Below are positions 1 through 64,000 of a stretch of DNA of 64,000 bases, piece by piece. The position numbers and the translations under genes are program-made. The notes below the pieces were generated by a model that had not been told where the DNA came from, did not search any database, and worked only from the letters and a program-made list of their open reading frames with translations. Source of the DNA: Allolobophora icterica. Lineage: Eukaryota > Annelida > Clitellata > Crassiclitellata > Lumbricidae. The stretch lies in the NCBI GenBank assembly GCA_963556255.1, contig OY744608.1:13705507-13769506 (forward strand), in the 5' to 3' direction. How positions within the stretch are numbered: the first letter of the stretch is position 1; the number at the start of each line of letters is the position of its first letter.

Positions 1-412
1 ACGCCCCTGCTGAGACTCATCTCGGACAAATGTGACGCCACTTATTCTGGTCGTTTCACGCTGCTTGCCCTCCTGGATGTAAGCGCGGCGTTTGACACCG
101 TCGATCACAAAATCCTGATCAAGCGCCTAGTTATCTCTTTTGGAATCGGCAGACGGCCACTGGATTGTCTGTGCTACTTGCTGAATGGACGGACAATAAT
201 GGTCAAAATCTGCTCGGAGCCTCGGACTGAACGGCTTGGACACCGGTTCCATTCGGTGTCGCGCAAGGCTCAGTACTCTGGCCTCTTCCTTACATCCTGT
301 ATACAGCCGATTCGACACAACTCGTCACTTCTCTGGGAGCGCGGAGACATCAAAAGGCCGATGACGTACAACTGTATTCAACTTGCCACCCATCTGATGC
401 ACTTGCATGTGT
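1..412 (+). pseudogene. Forward LINE RT fragment, unit 0
   Basis: The palm motif LLDVSAAFDT is at the left edge. Extra bases near 215-222 shift the frame before the QGSVL box, and the RT sequence stops at about 410, where a deletion joins it to subrepeat DNA. This is the unit 6 type. Confidence 0.75.
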
Positions 413-1799
413 ATCTTCGAAAATTGAGTGATTTAGTACACGCTCGTCGTAAAAGCGTTAAAACAGTAAGAATGCATTTTACTTGTTTTGTGTTGAGCCC
501 TAGTAGGTGGAGCCCCATCAACACCCACACCCTGTGTCACTCAACCATTTCCAACAGTGACTCCGTATTACATCTGATGAATAGATTCGTGTATTGGTAG
601 AAAGAGAGTGAAAGATGTTGAGAGTGTGCGTTTGAAAGAGGGAGACAGAGAAAGAGGGGTATTCCCTCTTCCACCGTAGTATCTGTGATAAAGTTCTTAT
701 GAGTAGAATCGTGCTTTGGTAGACAGAGAGTGTGGATGTACTTAGTAGAATCTGTGAGAACATAATCGATACTTTAAGTAGATTCGAGTATTGGTGTACA
801 GAGAGAGAGAGTTCAGATATAATTCTGTGACGAATTACTTGATTTTATGATTTGATTAGCGCTTTTTTGCATGATTTTATGATATTATGCATTTTAATTG
901 TTTTTTGTTGAGCCCTAGTAGGTGGAGCCCCATCCACGCCCACACCCTGTGTCACTCAACCATTTCCAACAGTGACTCCATATTAGATCTGATGAATAGA
1001 TTCGTGTATTGGTAGAAAGAGAGTGAAAGATGTTGAGAGTGTGGGTTTGAAAGAGGGAGACGGAGAAAGAGGGGTATTCCCTCTTCCACCGTAGTATCTG
1101 TGATAAAGTTCTAATGAGTAGAATCGTGCTTTGGTAGATAGAAAGTGTGGATGTACTTAAGTAGAATCTGTGAGAGTTGATTCGATACTTTAAGTAGATT
1201 CGAGTATTGGTGTATAGAGAGAGAGTTCAGATATAATTCTGTGTGGAATTACTTGATTTTATGATTTGATTAGCGCTTTTTTGCATGATTTTATGATATT
1301 ATGCATTTTAATTGTTTTTTGTTGAGCCCTAGTAGGTGGAGCCCCATCCACGCCCACACCCTGTGTCACTCAACCATTTCCGACAGTGACTCCATATTAG
1401 ATCTGATGAATAGATCCGTGTATTGGTAGAAATAGTGAAGGATGTTGAGAGTGTGCGTTTGAAAAAGAGAGGGAGACGGAGAAAGCGGGGTATTCCCTCT
1501 TCCACCGTAGTATCTGTGATAAAGTAATCGTTCTTGTGAGTAGAGTCGTGCTTTGGTAGACAGAGAGTGTGGTTGTACTTAAGCAGAATCTGTGAGAGTT
1601 GAATCGATACTAAAAGTAGATTCGAGTATTGGTGTATAGAGAGAGAGTTCAGATATAATTCTGCGAGGAATTACTTCATTTTATGATTTGATTTGCGCTT
1701 TTTAAACTTGATTTTATGATTTGATTAATTAGCGCTTTGGTGAGGAGTGTGAAATTGCGTTTAATGCCGTTTGTTGTTGAGAAAGGTGGAGCCCCATCC
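1..1799. repeat. Satellite unit 0 (left-truncated)
   Basis: The array continues past the left window edge. This part holds the end of a forward RT fragment (to about 410) and then three tandem ~415-bp subrepeats. Their shared block GTTGAGCCCTAGTAGGTGGA begins near 492, 907 and 1321. Bases 1-600 match 14777-15376 almost exactly (unit 6 type), with a difference near 527. Confidence 0.85.
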
Positions 1800-1954
1800 T
1801 CACCCAACCATTTCACCTGGTGGCTCCAGGTTTGATCTGATGAGTAGATTCGTGATTTGATAAAGAGAGATAGTGTTGATGTACATGTCTAGAAATTTTG
1901 GGAACTTAATCTTACGAGCAGATTCGTGTATTGTACGAAGAAAGAGAGAGTTGA

Positions 1955-2712
1955 TCTGCAAGACTAGCATCAGATGGGTGGCAGGTCGCGTAAATCTGCA
2001 CGCCGTCAGCGTAGTGATGAAACGGCGCACCAATGCCCGTGATGACTTGGGTCAAATCCGCGGTGTAGAGGATGTAGAACAGCGGGCCAAGTACGGATCC
2101 CTGAGGTACACCGCACAAAACCAGTACCCAGGCCGACATGTCCGAGTCAAACCTGACTCCTATCGCCCGCCCGTCAACGAAGGAGCGCAGCCAGTCGAGC
2201 AACCGGCCAGCAAAGCCATAGGAGTACCAAGACGGGTCAGAAGGATGATGTGATCGTTGGTGTCGAACGCCGCGCTGACATCGAGTAGAGCGAGTGGCGT
2301 GACTCTTCCAGCGTCCATAGCATCGTAGATGTCGGACACGAGTCGAAGAAGAAGCGTCTCAGTCGAGTCGCCTTTCCTGAAACCGGACGCTTTAGCTCAT
2401 GCCATCCTCGATGGTGCGTGTCTAGATAACACACCACCTGCTGCGTGACTATTTTCTCGTTGATCTTAGAGATAAAAGGCAGGTTGGAGACTAGGCGGTA
2501 GTTACTGATATCATTAGAATCCAGTCCAGGTCTCTTGAGGCATTGTCGTACGATGGCCGGCTTTTGGATGATATGGTAAATACCCTTAGGAAAGTGAGGT
2601 GTTGCAAAGCTGCAACAGCAATGGAATCAGCTCGTCGACGAACTCCTGAAGAAGAAAGGTCGGGACCGGATCAAGCGAACACGTCTTTGAGGGCAAAGTC
2701 CGGAGAAGTTAC
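1955..2712 (-). pseudogene. Reverse LINE RT fragment, unit 1
   Basis: It encodes fingers and palm (KTCSLDPVPTFL, LLDVSAAFDT, GVPQGSVLGPLFYILYTADL, YADGVQIY). A one-base loss near 2221 (GGAGTACC instead of GGAGGTACC) splits the palm frame. The catalytic YADD is YADG. Confidence 0.8.
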
Positions 2713-2832
2713 CTCAGTTCAGAGTAGGTCGGCAGATGGTGAGGTACCTAGAAGCAAGCCACCTCCTGTAGAAGCTCATCGAGAAAGTAGTTGCTCAGCA
2801 GATGGTGAGGTACCTAGACAGCAAGCCACCTC

Positions 2833-3360
2833 ATGCCGAAGCTCCAGGCCGGTTTCAGAGAAGGAAATTTGACAGACACGCCCCTGCTGAGACTCATCTC
2901 GGACAAATGTGACGCCACTTATTCTGGTCGTTTCACGCTGCTTGCCCTCCTGGATGTAAGCGCGGCGTTTGACACCGTCGATCACAAAATCCTGATCAAG
3001 CGCCTAGTTATCTCTTTTGGAATCGGCAGACGGCCACTGGATTGTCTGTGCTACTTGCTGAATGGACGGACAATCATGGTCAAAATCGGCTCGGACTGCA
3101 CGGCTTGGACACCGGTTTCATTCGGTGTCGCGCAAGGCTCAGTACTCTGGCCGCTTCCTTACATCCTGTATACAGCCGATTCGACACAACTCGGTCCATC
3201 TCTGGGAGCGCGGAGACATCAAAAGGCCGATGACGTACAACTGTATTCAACTTGCCACCCATCTGATGCACTTGCATGTGTATCTTCTAAAAAGGGCATT
3301 GGAGTAGAAGTGCTGAAATGGATGTCGTCTAAATCGCCTGAATTCGTGAAAGACAGTTTA
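2833..3360 (+). pseudogene. Forward LINE RT fragment, unit 1
   Basis: Open from the LQAGFREG motif through LLDVSAAFDTVDH, GVAQGSVLWPLPYILYTADS, KADDVQLY and LKWMSSKSPEF. The reading frame then runs into subrepeat DNA and stops at 3450. The box is KADD rather than YADD, and the usual GP after QGSVL is WP. It lacks the fingers region, so it cannot be a working RT. Confidence 0.8.
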
Positions 3361-4184
3361 TTTGGTTGGGCACATACCGGCGCCTTAGAATTGTATATTG
3401 GTCGAAAAAGAGTGTGTATATGTACATGTTTATTGTCTGTGCGAGTTTAATGGATCTTTAGAGTCGACAATTGAGTGATTCGAAGTCACTTTTAGTACAC
3501 ACTCGTCGTAAAAGCGTTAAGACAGTAGGAATGCATTTTACTTGTTTGGTGTTGAGCCCTAGTAGGTGGAGCCCCATCCACGCCCACACCCTGTGTCACT
3601 CAACCATTTCCGACAGTGACTCCATATTAGATCTGATGAATAGAATTCGTGTATTGATGGAAAGAGAGTGAAAGATGTTGAAAGTGTTCGTTTGAAAGAG
3701 AGAGGGAGACGGAGGAAGAGGGGTATTCCCTCTTCCACCGTAGTATCTGTGATAAAGTAATCGTTCTTATGAGTAGAGTCGTGCTTTGGTAGACAGAGAG
3801 TGTGGATGTACTTAAGTAGAATCTGTGAGTGTTGAATCGATACTTTAAGTAGATTCGAGTATTGGTGTATAGAGAGAGAGTTCAGATACAATTCTGTGAG
3901 GAATTACTTGATTTTATGATTTGATTAGCGCTTTTTTTACTTGATTTTATGATTTGATTAGCGCTTTGGTAAAAGAGTGTGAAATTGCGTTTAATGCCGT
4001 TTGTTGTTGAGAAAGGTAGAGCCCCATCCTCACCCAGCCATTTCAGCTGGTTGCTTCAGGTTTGATCTGATGAGTAGATTCGTGATTTGATAAAGAGAGA
4101 TAGTGTTGATGTACATGTCTAGAAACTGTGGGAACTTAATCTTACGAGCAGATTCGTGTATTGTACGAAGAAAGAGAGAGTTGA

Positions 4185-4942
4185 TCTGCAAGACTAGCAT
4201 CAGATGGGTGGCAGGTCGCGTAAATCTGCACGCCGTCAGCGTAGTGATGAAACGGCGCACCAATGCCCGTGATGACTTGGGTCAAATCCGCGGTGTAGAG
4301 GATGTAGAACAGCGGGCCAAGTACGGATCCCTGAGGTACACCGCACAAAACCAGTACCCAGGCCGACATGTCCGAGTCAAACCTGACTCCTATCGCCCGC
4401 CCGTCAACGAAGGAGCGCAGCCAGTCGAGCAACCGGCCAGCAAAGCCACAGGAGGTACCAAGACGGGTCAGAAGGATGATGTGATCGTTGGTGTCGAACG
4501 CCGCGCTGACATCGAGTAGAGCGAGTGGCGTGACTCTTCCAGCGTCCATAGCATCGTAGATGTCGGACACGAGTCGAAGAAGAAGCGTCTCAGTCGAGTC
4601 GCCTTTCCTGAAACCGGACGCTTTACCTCATGCCATCCTCGATGGTGCGTGTCTAGATAACACATCACCTGATGCGTGACTATTTTCTCGTTGATCTTAG
4701 AGATAAAAGGCAGGTTGGAGACTAGGCGGTAGTTACTGATATCATTAGAATCCAGTCCAGGTCTCTTGAGGCATGGTCGTACGATGGCCGGCTTTTGGAT
4801 GATATGGTAAATACCCTTAGGAAAGTGAGGTGTTGCAAAGCTGCAACAGCAATGGAATCAGCTCGTCGACGAACTCCTGAAGACGAAAGGTCGGGACCGG
4901 ATCAAGCGAACACGTCTTTGAGGGCAAAGTCCGGAGAAGTTA
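4185..4942 (-). pseudogene. Reverse LINE RT fragment, unit 2 (reference copy)
   Basis: This is the best copy for reading the fragment. On the reverse strand, in order: KTCSLDPVPTFL (about 4930-4890), VDELIPLLLQLCNTSLS (about 4880-4830), RPGLDSNDISNYR and SNLPFISKI (about 4760-4690), SGFRKGDSTETLLLRL (about 4620-4575), then an open 142-codon stretch at 4570-4142 with LLDVSAAFDT, GVPQGSVLGPLFYILYTADL and YADGVQIY. These are the blocks of a CR1/L2-like non-LTR RT from the end of the endonuclease linker through the palm. Frames change in the fingers and a TAA follows CNTSLS. YADG instead of YADD removes a metal-binding aspartate. There is no endonuclease or thumb. Confidence 0.82.
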
Positions 4943-5063
4943 CCTCAGTTCAGAGTAGGTCAGCAGATGGTGAGGTACCTAGAAGCAAGCCACCTCCTGT
5001 AGAAGCTCATCGAGAAAGTAGTTGCTCAGCAGATGGTGAGGTACCTAGACAGCAAGCCACCTC

Positions 5064-5600
5064 ATGCCGAAGCTCCAGGCCAGTTTCAGAGAAGGAAATT
5101 TGACAGACACGCCCCTGCTGAGACTCACCTCGGACAAATGTGACGCCACTTATTCTGGTCGTTTCACGCTGCTTGTCCTCGTGGATGTAAGCGCGGCGTT
5201 TGACACCGTCGATCACAAAATCCTGATCAAGCGCCTAGTTATCTCTTTTGGAATCGGCAGACGGCCACTGGATTGTCTGTGCTACTTGCTGAATGGACGG
5301 ACAATCATGGTCAAAATCGGCTCGGACTGCACGGCTTGGACACCGGTTCCATTCGGTGTCGCGCAAGGCTCAGTACTCTGGCCGCTTCCTTACATCCTGT
5401 ATACAGCCGATTCGACACAACTCGGTCCATCTCTGGGAGCGCGGAGACATCAAAAGGCCGATGACGTACAACTGTATTCAACTTGCCACCCATCTGATGC
5501 ACTTGCATGTGTATCTTCTAAAAAGGGCATTGGAGTAGAAGTGCTGAAATGGATGTCGTCTAAATCGCCTGAATTCGTGAAAGACAGTTTATTTGGTTGG
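5064..5600 (+). pseudogene. Forward LINE RT fragment, unit 2 (reference copy)
   Basis: Open over 200 codons (5064-5666). It starts at LQAS/AGFREG, the start of the palm block, with no fingers. It shares the HPSDA end point and LLDVSAAFDT with the reverse fragment but differs by roughly a third of bases, so the pair is two insertions or subfamilies of one clade and not a recent inverted duplication. KADDVQLY replaces YADDxQLY. Confidence 0.8.
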
Positions 5601-6402
5601 GCAGACACCGTCGATACTTTAAGTAGATTGGAGTATTGGTGTATAGAGAGAGAGATTCATATATAAGTCTGTGAGCAATTACTTGATTTTTTTTATTTGA
5701 TTAGCGCTTTTTTACTTGATTTTATGAGTTGATGCATTTTACTTGTTTTGTGTTGAACCCTAGTAGGTGGAGTCCCGTCCACGCCCACACCCTGTGTCAC
5801 TCAACCATTTCCGACAGTGACTCCATATTAGATCTGATGAATAGATTCGTGTCTTGGTAGAAAGAGAGTGAAAGATGTTGAGAGTGTGCGTTTGAAAGAG
5901 AGAGGGAGACGGAGAAAGAGGGGTATTCCCTCTTCCACCGTAGTATCTGTGAGAAAGTAATCGTTCTTATGAGTAGAGTCGTGCTTTGGTAGACAGAGAG
6001 TGTGGATGTACTTAAGTAGAATCTGTGAGAGTTGAATCGATACTTTAAGTAGATTCGAGTATTGGTGTATAGAGAAAGAGTTCAGATATAATTCTGTGAG
6101 GAATTAGTTGATTTTATTACTTGATTAGCGCATTTTTGCTTGATTTTATGATTTGATTAGCGATTTGATAAAAGAGTGTGAAATTGCGTGTAATGCCGTT
6201 TGTTGTTGAGAAAGGTGGAGGCCCATCCTCACCCAACCATTTCAGCTGGTGGCTCCAGGTTTGATCTGATGAGTAGATTCGTGATTTGATAAAGAGAGAT
6301 AGTGTTGATGTACAATGTACATGTCTAGAAACTGTGGGAACTTAATCTTACGAGCAGATTCGTGTATTGTACGAAGAAAGAGAGAGTTGATCTGCAAGAC
6401 TA

Positions 6403-7153
6403 GCATCAGATGGGTGGCAGGTCGCGTAAATCTGCACGCCGTCAGCGTTGTGATGAAATGGCGCACCAATGCCCGTGATGACTTGGGTCAAATCCGCGGT
6501 GTAGAGGATGTAGAACAGCGGGCCAAGTACGGATCCCTGAGGTACACCGCACAAAACCAGTACCCAGGCCGACATGTCCGAGTCAAACCTGACTCCTATC
6601 GCCCGCCCCTCAACGAAGGAGCGCAGCCAGTCGAGCAACCGGCCAGCAAAGCCATAGGAGGTACCAAGACGGGTCAGAAGGATGATGTGATCGTTGGTGT
6701 CGAACGCTGCGCTGACATCGAGTAGAGCGAGTGACGTGACTCTTCCAGCGTCCATAGCGTCGTAGATGTCGGACACGAGTCGAAGAAGAAGCGTCTCAGT
6801 CGAGTCGCCTTTCCTGAAACCGGACGCTTTACCTCATGCCATCCTCGATGGTGCGTGTCTAGATAACACACCACCTGCTGCGTGACTATTTTCTCGTTGA
6901 TCTTAGAGATAAAAGGCAGGTTGGAGACTAGGCGGTAGTTACTGATATCATTAGAATCCAGTCCAGGTCTCTTGAGGCATGGTCGTACGATGGCCGGCTT
7001 TTGGATGATATGGTAAATACCCTTATGAAAGTGAGGTATTGCAAAGCTGCAACAGCAATTAAATCAGCTCGTCGACGAACTCCTGAAGACGAAAGGTCGG
7101 GACCGGATCAAGCGAACACGTCTTTGAGGGCAAAGTCCGGAGAAGTTACCTCA
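6403..7153 (-). pseudogene. Reverse LINE RT fragment, unit 3
   Basis: The 142-codon palm stretch is intact at 6776-6348. The box is degraded further to NADG (HHNADGVQIY), and the fingers-palm region reads FVEGRAIG. Only this unit and unit 8 have NADG. Confidence 0.8.
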
Positions 7154-7269
7154 GTTCAGAGTAGGTCAGCAGATGGTGAGGTACCTAGAAGCAAGCCACC
7201 TCCTGTAGAAGCTCATCGAGAAAGTAGTTGCTCAGCAGATGGTGAGGTACCTAGACAGCAAGCCACCTC

Positions 7270-7800
7270 ATGCCGAAGCTCCAGGCCGGTTTCAGAGAAG
7301 GAAATTTGACAGACACGCCCCTGCTGAGACTCATCTCGGACAAATGTGACGCCACTTATTCTGGTCGTTTCACGCTGCTTGCCCTCCTGGATGTAAGCGC
7401 GGCGTTTGACACCGTCGATCACAAAATCCTGATCAAGCGCCTAGTCATCTCTTTTGGAATCGGCAGACGGCCACTGGATTGTCTGTGCTACTTGCTGAAT
7501 GGACGGACAATCATGGTCAAAATCGGCTCGGACTGAACGGCTTGGACACCGGTTCCATTCGGTGTCGCGCAAGACTCAGTACTCTGGCCTCTTCCTTACA
7601 TCCTGTATACAGCCGATTCGACACAACTCGGTCCATCTCTGGGAGCGCGGAGACATCAAAAGGCCGATGACGTACAACTGTATTCAACTTGCCACCCATC
7701 TGATGCACTAGCATGTGTATCTTCTACAAAGGGCATTGGAGTAGAAGTGCTGAAATGGATGTCGTCGAAATCGCCTGCGGCTGAATTCGTGAAAGACAGT
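7270..7800 (+). pseudogene. Forward LINE RT fragment, unit 3
   Basis: A TGC-to-TGA change ends the frame at 7536, before the QGSVL box. The downstream palm sequence is still recognisable. Confidence 0.78.
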
Positions 7801-8644
7801 TTATTTGGTTGGGCACACACCGGCGCGTTATAATTGTATATTGGTCGAAAAAGAGTGTGTAGATGTACATGTTTATTGTCTGTGCGAGTTTAAAAGATCT
7901 TTAGAGTCGACAATTGAGTGATTCGAAGTCACTTTTAGTATACGCTCGTCGTAAAAGCGTTAAAACAGTAGGAATGCATTTTACTTGTTTTGTGTTGAGC
8001 CCTAGTAGGTGGAGCCCCGTCCACGCCCACACCCTGTGTCACTCAACCATTTCCGACAGTGACTCCATATTAGATCTGATGAATAGATTCGTGTGTTGGT
8101 AGAAAGAGAGTGAAAGATGTTGAGAGTGTGCGTTTGAAAGAGAGAGGGAGACGGAGAAAGAGGGGTATTCCCTCTTCCACCGTAGTATCTGTGAGAAAGT
8201 AATCGTTCTCATGAGTAGAGTCGTGCTTTGGTAGACAGAGAGTGTGGATGTACTTAAGTAGAATCTGTGAGAGTTGAATCGATACTTTAAGTAGATTCGA
8301 GTATTGGTGTATAGAGAAAGAGTTCAGATATAATTCTGTGAGGAATTAGTTGATTTTATTACTTGATTAGCGCATTTTTGCTTGATTTTATGATTTGATT
8401 AGCGCTTTGATAAAAGAGTGTGAAATTGCGTGTAATGCCGTTTGTTGTTGAGAAAGGTGGAGTCCCATCCTCACCCAACCATTTCAGCTGGTGGCTCCAG
8501 GTTTGATCTGATGAGTAGATTCGTGATTTGATAAAGAGAGATAGTGTTGATGTACAATGTACATGTCTAGAAACTGTGGGAACTTAATCTTACGAGCAGA
8601 TTCGTGTATTGTACGAAGAAAGAGAGAGTTGATCTGCAAGACTA

Positions 8645-9390
8645 GCATCAGATGGGTGGCAGGTCGCGTAAATCTGCACGCCGTCAGCGTAGTGATGAAA
8701 CGGCGCACCAATGCCCGTGATGACTTGGGTCAAATCCGCGGTGTAGAGGATGTAGAACAGCGGGCCAAGTACGGATCCCTGAGGTACACCGCACAAAACC
8801 AGTACCCAGGCCGACATGTCCGAGTCAAACCTGACTCCTATCGCCCGCCCCTCAACGAAGGAGCGCAGCCAGTCGAGCAACCGGCCAGCAAAGCCATAGG
8901 AGTACCAAGACGGGTCAGAAGGATGATGTGATCGTTGGTGTCGAACGCTGCGCTGACATCGAGTAGAGCGAGTGACGTGACTCTTCCAGCGTCCATAGCG
9001 TCGTAGATGTCGGACACGAGTCGAAGAAGAAGCGTCTCAGTCGAGTCGCCTTTCCTGAAACCGGACGCTTTAGCTCATGCCATCCTCGATGGTGCGTGTC
9101 TAGATAACACACTACCTGCTGCGTGACTATTTTCTCGTTGATCTTAGAGATAAAAGGCAGGTTGGAGACTAGGCGGTAGTTACTGATATCATTAGAATCC
9201 AGTCCAGGTCTCTTGAGGCATGGTCGTACGATGGACGGCTTTTGGATGATATGGTAAATACCCTTATGAAAGTGAGGTATTGCAAAGCTGCAACAGCAAT
9301 TAAATCAGCTCGTCGACGAACTCCTGAAGACGAAAGGTCGGGACCGGATCAAGCGAACACGTCTTTGAGGGCAAAGTCCGGAGAAGTTAC
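8645..9390 (-). pseudogene. Reverse LINE RT fragment, unit 4
   Basis: The palm is open over 96 codons (8880-8590) with FVEGRAIG and YADG. The one-base loss near 8899 is the same as in unit 1. Confidence 0.8.
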
Positions 9391-9510
9391 CTCAGTTCAG
9401 AGTAGGTCAGCAGATGGCGAGGTACCTAGAAGCAAGCCACCTCCTGTAGAAGCTCATCGAGAAAGTAGTTGCTCAGCAGATGGTGAGGTACCTAGACAGC
9501 AAGCCACCTC

Positions 9511-10050
9511 ATGCCGAAGCTCCAGGCCGGTTTCAGATAAGGAAATTTGACAGACACGCCCCTGCTGAGACTCATCTCGGACAAATGTGACGCCACTTAT
9601 TCTGGTCGTTTCACGCTGCTTGCCCTCCTGGATGTAAGCGCGGCGTTTGACACAGTCGATCACAAAATCCTGATCAAGCGCCTAGTTATCTCTTTTGGAA
9701 TCGGCAGACGGCCACTGGATTGTCTGTGCTACATGCTGAATGGACGGACAATCATGGTCAAAATCTGCTCGGACTGCACGGCTTGGACACCGGTTCCATT
9801 CGGTGTCGCGCAAGGCTCAGTACTCTGGCCGCTTCCTTACATCCTGTATACAGCCGATTCGACACAACTCGTCACTTCTCTGGGAGCGCGGAGACATCAA
9901 AAGGCCGATGACGTACAACTGTATTCAACTTGCCACCCATCTGATGCACTTGCATGTTTATCTTCTACAAAGGGCATTGGAGTAGAAGTGCTGAAATGGA
10001 TGTCGGCTGAATCCGCCAAAGACAGTTTATTTGGTTGGGCACATACCGGG
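9511..10050 (+). pseudogene. Forward LINE RT fragment, unit 4
   Basis: A GAA-to-TAA nonsense change lies at 9538-9540. After it the frame is open to 10149, through KADDVQLY and into subrepeat DNA. CYMLNG replaces CYLLNG. Confidence 0.78.
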
Positions 10051-10812
10051 CGCGTTAGAATTGTATATTGGTCGAAAAAGAGAGTATGTAGATGTACATG
10101 TCAAGTGTCTGTGCGAATTAATGGATCTTTAGAGTCGAAAATTGAGTGATTTAGTACACGCTCGTCGTAACAGCGTTAAAACAGTAGGAATGCATTTTAC
10201 TTGTTTTGTGTTGAGCCCTAGTAGGTGGAGCCCCATCCACGCCCACACCCTGTGTCACTCAACCATTTCCGACAGTGACTCCATATTAGATCTGATGAAT
10301 AGATTCGTGTATTGGTAGAAAGCGAGTGAAAGATATTGAGAGTGTGCGTTTGAAAGAGAGAGGGAGACGGAGAAAGAGGGGTATTCCCTCTTCCACCGTA
10401 GTATCTGTGAGAAAGTAATCGTTCTTATGAGTAGAGTCGTGCTTTGGTAGACATAGAGTGTGGATGTACTTAAGTAGAATCTGTGAGAGTTGACTCGATA
10501 CTTTAAGTAGATTCGAGTATTGGTGTATATATAGAGAGAGAGTTCGGATATAATTCTGTGAGGAATTACTTGATTTTATGATTTGATTAGCGCTTCTTAA
10601 AAGAGTGTGAAATTGCGTTTAATGCCGTTTGTTGTTGAGAAAGGTAGAGCCCCATCCTCACCCAACCATTTCAGCTGGTGGCTCCAGGTTTGATCTGATG
10701 AGTAGATTCGTGATTTGATAAAGAGAGATAGTGTTGATGTACATGTCTAGAAATTGTGGGAACTTAATCTTACGAGCAGATTCGTGTATTGTACGAAGAA
10801 AGAGAGAGTTGA

Positions 10813-11555
10813 TCTGCAAGACTAGCATCAGATGGGTGGCAGGTCGCGTAAATCTGCACGCCGTCAGCGTAGTGATGAAACGGCGCACCAATGCCCGTGA
10901 TGACTTGGGTCAAATCCGCGGTGTAGAGGATGTAGAACAGCGGGCCAAGTACGGATCCCTGAGGTACACCGCACAAAACCAGTACCCAGGCCGACATGTC
11001 CGAGTCAAACCTGACTCCTGTCGCCCGCCCGTCAACGAAGGAGCGCAGCCAGTCGAGCAACCGGCCAGCAAAGCCATAGGAGGTACCAAGACGGGTCAGA
11101 AGGATGATGTGATCGTTGGTGTCGAACGCCGCGCTGACATCGAGTAGAGCGAGTGGCGTGACTCTTCCAGCGTCCATAGCATCGTAGATGTCGGACACGA
11201 GTCGAAGAAGAAGCGTCTCAGTCGAGTCGCCTTTCCTGAAACCGGACGCTTTAGCTCATGCCATCCTCGATGGTGCGTGTCTAGATAACACACCACCTGC
11301 TGCGTGACTATTTTCTCGTTGATCTTAGAGATAAAAGGCAGGTTGGAGACTAGGCGGTAGTTACTGATATCATTAGAATCCAGTCCAGGTCTCTTGAGGC
11401 ATGGTCATACGATGGCCGGCTTTTGGATGATATGGTAAATACCCTTAGGAATGTGAGTTGTTGCAAAGCTGCAACAGCAATGGAATCAGCTCGTCGACGA
11501 ACTCCTGAAGAAGAAAGGTCGGACACGTCTTTGAGGGCAAAGTCCGGAGAAGTTA
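10813..11555 (-). pseudogene. Reverse LINE RT fragment, unit 5
   Basis: The 142-codon palm stretch is open (11198-10770) with FVDGRATG and YADG. A 15-bp loss near 11520 removes part of the SLDPVP block. Confidence 0.8.
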
Positions 11556-11676
11556 CCTCAGTTCAGAGTAGGTCAGCAGATGGTGAGGTACCTAGAAGCA
11601 AGCCACCTCCTGTAGAAGCTCATCGAGAAAGTAGTTGCTCAGCAGATGGTGAGGTACCTAGACAGCAAGCCACCTC

Positions 11677-12230
11677 ATGCCGAAGCTCCAGGCCGGTTTC
11701 AGAGAAGGAAATTTGACAGACACGCCCCTGCTGAGACTCATCTCGGACAAATGTGACGCCACTTATTCTGGTCGTTTCACGCTGCTTGCCCTCCTGGATG
11801 TAAGCGCGGCGTTTGACACCGTCGATCACAAAATCCTGATCAAGCGCCTAGTTATCTCTTTTGGAATCGGGCAGACGGCCACTGGATTGTCTGTGCTACT
11901 TGCTGAATGGACGGACAATCATGGTCAAAATCTGCTCGGACTGCACGGCTTGGACACCGGTTCCATTCGGTGTCGCGCAAGACTCAGTACTCTGGCCTCT
12001 TCCTTACATCCTGTATACAGCCGATTCGACACAACTCGTCACTTCTCTGGGAGCGCGGAGACATCAAAAGGCCGATGACGTACAACTGTATTCAACTTGC
12101 CACCCATCTGATGCACTTGCATGTGTATCTTCTACAAAGGGCATTGGAGTAGAAGTGCTGAAATGGATGTCGGCTGAATCCGCCAAAGACAGTTCATTTG
12201 GTTGGGCACATACCGGGCGCGTTAGAATTG
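11677..12230 (+). pseudogene. Forward LINE RT fragment, unit 5
   Basis: A one-base gain near 11871 (ATCGGGCAGACGG) puts the two halves in different frames: one runs 11677-12078, the other 11861-12289 and contains KADDVQLY. AQDSVLW replaces AQGSVLW. Confidence 0.78.
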
Positions 12231-13865
12231 TATATCGGTCGAAAAAGAGAGTATGTAGATGTACATGTCAAGTGTCTGTGCGATTTTAATGGATCTTTAG
12301 AGTCGAAAATTGAGTGATTTAGTACACGCTCGTCGTAAAAGCGTTAAAACAGTAGGAATGCATTTTACTTGTTTTGTGTTGAGCCCTAGTAGGTGGAGCC
12401 CCATCCACGCCCACACCCTGTGTCACTCAACCATTTCCGACAGTGACTCCATATTAGATCTGATGAATAGATTCGTGTATTGGTAGAAAGAGAGTGAAAG
12501 ATGTTGAGAGTGTGCGTTTGAAAGAGGGAGTCGGAGAAAGAGGGGTATTCCCTCTTCCACCGTGGTATCTGTGATAAAGTTATCGTTCTTATGAGTAGAG
12601 TCGTGCTTTGGTAGACAGAAAGTGTGATGTACTTAAGTAGAATCTGTGAGAGTTGACTCGATACTTTAAGTAGATCCCAGTATTGGTGTATAGAGAGAGA
12701 GTTCAGATATAATTCTGTGTGGAATTACTTGTTTTTATGATTTTATTTGCGCTTTTTTGCTTGATTTTATGATTTTATGCATTTACTTGTTTTCTGTTGA
12801 GCCCTAGTAGGTGGAGCCCCATCCACGCCCACACCCTGTGTCACTCAACCATTTCCGACAGTGACTCCATATTAGATCTGATGAATAGATTCGTGTATGG
12901 GTAGAAAGAGAGTGAAAGATATTGAGAGTGTGCGTTTGAAAGAGAGAGGGAGACGGAGAAAGAGGGGTATTCCCTCTTCCACCGTAGTATCTGTGATAAA
13001 GTAATAGTTCTTATGAGTAGAGTCGTGCATTGGTAGACAGAAAGTGTCGATGTACTTAAGTAGAATCTGTGAGAGTTGAATCGATACTTTAAGTAGATTC
13101 GGGTATTGGTGTATAGAGAGAGAGTTCAGATATAATTCTGTGAGGAATTACTTGATTTTTTTTATTTGATTAGCGCTTTTTTACTTGATTTTATGATTTG
13201 ATGCATTTTACTTGTTTTGTGTTGAACCCTAGTAGGTGGAGTCCCGTCCACGCCCACACCCTGTGTCACTCAACCATTTCCGACAGTGACTCCATATTAG
13301 ATCTGATGAATAGATTCGTGTGTTGGTAGAAAGAGAGTGAAAGATGTTGAGAGTGTGCGTTTGAAAGAGAGAGGGAGACGGAGAAAGAGGGGTATTCCCT
13401 CTTCCACCGTAGTATCTGTGATAAAGTTCTTATGAGTAGAATCGTGCTTTGGTAGACAGAGAGTGTGGATGTACTTAAGTAGAATCTGTGAGAGTTGAAT
13501 CGATACTTTAAGTAGATTCGAGTATTGGTGTATAGAGAAAGAGTTCAGATATAATTCTGTGAGGAATTAGTTGATTTTATTACTTGATTAGCGCATTTTT
13601 GCTTGATTTTATGATTTGATTAGCGCTTTGATAAAAGAGTGTGAAATTGCGTGTAATGCCGTTTGTTGTTGAGAAAGGTGGAGTCCCATCCTCACCCAAC
13701 CATTTCAGCTGGTGGCTCCAGGTTTTATCTGATGAGTAGATTCGTGATTTGATAAAGAGAGATAGTGTTGATGTACAATGTACATGTCTAGAAACTGTGG
13801 GAACTTAATCTTACGAGCAGATTCGTGTATTGTACGAAGAAAGAGAGAGTTGATCTGCAAGACTA

Positions 13866-14610
13866 GCATCAGATGGGTGGCAGGTCGCGTAAATCTGCAC
13901 GCCGTCAGCGTAGTGATGAAACGGCGCACCAATGCCCGTGATGACTTGGGTCAAATCCGCGGTGTAGAGGATGTAGAACAGCGGGCCAAGTACGGATCCC
14001 TGAGGTACACCGCACAAAACCAGTACCCAGGCCGACATGTCCGAGTCAAACCTGACTCCTATCGCCCGCCCGTCAACGAAGGAGCGCAGCCAGTCGAGCA
14101 ACCGGCCAGCAAAGCCATAGGAGTACCAAGACGGGTCAGAAGGATGATGTGATCGTTGGTGTCGAACGCTGCGCTGACATCGAGTAGAGCGAGTGACGTG
14201 ACTCTTCCAGCGTCCATAGCGTCGTAGATGTCGGACACGAGTCGAAGAAGAAGCGTCTCAGTCGAGTCGCCTTTCCTGAAACCGGACGCTTTAGCTCATG
14301 CCATCCTCGATGGTGCGTGTCTAGATAACACATCACCTGATGCGTGACTATTTTCTCGTTGATCTTAGAGATAAAAGGCAGGTTTGAGACTAGGCGGTAG
14401 TTACTGATATCATTAGAATCCAGTCCAGGTCTCTTGAGGCATGGTCGTACGATGGCCGGCTTTTGGATGATATGGTAAATACCCTTATGAAAGTGAGGTA
14501 TTGCAAAGCTGCAACAGCAATTAAATCAGCTCGTCGACGAACTCCTGAAGACGAAAGGTCGGGACCGGATCAAGCGAACACGTCTTTGAGGGCAAAGTCC
14601 GGAGAAGTTA
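13866..14610 (-). pseudogene. Reverse LINE RT fragment, unit 6
   Basis: FVDGRAIG and YADG, with the unit 1 type one-base loss near 14120. The palm is open over 96 codons (14101-13811). Confidence 0.8.
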
Positions 14611-14731
14611 CCTCAGTTCAGAGTAGGTCAGCAGATGGTGAGGTACCTAGAAGCAAGCCACCTCCTGTAGAAGCTCATCGAGAAAGTAGTTGCTCAGCAG
14701 ATGGTGAGGTACCTAGACAGCAAGCCACCTC

Positions 14732-15197
14732 ATGCCGAAGCTCCAGGCCGGTTTCAGATAAGGAAATTTGACAGACACGCCCCTGCTGAGACTCATCTCG
14801 GACAAATGTGACGCCACTTATTCTGGTCGTTTCACGCTGCTTGCCCTCCTGGATGTAAGCGCGGCGTTTGACACCGTCGATCACAAAATCCTGATCAAGC
14901 GCCTAGTTATCTCTTTTGGAATCGGCAGACGGCCACTGGATTGTCTGTGCTACTTGCTGAATGGACGGACAATAATGGTCAAAATCTGCTCGGAGCCTCG
15001 GACTGAACGGCTTGGACACCGGTTCCATTCGGTGTCGCGCAAGGCTCAGTACTCTGGCCTCTTCCTTACATCCTGTATACAGCCGATTCGACACAACTCG
15101 TCACTTCTCTGGGAGCGCGGAGACATCAAAAGGCCGATGACGTACAACTGTATTCAACTTGCCACCCATCTGATGCACTTGCATGTGTATCTTCGAA
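14732..15197 (+). pseudogene. Forward LINE RT fragment, unit 6
   Basis: It has the GAA-to-TAA change at 14759-14761 and extra bases near 14990-14998. The RT sequence stops at about 15195. A 202-codon frame (14768-15376) runs straight from the RT into subrepeat DNA, which is a chance fusion. Confidence 0.78.
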
Positions 15198-15885
15198 AAT
15201 TGAGTGATTTAGTACACGCTCGTCGTAAAAGCGTTAAAACAGTAAGAATGCATTTTACTTGTTTTGTGTTGAGCCCTAGTAGGTGGAGCCCCATCAACGC
15301 CCACACCCTGTGTCACTCAACCATTTCCAACAGTGACTCCGTATTACATCTGATGAATAGATTCGTGTATTGGTAGAAAGAGAGTGAAAGATGTTGAGAG
15401 TGTGCGTTTGAAAGAGGGAGACAGAGAAAGAGGGGTATTCCCTCTTCCACCGTAGTATCTGTGATAAAGTAATCGTTCTTATGAGTAGAGTCGTGCTTTG
15501 GTAGACATAGAGTGTGGATGTACTTAAGTAGAATCTGTGAGAGTTGACTCGATACTTTAAGTAGATTCGAGTATTGGTGTATATATAGAGAGAGAGTTCA
15601 GATATAATTCTGTGAGGAATTACTTGATTTTATGATTTGATTAGCGCTTCTTAAAAGAGTGTGAAATTGCGTTTAATGCCGTTTGTTGTTGAGAAAGGTA
15701 GAGCCCCATCCTCACCCAACCATTTCAGCTGGTGGCTCCAGGTTTGATCTGATGAGTAGATTCGTGATTTGATAAAGAGAGATAGTGTTGATGTACAATG
15801 TACATGTCTAGAAACTGTGGGAACTTAATCTTACGAGCAGATTCGTGTATTGTACGAAGAAAGAGAGAGTTGATCTGCAAGACTA

Positions 15886-16615
15886 GCATCAGATGGGTGG
15901 CAGGTCGCGTAAATCTGCACGCCGTCAGCGTAGTGATGAAACGGCGCACCAATGCCCGTGATGACTTGGGTCAAATCCGCGGTGTAGAGGATGTAGAACA
16001 GCGGGCCAAGTACGGATCCCTGAGGTACACCGCACAAAACCAGTACCCAGGCCGACATGTCCGAGTCAAACCTGACTCCTGTCGCCCGCCCGTCAACGAA
16101 GGAGCGCAGCCAGTCGAGCAACCGGCCAGCAAAGCCATAGGAGGTACCAAGACGGGTCAGAAGGATGATGTGATCGTTGGTGTCGAACGCCGCGCTGACA
16201 TCGAGTAGAGCGAGTGGCGTGACTCTTCCAGCGTCCATAGCATCGTAGATGTCGGACACGAGTCGAAGAAGAAGCGTCTCAGTCGAGTCGCCTTTCCTGA
16301 AACCGGACGCTTTAGCTCATGCCATCCTCGATGGTGCGTGTCTAGATAACACACCACCTGCTGCGTGACTATTTTCTCGTTGATCTTAGAGATAAAAGGC
16401 AGGTTGGAGACTAGGCGGTAGTTACTGATATCATTAGAATCCAGTCCAGGTCTCTTGAGGCATGGTCATACGATGGCCGGCTTTTGGATGATATGGTAAA
16501 TACCCTTAGGAATGTGAGTTGTTGCAAAGCTGCAACAGCAATGGAATCAGCTCGTCGACGAACTCCTGAAGAAGAAAGGTCGGACACGTCTTTGAGGGCA
16601 AAGTCCGGAGAAGTT
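15886..16615 (-). pseudogene. Reverse LINE RT fragment, unit 7
   Basis: The 142-codon stretch is open (16259-15831), unit 5 type, but with the 6-bp GTACAAT gain outside the RT. YADG. Confidence 0.8.
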
Positions 16616-16737
16616 ACCTCAGTTCAGAGTAGGTCAGCAGATGGTGAGGTACCTAGAAGCAAGCCACCTCCTGTAGAAGCTCATCGAGAAAGTAGTTGCT
16701 CAGCAGATGGTGAGGTACCTAGACAGCAAGCCACCTC

Positions 16738-17290
16738 ATGCCGAAGCTCCAGGCCGGTTTCAGAGAAGGAAATTTGACAGACACGCCCCTGCTGAGACTC
16801 ATCTCGGACAAATGTGACGCCACTTATTCTGGTCGTTTCACGCTGCTTGCCCTCCTGGATGTAAGCGCGGCGTTTGACACCGTCGATCACAAAATCCTGA
16901 TCAAGCGCCTAGTTATCTCTTTTGGAATCGGGCAGACGGCCACTGGATTGTCTGTGCTACTTGCTGAATGGACGGACAATCATGGTCAAAATCTGCTCGG
17001 ACTGCACGGCTTGGACACCGGTTCCATTCGGTGTCGCGCAAGACTCAGTACTCTGGCCTCTTCCTTACATCCTGTATACAGCCGATTCGACACAACTCGT
17101 CACTTCTCTGGGAGCGCGGAGACATCAAAAGGCCGATGACGTACAACTGTATTCAACTTGCCACCCATCTGATGCACTTGCATGTGTATCTTCTACAAAG
17201 GGCATTGGAGTAGAAGTGCTGAAATGGATGTCGGCTGAATCGCCTGAATTCGTGAAAGACAGTTTATTTGGTTGGGCAGACACCGTCGAT
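16738..17290 (+). pseudogene. Forward LINE RT fragment, unit 7 (chimeric)
   Basis: Up to WMSAES it follows unit 5. From CGCCTGAATTC at 17240 it follows unit 2 (SPEFVKDSLFGWADTVDT). The join lies where both parents read close to GAATC, so microhomology or unequal exchange is likely. Confidence 0.8.
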
Positions 17291-18077
17291 ACTTTAAGTA
17301 GATTGGAGTATTGGTGTATAGAGAGAGAGATTCATATATAAGTCTGTGAGCAATTACTTGATTTTTTTTATTTGATTAGCGCTTTTTTACTTGATTTTAT
17401 GAGTTGATGCATTTTACTTGTTTTGTGTTGAACCCTAGTAGGTGGAGTCCCGTCCACGCCCACACCCTGTGTCACTCAACCATTTCCGACAGTGACTCCA
17501 TATTAGATCTGATGAATAGATTCGTGTCTTGGTAGAAAGAGAGTGAAAGATGTTGAGAGTGTGCGTTTGAAAGAGAGAGGGAGACGGAGAAAGAGGGGTA
17601 TTCCCTCTTCCACCGTAGTATCTGTGAGAAAGTAATCGTTCTTATGAGTAGAGTCGTGCTTTGGTAGACAGAGAGTGTGGATGTACTTAAGTAGAATCTG
17701 TGAGAGTTGAATCGATACTTTAAGTAGATTCGAGTATTGGTGTATAGAGAAAGAGTTCAGATATAATTCTGTGAGGAATTAGTTGATTTTATTACTTGAT
17801 TAGCGCATTTTTGCTTGATTTTATGATTTGATTAGCGATTTGATAAAAGAGTGTGAAATTGCGTGTAATGCCGTTTGTTGTTGAGAAAGGTGGAGGCCCA
17901 TCCTCACCCAACCATTTCAGCTGGTGGCTCCAGGTTTGATCTGATGAGTAGATTCGTGATTTGATAAAGAGAGATAGTGTTGATGTACAATGTACATGTC
18001 TAGAAACTGTGGGAACTTAATCTTACGAGCAGATTCGTGTATTGTACGAAGAAAGAGAGAGTTGATCTGCAAGACTA

Positions 18078-18828
18078 GCATCAGATGGGTGGCAGGTCGC
18101 GTAAATCTGCACGCCGTCAGCGTTGTGATGAAATGGCGCACCAATGCCCGTGATGACTTGGGTCAAATCCGCGGTGTAGAGGATGTAGAACAGCGGGCCA
18201 AGTACGGATCCCTGAGGTACACCGCACAAAACCAGTACCCAGGCCGACATGTCCGAGTCAAACCTGACTCCTATCGCCCGCCCCTCAACGAAGGAGCGCA
18301 GCCAGTCGAGCAACCGGCCAGCAAAGCCATAGGAGGTACCAAGACGGGTCAGAAGGATGATGTGATCGTTGGTGTCGAACGCTGCGCTGACATCGAGTAG
18401 AGCGAGTGACGTGACTCTTCCAGCGTCCATAGCGTCGTAGATGTCGGACACGAGTCGAAGAAGAAGCGTCTCAGTCGAGTCGCCTTTCCTGAAACCGGAC
18501 GCTTTACCTCATGCCATCCTCGATGGTGCGTGTCTAGATAACACACCACCTGCTGCGTGACTATTTTCTCGTTGATCTTAGAGATAAAAGGCAGGTTGGA
18601 GACTAGGCGGTAGTTACTGATATCATTAGAATCCAGTCCAGGTCTCTTGAGGCATGGTCGTACGATGGCCGGCTTTTGGATGATATGGTAAATACCCTTA
18701 TGAAAGTGAGGTATTGCAAAGCTGCAACAGCAATTAAATCAGCTCGTCGACGAACTCCTGAAGACGAAAGGTCGGGACCGGATCAAGCGAACACGTCTTT
18801 GAGGGCAAAGTCCGGAGAAGTTACCTCA
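18078..18828 (-). pseudogene. Reverse LINE RT fragment, unit 8
   Basis: The open palm at 18451-18023 carries the NADG variant shared only with unit 3. Confidence 0.8.
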
Positions 18829-18944
18829 GTTCAGAGTAGGTCAGCAGATGGTGAGGTACCTAGAAGCAAGCCACCTCCTGTAGAAGCTCATCGAGAAAGT
18901 AGTTGCTCAGCAGATGGTGAGGTACCTAGACAGCAAGCCACCTC

Positions 18945-19475
18945 ATGCCGAAGCTCCAGGCCGGTTTCAGAGAAGGAAATTTGACAGACACGCCCCTGCT
19001 GAGACTCATCTCGGACAAATGTGACGCCACTTATTCTGGTCGTTTCACGCTGCTTGCCCTCCTGGATGTAAGCGCGGCGTTTGACACCGTCGATCACAAA
19101 ATCCTGATCAAGCGCCTAGTCATCTCTTTTGGAATCGGCAGACGGCCACTGGATTGTCTGTGCTACTTGCTGAATGGACGGACAATCATGGTCAAAATCG
19201 GCTCGGACTGAACGGCTTGGACACCGGTTCCATTCGGTGTCGCGCAAGACTCAGTACTCTGGCCTCTTCCTTACATCCTGTATACAGCCGATTCGACACA
19301 ACTCGGTCCATCTCTGGGAGCGCGGAGACATCAAAAGGCCGATGACGTACAACTGTATTCAACTTGCCACCCATCTGATGCACTAGCATGTGTATCTTCT
19401 ACAAAGGGCATTGGAGTAGAAGTGCTGAAATGGATGTCGTCGAAATCGCCTGCGGCTGAATTCGTGAAAGACAGT
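18945..19475 (+). pseudogene. Forward LINE RT fragment, unit 8
   Basis: The TGA at 19209-19211 is shared with unit 3. Confidence 0.78.
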
Positions 19476-20319
19476 TTATTTGGTTGGGCACACACCGGCG
19501 CGTTATAATTGTATATTGGTCGAAAAAGAGTGTGTAGATGTACATGTTTATTGTCTGTGCGAGTTTAAAAGATCTTTAGAGTCGACAATTGAGTGATTCG
19601 AAGTCACTTTTAGTATACGCTCGTCGTAAAAGCGTTAAAACAGTAGGAATGCATTTTACTTGTTTTGTGTTGAGCCCTAGTAGGTGGAGCCCCGTCCACG
19701 CCCACACCCTGTGTCACTCAACCATTTCCGACAGTGACTCCATATTAGATCTGATGAATAGATTCGTGTGTTGGTAGAAAGAGAGTGAAAGATGTTGAGA
19801 GTGTGCGTTTGAAAGAGAGAGGGAGACGGAGAAAGAGGGGTATTCCCTCTTCCACCGTAGTATCTGTGAGAAAGTAATCGTTCTCATGAGTAGAGTCGTG
19901 CTTTGGTAGACAGAGAGTGTGGATGTACTTAAGTAGAATCTGTGAGAGTTGAATCGATACTTTAAGTAGATTCGAGTATTGGTGTATAGAGAAAGAGTTC
20001 AGATATAATTCTGTGAGGAATTAGTTGATTTTATTACTTGATTAGCGCATTTTTGCTTGATTTTATGATTTGATTAGCGCTTTGATAAAAGAGTGTGAAA
20101 TTGCGTGTAATGCCGTTTGTTGTTGAGAAAGGTGGAGTCCCATCCTCACCCAACCATTTCAGCTGGTGGCTCCAGGTTTGATCTGATGAGTAGATTCGTG
20201 ATTTGATAAAGAGAGATAGTGTTGATGTACAATGTACATGTCTAGAAACTGTGGGAACTTAATCTTACGAGCAGATTCGTGTATTGTACGAAGAAAGAGA
20301 GAGTTGATCTGCAAGACTA

Positions 20320-21065
20320 GCATCAGATGGGTGGCAGGTCGCGTAAATCTGCACGCCGTCAGCGTAGTGATGAAACGGCGCACCAATGCCCGTGATGACT
20401 TGGGTCAAATCCGCGGTGTAGAGGATGTAGAACAGCGGGCCAAGTACGGATCCCTGAGGTACACCGCACAAAACCAGTACCCAGGCCGACATGTCCGAGT
20501 CAAACCTGACTCCTATCGCCCGCCCCTCAACGAAGGAGCGCAGCCAGTCGAGCAACCGGCCAGCAAAGCCATAGGAGTACCAAGACGGGTCAGAAGGATG
20601 ATGTGATCGTTGGTGTCGAACGCTGCGCTGACATCGAGTAGAGCGAGTGACGTGACTCTTCCAGCGTCCATAGCGTCGTAGATGTCGGACACGAGTCGAA
20701 GAAGAAGCGTCTCAGTCGAGTCGCCTTTCCTGAAACCGGACGCTTTAGCTCATGCCATCCTCGATGGTGCGTGTCTAGATAACACACTACCTGCTGCGTG
20801 ACTATTTTCTCGTTGATCTTAGAGATAAAAGGCAGGTTGGAGACTAGGCGGTAGTTACTGATATCATTAGAATCCAGTCCAGGTCTCTTGAGGCATGGTC
20901 GTACGATGGACGGCTTTTGGATGATATGGTAAATACCCTTATGAAAGTGAGGTATTGCAAAGCTGCAACAGCAATTAAATCAGCTCGTCGACGAACTCCT
21001 GAAGACGAAAGGTCGGGACCGGATCAAGCGAACACGTCTTTGAGGGCAAAGTCCGGAGAAGTTAC
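20320..21065 (-). pseudogene. Reverse LINE RT fragment, unit 9
   Basis: FVEGRAIG, YADG, one-base loss near 20574. The palm is open over 20555-20265. Confidence 0.8.
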
Positions 21066-21185
21066 CTCAGTTCAGAGTAGGTCAGCAGATGGTGAGGTAC
21101 CTAGAAGCAAGCCACCTCCTGTAGAAGCTCATCGAGAAAGTAGTTGCTCAGCAGATGGTGAGGTACCTAGACAGCAAGCCACCTC

Positions 21186-21725
21186 ATGCCGAAGCTCCAG
21201 GCCGGTTTCAGATAAGGAAATTTGACAGACACGCCCCTGCTGAGACTCATCTCGGACAAATGTGACGCCACTTATTCTGGTCGTTTCACGCTGCTTGCCC
21301 TCCTGGATGTAAGCGCGGCGTTTGACACAGTCGATCACAAAATCCTGATCAAGCGCCTAGTTATCTCTTTTGGAATCGGCAGACGGCCACTGGATTGTCT
21401 GTGCTACATGCTGAATGGACGGACAATCATGGTCAAAATCTGCTCGGACTGCACGGCTTGGACACCGGTTCCATTCGGTGTCGCGCAAGGCTCAGTACTC
21501 TGGCCGCTTCCTTACATCCTGTATACAGCCGATTCGACACAACTCGTCACTTCTCTGGGAGCGCGGAGACATCAAAAGGCCGATGACGTACAACTGTATT
21601 CAACTTGCCACCCATCTGATGCACTTGCATGTTTATCTTCTACAAAGGGCATTGGAGTAGAAGTGCTGAAATGGATGTCGGCTGAATCCGCCAAAGACAG
21701 TTTATTTGGTTGGGCACATACCGGG
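21186..21725 (+). pseudogene. Forward LINE RT fragment, unit 9
   Basis: TAA at 21213-21215, then open to 21824 through KADDVQLY. Confidence 0.78.
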
Positions 21726-22487
21726 CGCGTTAGAATTGTATATTGGTCGAAAAAGAGAGTATGTAGATGTACATGTCAAGTGTCTGTGCGAATTAATGGA
21801 TCTTTAGAGTCGAAAATTGAGTGATTTAGTACACGCTCGTCGTAACAGCGTTAAAACAGTAGGAATGCATTTTACTTGTTTTGTGTTGAGCCCTAGTAGG
21901 TGGAGCCCCATCCACGCCCACACCCTGTGTCACTCAACCATTTCCGACAGTGACTCCATATTAGATCTGATGAATAGATTCGTGTATTGGTAGAAAGCGA
22001 GTGAAAGATATTGAGAGTGTGCGTTTGAAAGAGAGAGGGAGACGGAGAAAGAGGGGTATTCCCTCTTCCACCGTAGTATCTGTGAGAAAGTAATCGTTCT
22101 TATGAGTAGAGTCGTGCTTTGGTAGACATAGAGTGTGGATGTACTTAAGTAGAATCTGTGAGAGTTGACTCGATACTTTAAGTAGATTCGAGTATTGGTG
22201 TATATATAGAGAGAGAGTTCGGATATAATTCTGTGAGGAATTACTTGATTTTATGATTTGATTAGCGCTTCTTAAAAGAGTGTGAAATTGCGTTTAATGC
22301 CGTTTGTTGTTGAGAAAGGTAGAGCCCCATCCTCACCCAACCATTTCAGCTGGTGGCTCCAGGTTTGATCTGATGAGTAGATTCGTGATTTGATAAAGAG
22401 AGATAGTGTTGATGTACATGTCTAGAAATTGTGGGAACTTAATCTTACGAGCAGATTCGTGTATTGTACGAAGAAAGAGAGAGTTGA

Positions 22488-23230
22488 TCTGCAAGACTAG
22501 CATCAGATGGGTGGCAGGTCGCGTAAATCTGCACGCCGTCAGCGTAGTGATGAAACGGCGCACCAATGCCCGTGATGACTTGGGTCAAATCCGCGGTGTA
22601 GAGGATGTAGAACAGCGGGCCAAGTACGGATCCCTGAGGTACACCGCACAAAACCAGTACCCAGGCCGACATGTCCGAGTCAAACCTGACTCCTGTCGCC
22701 CGCCCGTCAACGAAGGAGCGCAGCCAGTCGAGCAACCGGCCAGCAAAGCCATAGGAGGTACCAAGACGGGTCAGAAGGATGATGTGATCGTTGGTGTCGA
22801 ACGCCGCGCTGACATCGAGTAGAGCGAGTGGCGTGACTCTTCCAGCGTCCATAGCATCGTAGATGTCGGACACGAGTCGAAGAAGAAGCGTCTCAGTCGA
22901 GTCGCCTTTCCTGAAACCGGACGCTTTAGCTCATGCCATCCTCGATGGTGCGTGTCTAGATAACACACCACCTGCTGCGTGACTATTTTCTCGTTGATCT
23001 TAGAGATAAAAGGCAGGTTGGAGACTAGGCGGTAGTTACTGATATCATTAGAATCCAGTCCAGGTCTCTTGAGGCATGGTCATACGATGGCCGGCTTTTG
23101 GATGATATGGTAAATACCCTTAGGAATGTGAGTTGTTGCAAAGCTGCAACAGCAATGGAATCAGCTCGTCGACGAACTCCTGAAGAAGAAAGGTCGGACA
23201 CGTCTTTGAGGGCAAAGTCCGGAGAAGTTA
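22488..23230 (-). pseudogene. Reverse LINE RT fragment, unit 10
   Basis: Open palm at 22873-22445 with FVDGRATG and YADG. The 15-bp loss is near 23195. Confidence 0.8.
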
Positions 23231-23351
23231 CCTCAGTTCAGAGTAGGTCAGCAGATGGTGAGGTACCTAGAAGCAAGCCACCTCCTGTAGAAGCTCATCG
23301 AGAAAGTAGTTGCTCAGCAGATGGTGAGGTACCTAGACAGCAAGCCACCTC

Positions 23352-23905
23352 ATGCCGAAGCTCCAGGCCGGTTTCAGAGAAGGAAATTTGACAGACACGC
23401 CCCTGCTGAGACTCATCTCGGACAAATGTGACGCCACTTATTCTGGTCGTTTCACGCTGCTTGCCCTCCTGGATGTAAGCGCGGCGTTTGACACCGTCGA
23501 TCACAAAATCCTGATCAAGCGCCTAGTTATCTCTTTTGGAATCGGGCAGACGGCCACTGGATTGTCTGTGCTACTTGCTGAATGGACGGACAATCATGGT
23601 CAAAATCTGCTCGGACTGCACGGCTTGGACACCGGTTCCATTCGGTGTCGCGCAAGACTCAGTACTCTGGCCTCTTCCTTACATCCTGTATACAGCCGAT
23701 TCGACACAACTCGTCACTTCTCTGGGAGCGCGGAGACATCAAAAGGCCGATGACGTACAACTGTATTCAACTTGCCACCCATCTGATGCACTTGCATGTG
23801 TATCTTCTACAAAGGGCATTGGAGTAGAAGTGCTGAAATGGATGTCGGCTGAATCCGCCAAAGACAGTTCATTTGGTTGGGCACATACCGGGCGCGTTAG
23901 AATTG
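23352..23905 (+). pseudogene. Forward LINE RT fragment, unit 10
   Basis: The one-base gain near 23546 splits the frame as in unit 5. Confidence 0.78.
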
Positions 23906-25540
23906 TATATCGGTCGAAAAAGAGAGTATGTAGATGTACATGTCAAGTGTCTGTGCGATTTTAATGGATCTTTAGAGTCGAAAATTGAGTGATTTAGTAC
24001 ACGCTCGTCGTAAAAGCGTTAAAACAGTAGGAATGCATTTTACTTGTTTTGTGTTGAGCCCTAGTAGGTGGAGCCCCATCCACGCCCACACCCTGTGTCA
24101 CTCAACCATTTCCGACAGTGACTCCATATTAGATCTGATGAATAGATTCGTGTATTGGTAGAAAGAGAGTGAAAGATGTTGAGAGTGTGCGTTTGAAAGA
24201 GGGAGTCGGAGAAAGAGGGGTATTCCCTCTTCCACCGTGGTATCTGTGATAAAGTTATCGTTCTTATGAGTAGAGTCGTGCTTTGGTAGACAGAAAGTGT
24301 GATGTACTTAAGTAGAATCTGTGAGAGTTGACTCGATACTTTAAGTAGATCCCAGTATTGGTGTATAGAGAGAGAGTTCAGATATAATTCTGTGTGGAAT
24401 TACTTGTTTTTATGATTTTATTTGCGCTTTTTTGCTTGATTTTATGATTTTATGCATTTACTTGTTTTCTGTTGAGCCCTAGTAGGTGGAGCCCCATCCA
24501 CGCCCACACCCTGTGTCACTCAACCATTTCCGACAGTGACTCCATATTAGATCTGATGAATAGATTCGTGTATGGGTAGAAAGAGAGTGAAAGATATTGA
24601 GAGTGTGCGTTTGAAAGAGAGAGGGAGACGGAGAAAGAGGGGTATTCCCTCTTCCACCGTAGTATCTGTGATAAAGTAATAGTTCTTATGAGTAGAGTCG
24701 TGCATTGGTAGACAGAAAGTGTCGATGTACTTAAGTAGAATCTGTGAGAGTTGAATCGATACTTTAAGTAGATTCGGGTATTGGTGTATAGAGAGAGAGT
24801 TCAGATATAATTCTGTGAGGAATTACTTGATTTTTTTTATTTGATTAGCGCTTTTTTACTTGATTTTATGATTTGATGCATTTTACTTGTTTTGTGTTGA
24901 ACCCTAGTAGGTGGAGTCCCGTCCACGCCCACACCCTGTGTCACTCAACCATTTCCGACAGTGACTCCATATTAGATCTGATGAATAGATTCGTGTGTTG
25001 GTAGAAAGAGAGTGAAAGATGTTGAGAGTGTGCGTTTGAAAGAGAGAGGGAGACGGAGAAAGAGGGGTATTCCCTCTTCCACCGTAGTATCTGTGATAAA
25101 GTTCTTATGAGTAGAATCGTGCTTTGGTAGACAGAGAGTGTGGATGTACTTAAGTAGAATCTGTGAGAGTTGAATCGATACTTTAAGTAGATTCGAGTAT
25201 TGGTGTATAGAGAAAGAGTTCAGATATAATTCTGTGAGGAATTAGTTGATTTTATTACTTGATTAGCGCATTTTTGCTTGATTTTATGATTTGATTAGCG
25301 CTTTGATAAAAGAGTGTGAAATTGCGTGTAATGCCGTTTGTTGTTGAGAAAGGTGGAGTCCCATCCTCACCCAACCATTTCAGCTGGTGGCTCCAGGTTT
25401 TATCTGATGAGTAGATTCGTGATTTGATAAAGAGAGATAGTGTTGATGTACAATGTACATGTCTAGAAACTGTGGGAACTTAATCTTACGAGCAGATTCG
25501 TGTATTGTACGAAGAAAGAGAGAGTTGATCTGCAAGACTA

Positions 25541-26285
25541 GCATCAGATGGGTGGCAGGTCGCGTAAATCTGCACGCCGTCAGCGTAGTGATGAAACGGC
25601 GCACCAATGCCCGTGATGACTTGGGTCAAATCCGCGGTGTAGAGGATGTAGAACAGCGGGCCAAGTACGGATCCCTGAGGTACACCGCACAAAACCAGTA
25701 CCCAGGCCGACATGTCCGAGTCAAACCTGACTCCTATCGCCCGCCCGTCAACGAAGGAGCGCAGCCAGTCGAGCAACCGGCCAGCAAAGCCATAGGAGTA
25801 CCAAGACGGGTCAGAAGGATGATGTGATCGTTGGTGTCGAACGCTGCGCTGACATCGAGTAGAGCGAGTGACGTGACTCTTCCAGCGTCCATAGCGTCGT
25901 AGATGTCGGACACGAGTCGAAGAAGAAGCGTCTCAGTCGAGTCGCCTTTCCTGAAACCGGACGCTTTAGCTCATGCCATCCTCGATGGTGCGTGTCTAGA
26001 TAACACATCACCTGATGCGTGACTATTTTCTCGTTGATCTTAGAGATAAAAGGCAGGTTTGAGACTAGGCGGTAGTTACTGATATCATTAGAATCCAGTC
26101 CAGGTCTCTTGAGGCATGGTCGTACGATGGCCGGCTTTTGGATGATATGGTAAATACCCTTATGAAAGTGAGGTATTGCAAAGCTGCAACAGCAATTAAA
26201 TCAGCTCGTCGACGAACTCCTGAAGACGAAAGGTCGGGACCGGATCAAGCGAACACGTCTTTGAGGGCAAAGTCCGGAGAAGTTA
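25541..26285 (-). pseudogene. Reverse LINE RT fragment, unit 11
   Basis: FVDGRAIG, YADG, one-base loss near 25795. Palm open over 25776-25486. Confidence 0.8.
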
Positions 26286-26406
26286 CCTCAGTTCAGAGTA
26301 GGTCAGCAGATGGTGAGGTACCTAGAAGCAAGCCACCTCCTGTAGAAGCTCATCGAGAAAGTAGTTGCTCAGCAGATGGTGAGGTACCTAGACAGCAAGC
26401 CACCTC

Positions 26407-26872
26407 ATGCCGAAGCTCCAGGCCGGTTTCAGATAAGGAAATTTGACAGACACGCCCCTGCTGAGACTCATCTCGGACAAATGTGACGCCACTTATTCTG
26501 GTCGTTTCACGCTGCTTGCCCTCCTGGATGTAAGCGCGGCGTTTGACACCGTCGATCACAAAATCCTGATCAAGCGCCTAGTTATCTCTTTTGGAATCGG
26601 CAGACGGCCACTGGATTGTCTGTGCTACTTGCTGAATGGACGGACAATAATGGTCAAAATCTGCTCGGAGCCTCGGACTGAACGGCTTGGACACCGGTTC
26701 CATTCGGTGTCGCGCAAGGCTCAGTACTCTGGCCTCTTCCTTACATCCTGTATACAGCCGATTCGACACAACTCGTCACTTCTCTGGGAGCGCGGAGACA
26801 TCAAAAGGCCGATGACGTACAACTGTATTCAACTTGCCACCCATCTGATGCACTTGCATGTGTATCTTCGAA
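26407..26872 (+). pseudogene. Forward LINE RT fragment, unit 11
   Basis: TAA at 26434-26436. The RT ends at the 26870 deletion, as in unit 6. Confidence 0.78.
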
Positions 26873-27560
26873 AATTGAGTGATTTAGTACACGCTCGTCG
26901 TAAAAGCGTTAAAACAGTAAGAATGCATTTTACTTGTTTTGTGTTGAGCCCTAGTAGGTGGAGCCCCATCAACGCCCACACCCTGTGTCACTCAACCATT
27001 TCCAACAGTGACTCCGTATTACATCTGATGAATAGATTCGTGTATTGGTAGAAAGAGAGTGAAAGATGTTGAGAGTGTGCGTTTGAAAGAGGGAGACAGA
27101 GAAAGAGGGGTATTCCCTCTTCCACCGTAGTATCTGTGATAAAGTAATCGTTCTTATGAGTAGAGTCGTGCTTTGGTAGACATAGAGTGTGGATGTACTT
27201 AAGTAGAATCTGTGAGAGTTGACTCGATACTTTAAGTAGATTCGAGTATTGGTGTATATATAGAGAGAGAGTTCAGATATAATTCTGTGAGGAATTACTT
27301 GATTTTATGATTTGATTAGCGCTTCTTAAAAGAGTGTGAAATTGCGTTTAATGCCGTTTGTTGTTGAGAAAGGTAGAGCCCCATCCTCACCCAACCATTT
27401 CAGCTGGTGGCTCCAGGTTTGATCTGATGAGTAGATTCGTGATTTGATAAAGAGAGATAGTGTTGATGTACAATGTACATGTCTAGAAACTGTGGGAACT
27501 TAATCTTACGAGCAGATTCGTGTATTGTACGAAGAAAGAGAGAGTTGATCTGCAAGACTA

Positions 27561-28290
27561 GCATCAGATGGGTGGCAGGTCGCGTAAATCTGCACGCCGT
27601 CAGCGTAGTGATGAAACGGCGCACCAATGCCCGTGATGACTTGGGTCAAATCCGCGGTGTAGAGGATGTAGAACAGCGGGCCAAGTACGGATCCCTGAGG
27701 TACACCGCACAAAACCAGTACCCAGGCCGACATGTCCGAGTCAAACCTGACTCCTGTCGCCCGCCCGTCAACGAAGGAGCGCAGCCAGTCGAGCAACCGG
27801 CCAGCAAAGCCATAGGAGGTACCAAGACGGGTCAGAAGGATGATGTGATCGTTGGTGTCGAACGCCGCGCTGACATCGAGTAGAGCGAGTGGCGTGACTC
27901 TTCCAGCGTCCATAGCATCGTAGATGTCGGACACGAGTCGAAGAAGAAGCGTCTCAGTCGAGTCGCCTTTCCTGAAACCGGACGCTTTAGCTCATGCCAT
28001 CCTCGATGGTGCGTGTCTAGATAACACACCACCTGCTGCGTGACTATTTTCTCGTTGATCTTAGAGATAAAAGGCAGGTTGGAGACTAGGCGGTAGTTAC
28101 TGATATCATTAGAATCCAGTCCAGGTCTCTTGAGGCATGGTCATACGATGGCCGGCTTTTGGATGATATGGTAAATACCCTTAGGAATGTGAGTTGTTGC
28201 AAAGCTGCAACAGCAATGGAATCAGCTCGTCGACGAACTCCTGAAGAAGAAAGGTCGGACACGTCTTTGAGGGCAAAGTCCGGAGAAGTT
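27561..28290 (-). pseudogene. Reverse LINE RT fragment, unit 12
   Basis: Open palm at 27934-27506, FVDGRATG, YADG. The 15-bp loss is near 28255. Confidence 0.8.
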
Positions 28291-28412
28291 ACCTCAGTTC
28301 AGAGTAGGTCAGCAGATGGTGAGGTACCTAGAAGCAAGCCACCTCCTGTAGAAGCTCATCGAGAAAGTAGTTGCTCAGCAGATGGTGAGGTACCTAGACA
28401 GCAAGCCACCTC

Positions 28413-28966
28413 ATGCCGAAGCTCCAGGCCGGTTTCAGAGAAGGAAATTTGACAGACACGCCCCTGCTGAGACTCATCTCGGACAAATGTGACGCCACTT
28501 ATTCTGGTCGTTTCACGCTGCTTGCCCTCCTGGATGTAAGCGCGGCGTTTGACACCGTCGATCACAAAATCCTGATCAAGCGCCTAGTTATCTCTTTTGG
28601 AATCGGGCAGACGGCCACTGGATTGTCTGTGCTACTTGCTGAATGGACGGACAATCATGGTCAAAATCTGCTCGGACTGCACGGCTTGGACACCGGTTCC
28701 ATTCGGTGTCGCGCAAGACTCAGTACTCTGGCCTCTTCCTTACATCCTGTATACAGCCGATTCGACACAACTCGTCACTTCTCTGGGAGCGCGGAGACAT
28801 CAAAAGGCCGATGACGTACAACTGTATTCAACTTGCCACCCATCTGATGCACTTGCATGTGTATCTTCTACAAAGGGCATTGGAGTAGAAGTGCTGAAAT
28901 GGATGTCGGCTGAATCCGCCAAAGACAGTTCATTTGGTTGGGCACATACCGGGCGCGTTAGAATTG
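28413..28966 (+). pseudogene. Forward LINE RT fragment, unit 12
   Basis: Unit 10 type throughout, with the GGGCAGACGG gain near 28607 and an end like unit 10 at 29025. Confidence 0.78.
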
Positions 28967-30601
28967 TATATCGGTCGAAAAAGAGAGTATGTAGATGTAC
29001 ATGTCAAGTGTCTGTGCGATTTTAATGGATCTTTAGAGTCGAAAATTGAGTGATTTAGTACACGCTCGTCGTAAAAGCGTTAAAACAGTAGGAATGCATT
29101 TTACTTGTTTTGTGTTGAGCCCTAGTAGGTGGAGCCCCATCCACGCCCACACCCTGTGTCACTCAACCATTTCCGACAGTGACTCCATATTAGATCTGAT
29201 GAATAGATTCGTGTATTGGTAGAAAGAGAGTGAAAGATGTTGAGAGTGTGCGTTTGAAAGAGGGAGTCGGAGAAAGAGGGGTATTCCCTCTTCCACCGTG
29301 GTATCTGTGATAAAGTTATCGTTCTTATGAGTAGAGTCGTGCTTTGGTAGACAGAAAGTGTGATGTACTTAAGTAGAATCTGTGAGAGTTGACTCGATAC
29401 TTTAAGTAGATCCCAGTATTGGTGTATAGAGAGAGAGTTCAGATATAATTCTGTGTGGAATTACTTGTTTTTATGATTTTATTTGCGCTTTTTTGCTTGA
29501 TTTTATGATTTTATGCATTTACTTGTTTTCTGTTGAGCCCTAGTAGGTGGAGCCCCATCCACGCCCACACCCTGTGTCACTCAACCATTTCCGACAGTGA
29601 CTCCATATTAGATCTGATGAATAGATTCGTGTATGGGTAGAAAGAGAGTGAAAGATATTGAGAGTGTGCGTTTGAAAGAGAGAGGGAGACGGAGAAAGAG
29701 GGGTATTCCCTCTTCCACCGTAGTATCTGTGATAAAGTAATAGTTCTTATGAGTAGAGTCGTGCATTGGTAGACAGAAAGTGTCGATGTACTTAAGTAGA
29801 ATCTGTGAGAGTTGAATCGATACTTTAAGTAGATTCGGGTATTGGTGTATAGAGAGAGAGTTCAGATATAATTCTGTGAGGAATTACTTGATTTTTTTTA
29901 TTTGATTAGCGCTTTTTTACTTGATTTTATGATTTGATGCATTTTACTTGTTTTGTGTTGAACCCTAGTAGGTGGAGTCCCGTCCACGCCCACACCCTGT
30001 GTCACTCAACCATTTCCGACAGTGACTCCATATTAGATCTGATGAATAGATTCGTGTGTTGGTAGAAAGAGAGTGAAAGATGTTGAGAGTGTGCGTTTGA
30101 AAGAGAGAGGGAGACGGAGAAAGAGGGGTATTCCCTCTTCCACCGTAGTATCTGTGATAAAGTTCTTATGAGTAGAATCGTGCTTTGGTAGACAGAGAGT
30201 GTGGATGTACTTAAGTAGAATCTGTGAGAGTTGAATCGATACTTTAAGTAGATTCGAGTATTGGTGTATAGAGAAAGAGTTCAGATATAATTCTGTGAGG
30301 AATTAGTTGATTTTATTACTTGATTAGCGCATTTTTGCTTGATTTTATGATTTGATTAGCGCTTTGATAAAAGAGTGTGAAATTGCGTGTAATGCCGTTT
30401 GTTGTTGAGAAAGGTGGAGTCCCATCCTCACCCAACCATTTCAGCTGGTGGCTCCAGGTTTTATCTGATGAGTAGATTCGTGATTTGATAAAGAGAGATA
30501 GTGTTGATGTACAATGTACATGTCTAGAAACTGTGGGAACTTAATCTTACGAGCAGATTCGTGTATTGTACGAAGAAAGAGAGAGTTGATCTGCAAGACT
30601 A

Positions 30602-31347
30602 GCATCAGATGGGTGGCAGGTCGCGTAAATCTGCACGCCGTCAGCGTAGTGATGAAACGGCGCACCAATGCCCGTGATGACTTGGGTCAAATCCGCGGTG
30701 TAGAGGATGTAGAACAGCGGGCCAAGTACGGATCCCTGAGGTACACCGCACAAAACCAGTACCCAGGCCGACATGTCCGAGTCAAACCTGACTCCTATCG
30801 CCCGCCCCTCAACGAAGGAGCGCAGCCAGTCGAGCAACCGGCCAGCAAAGCCATAGGAGTACCAAGACGGGTCAGAAGGATGATGTGATCGTTGGTGTCG
30901 AACGCTGCGCTGACATCGAGTAGAGCGAGTGACGTGACTCTTCCAGCGTCCATAGCGTCGTAGATGTCGGACACGAGTCGAAGAAGAAGCGTCTCAGTCG
31001 AGTCGCCTTTCCTGAAACCGGACGCTTTAGCTCATGCCATCCTCGATGGTGCGTGTCTAGATAACACACTACCTGCTGCGTGACTATTTTCTCGTTGATC
31101 TTAGAGATAAAAGGCAGGTTGGAGACTAGGCGGTAGTTACTGATATCATTAGAATCCAGTCCAGGTCTCTTGAGGCATGGTCGTACGATGGACGGCTTTT
31201 GGATGATATGGTAAATACCCTTATGAAAGTGAGGTATTGCAAAGCTGCAACAGCAATTAAATCAGCTCGTCGACGAACTCCTGAAGACGAAAGGTCGGGA
31301 CCGGATCAAGCGAACACGTCTTTGAGGGCAAAGTCCGGAGAAGTTAC
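30602..31347 (-). pseudogene. Reverse LINE RT fragment, unit 13
   Basis: FVEGRAIG as in units 4 and 9, YADG. Palm open over 30837-30547. The putative exchange point lies inside this fragment. Confidence 0.8.
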
Positions 31348-31467
31348 CTCAGTTCAGAGTAGGTCAGCAGATGGTGAGGTACCTAGAAGCAAGCCACCTC
31401 CTGTAGAAGCTCATCGAGAAAGTAGTTGCTCAGCAGATGGTGAGGTACCTAGACAGCAAGCCACCTC

Positions 31468-32007
31468 ATGCCGAAGCTCCAGGCCGGTTTCAGATAAGGA
31501 AATTTGACAGACACGCCCCTGCTGAGACTCATCTCGGACAAATGTGACGCCACTTATTCTGGTCGTTTCACGCTGCTTGCCCTCCTGGATGTAAGCGCGG
31601 CGTTTGACACAGTCGATCACAAAATCCTGATCAAGCGCCTAGTTATCTCTTTTGGAATCGGCAGACGGCCACTGGATTGTCTGTGCTACATGCTGAATGG
31701 ACGGACAATCATGGTCAAAATCTGCTCGGACTGCACGGCTTGGACACCGGTTCCATTCGGTGTCGCGCAAGGCTCAGTACTCTGGCCGCTTCCTTACATC
31801 CTGTATACAGCCGATTCGACACAACTCGTCACTTCTCTGGGAGCGCGGAGACATCAAAAGGCCGATGACGTACAACTGTATTCAACTTGCCACCCATCTG
31901 ATGCACTTGCATGTTTATCTTCTACAAAGGGCATTGGAGTAGAAGTGCTGAAATGGATGTCGGCTGAATCCGCCAAAGACAGTTTATTTGGTTGGGCACA
32001 TACCGGG
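31468..32007 (+). pseudogene. Forward LINE RT fragment, unit 13
   Basis: TAA at 31495-31497, then open to 32106. Confidence 0.78.
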
Positions 32008-32769
32008 CGCGTTAGAATTGTATATTGGTCGAAAAAGAGAGTATGTAGATGTACATGTCAAGTGTCTGTGCGAATTAATGGATCTTTAGAGTCGAAAATT
32101 GAGTGATTTAGTACACGCTCGTCGTAACAGCGTTAAAACAGTAGGAATGCATTTTACTTGTTTTGTGTTGAGCCCTAGTAGGTGGAGCCCCATCCACGCC
32201 CACACCCTGTGTCACTCAACCATTTCCGACAGTGACTCCATATTAGATCTGATGAATAGATTCGTGTATTGGTAGAAAGCGAGTGAAAGATATTGAGAGT
32301 GTGCGTTTGAAAGAGAGAGGGAGACGGAGAAAGAGGGGTATTCCCTCTTCCACCGTAGTATCTGTGAGAAAGTAATCGTTCTTATGAGTAGAGTCGTGCT
32401 TTGGTAGACATAGAGTGTGGATGTACTTAAGTAGAATCTGTGAGAGTTGACTCGATACTTTAAGTAGATTCGAGTATTGGTGTATATATAGAGAGAGAGT
32501 TCGGATATAATTCTGTGAGGAATTACTTGATTTTATGATTTGATTAGCGCTTCTTAAAAGAGTGTGAAATTGCGTTTAATGCCGTTTGTTGTTGAGAAAG
32601 GTAGAGCCCCATCCTCACCCAACCATTTCAGCTGGTGGCTCCAGGTTTGATCTGATGAGTAGATTCGTGATTTGATAAAGAGAGATAGTGTTGATGTACA
32701 TGTCTAGAAATTGTGGGAACTTAATCTTACGAGCAGATTCGTGTATTGTACGAAGAAAGAGAGAGTTGA

Positions 32770-33510
32770 TCTGCAAGACTAGCATCAGATGGGTGGCAGG
32801 TCGCGTAAATCTGCACGCCGTCAGCGTAGTGATGAAACGGCGCACCAATGCCCGTGATGACTTGGGTCAAATCCGCGGTGTAGAGGATGTAGAACAGCGG
32901 GCCAAGTACGGATCCCTGAGGTACACCGCACAAAACCAGTACCCAGGCCGACATGTCCGAGTCAAACCTGACTCCTGTCGCCCGCCCGTCAACGAAGGAG
33001 CGCAGCCAGTCGAGCAACCGGCCAGCAAAGCCATAGGAGGTACCAAGACGGGTCAGAAGGATGATGTGATCGTTGGTGTCGAACGCCGCGCTGACATCGA
33101 GTAGAGCGAGTGGCGTGACTCTTCCAGCGTCCATAGCATCGTAGATGTCGGACACGAGTCGAAGAAGAAGCGTCTCAGTCGAGTCGCCTTTCCTGAAACC
33201 GGACGCTTTAGCTCATGCCATCCTCGATGGTGCGTGTCTAGATAACACACCACCTGCTGCGTGACTATTTTCTCGTTGATCTTAGAGATAAAAGGCAGGT
33301 TGGAGACTAGGCGGTAGTTACTGATATCATTAGAATCCAGTCCAGGTCTCTTGAGGCATGGTCATACGATGGCCGGCTTTTGGATGATATGGTAAATACC
33401 CTTAGGAATGTGAGTTGTTGCAAAGCTGCAACAGCAATGGAATCAGCTCGTCGACGAACTCCTGAAGAAGAAAGGTCGGACACGTCTTTGAGGGCAAAGT
33501 CCGGAGAAGT
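32770..33510 (-). pseudogene. Reverse LINE RT fragment, unit 14
   Basis: Open palm at 33155-32727, FVDGRATG, YADG. The 15-bp loss is near 33477. Confidence 0.8.
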
Positions 33511-33633
33511 TACCTCAGTTCAGAGTAGGTCAGCAGATGGTGAGGTACCTAGAAGCAAGCCACCTCCTGTAGAAGCTCATCGAGAAAGTAGTTGCTCAGC
33601 AGATGGTGAGGTACCTAGACAGCAAGCCACCTC

Positions 33634-34190
33634 ATGCCGAAGCTCCAGGCCGGTTTCAGAGAAGGAAATTTGACAGACACGCCCCTGCTGAGACTCATCT
33701 CGGACAAATGTGACGCCACTTATTCTGGTCGTTTCACGCTGCTTGCCCTCTTGGATGTAAGCGCGGCGTTTGACACCGTCGATCACAAAATCCTGATCAA
33801 GCGCCTAGTTATCTCTTTTGGAATCGGGCAGACGGCCACTGGATTGTCTGTGCTACTTGCTGAATGGACGGACAATCATGGTCAAAATCTGCTCGGACTG
33901 CACGGCTTGGACACCGGTTCCATTCGGTGTCGCGCAAGACTCAGTACTCTGGCCGCTTCCTTACATCCTGTATACAGCCGATTCGACACAACTCGTCACT
34001 TCTCTGGGAGCGCGGAGACATCAAAAGGCCGATGACGTACAACTGTATTCAACTTGCCACCCATCTGATGCACTTGCATGTGTATCTTCTACAAAGGGCA
34101 TTGGAGTAGAAGTGCTGAAATGGATGTCGGCTGAATCCGCCAAAGACAGTTCATTTGGTTGGGCACATACCGGGCGTGTTAGAATTGTAT
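33634..34190 (+). pseudogene. Forward LINE RT fragment, unit 14
   Basis: Unit 5 type frameshift near 33828. The block after the QDSVL box reads GCTTCC here (TLAASLHP in the first frame) where units 5, 10 and 12 read TCTTCC. Confidence 0.78.
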
Positions 34191-35102
34191 ATCGGTCGAA
34201 AAAGAGAGTATGTAGATGTACATGTCAAGTGTCTGTGCGATTTTAATGGATCTTTAGAGTCGAAAATTGAGTGATTTAGTACACGCTCGTCGTAAAAGCG
34301 TTAAAACAGTAGGAATGCATTTTACTTGTTTTGTGTTGAGCCCTAGTAGGTGGAGCCCCATCCACGCCCACACCCTGTGTCACTCAACCATTTCCGACAG
34401 TGACTCCATATTAGATCTGATGAATAGATTCGTGTATTGGTAGAAAGAGAGTGAAAGATGTTGAGAGTGTGCGTTTGAAAGAGGGAGTCGGAGAAAGAGG
34501 GGTATACCCTCTTCCACCGTGGTATCTGTGATAAAGTTATCGTTCTTATGAGTAGAGTCGTGCTTTGGTAGACAGAAAGTGTGATGTACTTAAGTAGAAT
34601 CTGTGAGAGTTGACTCGATACTTTAAGTAGATCCCAGTATTGGTGTATAGAGAGAGAGTTCAGATATAATTCTGTGTGGAATTACTTGTTTTTATGATTT
34701 TATTTGCGCTTTTTTGCTTGATTTTATGATTTTATGCATTTACTTGTTTTCTGTTGAGCCCTAGTAGGTGGATCCCCATCTACGCCCACACCCTGTGTCA
34801 CTCAACCATTTCCGACAGTGACTCCATATTAGATCTGATGAATAGATTCGTGTATGGGTAGAAAGAGAGTGAAAGATATTGAGAGTGTGCGTTTGAAAGA
34901 GAGAGGGAGACGGAGAAAGAGGGGTATTCCCTCTTCCACCGTAGTATCTGTGATAATGTTCTTATGAGTAGAATCGTGCTTTGGTAGACAAAGAGTGTGG
35001 ATGTACTTAAGTAGAATCTGTGAGAACATAATCGACACTTTAAGTAGATTCGAGTATTGGTGTATAGAGAGAGAGTTCAGATATAATTCTGTGAGGAATT
35101 AC

Positions 35103-35829
35103 TGTCGCAATCGGTGGTCTCCCTGTCGTGTGTTTGCCGTGTGTTGATGTCGACCCTCGATTGCTTGTTCTTTTACTTGCACTTTTATTTAACGTGCCTA
35201 ACTTTTCTATAGAAGATTCACGACGAACTTTGTTTAATTAATAAATGAATTTAATTAAAGAAACAAATATATATACACTAACTCTACGGGAACTTCCACG
35301 TAGTATTAAAGCGTTTAGATATTAAATCGGACTATCTCAAATGTTGCTTCGTACAGCCTAACTACAGATCGTTCTTTCGCGTCAGTCTCTGAATCTGACG
35401 GACTAATACTCTGCCGCCCCGCTGGTCGTTCCTCCCGATGTTGATCGCTCGACCGATGTTCACACGTCGCGTTCGTCAGCAGTACAAGTCCCGTATTCTC
35501 CGTTCCCTTCTGTTAAGTAGGAACTCCAGCGTGCATCAGTCAGCCCCCCTCCCCACGTCAAGCTATCGTCAATTAGTGTCAGATTGCTCCTCGATACGCG
35601 GGTCGTCGCTCGCCTGCAGCGCGGGCGGTGTCTGGTTACACCATAGCCGCGAGGTGTCCTATTACACCTTGGCTGTGTGGTGTCCGATTACACCTGGGCC
35701 TCGCTGCCTTCATTGTTGCCCAAGTGGAGACTGGCTTTCGTCCGTCATCATCCTATCTCGACCGGCAACGACGCTTACATCATAATGACGATGCCATCTC
35801 GTCGTTGTCGTCGATCTCCTCACGCGACA
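35103..35829 (-). repeat. 3' LTR (727 bp)
   Basis: It starts TGTCGCAATC and ends CTCACGCGACA on the plus strand. It differs from the other LTR near 35115-35122 (GGTGGTCTCC against GGAGGTTTCC) and near 35630 (GGTGTCTGG against GGTATCTGG). On the element strand it has a TATA-like GTGTATATATATTT (about 35265-35280) and AATAAA at 35184-35189, about 85 bases further on, consistent with a short R region. Confidence 0.95.
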
Positions 35830-35840
35830 CCTCCCTTCCC
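35830..35840 (-). other. Polypurine tract
   Basis: On the element strand it reads GGGAAGGGAGG and directly abuts the TGTCGC start of the 3' LTR. This is the expected primer for plus-strand DNA synthesis. Confidence 0.85.
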
Positions 35841-36019
35841 GGGGGAGGACAAAGCCAGTCATTGGTTCGCCTCCCGGCTGAGAATGATGTCGTTCCCTCC
35901 ATCGATTTCCTCCAGACCATGTCCTCGTCGTTCCCATGAAAATACAAAATATCAGCACAGTTAGAAATATATTTACAGTTGTCGCGGTGCCTTACATGGT
36001 AGTCCGCCTTCTTCCTCAA
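35841..36019 (-). other. Element 3' untranslated region
   Basis: Only about 180 bases separate the ORF stop from the polypurine tract, so no integrase lies downstream of RNase H. Confidence 0.8.
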
Positions 36020-39000
36020 TCATAGTCTGGACAAAAGATCAGCGGGAATATTCAGCGCCCCAGGTCGATATTCAAAAGACATATCGAAGTCCTGGAGGGC
36101 CAAAGCCCCTCTCGCAAGTTTAGCACTCGTGGGCGTAGAAGCAGTTAGGAAAGTCAAGGGGGTGTGATCAGAATAGAGGGTGGTCCTTGACATAAAAATC
36201 CAATCCCTAAACTTCTTCCACGCAGAAATCACAGCATGCGCTTCGCGTTCCACAGTGGACCAACGCGCTTGCGTAGCATCTAATTTAGAACTGGCAAAAC
36301 ATGTTGGCCGTTCTGTTCCATCGTCTTGAATTTGGAATAAGCAGCAACCGACTGCTTCGTCTGAAGCATCAGTCGATAGACCAAACCCTCTGCCGTAGTC
36401 AATTGTCTGCAAACATACAGTGTTATTCAAATCGTGCGTAAGATTATCTAGCGCCTTTTGGTGATCAGCTCGCCAGGGTATCTTAACAGGCACCGATTTC
36501 TGGGTCCAGTCAATGAGAATTCTGGCTGTCTCAGCCAGGTTAGGGATGAAGTTCCTAAAATAACTGAAGAAACCAATTAATCTCCGTATGTCCTTTTTGG
36601 ACTCGGGTTGAGGGATTTTCCCTTGCCCTGCGATTTTCATAGGATCCGGTTCAATGCTCCCTGATCCGATCAGGTGACCAACAAACGTTGTTTGTCGCCT
36701 AGCAAACGAACTCTTCTTAATGTTAAGGGTCAGACCCGACTGTTGAATAGTCATTAAGTACTTCTCTAGATGTTTCATGTGATCCGGCCACGTCATCGAA
36801 TGTACTGCCATGTCACTATGTGAGGGAGTGATGATACCTAGGGCCAAAAGTTCGCGGGTCTGCTTCTCCATCTCCGGTTTGAGCAGTTCCGGCACCTTAT
36901 AGGCTCGCAAACTCTTCGGCCTGAACTCCGCGCTAACAGTGATTGTGTGTTCTAGGACGGGACAGAAACCTGGTTTGTCCGAGAACACATCTGGAAACCT
37001 GTCTAACAGACTAAACAGCTGTTTCCGCTCGGGTACCGTTAAGTGTGCAACGGCAATAGGGTCTACTTGTGCACTGGGCCTTGTCTGCCTCGTGACGAAG
37101 CTACCCACCGTTTCCCCGTGACCGAAGTCTTCGTCCTTCTCGAACAGAATGGAGCAATTGTTAATCAATGCTTGCTGTATTCTTTCGTTATATTTGCGAA
37201 TCCGATTTGCGTGTAGTAAGCGGCTTTTGCCCCCTATTTCCACGATGTATGTGTAGGGCGATTTCACCTGAGCGATGATGGCCGGGCCTTGCCCTTGGCC
37301 CTCCTTCTTTGCTCCTCGCGCTTCCGGTGATTGGGTGATAACTTTGTCTATTCTCTCTTTAGGCAAGCACAGTTGTTTTACAGAATGCCCAGCTATTTTG
37401 TCTTTATGAAAGGGCAAATTGTCTTCAGTGAAGAAGCTCTTCGCCCCAATTTTCCCGTGGGCCAAGAATGGTGCTAGTGTCGAACATTGTGCTTGTTCAG
37501 CAGCCATCTTGTTTCTGCCTACTATTGTGTCTTCCTTGGGTGGGGGTGGTATCTCAGGATTGAAGAATAGCTCTTCATTATCCGTTTCTTCGGGACCGAT
37601 TTCTCCTACACTCCCACTGTCTGCTTGAGCGACCGTGAAGTAATCTTCGCCTATCAGCGCCCTAAGTCCCTCTACCTCCTCCCCTCTCTCCTCTTCCTCA
37701 CTCGTCTCAGTCCTTGCGACCGCCTGCGCTTCTGAAATTTGGTCTATTTCAGGAGCGCTGGCCGCGTGACTCGAGTACAACGCTGTCTCGCGCAGCAAGT
37801 CGGCTGTAGTGGGCGTGATAATTAACGGTTCATTAAGGTCTTTAATGAGTGCCGCCCATATCCGAACATCAGGGGCGTAATTTACCTCCCCCTCCCTATC
37901 CTCGCCGGCCTGAGACCCCTTTAGTCTCAGCCGCACCACATCCACAATCATTGATTGACCGTTCAGCCCCTTCACCTCTATCTGCTTGACCACAGGTAGG
38001 TTGAGCGGCCTGATTAGTTCTGCTCGCGCACAATTGTATTCGGCCCCGCTATCTATTAGAGACGATGTCACAGGGAGCCCCGTAATATACACTTTCATGT
38101 ATTCTCTTACATAAGTCTCCTCCACGTCAATGCAATCCGGGCTTGTCGGCAATGCATGTTGGTCTATCTCTTGTATCAATGGCGGTCCGTCTTGTCGCGT
38201 CTCGCTTTGTCTGTCTGCCTGTCTGTCTTGAGCTCTGGTCACGGTTGGCTGGACCGCACACGCGCTCACCTGCTTGCTTTTAATTTGTTTGTTCTTCGAG
38301 CACAGTTTAGCTCTGTGGTCTGGAGAAAAGCATAGGAAACAAAGGCCACGCTTTCTAATCTCGTCGGGGGTTGGACGTCCGTCTGTCCTGTTATTTGTCT
38401 GTGTCCCTCCCGGTCGGTCAGTCCACGTGTCCGTCTGTTTAGCTGTCGTCTGAGGAGGTGCTGGTGCTTTCGCATAGCGAGCCTCCGTCTTACCCGTGCC
38501 TAGACTATGCTTCGTATAGTCACTTTCCCAAGGGTGTGTGGCGGCGTAAGTGTCAGCCGCTGCAGCTAACTCTTTGTGCCCTAACCAATTCTGTTGCTCT
38601 TGACTGAGGATGAAATTCAAACATCCTCTGGGCAACATTTCTTTCATTTTATCTGCAATCAAGAGGCTTGTAACCTCATCAAACGTCATTGCCTTGCGAT
38701 CTTGCAGATAGTAAGAAAGTAAATTATGCAGTCTCGAAGCTAATGTTGTGTATGATTCATCTACCGCCTTTTTTGCGTTCATGAATCGCTCTCGTAAAGA
38801 GACTGCGCTCACTTTGAACTCTTTCAACAAGAAGGTTTTTAGCTTCCCGTAATTATCAAGCTCCTCTTGTGTGAGTCTGGCCGTCAGTGCTCTGGCCTGA
38901 TTATCTAGACAGGTCAAGAGTAATCTGCTTCGAAGGTCGTCCGGGACAGCGCAAGAGTCGAATAACCTTTCGCAATGCACAAAGAAACCAGGGATTTGCG

Positions 39001-39838
39001 CATGGTCGCTGGGGAATCTCGGTAAGAGTCCTCGCAAGCTTTCACTATACGTTTTCATTCGTCCTACGACCGAATGCCTCAAGTTATAGTCCCTTTCGTC
39101 TCTGAGTCTCCTCTCTGCGTCCCTTTCCTCTCGGACCTCCTTCTCTCTCTTCTCTGCCTCCTCCTTTTCTTCTCTCCTCCGCTTCTCCTCCTGAAGCCTG
39201 AGCTTCTCAGCTCCCTCTCTCTCTTCCCTTCTCTGCTTCTCCTCACGAAGCCTTACTCCTTCTGCTTCCTCTCTTGCTTCTCTTCTCAGCCTCTCGGCTT
39301 CCTCTCTCTCTTCCCTTCTCTGCTTCTCCTCACGAAGCCTTACTCCTTCTGCTTCCTCTCTCGCTTCTCTTCTCAGCCTCTCAGCTTCCTCCTTTTGTTC
39401 TTTCCTCAATCTTTCCGCTTCCTCCTTCTCTTCTCTTCGCTGCTTCTCCGCTTCCTCTTTTTCTTCTCTCCTCAGTCTTTCTTCTTTCTCTTCTCTTCTC
39501 CTCTCTTTCTCTTCCTCTCTTCTCTCTCTTCTCTCCGCTTCCTCTCTCAGCCTTGCGGCTTCCTCTCTCTCGTATTTTAAGCGTTTTAATTCGTATAACT
39601 GCGTTTGCGCTGCCGAATCGATACTGCTTTCTATGCTACCCGTGCTTACTTCCTCACTTACTTCTGGCGGGGTTTCCCGTCCAGACACAATTATTTCAGC
39701 ACTCGCCTCTTGGAGTTGGCCCGTACTCATGGAACCCAATTCCTCCTCTCCTAGTCCCATCTTTATCATATATGCGACTAGTCTGTGACGGGGCATGTTC
39801 TGCACCCTCACTCTTTTCCCTACCGACAACTTATCCAT
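36020..39838 (-). CDS. Gag-Pol polyprotein of LTR element, lacking integrase and RT cores
   Basis: A 1272-aa single frame. Residues ~75-255 are a highly charged coiled coil with internal repeats (REEAEGVRLREEKQRREE occurs twice). Residues ~260-435 resemble a SCAN-like retrotransposon capsid. A CCHC zinc knuckle is C500, C503, H508, C513. The retropepsin motif is LIDSGAE (D596). Residues ~790-826 (AHGKIGAKSFF, LPKERIDKVI) resemble sequence just before an integrase zinc domain, and ~858-883 (SPYTYIVEIGG, LLHANRIRKY) resemble the end of a Gypsy integrase. The HHCC and DDE parts between them are absent. RT starts at ~958 (LEHTITV), reaches LGIITPSHS at 1008 and jumps to DMAVHSMTW, which normally follows the YxDD active site, so about 130 residues of palm are missing. 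Thumb and RNase H follow, with D1157, E1199, D1224 and D1267. Protease, integrase edges, RT, RNase H is the Gmr1-type order. No stop or frameshift is present. It could make virus-like-particle proteins but not reverse transcribe. Confidence 0.88.
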   Translation of the reverse strand: MDKLSVGKRVRVQNMPRHRLVAYMIKMGLGEEELGSMSTGQLQEASAEIIVSGRETPPEVSEEVSTGSIESSIDSAAQTQLYELKRLKYEREEAARLREEAERRERREEEKERRREEKEERLRREEKEEAEKQRREEKEEAERLRKEQKEEAERLRREAREEAEGVRLREEKQRREEREEAERLRREAREEAEGVRLREEKQRREEREGAEKLRLQEEKRRREEKEEAEKREKEVREERDAERRLRDERDYNLRHSVVGRMKTYSESLRGLLPRFPSDHAQIPGFFVHCERLFDSCAVPDDLRSRLLLTCLDNQARALTARLTQEELDNYGKLKTFLLKEFKVSAVSLRERFMNAKKAVDESYTTLASRLHNLLSYYLQDRKAMTFDEVTSLLIADKMKEMLPRGCLNFILSQEQQNWLGHKELAAAADTYAATHPWESDYTKHSLGTGKTEARYAKAPAPPQTTAKQTDTWTDRPGGTQTNNRTDGRPTPDEIRKRGLCFLCFSPDHRAKLCSKNKQIKSKQVSACAVQPTVTRAQDRQADRQSETRQDGPPLIQEIDQHALPTSPDCIDVEETYVREYMKVYITGLPVTSSLIDSGAEYNCARAELIRPLNLPVVKQIEVKGLNGQSMIVDVVRLRLKGSQAGEDREGEVNYAPDVRIWAALIKDLNEPLIITPTTADLLRETALYSSHAASAPEIDQISEAQAVARTETSEEEERGEEVEGLRALIGEDYFTVAQADSGSVGEIGPEETDNEELFFNPEIPPPPKEDTIVGRNKMAAEQAQCSTLAPFLAHGKIGAKSFFTEDNLPFHKDKIAGHSVKQLCLPKERIDKVITQSPEARGAKKEGQGQGPAIIAQVKSPYTYIVEIGGKSRLLHANRIRKYNERIQQALINNCSILFEKDEDFGHGETVGSFVTRQTRPSAQVDPIAVAHLTVPERKQLFSLLDRFPDVFSDKPGFCPVLEHTITVSAEFRPKSLRAYKVPELLKPEMEKQTRELLALGIITPSHSDMAVHSMTWPDHMKHLEKYLMTIQQSGLTLNIKKSSFARRQTTFVGHLIGSGSIEPDPMKIAGQGKIPQPESKKDIRRLIGFFSYFRNFIPNLAETARILIDWTQKSVPVKIPWRADHQKALDNLTHDLNNTVCLQTIDYGRGFGLSTDASDEAVGCCLFQIQDDGTERPTCFASSKLDATQARWSTVEREAHAVISAWKKFRDWIFMSRTTLYSDHTPLTFLTASTPTSAKLARGALALQDFDMSFEYRPGALNIPADLLSRL

Positions 39839-40346
39839 CTTCCAACAGTCCGCTCACTAATAGAAAAAGATAAGTAAGTTAGAGGAGAGTCACCGCTGGT
39901 CAGAAATCAAAGAAAACAACGTCCTAAAATTCTACCACAAATACAACAAGAACAGAACTGAGTAAAAGGAGCTACGCAAAAGCCTCGGCTATTCGCACAC
40001 CAATCCTCATCCAGACCTCAACCGCAACCTCACAGATTACCACGACTACCAGTAAGGACTTACCCTCTGATACGTCGAGCGTGTTCCGTCTTTTGGTATC
40101 TTGGCTGATCCGCTGTCCTCCGTTGCCACTCCCGTCCGTCGTTGCTAGCGATGGTCGGTCGTCCGTTGGCGCTCTTGTTCCTCGTCCTTGCCTGTTGCTG
40201 TCGGTTCCTTCGAGTCCTTCGTCCTCAGGAGTCCGGCACTCGATTTCTCCAGTTGCGAAGGGTTGTATTCGCCGCTGGTCCCGATCTGTTGAGATTCCTC
40301 TGTTCCGTTTCCGGTTCCGTTCTTCGTCGTGACGTCTTCAGTTGAA
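39839..40346 (-). other. Element leader (5' UTR)
   Basis: About 0.5 kb between the primer site and the first ATG of gag-pol. No conserved ORF was recognised. A packaging signal would be expected here but cannot be identified by eye. Confidence 0.6.
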
Positions 40347-40365
40347 AATCCTGTCGACTGCGCCA
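40347..40365 (-). other. Primer binding site, tRNA-Ser-like
   Basis: The element strand reads TGGCGCAGTCGACAGGATT, one base from the 5' LTR. Its complement ends in CGACTGCGCCA, like the 3' end of eukaryotic tRNA-Ser plus CCA. Tyrosine or other tRNAs with a similar acceptor cannot be excluded without the host tRNA set. Confidence 0.75.
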
Positions 40366-40366
40366 A

Positions 40367-41093
40367 TGTCGCAATCGGAGGTTTCCCTGTCGTGTGTTTG
40401 CCGTGTGTTGATGTCGACCCTCGATTGCTTGTTCTTTTACTTGCACTTTTATTTAACGTGCCTAACTTTTCTATAGAAGATTCACGACGAACTTTGTTTA
40501 ATTAATAAATGAATTTAATTAAAGAAACAAATATATATACACTAACTCTACGGGAACTTCCACGTAGTATTAAAGCGTTTAGATATTAAATCGGACTATC
40601 TCAAATGTTGCTTCGTACAGCCTAACTACAGATCGTTCTTTCGCGTCAGTCTCTGAATCTGACGGACTAATACTCTGCCGCCCCGCTGGTCGTTCCTCCC
40701 GATGTTGATCGCTCGACCGATGTTCACACGTCGCGTTCGTCAGCAGTACAAGTCCCGTATTCTCCGTTCCCTTCTGTTAAGTAGGAACTCCAGCGTGCAT
40801 CAGTCAGCCCCCCTCCCCACGTCAAGCTATCGTCAATTAGTGTCAGATTGCTCCTCGATACGCGGGTCGTCGCTCGCCTGCAGCGCGGGCGGTATCTGGT
40901 TACACCATAGCCGCGAGGTGTCCTATTACACCTTGGCTGTGTGGTGTCCGATTACACCTGGGCCTCGCTGCCTTCATTGTTGCCCAAGTGGAGACTGGCT
41001 TTCGTCCGTCATCATCCTATCTCGACCGGCAACGACGCTTACATCATAATGACGATGCCATCTCGTCGTTGTCGTCGATCTCCTCACGCGACA
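40367..41093 (-). repeat. 5' LTR (727 bp)
   Basis: The partner of 35103-35829, with the same TGTCGC/GCGACA ends, TATA-like region (near 40530-40543) and AATAAA. This copy would drive reverse-strand transcription of the element. Confidence 0.95.
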
Positions 41094-41560
41094 ATTACTT
41101 GATTTTATGATTTGATTAGCGCTTTTTAACTTGATTTTATGATTTGATGCATTTTACTTGGTTTTTGTTGAGCCCTAGTAGGTGGAGTCCCATCCACGCC
41201 CACACCCTGTGTCACTCAACCATTTCCAACAGTGACTCCATATTAGATCTGATGAATAGATTCGTGTATTGGTGGAAAGAGAGTTAAAGATGTTGAGAGT
41301 GCGCGTTTGAAAGAGGGAGACGGAGGAAGATGGGTATTCCCTCTTCCACCGTAGTATCTGTGATAAAGTAATCGTTCTTATGAGTAGAGTCGTGCTTTGG
41401 TAGACAGAGAGTGTGTGTGTACTTTAGTTGAATCTGTGAGAACTTAATCGTTATTATCGGTAGATTCGAGTATTGGTTTAAAGAGAATGCAGATTTATGG
41501 TTCTGTGAAAAATTACTTGGTTTTAAGATTTGATCGGCGCCTGAGTTAAGGGGTGAGTAG
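41094..41560. repeat. Satellite subrepeat resuming after the LTR element
   Basis: It resumes with ATTACTTGATTTTATG and includes one subrepeat (block near 41168). It is more diverged than internal copies, especially after 41430. Confidence 0.85.
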
Positions 41561-42310
41561 ATGTGCGTGACTAGTATCTGTGATTGCTTAATCGATCTTA
41601 CGAGTTGATTCATATATTGATGAATTGAAATTGGACACGTAGATAACAAGAATCTGTGAGAACTTTGGGATCTTTTTGGGTGGATTGCTATATTGGTAGA
41701 GCGTGTGTAGATGAACATGTTTAGTGTCTGTGCGAATTTAGTGGATCTGTAGAATAGAGTGACTGGAAATCACTTTTTGTACACCTTCGTTGTTAACCAG
41801 CCATAACAGTCGAATATGCGTTTATTGCGTGCTGGTGTGGAGAAAGGTAGAGTCCCAACCGTTTCAGAGGTGACTCCGAATTCAATCTTATGAGTAGATG
41901 AGTTATTTTGACGAAGAGAGGTAGTGTTGATGTACAATTGTACATGATTAGAATCTGCGAGAAGTGTTTCGATTTTATCAGTTGGTTGGTGTATTGGTGG
42001 AGAGAGGTAACGAGTAGATGAACACGACTGGAATCTGTGAGAATTTGATCGATCTTTTGAGTAAAGTCGTTTCTTGTTTATGAGAGAAAGTGTAGATGTA
42101 AATAACACGGTGTCTCAGAACCTGTAAGTAGTATCATGTGCTATCAGGAAGTAAATGTGTAAATGTAAATGATCAGAATTTGGGAAAATTAAATGATACA
42201 ATGAATAGATTTGTGTATTGGTAAAGAGAGGATGAATGGGTATAAGACTCATGACTGAAACCTTTGAGATAATGTTCGATTTCATGAGTAGATTCACATG
42301 CTTTTATCAA
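41561..42310. repeat. Diverged satellite edge: ~75-85 bp monomers
   Basis: About eight decayed monomers, each with a version of GATTCGTGTATTGGTAGAGAG, then GTAGATGTACATG, then GAATCTGTGAGAA. They show the building block of the 420-bp subrepeat. 41690-41860 matches, at reduced identity, the sequence that follows the forward RT fragment in units 1 and 3. No RT sequence occurs here. Confidence 0.7.
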
Positions 42311-42394
42311 GTAGTTTGAGGTTAACTACAATGATGCTAAAGAGCATAGGACATCTTCCAAGGCTCCTTAACATGATAGTCGACATATCGTTTA

Positions 42395-42419
42395 GAGACC
42401 ATAATATTATTATGGTCTC
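42395..42419. repeat. Palindrome, 11-bp arms
   Basis: Arms GAGACCATAAT and ATTATGGTCTC with a 3-base centre. It is the first of three perfect hairpins within 150 bp. Confidence 0.9.
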
Positions 42420-42438
42420 CATCAGTGATGGGCACTTT

Positions 42439-42476
42439 TAACTACTGTAGTTACTAACTAGTAACTACAGTAGTTA
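42439..42476. repeat. Palindrome, 17-bp arms
   Basis: TAACTACTGTAGTTACT and its exact complement around a 4-base centre. The left arm itself contains the short palindrome AACTACTGTAGTT. Confidence 0.92.
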
Positions 42477-42499
42477 TCCATTACTCTGGGGGGTCCGTA

Positions 42500-42539
42500 G
42501 TACCTTCAGCTCTTCACTGGTGTGAAGAGCTGAAGGTAC
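42500..42539. repeat. Palindrome, 18-bp arms
   Basis: GTACCTTCAGCTCTTCAC and its exact complement around TGGT. Flanked outside by GGGGTCC (left) and GGACCCC (near 42555), so it may be the core of a small foldback element. Confidence 0.92.
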
Positions 42540-42689
42540 CAAGATCGAACCCAGTAGGACCCCGTAAGGCTTTTCAGCCTTCCACTCGCTAGATGGCAGT
42601 GGTTAAATTATTAGTAGGCCATGACCTGTCGCCGTGTGGCTGCCGCTTAAAACAGTTATATTTGACTCCTGTAAAACTGTCAGTCTTGT

Positions 42690-42868
42690 TGTCAAGACCT
42701 TGAACCTCAAGACCAAGACCAAGACCAAGACCTTGAACCTCAAGACCAAGACCAAGACCAAGACCTTGAACCTCAAGACCAAGACCAAGACCAAGACCAA
42801 GACCTTGAACCTCAAGACCAAGACCAAGACCTTGAACCTCAAGACCAAGACCGAGACCAAGACCAAAA
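42690..42868. repeat. AAGACC minisatellite (left array of GTCTTG element 1)
   Basis: Blocks of CAAGAC repeats separated by CTTGAACCTCAAG spacers. The hexamer makes long Lys-Thr or Val-Leu frames that are not genes. Confidence 0.9.
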
Positions 42869-43395
42869 AATCACAGTCGTATCCAGACTTCTATTCCTTA
42901 CTAAAAATTGTCCAGTCGGACTACTCGTTATTTTAATGAAAACATGAGTTTTTCTTTTATTCAAGCAAAACAACTCTAAATGGAGACTGCAGAGAATTCC
43001 GAATTCGTATTTACAAAAGTCCTTCATGTGAAATGTTATTCCAAATGCCTGTTGAATTTTATAAAAGCCAATTTGCTCAGAATTTTCTGACCAAGACGTG
43101 ACCTGTGGGGCCTCATAAAAATTCTGCCATGTGAAAATACACGGTCTACAAGTGCCTGAAATCTCTAGCACACAAAGCAGCTTTTCAAGAACCGGATTTA
43201 AATGTACAAATTAATCACGAGTCTGTTTTGACATCATTCCATGTAAATAACCGGAAGTTAAAATAATTGTCCAAAACAACAGTGAAGCCTCATTCGTGTA
43301 AATACTAAAGCAATAACTGTATGAGTAATTATTGGATAAATTTTTAAAATTCTTGCCGTTTGTTTAAATTAATGACTGTTCATATTGACAAAAGT

Positions 43396-43560
43396 CTTGG
43401 TCTTGGTCTTGCAAAACCAAGACCAAGACCTTGAACCTCAAGACCAAGACCAAGACCAAGACCAAGACCTTGAACCTCAAGACCAAGACCAAGACCTTTG
43501 GTCTCAAGACCAAGACCAAGACCAAGACTTTTAAAAACGAACTCGAGTGCACTCGAGACC
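43396..43560. repeat. AAGACC minisatellite (right array of GTCTTG element 1)
   Basis: Same unit as the left array, followed by ACTTTTAAAAACGAACTCGAG and an 11-bp-arm palindrome CTCGAGACCAA/TTGGTCTCGAG next to the terminal repeat. Confidence 0.9.
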
Positions 43561-43681
43561 AAGACCTTGGTCTCGAGGACAACAAGACTGAAAACTGTTA
43601 TCGTGTGCTTCTACTATATACATGTATGTAAGGCGCCCTGCGTGGCTGCCATTTCTACTATATGTATGTTTAATTAAAGAA

Positions 43682-43876
<195 letters not shown>

Positions 43877-43885
43877 TAAGTGTTT

Positions 43886-44446
43886 TTCTCGCATTTAAAT
43901 CGTGCTGGGACTGTTGTAACAATCATAATAATCAGAAGATTTTATGTTGTAAAATATGCGCAAAATCCAGGGGGCAAATGCCACCCTTGTTCCCATGTGC
44001 GGACGCCCATGATTGGTATTGTCTCCTCCCTAGTCTTCAACTCCATTGTCCATGCCTTCATCTGCTTTGGTCTTCTCACTTCTCGTTAAGTTCCTCTAGT
44101 CTGCTTCCCTTTCTGACCTTCCAACAATCGCTCAATACAGTATCTCTGGATAAACTGTCTGACTTGAAGTGACGTTTGTCAAATACGCTTAAGGGCCTAT
44201 GTCCTATGCTTAACAAGAAAGGTACACTTTAGAAATTCTCCAGGCTACGATAGCAGTAACGATTACAAAATTTATGCAAACGAAATTATATTTAACATAT
44301 GCACGCCTTGCACGGTCATACGACATCTGTAAGATGTCAGTAATTAATGTAGTTAATGCAATGTTATCATTGCCCTGAAGAACGTTGAAAATGCATAAAA
44401 GGTCGGCTTAGCCACAGTGCGTTTGCAGGTGGTTTATTAAAGAACA
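43886..44446. other. Intergenic DNA, no gene seen
   Basis: A block near 43970-44015 (CCAGGGGGCAAATGCCACCC, then GTGCGGACGCCCATG) looks like one end of a dispersed repeat, but no partner end was found. Nothing else is recognised. Confidence 0.4.
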
Positions 44447-44476
44447 TACATACTTACTTACTTACTTACTTACTTA
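44447..44476. repeat. (TTAC)n microsatellite
   Basis: Five to six TTAC units after TTTATTAAAGAACATAC. It may be the tail of a retroposon. Confidence 0.8.
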
Positions 44477-44985
44477 ATAATAATTATGGCTTCTCAAAGC
44501 ACAGAGAAACAAATTATCTATCTAGCTTAATACGATCATCCGCTACAGATTGGCATTATTACCCTACATGGCATGAACTCAATCCCCTAAAAATTACTCG
44601 TAAGCTGATTGAAATCTACAAGTGGCATAGGGTTAACAGCCCAATATATCTGGAGGGCTACTTTGAGGAAAGATTCGAACTGTAATATAACACCTAGCTA
44701 TAGTAGGCCTATATAGTACTGTAGTATAGACCTAGCTATACTGCTTTGTCAAAAAGAGTCTATGGGCATATTATCAATTAGGCCTATTTCTGAAAACTCG
44801 ATTGAATTGGTCTAAACTCTAAACAACTTCTTCTTGACTTTGCAAGACTTACTCTTCGTGAGCTAGCTATCACCGACGAACCTACACCGATTAAATAAAA
44901 CTACTGAATTCATTTTTCGAATCCTAATCTATATTAACAGATAATACTACATTTTAAAGGCCTAATCGAATGGTTAATTCGTTCA
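44477..44985. other. Intergenic AT-rich DNA, no gene seen
   Basis: Scattered AGGCCTA motifs, no open frame with known motifs, no repeat boundary recognised. Confidence 0.4.
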
Positions 44986-44989
44986 TATC

Positions 44990-45240
44990 GGACATTTATA
45001 TTGCGCCTCTTCAAGGAGAACTATACTCAGAGGCGCTTCCGACTCCAGTAGGGCTGAGGAGAGCAGTCTTAAGGTGAGAAAGGAGCATAGGAGAAAGGGT
45101 TCTGGGGAGTAAACGAAGCACCAGCGGGAGCTCTAGGCTATTCCAAGTCATAGAACCCACCACGGAGAAAGCGCGATGTTGCCTAGTAGAGATACGGCCC
45201 GGGCAAATGGAACAAATCAAACATAATTTTATCATATCAT
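44990..45240 (-). pseudogene. 5'-truncated CR1/L2-like LINE 3' end
   Basis: The reverse strand encodes the end of ORF2 (RISTRQHRAFSVVG, TWNSLELPL, LKTALLSPTGVGSASE), followed by GAGGCGCAATATAAATG, the usual 3' end type of these LINEs. RT and endonuclease are absent. A dead fragment. Confidence 0.8.
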
Positions 45241-45665
45241 ATCACTCACATTTGGAAATTCGTCTTCGCTCTTCCACTTGAACCATCTTCAGAACCAGCC
45301 TTCATTCATCTTCATTCGTCTTCAGGCATTTTCCAACTTGTTTTTCAGCTTCTTTTTTATACTGGTTTCATAATGGTTTCTTAAACGAAATAAGACAACC
45401 AACGAGACAATCATTTGATTGCATGCTTACATAAAAACATGCATAAGAAAATGCATGGTCATACCGCGGCGGCACTATATTCTGCATTTGCAATCTATCT
45501 GAAATAATCTATCTAATTAATATCAATAGTAATACTTATGACGTCATAATGCACTTCATTCTTCTGTATCTACATGAAATGACGTCAAAAATACATATGA
45601 CGGAATCTACATTAATGAGTCTCTTAAGTCTATGAAATTACGTCATAATACGACGCCTGTGTAAG
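45241..45665. other. Intergenic DNA, no gene seen
   Basis: Contains a CTTCATTCGTCTTC-rich patch (near 45250-45330) and several TGACGTCA-like sites (near 45540, 45580 and 45640). No coding signal. Confidence 0.4.
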
Positions 45666-45673
45666 CCCTACGA

Positions 45674-46022
45674 TCGTGCTGTCCAAAATGCGGCTCTCGG
45701 GCTGTTTTTAAATGGCCGGCCCAAGCTGAAGGCCGCAAATAAAAAAAGTGGCAAGCACAATTCAAAGTCAAAATCTCACTAGAAACGTGCATGAACGTTT
45801 ATTAATATACTTTTTGGCGCGGAACTATTATAAAGCATGCCAAACATAGGGTAAATGCTATTATTCACTGATTACTGCATAATTATTGGCATAATAAATT
45901 TTAATACAGTTAATAACTTTCAATAAATTTTAGTCGTTGCTTTTGAGTTTACAGGTGCAGCCCTCGGCTTCGAGAATAATTTTTTCAGTGGCCCACGGTG
46001 TCAAAAAGGTTGGACAGCACTG
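45674..46022. mobile_element. hAT-like MITE (349 bp)
   Basis: The ends share GTGCTGTCCAA in inverted orientation (left TCGTGCTGTCC, right GGACAGCACTG). Flanks CCCTACGA and CCCTGCGA match at 7 of 8 bases as a target duplication. Inside each end, CGGCTCTCGGGCTG and GCAGCCCTCGGCTTCGAG resemble each other in inverted orientation. No ORF. Confidence 0.75.
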
Positions 46023-46030
46023 CCCTGCGA

Positions 46031-46764
46031 TATTGTACAGGCGTCCATGATCTTTCCGTATGCCTATGTCTCACTGTTTGCGCCATACGGAGACAAACAC
46101 AACCAGAAGGACCTTCCAAATTTTACTCTGATTACGAAGCGATTTGACATTTTTATGCAGAAGGTCCAGAATGGTACTTAAAAGCGCGCTATAAAAATAT
46201 TTAACAAAGCAAACCCATGAACAACAGATGCAGTAAAAGTAGAGAATGCAGGCCAAAATATTTTCTTACTTCTATATAACACTTTTATTTACTTTGATCG
46301 TCGCTTCTTACTTGCATCAAATTACTTTTTCATTTAATTTATTTCACGTTTCACCATATTTCCTTACTTGCTGACGATTATTTTCGGTCGTTGAAATGAC
46401 GAGAATAAAAATTCTGTCATACCTTGCGAATGATTTCTTTTTCACTTCGATGATCGACTTCCGCTGAGTTCGGGAACTACTGTTCGTCACCCTCTTCATC
46501 ATCTTCGTAGTCGTTCGTCGTCGTCTTCATCATCTTCCGTCGTCGTCTTCATCATCTTCTTTTCCGTCTGCAGTTTTTGACAGAAATGATTCGATTGTGA
46601 TTGTTCCCGAAACTGATGAGGAAACAAAGAAAAATTACGTCATTTTAGCTATGACGTCATACTTGGGGGGTTGCGACCTGAGGCAAATTATATGAAAAAG
46701 GCAATCGCAACGGGTTTCCTACTCTTAATCTAAGTAATGTCGCCATTTTACTTATATGATATAA
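46031..46764. other. Intergenic DNA with acidic-repeat-like patch
   Basis: At 46510-46562 the unit CGTCGTCTTCATCATCTTC occurs twice; on the reverse strand it would read as Glu/Asp-rich. No start, splice pair or domain supports a gene. Confidence 0.4.
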
Positions 46765-46813
46765 ATACTCAGTTCAATTTAGATATAAGTTATATCTAAA
46801 TTGAACTGAGTAT
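46765..46813. repeat. Perfect palindrome, 23-bp arms
   Basis: Arms ATACTCAGTTCAATTTAG... and its complement around a 3-base centre AGT. The right arm runs into the target duplication of the next MITE. Confidence 0.93.
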
Positions 46814-46819
46814 TCCATG

Positions 46820-47157
46820 CATAGGCGCCGACTTTTGCTTTTGTCTCTGGGTGCCAGTCAAGGGCGGATCTAGAAAAACTGATGTAACTGATGACCTTTT
46901 TTTAGTCATCCGGAAAAATTCCACATTATTTGGTCATTTTCCATCGTCTAGTAGGCCTACGTGTTTACACATAAAATGGGGAGCCATGTCTCCTAAAAAA
47001 ATTTGGAATTCATCCCCAGAAAAAATTTGACGACCTTTTTTAGGATTACCCCAAAAAATTGAATTTAAGGTCCGAATTCTTCTGGGGGCCAGGCCCCCAC
47101 TGAACTTTTTCTCTGGGTGCATTGGCACCCAAGGCCCCCAAGAAGTCGGCGCCTATG
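46820..47157. mobile_element. hAT-like MITE with CATAGGCGCCGACT ends (338 bp)
   Basis: Inverted ends CATAGGCGCCGACTT and AAGTCGGCGCCTATG. Perfect 8-bp duplication ATTCCATG at 46812-46819 and 47158-47165. Both ends also carry a CTCTGGGTGC block. Non-coding. Confidence 0.88.
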
Positions 47158-47221
47158 ATTCCATGATACAATGTAGGTCTTAACTTCAAATTAAATTGTA
47201 ATATGGAGGACGCAGTATAGG

Positions 47222-47327
<106 letters not shown>

Positions 47328-47524
47328 ATAACGATCTGACACTGGGAGGTAAGATGGACGAGGTGGCCCCAGGGCCGGTTTAACCACTAGGCGAACTAGG
47401 CGGCCGCCTAGGGCGGCACATTTCTGGGGGCCGCAGAAAAGCTACACAAAGAAATATTTTTAAAACCATTGTCGCTGTTTTTGCCAGCCCAGAGGCGTAG
47501 CCACACAAGGCGCTTAAGGTGCGC

Positions 47525-48018
47525 ACTGCGCATACGTGCCCAGGGCATATTTTAACTGTATAACTAGTGGGACAAATGTCCCAGGAGTGTCAGGATTTGT
47601 CCCAATAGTTAGGCTGATTTGTCCCGTGCAATATAATATTATGGTTAAAGTATAAGTAGTGGGACAAAATGTAGGAAGAGTTTTAAGATTTGTCCCAATA
47701 GTAAAATCCGAAAAAGGTCATGAAATTTTTCGGGAGATGAATTCCTAAGAAAAAGTCATCAACTGTTTTCGGAAGGTGACATTTTCGGGAGATGACTTCC
47801 TAAAAAAAGGTCATCAACCTTTTTTGGGAGAAGAATTCCCAAGAAAAGGTCATCAACGGTTTTCGGGAGATGACTTTTTTGGGAGATGACTTCCTAAAAA
47901 AAAGGTCATCAACTTTTTCGGGAGATGAATTTCCAGAAAAAATCATCAGTTTTTCAGAGACGAGTTCCAAAATTTTGTCCCAGTAGTCTAAATTCCTTAA
48001 AATATGCACTGTACGCGC
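47525..48018. repeat. Insertion with ~45-bp minisatellite inside hAT copy 1
   Basis: Absent from hAT copy 2, which runs directly from TAAGGTGCGTACG to TTTGTCACATTCTGC. Inner ends share GCATATTTTAA in inverted orientation. From about 47700 to 47950 there are five or six units of the type TTCGGGAGATGACTTCCTAA then AAAGGTCATCAACT. GGGACAAAT and TTGTCCCA motifs occur on both sides. Confidence 0.75.
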
Positions 48019-48451
48019 CCCCTGTCACATTCTGCTTTAGGGCCCTATTCTTTCATTTTCCTCCAAGCGCACAAATTTTAAATTTGGTTAATTGTTCCAT
48101 CTGATGACATATTTAGCCTGGGTGTTCAAAAGGCCCGTGTACTGCGTGTATGTCTCAGCCTCTCTGCAGTCTGAACTACATACAATCTGTATGATGACAG
48201 ATGCGGCCGGGATGCCTCATGATATCTGATAGACATATTGTATGTGTGGTATTTGTCTATACATGTTCTAGGTTACCCTGATATGTCGGAGTGATTGACC
48301 TTGTTCGACCCCCCAGCTGCACATGAGCCAGATTGTCTCTTTTAAATGTACCGTACAACCACGGCATACACATGATACACCTTAACAGTATAATCTCTCA
48401 GCTCCAGCGCTAAGATATGCCTGAAATAGTATGCCTTGTTCGTCTATCTTT

Positions 48452-48712
<261 letters not shown>

Positions 48713-49578
48713 TCTTTCGTTTTCTCTCGCTCTGTCTCTGTCGCAGTCTGTCTCTCTCAATGTCTCTCTACTTGCCTTGTGGCCTGTACACTCTGTACAC
48801 GATTGCAGTATTCAAAGCTCTCTTGAAAAAAGAAACTAAGACTCAACTGATGGTAAGGAACTTCTAAATTTAGAGTAGTAGTTCTTGTTGCTTTAATTTT
48901 TTAACTAGTACATACGTAATCTGCTTCACTTCGTGAAACATTACTAATGCCTTTTACTTAAACCTTAAACGTTACGCTGTGAATCTGTTAAAATAAGAAT
49001 GTAGTATCGAAAGTTGATTCCGTGATTGTCGAAAATTCTATGCCTCCGGAGATCGGCCTACACTGTAAGCCCACCTATGCATAGGGACTGAAGACTACTG
49101 CTTCGCATTGCGCACCCCCACCCCCCCCCCCACCCTGTAGACTTCGCACGTAGGTAGGACTAGGACTTAGTAAACGTAGCCACAGGAGTTACTAAGTGTT
49201 CAAATGAAACTGTGCACTGTCTCATTAATTAGGCCTAATATTTACATTTTAAATTCCCATTAAACGTGTTAGACCATACAGCATAGGCTGCATCTATAGC
49301 TAATGCAGTTCCAGATTATTACTTTAATTATGGCTAACTTCAAAATTTATTAAATGCCATATTTTTGTTTTATTTAGAAGTAATAATGATTCTTAGATGA
49401 TTACTATGAACGAAGATACTAAATTAAAGATGCAACATTCGGCTGCATTCCTGTGTGAAGGTTATATTAACTTGATTAATTTAACATTAATTAGGTCTAG
49501 TTGTCGCACTTGCCAGGGGCGCAGCGCGACAGGTTCGCCTAGGGCGCCAAATACTCTGGCGCCGGCCCTGGGTGGCCC

Positions 49579-50199
49579 ACGATATTCGGTCGATCGCTTA
49601 GGAGTCAGCTAAAATTGGGTTTCAACTTAACAGCGCGAAATGCGAAGTAGGCCCTAGTCTTTCAGAATTATGAAAATAAAGTCGACGATCCTTCGTTCTG
49701 CTGCCACTGGTGGACTCCGCCGCAAGACACAGGCGCCTACCGACAAATGTAAATGTAAATGACAAAACACAGGAATCATCATTTTATAAGCCTTTCATGG
49801 CAGACGACCAACCAGTCAACTCATCAGTTTTCCTCAAATGACTATTCAAAGTCACATGAGCTCACGACCTCACCTTGCCTCATCCTGTAGTAGAGCACCA
49901 GCCTGATGCTAGGTGTCATGAAGCAGCTTGTCAACCAGTTCGGGTCCTGGCAACCAGTTAGACTCACAAATGGCGGGCTCTCTCACACACGTAGAACCAA
50001 TCGAGTTCCAAAAATAGCTTGCTGTTTGACACCATGTTCAGAGTTCCTGGGCCTTGTTGCACTGAGGATGAAGAATTACGACAGCAGAAGTACTAAGTCC
50101 GCAACACACGGTTGCGTTCACTATAGCTGACACTGCCTGAAATGTAGGCCTAATCTAGACTATTGATTAGACTAGACTATATAGGGTCTATACTCTATA
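49579..50199. other. LINE remnant tail and intergenic DNA
   Basis: To about 49690 this continues the LINE remnant. Beyond that no feature is recognised. Confidence 0.4.
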
Positions 50200-50207
50200 C
50201 ATGTAGA

Positions 50208-50388
50208 CAGTGGCGGCGCCAGGGGTGGGCTAGGGGGTGCTTAGCCCCTCCAAACTGTGGCTCAGCCCCCCAAACAAAACGCTGGAAACCTCTGAAGCTT
50301 TGCAATGCTTACAAAGGAGGAAGGGAGAAAGGGAAGAGCTTAGGGCTTCAGCCCCCCCCCCAAACCTGAAATCCTGGCGCCCCCACTG
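50208..50388. mobile_element. hAT-like MITE with CAGTGGCGGCGCC ends (181 bp)
   Basis: Ends CAGTGGCGGCGCCAGGGG and CCTGGCGCCCCCACTG. Perfect 8-bp duplication CATGTAGA (50200-50207 and 50389-50396). The interior is a GCCCC-rich foldback. Confidence 0.87.
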
Positions 50389-50396
50389 CATGTAGA

Positions 50397-51529
50397 TTAA
50401 AGGAGTCTTGACTAGACTTGGCGAGATTAGATTACATCAACTTCTTAGATTAGATCGTATTCGTAAACTCGAGATTTATACAGCGCCCAAAGAAAATGTC
50501 CGTGAGATGCGGAAACCAGCTTACATCTTATTACCGGCGCTCAGTCAGAAAGGAAAACAGAAGAAGATCTATATAGTCAGTGAAATAGTTCGGGGTGAGT
50601 GCCATGAGAGAAACTTACCATCATACACTTCCATCCTTGCCTAATTCGTTTGGCTGCAAGCCTGCAACGCTACCAATCACCTCTTTGTTTTCATTAAATA
50701 TCAACTGAATCGTGAGCGTGTTCTGATGTCCATTCGCTTTGCTGATTAAAACATTTTAAATGAACCATCCAACAACTTAGTGGAACGACGAACAATCACT
50801 TTCTTAATAATAACTGATGCAAAGAAAAAAGTGAAATTTCTCACTCGGATCTTCGCTTCTGTGGTCGTTCTGTCCGTTGCGCTCGTTTCTTACTGTCTGC
50901 TGTTGTTGCAAACATCGACCGTCTTCAAAATCTTGTTCATTTGAAGATTTCCGACGTCGACCGTCTTCAAATTCTCGTTTATTCGAAGATTTTCAAGTGT
51001 ATACGCCATACGTATTCGAGCGTAGACCGTCTTTCACGAAGTGAGAAATGCTGCACCATGACAACGTCGATAGGAAGATGACGTAAGACAAACGGCCCTG
51101 AGATGACGTCATCGCTTCAGAGAAGGTTACCTGCGAAACGTCATGGTTCAAAATGACACAGGCCTTTCAAGTAAATACGTCTCGGTAGTTCCTTCGCGTG
51201 TCTTCCAGTCTATTATATCGGGTCTCCAGAATCTCGAATCATGTTGCCCGAAATGTATGTCTGCATGACGTGTATGTACATTTGCATGCATGTATATAAT
51301 ATGTCTGTCCGTATGTATGCAAGTACGTAAGTATGTAGGCCTTATGTGTGTCTGTATGCATCTCTGTCTATGTATCAGTGCATGTATAAAACTTTAATAT
51401 AGCGTCTTTATGATTACGGTTAGCAGCGACCATTGATGCCTTGTTTATTATATAAGGGCGCTATATAAATTGCAGGTTACACGCGATAATGAACTAGTGA
51501 GGAATAATCTAACGTAAATATAGGAATAA
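50397..51529. other. Intergenic DNA with local repeats
   Basis: At 50914-51000 two copies of TCGACCGTCTTCAAA-(A/T)TCT, each followed by TTTGAAGATTT or TTCGAAGATTT, form small stem-loops; a third GACCGTCTT lies near 51024. A degenerate TATG-rich tract spans about 51245-51400. GGGCGCTATATAAATTG near 51447 looks like a LINE 3' tail without its body. No gene seen. Confidence 0.45.
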
Positions 51530-51559
51530 GCATGGACAGACTGACAGACATGGCAAGAG

Positions 51560-51640
51560 ACATGGAGGCTGACAGACAGACAGACCGACAGAGAAATGGC
51601 AGGCAGACCGGGAGGCAGACAGACAGACAGACAGACAGAT
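51560..51640. repeat. (CAGA)n microsatellite
   Basis: Imperfect GACA/CAGA repeats, purest near 51615-51640. Confidence 0.85.
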
Positions 51641-52560
51641 ATATGACACTTTCATCGTCTGTCTTCCTCTGTGTATGTCTGTCTGCCTGTTGTATTTGGC
51701 TGTTTATTTTAAACAGATTTGATTCCATTATCCTCGAAATTGGTCCCCATGATTCCTTTGCCCTCTCGATCGATTCCATTTTCGCATTCTTCCCATTCTT
51801 CTCTGACTAATTAATTTATTAATTGGCGAATAATTCTACATGTAGACTATATCTCTGTCAGCATGCCCACATGGAGCCCATTGTAACGCTCTCTGGACCC
51901 TTGACAATTTAATCTCTAATTAATTGTACAGGGCTTTGATGTTGACCTTACACCGTATTGCTCGTAGTTCAATCGATCCTCACCATGGTTAGTTTGTATG
52001 TAGACATTTCAAAATATATTGAATTCACAATAATTATACACTTTGAAATATAATATTTAATAATAGGCCCTAGACAGTATGTTCGGATTGTTACTAACTT
52101 TGACTATCAACCAAAGCCTAAGCATCAGTTAGTATTAACAATGTAAACTAGACTTAGCCTACCTAGAGCAGCATCAATTATTTAAATTATGTCTATTATT
52201 ATTATGCCTATCTTACCCCCCCCCCTTTAGTAGCAGTACGTCGTTCTTCGTAAAAGTGATTTGTCACTTGCGCCCTTGTCGTCGAATCGCCATGTGGTCG
52301 AGTTGATCTCCACCTTGTTCTCCCACATTTGCGAGGTTGAATTCTTCACTCTGCTTTGAAGTAATTCGTTCACCGGTCAAATAACCAGTAGGGGCCAACC
52401 GTAGTGCTCCTTAGCTGTAGTGTTTAACCGTTCATTCAAGGTTCGACTATTCGAAACAAATCCGCTTTTCCATAGCGTAGGCTACTTCGCACCTCTACAG
52501 TTGAACGTACGATGACTTCTACTGCGCTTAAGTTAACCCAGCGACACCGCAAAGCTTTCC
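51641..52560. other. Intergenic DNA, no gene recognised
   Basis: AT-rich with a C12 tract near 52215. The reverse strand of 52230-52440 has short open stretches but no motif I can assign. Confidence 0.4.
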
Positions 52561-52844
52561 GTTTCTGAGGCGTAGCTATAGGGGGGCGGGGGTTCAGAGG
52601 TACATGTGTCCCGGGACGCCAAAGGAAGGGGTAACCAAAATGGGGGTTTAAAATGAATAATTTTACTCTTCATTTTGATGCAATTTTTAAAACTAATTAA
52701 TCCCAAATAAATTTATAAGATTTAAGTTTGACGCCCGAAAAATCCAGCAAAATCTGATCATTACTTACAAAACAGTTGTCAGGTATGATTTTGGCGCTCC
52801 ATTGAGAGTTTCGTAGGCCCCTGAAAGTTTCTTAGGCCCATGGG

Positions 52845-53068
52845 CGGCGATCCCGGGAGGTGGAGGGGGACAAGACCCCCACCTTTAAGAGTGGGGGGAC
52901 ACGCCATACATCGGACCCCCAAATTTGGAAGAAACACCAAAAAAATCATAAATTTTTTTAGCGCGAAATTTGACCCTTTTTTGACCAGATCAGTTCAAAA
53001 CTCTTTGACCAGATCAGTTCCAAAATGTTCCCCCCCCCCACCTCTCAAACAAGATCGCCGCCACTGCG
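52845..53068. mobile_element. Probable MITE with GGCGGCGATC ends
   Basis: Left GGGCGGCGATCCCGGGAGGTGG and right CCACCTCTCAAACAAGATCG then CCGCCACTG are inverted relatives. No clear target duplication, so the boundaries are approximate. The interior has two copies of TTTGACCAGATCAGTTC. Confidence 0.5.
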
Positions 53069-53495
53069 TGGTTGGGCTTCTGAGTAAGCAGTCTTGAAGA
53101 GACGCCACATGAAACTGCTTAAATGATAATAATAATAAAATCAGGCGAATTCCACAAATTTCTACAAGTCCAGATTTGTGACAATCAGGAAACAGACCAG
53201 CATATTACGCATACATCGCGCTTGCCTAATTGGGTGCAGAAATGATTTACAGTCGATAAGCAGAAATTATTTATTAAATTTTATTAAAACACGCACGTTT
53301 AATTAGACTTGAAATGTAACGTGACCATACATCTTACTTACGTCACTGTAATACACGAAGAATAACTAAATACCCAATCGGACCCGTATGGATCATACAG
53401 TTACAGACATACTATAAATATAAGTAGTGTATGAATTTGAAAACTCAGGCTGTTATATTAAAACCTTGCAGTGTTAGGCTAATCATTAATGAATA
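53069..53495. other. Intergenic DNA, no gene seen
   Basis: AT-rich. No coding or repeat structure recognised. Confidence 0.4.
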
Positions 53496-53499
53496 TTTT

Positions 53500-53575
53500 C
53501 AGAACGCTCTCGCGGACCCCGCCATATCCTTTGCGGACCCCTCTTGGTCCGCGGACCACAGTTTGAAAAGCTCTG
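53500..53575. mobile_element. One end of a hAT-like element
   Basis: On the reverse strand it starts CAGAGCTTTTCAAACTGTGG and continues with TCCGCGGACC and GGGGTCCGC blocks, typical of hAT termini. The other end was not found. It lies about 130 bp upstream of the candidate gene's ATG. Confidence 0.55.
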
Positions 53576-53594
53576 CTTCATACAGTGCTATAAA

Positions 53595-53702
53595 ATTTAT
53601 AATTTACGCGACGTCACAACATAAAGTGGTTACGTAAGAGGCGTCAGAGCAGATCATAGACATCTATGTCTATGGAGCAGATGCGTTCTTTCCGGAGACA
53701 AA
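53595..53702 (+). promoter_or_regulatory. Candidate promoter and 5' UTR of the 53.7-kb gene
   Basis: Contains a CRE-like GCGACGTCAC, a palindromic TTACGTAA and an ETS-like TTTCCGGA close to the ATG. There is no clear TATA box. A short out-of-frame ATG lies upstream (near 53672). Assigned from position and motifs only. Confidence 0.3.
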
Positions 53703-56700
53703 ATGGGGTCCCTTGAAGGCAAACAATTTGGTGAGTCTGGCTTGTAGGCTTATAGGCCTAAACCTTAGTTAGTTTATGCTGATAATAAATGTATAATATA
53801 TTAACGAGAGCTTTTCGATTGTCCGAGTAGGCTTAATTAAGAGCGTATTAGGCCTACCAAGAATGCCCCATATGTACGCGCTCAGGGTTTTGAGACAGAG
53901 GCGCCCGCAGGCTTAAAAAATTGGACGCACAACAAAAATTTCAGTTTAGATAACATCTAAATGCTTTTTACATGCTATATTGCCGTTTAACAAAATACTG
54001 TTTTCTGTGAGCATTTATTTCTGCTCGATTAAAAATAATTTAAGAATGTTCTGTTTTATATTATGTTATGTAGGTGATTCAATTGCTTAAAAAAATATCG
54101 ATGCGAAGCCAATTCCTTGTGTGGATTTGATTTAGTGGGTGGACGCACGTGCGTCCAGTGCGTGACGCTGCGGGCGCCCCTGTTTTGAGAGAATATATTA
54201 TATGTATATGGGACGTATAGCGAATCGCCGAATCCCGTGCCGGATCCCTGAAATCCAATGTCGGGAAATAACGTGAACTTTTCCTGAAAGTCATTAGGTG
54301 GCCATGCCCGAAATTAAACAGACTATTTTGCATTCCATTCACTTTCGGCGATATGGGATTCTGCGATTCGGGTCTGCACTAGTTTTCGGCATATCAAACG
54401 CTTTGTACAAAACTGCATTCGGTGATTCGGCGTATTTAGCAGTTGTTGTCCTCGAGACCAAGGTCTTGGTCTCGAGTGCACTCGAGTTCGTTTTTAAAAG
54501 TCTTGGTCTTGAGACCAAAAGTCTTGGTCTTGAGGTTCAAAGTCTTGGTCTTGGTCTTGAGGTTTAAGGTCTTGACAACAAGACTGCAGTTTAATCGTTT
54601 TCAGTGATTCGGGTAGACCTCGACCATGGTCTGTCCCGTCAAGCTTTGCATGATATAGCAATGGCTACCACTATTTCTCACCTTATGTATGCCTCTCCAG
54701 CCTGGTGGGATTATACCGGCAAATAAGATAAGGACAGGTTAGAACGCATGGTATTTTTCCTCCACCACGACAAAATAAATGCGACTTATGGACAAGAACT
54801 CACAATTTTACATTACATTACATCTTCACATTTATTGTACATATATTTATTTCAGAGTTTGAGCTGAATGAAACTGAAGATGTGAAGCTTAAAATCTGTA
54901 GTGATCTGGTGATCATCAGATCAATCCTTCTCCTTGACAGCCCCAGCGACACAATGAATGGTACTTACTAATTGAAGTTTACATATTTTGAGATTATGTA
55001 TATTTTAACTTTATACAATGATAATAATTTAATACGGAAAATACACCCATTTTTAGTGTATATCCTCAAAATACAGACACGTAATTATCATTTCATTCTC
55101 TTTGACAGGTAAAACTGTTTATTACACGAGAGCATTTTCAGTGCCGGGGCCAAATTTCTCACATCTCCCGAGTCTGTGTGCTCTGGTGTTAGTTTTCCAT
55201 CTCTTGCTGGATTTTTGGCTAAGTTAGAGTGCTTTTTGTAGTACTGTTTTAAAGACCTGTGAAATAAATTTTATTAAATAGTAGCCTGCTTTCGTGAATT
55301 TGTTATTCAGACCCTCTACAGGTAAAGATGAAGCGAAAGGGCATAACAACCACCCTTGGTGCAGTGTCACACAGTTGGGTCAGAGACGTCCCAAAGTTTA
55401 AGCTGGAAAAGGATGAGGAGGTTTCAGTCTTTCTGTCACATGAAGGTAAACCTTCATTTGCAATAGTTCAAATGATTGTTTTATGTGGTATGTCAATAAA
55501 CGATTGATTGAAACCAAACACCATATTACAGTGTATTTGACGATTGCTGTTAAAGAGACCCCAGGCTACTTTGTTCATTGTTAATGAATTGTATTTAACA
55601 TAAAATATATAACTGTATTTAACATAAAATTTGTAAAGGTCAACTTAAAGGAAAACCTATCAGTAGTGCTCCCGACCCAACAAGGAGAACCCTCATTCAA
55701 ACAGAATAGATATTAAGCACCGACAGAACAGAGGAGATTGGCTCAGTAGTGCAGCTCTATTCATGAGGAAGGTTGTTCCAGGCCACAGGACCAACGAAAG
55801 CAGACTGTAATTTCAGGGTAAGAGAGGAGCCCAAACCAGAACATAGCATTTCGAAAATCGATTTGTACAATACCCTAGGAAATTTCCAATGAAAATACAA
55901 TCGATGATGTTATTGACTTGTTATTTTGTATAGGGACAGTTCAGATCCTCTGTGAGATCATGCCCAGCTCAGGCCACGAACCTCAGGATCCTATTCTTGA
56001 TGCATGCCCAAAGGTGAGGTATGCTTGAGTAGTATTAGGGTACAGAAGTTTTTCATTTTGTTTATGCAGACATTTAAAACATGTAACACTGGACCTGGAG
56101 CAATTCGGTTCTAAACAGAAATTAATGATTGATGGGAAGGAGAGAAGTATGGCCGTGTTACTAATATGGTACTACTTTCAATCTTTCATGCACATTTTCA
56201 AATAACTTGCTAATTTAAGGCATTAAAAGGTTGCATTCTGCCCGAATAGATTTTGTGATAACGTGTGTAATAGTGTTCCAGTGTATCCATTTCATGAGCA
56301 GTTAATTTTTAATTTTCAGTGGATGTTGATACATATAGGTTGCTATTTATATGAAAAACTATGAAACAATGTCCGTACTAAAATGCCTGGATGGCAGCAG
56401 GGCCGGTTTAACCACTAGGCGAACTAGGCGGCCGCCTAGGGCGGCACATTTCTGGGGGCGAAAGAAAAGCTACACAAAGAAATATTTTTTAAACCATTGC
56501 CGCCGTTTTGCCAGTCCAGAGGCGTAGGCCTAGCCGCCTAGCCATACAAGGCGCTTAAGGTGCGTACGCACCCTTTGTCACATTCTGCTTTAGGGCCCGA
56601 TTCTTTCATTTCCCTCCAAGCGCACAAATTTTAAATTTGGTTAATTGTTCCATCTGATGACCTCTCTGCAGTCTGAACTATAGTCTGTATGATGACTGAT

Positions 56701-57667
56701 GCGGCCGGGATGCCTCATGATATCTGATACATGTCATATTGTAGAGACAAGACAGACAAGACATTTATTGTTCTCAGTAAATTGTGTACAGCAACAGTTA
56801 AATGCGTATAATACAAATTACCATAGAGTATTAAATCATCAATGTTAGGAGCAGAGCAAATAATGGGAGCAATAGGCACACCTAAAGGGAGTGATCCCGC
56901 TAAGCAGGGGCCTAATTGCTTCATGCAGGGTGAGTCAGGATGAAGGCCAATTCGCTATCAAAGAAGAGGAGGGAATTAGATAAGCTTAACTACCAAAAGA
57001 AAGAAAACAACAAACTTAAGTAACATGTTTCAGTGCGTGCGCGCGCACCAGTTGTCTAAAGAGAGCGAGGCTGGTGGCAGTACGTATGTTCAAAGGAAGG
57101 TTATTCCACGTGAATGGGCCCTGATATTTGAGTGAGAATTTACGAGTATTTGTTCTTGCATAGATGGGTCTATACTCTATAGTCTCTGTTACTTCTACTT
57201 CTAGGGTGCGAAATGCGAGTAAGGTAGGAAGAGAAGGAGGGAGGGAGAAGGTTATTAGTATACTGATACATAAGTTCCCCAGTCTGTACAAATGTGATGT
57301 GCTTAATGCTCAGGAGTTTATGTTCAACAAATAAAGGACCTGTGTGACAGAGACCATAAGATTTAGTGATGGTTCTAATAGCTTTTTTGTAGTATCTTTA
57401 GTGCGTTGAGATGAGTGTCGTAAGTAGAGGTCCAGATCAGATTATGTATGTGTATTGTATATTGTATGTGTGGTATTTGTCTATACATGTACTAGGTTAC
57501 CCTGATGTATCGGAGTAATTGACCTTGTTCGACCCCCAAGTCGAAGCGAACTGGGTGTTCGCTTCGACTGCACATGAGCTCATTTAGGTGTACAACCACG
57601 GCGACTTTAACCGTATAATGTCACAGCTCCAGCGCTAAGATATGCCTGAAATAGTATGCCTTGTTCG

Positions 57668-57715
<48 letters not shown>

Positions 57716-59018
57716 TCACTCACTCACTCACTCTCTGTCTCTGTCTGTCTCTCTGTCTCTGTATCGTTTTATCTCGTTTTCTCTCGCTCTGTCTCTGTCG
57801 CAGTCTGTCTCTCTCAATGTCTCTCTACAAGGCTTGTGGCCTGTACACTCTACATTGTCTTATTGCATTATTCAAAGCTCTCTTGAAAAAAGAAACTAAG
57901 ACTCAACTGATGGTAAGGAACTTCTAAATTTAGAGTACCGGTACCGTAGTAGTTCTTGTTGCTTTAATTTTTTAAGTAGTACAGACGATATCTGCTTCTC
58001 GTTTCTACATTTGCTGAAGAGAAAGCGCGAAAAATCAAATTTTGAATTTGCATTAGGCCTATATTTGTATAGACTTCGCACGTAGGTAGGACTAGGACTT
58101 CGTAAACGTAGCCACAGGAGTTACTAAGTGTTCAAATGAAACTGTGCACTGTATCATTAATTAATATTTACATTTAAAATTACCATTAAACGTGTTAGAC
58201 CATACAACATAGGCTGCATAGCTAATGCAGTTCCAGACTAGGCCTATATTACTTTAATTATGGCTAACTTTAAAATTTAAAATTTATCAAATGCCATATT
58301 TTTGTTTAATTTAGAAGCAATAATGATTCTTATATGATTACAATGAACGACGAATCGATGGTACTAAATTAAAGATGCAGCATTCGGCTGCATTCCTGTG
58401 TGAGGGTTATATTAACTTGAATAATTTAATATTAATTAGGCCTATATATATATATAGCTATCGCACTTGCCAGAGGCTCGGGGCGACAGGTTCGCCTAGG
58501 GCGCCAAATACTCTGGCGCCGGCCCTGGATGGCAGGAGTATTGACTCACTGGGCCAAGTGCAAAGTACCATGGCTCAATTTTGCAAAATATGTCATCTAT
58601 TCCAATGCAATGAGTTCTAAAGCGCCATTATTTTTCTCAGAATAGCTATTTAAATGCTTTTGAAGTTGTGTAATTCATGATATTTTGTTGGGTCTCTGGC
58701 AAAACTAATGACGATAGGTTTTTTGATCACTGCACAATGCACACGTGCACTCTGAAGCAGGAAGTGCTTAGGAACCTTCGACATGTCCTTGCACATGCAC
58801 ACATATAACAGATTAAGCTGTATTATCATTTATTATGCCATTACAAACGGTGAGAACGAACTGTTCAGAATTATTTCTGCCAACATAAACTCCTGGTTCC
58901 ATCTACACAACTGAGTAGTTCCAGTGCTTGAGGTGTATAATTAGATATTGGTGCTATAAAATTTTCTTGATATGGGCTTTTATTTTCTCTGTTTGTGCAG
59001 GCAAAGAAAACAGACTGA
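53703..59018 (+). CDS. Candidate six-exon host gene, small unrecognised protein (143 aa)
   Basis: Exons: 53703-53730, 54856-54960, 55109-55185, 55322-55445, 55934-56013 and 59001-59018 (TGA). All five introns are GT-AG with good acceptors (TTTATTTCAG, TCTTTGACAG, CCTCTACAG, TTTGTATAG, TTTGTGCAG). The total is 432 bases, a multiple of three, and no exon has an in-frame stop. The third exon (77 bases) is the least certain, but without it the frame is lost. The product starts MGSLEGKQFEFELNETEDVK, is hydrophobic in exon 2 (LVIIRSILLLD), has PKFKLEKDEEVSVFLSHEGTV in the middle, split here as PKFKLEKDEEV and SVFLSHEGTV, and ends with a short basic tail, KAKKTD. No signal peptide or membrane span is clear. 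The strand-like middle is faintly reminiscent of nucleoplasmin-type domains, but this is a guess and no function is assigned. Introns carry hAT and LINE insertions. Confidence 0.45.
53896..54182. mobile_element. hAT-like MITE with CAGAGGCGCCCGCAG ends (287 bp), intron 1
   Basis: Ends CAGAGGCGCCCGCAG and CTGCGGGCGCCCCTG. Perfect 8-bp duplication TTTTGAGA (53888-53895 and 54183-54190). A GGACGCACGTGCGTCC palindrome lies near the right end. Confidence 0.87.
54440..54586. mobile_element. GTCTTG hAT-like element, copy 2 (147 bp, minimal)
   Basis: Left end CAGTTGTTGTC (two bases shorter than in the other copies), right end GACAACAAGACTG. It keeps the CTCGAGACCAAGG palindrome and a few GTCTTG units but almost no core. 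No convincing 8-bp duplication is left. Located in intron 1 of the candidate gene. Confidence 0.75.
54640..54805 (+). pseudogene. LINE RT C-terminal remnant, intron 1
   Basis: Reads LHDIAMATTISHLMYASPAWW, split here as LHDIAMATTISHL and MYASPAWWDYTGK, then a stop and DKDRLERMVFFLHH. YASPAWWG(F/Y)T is a hallmark of the region after the RT thumb in several LINE clades. The fragment is short and has a stop. Confidence 0.7.
56014..56389. other. Intron 5, unique part before the hAT element
   Basis: Starts GTGAGGTATG. No repeat or coding signal recognised. Confidence 0.4.
56744..57458 (-). mobile_element. 5'-truncated LINE inside hAT copy 2 (715 bp)
   Basis: Copy 1 shows the uninterrupted sequence. 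ATATTGTA occurs on both sides (56736-56743 and 57459-57466). The reverse strand encodes an RT C-terminus (TNTRKFSLKYQGPFTWNNLP, LNIRTATSLALFRQ; 57291-57016), and the 3' end has AATAAATGTCTTGTCTGTC. The endonuclease and most of the RT are missing. Confidence 0.82.
57668..57735. repeat. (CT)n(CA)n(CACT)n compound microsatellite
   Basis: At the same place as the long CT tract of hAT copy 1, so the tract predates the spread of these two copies and then changed independently. Confidence 0.9.
58536..59000. other. Intron 5, unique part after the hAT element
   Basis: No repeat or exon recognised. Ends with the acceptor TTTTCTCTGTTTGTGCAG. Confidence 0.4.
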
Positions 59019-59065
59019 ACTATTGAAGTCGTCTCAAAACCCACGAACTAAATGTCTAGAGACTT

Positions 59066-59071
59066 AATAAA
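59066..59071 (+). terminator. Polyadenylation signal AATAAA
   Basis: Lies 48 bases after the TGA of the candidate gene, which supports the proposed last exon. Confidence 0.5.
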
Positions 59072-59335
59072 CATTTGTGACTATTTACGTGGTCTTAGTC
59101 GTTGTCTGGGCTTTGGACCTGGGACAAAGTTTCTAATAAAAATTTCAAATAAGGACTTCTTTCCAGGCTTCTTCTTTCCAGTTGGAAAATCACATCAGAA
59201 TTTAATCTTAAGATAACTTGTAGAGAAATACAGTTTAACTGTAGTAAAATGAAATTTGGAATATTCATAATCCAGTGACAAAAGCGGTCTCTTAACTCTG
59301 CAAGAGTCGCATATATTTGCCAGTATGGTCTATAT

Positions 59336-59619
59336 CAGCGGTTCTCAACCTGTGGTCCCATCTGCCTGTGGTCTGCGAGCAAGGCCTACAATTTATATTT
59401 TTTACAATTAAAAACATGTAAACAGACAAATTTGGTCAATTTTTAATTTTTTTTGTGCTTGAATCGGCTAGATGGCAGCATGAAACTAATAATACGTGGA
59501 TTTATGGCAAAAATTTCTTTTGTATTAATTTGTTTTTGGTATTATTTTTAGTGGTGGTCCGCGACCGAGACGCAAAATTTATAAGTGGTCCTTGAGTCTC
59601 AAAAGGTTGAGAACCACTG
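59336..59619. mobile_element. hAT MITE with CAGCGGTTCTCAACC ends (284 bp)
   Basis: Ends CAGCGGTTCTCAACCTGTGG and GGTTGAGAACCACTG. Perfect 8-bp duplication GTCTATAT (59328-59335 and 59620-59627). CAGNGGTTCTCAACC is the well-known terminus of Charlie/MER5-type hAT elements. Confidence 0.92.
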
Positions 59620-59627
59620 GTCTATAT

Positions 59628-60680
59628 GATAACTGATGCGAGCTGAAGAAGAGGTCTTTTGAGGCATTACATAGATATTGTGAAATAATTGATCAGTTGG
59701 TATAGCTGCGTTGACTGTCCATTGATTACTGATCAGTTGGCAACATATCTTTGAACATTTTTTGGGTTAACTTCTGACAAATAAATTAGCTTAATTCTCT
59801 GACAAAAACCAAGTGGCACTGATCAACCATAAGAATTAAAGACTTGTAAACATCTATGAGACAAACATAAAACTGTAAGATCTGTAATATGAAATTATTA
59901 AAACCAATAAATTATTTCAGGTACTGAGAGTTGGAAGCGCTCGCTTATATGCTGGGTGTTTGACTTCCTCCACTTTATTCCCAATAATCATCACATTCGA
60001 TTTCTTTACTGGAGCTGCACTTAAAAAATGTCATCAACATTGGACAAATCCATGTTGCTAATTTTCTCTACAGGTTTCGGAACTGAAAAATGAAATCATA
60101 ACTGTTAAAGATTTATCATGAAACCCTCTGAGATTACATAAGAAACTATCAGGCTGCAAGAACTAACTAATCACTTTCTAAAGCACAGCTCTCAAGTATG
60201 AGCCTCTGGCACAATCATTTCAGTGGTAATGCCATCAGATATAACTGAATAGTTAATAGCTCCTTACAACAGGCAGCAATGATGTGAGAAGCCAGGGAGA
60301 CTTCGTCATGTCACGTTGCCTATGTATAAAAGGATAACGGTTAAAATATAAATTTTCATGTTGTGACCTTCATGTTCTGACCATACTTTGGATTTGTTTC
60401 TTGTTTTTGTGACGGTTGTTATATGTATATATCTTTTGTAACTTGAAACGCATACTCATTTTCAAAGAAAATTCATCGGAGATGTGCATATATAAACATC
60501 AACAAGTAATATGCTTGTTATGCCTGCACTTATCAACACAGTGGGAAATGTGCCTTTTGTCTAAACACTATGGGCAAAAAGAAGCCCTATATGTGTGATT
60601 TCCAAAAGCTACTTGTAGAAAGTAGGGTGCAAAAACCAGAACAATGATCTGTAACATGAGAAGCACTTTGTAGAAAATGG
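59628..60680. other. Intergenic AT-rich DNA, no gene recognised
   Basis: Short open frames only (for example 60416-60598), none with a motif or splice support. Confidence 0.4.
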
Positions 60681-60684
60681 TAGG

Positions 60685-60887
60685 CTCACCCTCTGCCCTA
60701 GTAATATGGCTGCCGTATAAACAGTTGTATTCGACTCCTGTAAAACTGTTATCATGTGCTTCTACTGTATACATGTATGCAAAGCGCCCTGCGTGACTGC
60801 CGTTTCTACTATAATATGTTCACTGTACAGCGCAATGCGGTTAGCAGGCGCTTAAATAAAGAAAAGATTATTATTATTATTATTATA
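60685..60887 (+). repeat. ATT-tailed dispersed repeat, copy B
   Basis: Contains the uninterrupted ACTCCTGTAAAACTGTTATC that is the empty site of the GTCTTG element in copy A. Ends GGCGCTTAAATAAAGAAAAG, then about 20 bp of ATT. Confidence 0.75.
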
Positions 60888-60967
60888 TAACATCGTGAAA
60901 TTTTACTGATCGTAACTTTCAGGAATGGTCCTTTTGTAAGAGTGAAGTTGTGTAGTCCTGTGAAATA

Positions 60968-61012
60968 AACACACACACACACGCAGGCACACACACACAA
61001 CCACACACCCGG
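60968..61012. repeat. (CA)n microsatellite
   Basis: Imperfect CA repeats with a GCAGG interruption. Confidence 0.85.
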
Positions 61013-61068
61013 ACTGACTGTTGGGAGGAGGAAAGAAGAGTTTTGAAACAGAGGTTTATGTCAGACTA

Positions 61069-61528
61069 AGGGGCCATCCATATATTACGTACACAAAAAT
61101 CCGGGAAAATTGGACCCCCTCCCCCCTGTTCGCAAGCGTACTTTCTTCCACCACCCCCCCTGAGTACGTACGTTTGACGCAACCCCCCCCCCCCGATGAC
61201 CAGCTGCAGAAAGTGTCTCCAGGCAGCCTGTCTGCACTTTAGGCCAGATTATTGAAGGGCCAATATAGACAAATTATAGGTGTCTCGTTCACAGCACAGA
61301 ATAACTGCACATGGCTTTTATATAATGTAATAAAATGCCATGGGACAACTATAGGATAATACAGAGTTATAAATAGGCTAATGTGGACGTCATAATTAGA
61401 AATTTATTTTGGGTACGTACACATTTTGTTACCCCCCTCCCCCCCCCCGTTCGCACCCGTACGCAAAATCGCCAAAATCCGACCCCCCCTCCCCCCCTAA
61501 GTGCGTACGTAATATGTGGATGGCCCCT
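61069..61528. mobile_element. Inverted-repeat element with AGGGGCCATCCA ends (460 bp)
   Basis: Ends AGGGGCCATCCATATATTAC and GTAATATGTGGATGGCCCCT, about 24 bp with one mismatch over most of it. GTACG-rich and poly-C tracts lie inside each end. No clear target duplication, so the superfamily is not assigned. Non-coding. Confidence 0.75.
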
Positions 61529-61627
61529 AAAGTTGCAACCATGAGTGATCTTCATGAACATAAACGAGGCATCGGAAATTTTAAATCTTGCATGAAAATC
61601 TGGAATGCCTTTTGAAGCACAGAATTT

Positions 61628-61701
61628 GTACACTATAACTTAATCTGATATTCTTCATCCTTTAAACTTGAATAACGGAAAAACTAATTTGGGGTATATG
61701 C
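61628..61701. repeat. Direct repeat, left copy
   Basis: About 75 bp (GTACACTATAAC to GGGGTATATGCA) matching 62726-62809. The GTCTTG element 3 is inserted at the end of this copy. Confidence 0.85.
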
Positions 61702-62110
61702 AGTCTTGTTGTCCTCGAGACCAAGGTCTTGGTCTCGAGTGCGCTCGAGTTCGTTTTTAAAAGTCTTGGTCTTGGTCTTGGTCTTGACGTTCAAAGTCTT
61801 GGTCTTGGTCTTGGTCTCGAGGTTCAAGGTCTTGGTCTTGGTCTTGAGGTTCAAAGTCTTGGTCTTGGTTTTTCAAGACCAAGACCAAGACCGACCTAAA
61901 ATTTTAAATTTTTCCGCGCCATTGCGGTCAATAACGGTCGCACCTCTGGCCAATAGCCAATAATAGATAGCTCTTGTCTGGTCAACCGAGAGCCAGACGA
62001 ACTGAGTCACAGGCAGTTAGACTTTCAGCCACACAGGTAACACCGGCAGACTGACCCCCGCGATCAATGCGCAGGCCAGGCGCCAAAGATCTGGGCCACA
62101 GTTACATATA

Positions 62111-62279
62111 CAGGGGCGTCTACACCATAGAAACCTTGGAGCAAATGCTCCATACAAGAAATGGGAGGGGGAGATCTGTCAGTGTGTGCGCCACCATTTT
62201 AGGGGAGGAAGGAACGGGGAGGGGGAAGAAGAGGGGGAAAAGGGACGTTGCTCCAATGACTTAGGGGGGATAGACGCCC

Positions 62280-62282
<3 letters not shown>
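62111..62282. mobile_element. Nested hAT-like MITE with CAGGGGCGTCTA ends (172 bp)
   Basis: Ends CAGGGGCGTCTA and TAGACGCCCCTG. Flanks TACATATA and TATATATA match at 6-7 of 8 bases. Inner GGAGCAA and TTGCTCC blocks extend the foldback. It interrupts GTCTTG copy 3. Confidence 0.7.
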
Positions 62283-62314
<32 letters not shown>

Positions 62315-62402
62315 AATCATATCCACACTATTCCTCAGAGGCGTATATATATATATATATATATATATATGCCTCTGAGGAATAGTGTGGATATGATTGT
62401 GA
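62283..62402. repeat. Long palindrome, 32-bp arms with TA loop
   Basis: Arms at 62311-62342 and 62371-62402 are exact complements (TCACAATCATATCCACAC...), joined by a 28-base TA tract that can itself pair. Another TA tract lies just upstream (62283-62310). Confidence 0.95.
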
Positions 62403-62725
62403 TTTTTGGGTCGTGGTCTTGGTCTTGGTCTTGAGGTTCAAGGTCTTGGTCTTGGTCTTGAGGTTCAAGGTCTTGGTCTTGGTCTTGGTCTTGAGGTTCA
62501 AGGTCTTGGTCTTGGTCTTGGTCTTGAGGTTCAAGGTCTTGGTCTTGAGGTTTATGGTCTTGACAACAAGACTGGGTATATGCACCAAGTCCCAGTAACT
62601 TCATGTAATGCAACCTAGAGAGAGTTATAAAGATGTCAATTCACACACAGAAAAGCCCCATTTCTGTGATTCTATAAACTTAAGTGTTTAAATTTATGTC
62701 AGTGACCATTTATATAGCACCCTAG

Positions 62726-62809
62726 GTACACTGTATAACATAATCTGATATTCTTCATCCTTTAAACTTGAATTAAACTTAACGGAAAAACTAATTTGGG
62801 GTATATGCA
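62726..62809. repeat. Direct repeat, right copy
   Basis: Matches 61628-61701, with a small gain (AATTAAACTTAACGG against AATAACGG). It keeps GGGGTATATGCA without the GTCTTG element. Confidence 0.85.
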
Positions 62810-63335
62810 CTAGGGTGGTAGTGAAAAAAGTTTTTTTTAAATAATGCCCGGGACACCCCCTAGTTCTGTTCGTATTGGTAGTAGAAACTCATGTGCAAAA
62901 TCTTTTTAAAATATTCCATTATTTAGGCGTGCCACATGACAACTCAAGTTTTGCATATGACACCATGCATAATTGAAGCCGTAAAAATCAACTTTCTTAG
63001 TTTTTCAGGAGCTGGATGAAAGTTCATCACTTCTAGAACCTATTATTTGATTACTGTAATTATGTGATGAGTGTGATGCACTATGATTGTTGGATACCAT
63101 ATTCTCTGATGATTTGTTTATAAATAAAAAATTAAATAATAAATATATAAATTAGAACCAACTGGAGCTGAGGAGTAAATAAATATTTGCAATTTTTTAA
63201 CAATTTTCTGAACTTTTGTAGTCTGTACATTTAAGGCTTTTCTAAAGTTTAATTATTTATTTACTTACTTACTCACACTATCCCACATTATTCATAATCC
63301 ATTTCAAATTAATCATATTTTAAATGTTGTCTTAA
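62810..63335. other. Intergenic AT-rich DNA, no gene seen
   Basis: No motif, repeat end or splice-supported frame recognised. Confidence 0.4.
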
Positions 63336-63337
63336 AA

Positions 63338-64000
63338 GATGTTTTCAACCCTCTGGCTGGACCGTTTCCTGGACCTGAAATACCTTTGCTTAAACGATAT
63401 CAGAATGCATTGCCTTTGATCGTCCATGACATGCTTGCTGATGGTTTGTCAGATGATGAAATTGCAGTTTAACAATAACAACGAAATGATGGAAGACGCT
63501 GTTGAATTTGAAATGGAATGTTTGCAGAAAGACAGTCAGCCTCGTGATGATTATCTAGAGCTCTTGGAACTTGCACTGATCTACATAGGTCATGTCCCAC
63601 CTCGAGGGTTGCATATTACAGCCTCTGGTGTCATGTCACCGCTCTCTTCGCTCTGCAACCCGTGGTGATCTCTCTGTCCCTTGTGCACACACCGCTACTA
63701 TGCAGCAGCGCGCTTTCTCCGTGATTGGACCCACAATTTGGAATGGGCTTCCTCCTGAGCTGCGGTCTCTTCCTCGTAACTCATTCACCGCTTTCTTCTC
63801 TGCTCTAAAGACTGTTCTCTTTCGTCGGGGTTGGGCTAGGAGCTCCTCCGAGTAGCTTCCTTGGAGGGGCGCTATATAAATGATTGATTGATTGATTGAT
63901 GCATAGGGCCAGATGGATGGCCAAGGCCATCTATTCTCACAAAGTATTCCTTTTGCGATCTCAATTGCGAATTACCTTCTGGAAAATAAATTTGCTATGT
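63338..64000 (+). pseudogene. TE-associated uncharacterised protein fragment, interrupted
   Basis: Reads FNPLAGPFPGPEIPLLKRYQ, split here as FNPLAGPFPG and PEIPLLKRYQ, then LIVHDMLADGLSDDEIAV and a stop. After a one-frame shift it continues EFEMECLQKDSQPRDDYLEL and LALIYIGHVPPRGLHITASGV to ATG at 63633. It resumes in frame at 63899 with HRARWMAKAIYSHKVFLLRS and runs to the window edge. The PRDDY-E(L/F)-EL, PPRG and HRARWMAKAIY pattern is one I recognise from proteins repeatedly linked to mobile elements in invertebrate genomes; their function is unknown to me. The frameshift and the LINE insertion make this copy dead. Confidence 0.6.
63636..63898 (+). mobile_element. 5'-truncated CR1/L2-like LINE (263 bp)
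   Basis: Encodes the end of ORF2 (HRSLRSATRGDLSVP, TMQQRAFSVIGPTIWNGLPP, LKTVLFRRGWARSSSE, stop at 63853-63855), then GGGGCGCTATATAAATGATTGATTG tail repeats. Only a 3-bp ATG overlap marks the insertion site, as is common in this LINE group. Confidence 0.88.

What the first reader, a model, noticed from the sequence alone, without database searches (positions are those of the whole stretch)
1..42310. Composite satellite whose unit contains two divergent RT fragments
Each of 14 unit starts is followed by a reverse-strand RT fragment, a spacer, a forward-strand RT fragment and 1-3 subrepeats. Satellites built around paired, oppositely directed RT palm fragments are unusual. The shared end at ACTTGCCACCCATCTGATGC in both arms suggests two insertions or copies were captured before amplification.
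Basis: partly seen in the sequence, partly recalled or inferred. Interest (0 to 1): 0.75.

Follow-up and report, generated by a model that had tools for sequence, protein, structure and literature searches.

The report
Tandem array of paired retrotransposon scraps
Two dead retrotransposon fragments joined head to head inside an old repeat were copied to about two dozen places in what looks like an animal genome and stand multiplied side by side at ten of them, most strongly here; it is junk-derived DNA, but it shows a composite repeat both before and after it became tandem.

Summary
The array is real. It has 14 complete tandem units (2.0-3.1 kb), each with a linker holding one or three 425-bp subrepeats, a minus-strand RT fragment (R), a spacer and a plus-strand RT fragment (F). 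The stated span includes an unnoticed LTR element (35103-41093). R and F come from two different, dead LINE lineages (78 of 137 residues alike; dN 0.31, dS 1.81). The 'shared 20-mer end' is 17 bp of RT codons; F continues as RT past it. The linker is a degenerate 76-80 bp minisatellite. Five units form an 11,675-bp higher-order repeat whose two copies differ at 4 sites. Genome-wide, R with F lies at 23 loci (R alone at a 24th) on 9 contigs: one complete block at 13, tandem at 10, about 59 R arms. In a tree covering 7 of the 10 tandem loci, units group by locus. Best reading: one founding fusion, dispersal by an unknown vehicle, then repeated local tandem expansion, probably by unequal exchange. 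High-copy satellite status is not shown; the array meets 5 kb of N. A hairpin reading is weakened by my own control.

The parts
1..400 (+). F arm of the first, cut-off unit (the window starts inside the array, right after a 5-kb run of N)
401..34071 (+). 14 complete composite units in tandem (linker, R, spacer, F), unit lengths 1999-3062 bp
4196..4950 (-). R arm (unit 2 as example): antisense fragment of a LINE reverse transcriptase, up to codons CHPSDA; frame broken upstream; the YADD motif reads YADG (NADG in units 3 and 8)
4951..5103 (.). spacer (unit 2) with a 66-bp tandem duplication (GCAGATGGTGAGGTACCTAGA at 4963 and 5029); head-to-head junction of the two RT fragments
5104..5500 (+). 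F arm (unit 2): sense fragment of a second LINE lineage; by eye, RT similarity runs about 60 bp further (..VLKWMSSK)
3270..4190 (+). linker of unit 2, made of a degenerate 73-bp monomer mostly spaced 76-80 bp; one 425-bp subrepeat
12358..13620 (+). three 425-bp subrepeats in the unit-6 linker
5501..17175 (+). higher-order repeat copy 1 (five units, 11,675 bp)
17176..28850 (+). higher-order repeat copy 2; differs from copy 1 at 4 of 11,675 sites
28851..31904 (+). unit 13, a mosaic: linker identical to that of unit 11 (0 of 1745), R-F block identical to that of unit 9 (0 of 1309); switch point within about 30463-30807
35103..41093 (-). gypsy-like LTR element inserted in the array; LTRs 35103-35829 and 40367-41093 (3 of 727 differ), TSD ATTAC; by my reading of the frame, most of the RT core is missing
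   Evidence: (three pieces searched)
41094..42310 (+). right edge of the array: one more subrepeat, then degenerate minisatellite without RT arms
42312..42463 (+). piece shared with downstream flanks of other R-F loci
44080..45651 (+). downstream segment; part of it (44478-45660) lies near 19 of the 24 loci and at some loci without R-F

Best explanation
A dead composite repeat that became tandem in place several times. (a) Fragments of two different LINE lineages came to lie head to head inside an old 76-80 bp minisatellite tract, once. (b) That composite, with minisatellite on both sides and several kb of flank, was copied to at least 23 places, mostly in chromosome interiors. (c) At 10 of these, unequal exchange between the flanking minisatellite/425-bp subrepeats, and later between whole units, produced tandem units. 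Here it went furthest: 14 or more units and a five-unit higher-order repeat. (d) An LTR element later landed in the array. Shown: anatomy, shared junction, dispersal, locus-wise grouping of units (7 of 10 tandem loci tested), higher-order repeat, mosaic unit. Inferred: unequal exchange as the engine, the order of events in (a), independence of the three tandem loci not in the tree, and heterochromatin as the setting. The vehicle of dispersal is unknown.
For: R and F diverged as coding LINEs and are now broken in frame and motif. The R-satellite junction is the same in 18 of 19 oriented stretches, the 19th (L022) keeping only about 12 bp of the satellite side; the spacer with its duplication is shared: one founding fusion. 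23 loci with R and F plus one with R alone, 9 contigs. In a tree of 45 blocks, window, L012, L018, L023, L024 and L025 are each monophyletic at support 0.998-1.0; the C11:21.5 locus groups together only in the unrooted sense, read by eye. Mosaic unit 13 with exact donors. HOR copies differ at 4 of 11,675. Loci sit at 0.19-0.66 of chromosome length, against 33 of 73 ordinary LINE copies; Mann-Whitney p 2.5e-4 on 20 merged loci.
Against: Step (b) lacks a mechanism: I located no ends of a dispersing unit and saw no TSD (tested in two loci only; other views; no systematic search for terminal repeats). The R-F block is about half as diverged as its flanks, which an inert fragment would not predict without mutation-rate differences or conversion. 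No exchange was observed directly. Tandem arrays at C2:45.60, C7:45.54 and C11:17.04 were not in the tree, and C2:45.60 and C2:48.54 share the same spacer variant, so those two may be copies of one array. The assembly may misstate copy number.
Confidence: 0.7

Rival explanations
1. The composite is the 5' or internal part of a large non-autonomous mobile element (LINE-like, Helitron-like or foldback) that carries its tandem repeats with it, as Tetris does in Drosophila virilis; arrays arise inside the element.
For: A downstream segment (window 44478-45660) lies near 19 of 24 loci, a 20th; longer shared flanks. Left ends stop at many different points (inside F, R or the linker), as in 5' truncation. 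Downstream pieces also occur without R-F.
Against: Right ends vary too. No TSD in the two loci tested. Open frames of 75 aa or more in the flanks of 12 loci, read by eye and not searched, showed remnants of other LINEs but no transposition gene that I recognised. No common 3' end up to about window 51.5 kb. Among the 40 of 200 scored candidates for 50393-51200, only this locus, C7:45.55 and C2:39.95 are R-F loci.
Confidence: 0.2
2. The inverted R/F pair is kept because it makes a long imperfect hairpin RNA (source of small RNAs against LINEs, or a structural RNA).
For: R and F are complementary at 330 of 498 aligned positions. RNA of unit 14 folds at -551 kcal/mol, z -10.6 against 30 shuffles. 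Complementary positions are less variable across 17 loci: 183 of 660 vs 145 of 336, p 1.6e-6; only in the true register (13 shifted registers, odds ratio 0.84-1.31). The R-F block has K 0.06 vs 0.11-0.13 in flanks.
Against: Control: classing the same sites by identity to eight other LINE copies gives the same trend, mostly weaker (odds ratios 0.64-0.84 for R, 0.50-0.71 for F, against 0.54 and 0.47 for the partner arm). Only 5 double changes in 5577 cells, 2 of them pairing; no G-U strand bias at paired sites (45 vs 61). Two inverted homologous fragments are expected to fold this way anyway.
Confidence: 0.06
3. The array is an assembly artefact: repeated or falsely duplicated sequence next to a gap.
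For: The two HOR copies are nearly identical and the window begins at a 5-kb run of N.
Against: Units inside one HOR differ by 0-2% in R-F and by up to about 13% in linkers, and tandem sets of 2-7 units lie at nine other loci.
Confidence: 0.05

Closest known systems
Composite satDNA monomers from 'TE graveyards' (hypothesis, PMC12628747: abstract, section 5 whole and the first part of section 4 read)
   Same: A tandem monomer holding stretches of several degraded TEs next to each other.
   Different: Here single-block copies survive at 13 loci and the TE pieces are long (about 0.4-0.75 kb), so an order of events can be read off; the review speaks of short segments.
Tetris / TIR-220 satellite of Drosophila virilis (PMC4079207: abstract and outline seen)
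   Same: Dispersed composite whose internal repeats expand into kb-size arrays.
   Different: Tetris is a foldback DNA transposon with terminal inverted repeats; no termini were located here, and the R/F inverted pair is internal and only about 65% alike.
LINEs of the CR1/L2 type (clade name recalled, not tested)
   Same: RT motifs FDTVDH, GVPQGSVLGPL and a YADD-like site; the 120 listed relatives of F are all PF00078 proteins, best hit 48% identity.
   Different: Only RT fragments, both dead in the window, with neither LINE end seen.
Satellites with higher-order repeats (general knowledge)
   Same: Multi-monomer block duplicated almost identically; a mosaic unit beside it.
   Different: Few copies found genome-wide; the monomer is a TE composite.

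Membership tests
Satellite DNA | Head-to-tail tandem units | tested here: met
   14 units here; 2-7 units at nine other loci
Satellite DNA | High copy number, long arrays | tested here: inconclusive
   57 R-arm matches at 82% identity or more (150 of 26,085 candidates scored, the next rows being LINEs at 63% or less) plus 2 units at C1:54.16; longest set 14 units; but a run of N lies beside it
Satellite DNA | Homogenisation within an array (concerted evolution) | tested here: met
   6 of the 7 tandem loci in the tree are monophyletic, the 7th only in the unrooted sense; 3 tandem loci not in the tree
Composite TE-derived satDNA | Monomer with segments from more than one TE | tested here: met
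   Two LINE lineages, dS 1.81, plus a minisatellite
Foldback/MITE-derived satellite (Tetris-like) | Terminal inverted repeats and TSD around dispersed copies | tested here: inconclusive
   No TSD found in L010 and L022; ends of the dispersed unit not located; no systematic terminal-repeat search
Functional non-LTR retrotransposon | Intact RT frame and catalytic residues | tested here: not met
   In the window R reads YADG or NADG and F reads KADD, with frameshifts; stops in many copies elsewhere. One R fragment elsewhere (L039) reads YADD but has no F and runs into a microsatellite
hpRNA / small-RNA locus | Expressed hairpin processed into small RNAs | not testable with these tools
   No RNA data held; sequence tests ambiguous

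The most novel reading that the evidence does not exclude
The head-to-head RT pair is a conserved hairpin-forming unit: selection or arm-to-arm repair keeps its complementary positions and holds the whole 1.3-kb block at half the divergence of its flanks across the 18 stretches compared, so the genome has turned two dead LINE fragments into a recurrently amplified anti-LINE dsRNA source.
Probability: 0.07. Interest if true: 0.8.

Novelty: new variant of a known kind. Interest (0 to 1): 0.42.

Why it matters
How composite satellite monomers arise from TE debris is called an open question in a 2025 review (PMC12628747). Here one genome holds single-block composites, short tandem sets and a longer array with a higher-order repeat, all sharing one fusion. 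That makes the step from dispersed composite to satellite, and why some loci expand and others do not, directly testable with long reads and sister species.

Tried and rejected
Palindromic duplication of one LINE: rejected by dN/dS between arms. Shared insertion end: rejected. Coding selection on the arms: variable sites do not favour third positions (F 53/40/45 of 132/133/133, R 38/43/53 of 136 each). LINE amino-acid conservation predicts variability poorly (z -1.61 alone, -0.48 in the joint model). Hairpin selection: strong at first, then shown by other-LINE controls to be largely a property of LINE-conserved sites; a residual partner-arm effect remains among sites matching at least half of the control LINEs (odds ratio 0.48, p 0.0045) and not among the rest (0.71, p 0.23). 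Arm-to-arm conversion: at mismatched sites where a transition would make the arms complementary, 46 such transitions against 29 transversions; where a transversion would, 24 such against 21 other transversions and 40 transitions: no clear excess. LINE-like dispersal with a common 3' end: no end found. No Rfam family at the gathering score and no tRNA in the window. Five paper searches, judged by the titles and abstract starts of the rows listed (20 of 82, 1 of 1, 0, 12 of 407, 3 of 3), showed no satellite built on paired opposed RT fragments; that covers only this open-access library and those rows.

The control used 73 LINE rows; nine rows on C8, C13 and C15 (lengths not in hand) and 11 F-arm rows were dropped. 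The hairpin tests used 17 of 18 stretches (L027 dropped as the same locus as L026).
Full report
WHAT IS THERE. The window is G000:C7:13705507-13769506 of a 1.118-Gb, 328-contig genome. Bases 401-34071 hold 14 complete tandem units. R arms start at 1961, 4191 ... 32776; F-arm ends (the 20-mer) lie at 381 ... 34052, all in one orientation. Unit lengths are 1999-3062 bp; R+spacer+F is nearly constant (about 1.3 kb) and the linkers vary from 703 to 1745 bp, in large part because they hold one or three 425-bp subrepeats. The 5,000 bases left of the window read N, so the array is open there. On the right it is interrupted by an LTR element at 35103-41093 (LTRs differ at 3 of 727 sites, 5-bp TSD ATTAC). 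It then fades into minisatellite without RT arms by about 42310.

THE ARMS. R (minus strand) covers RT from about SELRKLL to CHPSDA. F (plus strand) covers about KLIEKVV to ..VLKWMSSK (read by eye). They align without gaps over 421 bp at 64%. Over 137 codons 78 residues agree; differences fall 36/32/82 on codon positions; dN 0.31, dS 1.81. That is divergence under purifying selection, so these are two LINE lineages, not a folded copy of one. Both are dead in the window: R reads YADG or NADG, F reads KADD, and there are frameshifts; many copies elsewhere carry stops. The 17 shared end bases are codons of a motif and F continues as RT past them, so they are not a common insertion end.

THE LINKER. 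A 73-bp monomer profile finds 123 hits in seven test stretches, mostly spaced 76-80 bp, and 0 hits in 14 kb of other window sequence. So there are four levels: 76-80 bp monomer, 425-bp subrepeat, 2.2-kb composite, five-unit 11,675-bp higher-order repeat. The two HOR copies (5501-17175, 17176-28850) differ at 4 sites, three of them within 62 bp of the left edge. Unit 13 is a mosaic: its linker equals that of unit 11 (0 of 1745) and its R-F block equals that of unit 9 (0 of 1309), with the switch between -133 and +212 of the R start. This is what unequal exchange would leave.

ELSEWHERE IN THE GENOME. The R-F block gave 114 matches (40 of 281 candidates scored); the rows after the first 40 are R/F cross-matches at 64-67%. 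A 41-base spacer pattern gave 43 matches against 0 in the reversed control. The R protein gave 57 matches at 82% or more, then LINEs and F arms at 63% or less (150 of 26,085 candidates scored). Together, with 2 units at C1:54.16: about 59 R arms at 24 loci on 9 contigs. At one locus (C1:39.38) there is R without F. Of the 23 others, 10 have 2-14 units and 13 have one complete block; at least four of the 13 also carry a truncated neighbour (L013, L014, L016, L017), and one (L022) has only 53 bp of F. Two more loci hold only remnants (L045, L047). The R-satellite junction is the same in 18 of 19 oriented stretches (L026 and L027 being one locus), L022 keeping only about 12 bp of the satellite side. 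In a tree of 45 blocks, six multi-unit loci are each monophyletic (support 0.998-1.0); the C11:21.5 locus, where the tree happens to be rooted on a truncated fragment, groups only in the unrooted sense; C2:45.60, C7:45.54 and C11:17.04 were not included. So for the loci tested dispersal came before local expansion. The loci lie at 0.19-0.66 of chromosome length, while 33 of 73 LINE copies do (Mann-Whitney p 2.5e-4 on 20 merged loci). Where the centromeres are is not known.

HOW IT SPREAD. Loci share several kb downstream of F, including window 42312-42463 and 44080-45651; 44478-45660 lies near 19 of the 24 loci. The left ends stop at many points. This resembles 5' truncation, but right ends vary, I found no common right end and no TSD in the two loci tested, and I made no systematic search for terminal repeats. 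I leave the vehicle open: segmental duplication or a large mobile element.

AN UNEXPLAINED FEATURE. The R-F block is less diverged than its surroundings: mean K80 0.060-0.065 for R, spacer and F, 0.108 for the next 261 bp, 0.119-0.129 for pieces further down (5-6 stretches each); Ftail exceeds F in 141 of 151 pairs. Mismatch rises within about 50-100 bp of both edges. It is not coding constraint. Complementary R/F positions are less variable than the others (183 of 660 vs 145 of 336), only in the true register. The effect survives context covariates (z -4.87) and restriction to singletons (odds ratio 0.55). But the same classing against eight other LINE copies gives odds ratios 0.50-0.84, so much of it belongs to sites conserved among LINEs. 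There are almost no compensatory changes (5 of 5577 cells double, 2 pairing). I therefore do not claim a hairpin function. In the unpaired rest of the block G>A outnumbers C>T (41 vs 16, uncorrected for composition), unexplained.

WHAT IS KNOWN. TE-derived and composite satellites are known; a 2025 review proposes that composite monomers come from TE graveyards (PMC12628747, abstract, section 5 and the first part of section 4). Tetris in D. virilis is a dispersed element whose inner repeats expand into arrays (PMC4079207, abstract and outline). Ours works like these: a variant with long, opposed RT fragments and surviving single-block copies. Filing: composite TE-derived tandem repeat; high-copy satellite status inconclusive.

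Noticed in passing
window 35103-41093 (-): Gypsy-like LTR element with near-identical LTRs. Of its 1277-aa frame three pieces were searched: RNase H is clear, RVT_1 matches only its last 49 positions below cut-off. By eye most of the RT core and the integrase are missing: probably a non-autonomous deletion derivative.
   Followed up: partly
window 1 and C7:13700507-13705506: The window begins exactly at the end of a 5,000-base run of N (assembly gap or withheld), so the array is open on the left.
   Followed up: yes
window 50393-51200: A dispersed piece with matches at many loci (40 of 200 candidates scored), few of them R-F loci; contains GATGACGTCATC-like motifs. Right end not found.
   Followed up: partly
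window 42693-42866, 43412-43528 and 54443-54574, 61763-61869, 62409-62563: CAAGAC/GTCTTG hexamer repeats in opposite orientation, with similarity of about 90% over up to 198 bp, looking like parts of an inverted-repeat element.
   Followed up: no
window 42431-42476: Short palindrome (AACTACTGTAGTTAC.. / ..GTAACTACAGTAGTT) beside the 'end' piece, partly shared with L013, L014, L018 and L020.
   Followed up: no
L042 (C11:17.04 Mb): A more diverged tandem set of three; two units have a deletion across R and spacer (period 1834 bp between them).
   Followed up: partly
L022 (C4:42.09 Mb): Short copy: R, spacer and 53 bp of F joined directly to the downstream segment (window 44847 on), then a (TAG)n tract.
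   Followed up: partly
L039 (C1:39.38 Mb) 1594-2284: R fragment without spacer or F, bordered by a long microsatellite; it reads YADD where the window's R arms read YADG.
   Followed up: partly
R-F block at 18 stretches: Block half as diverged as its flanks; cause unknown (mutability, conversion or constraint).
   Followed up: partly
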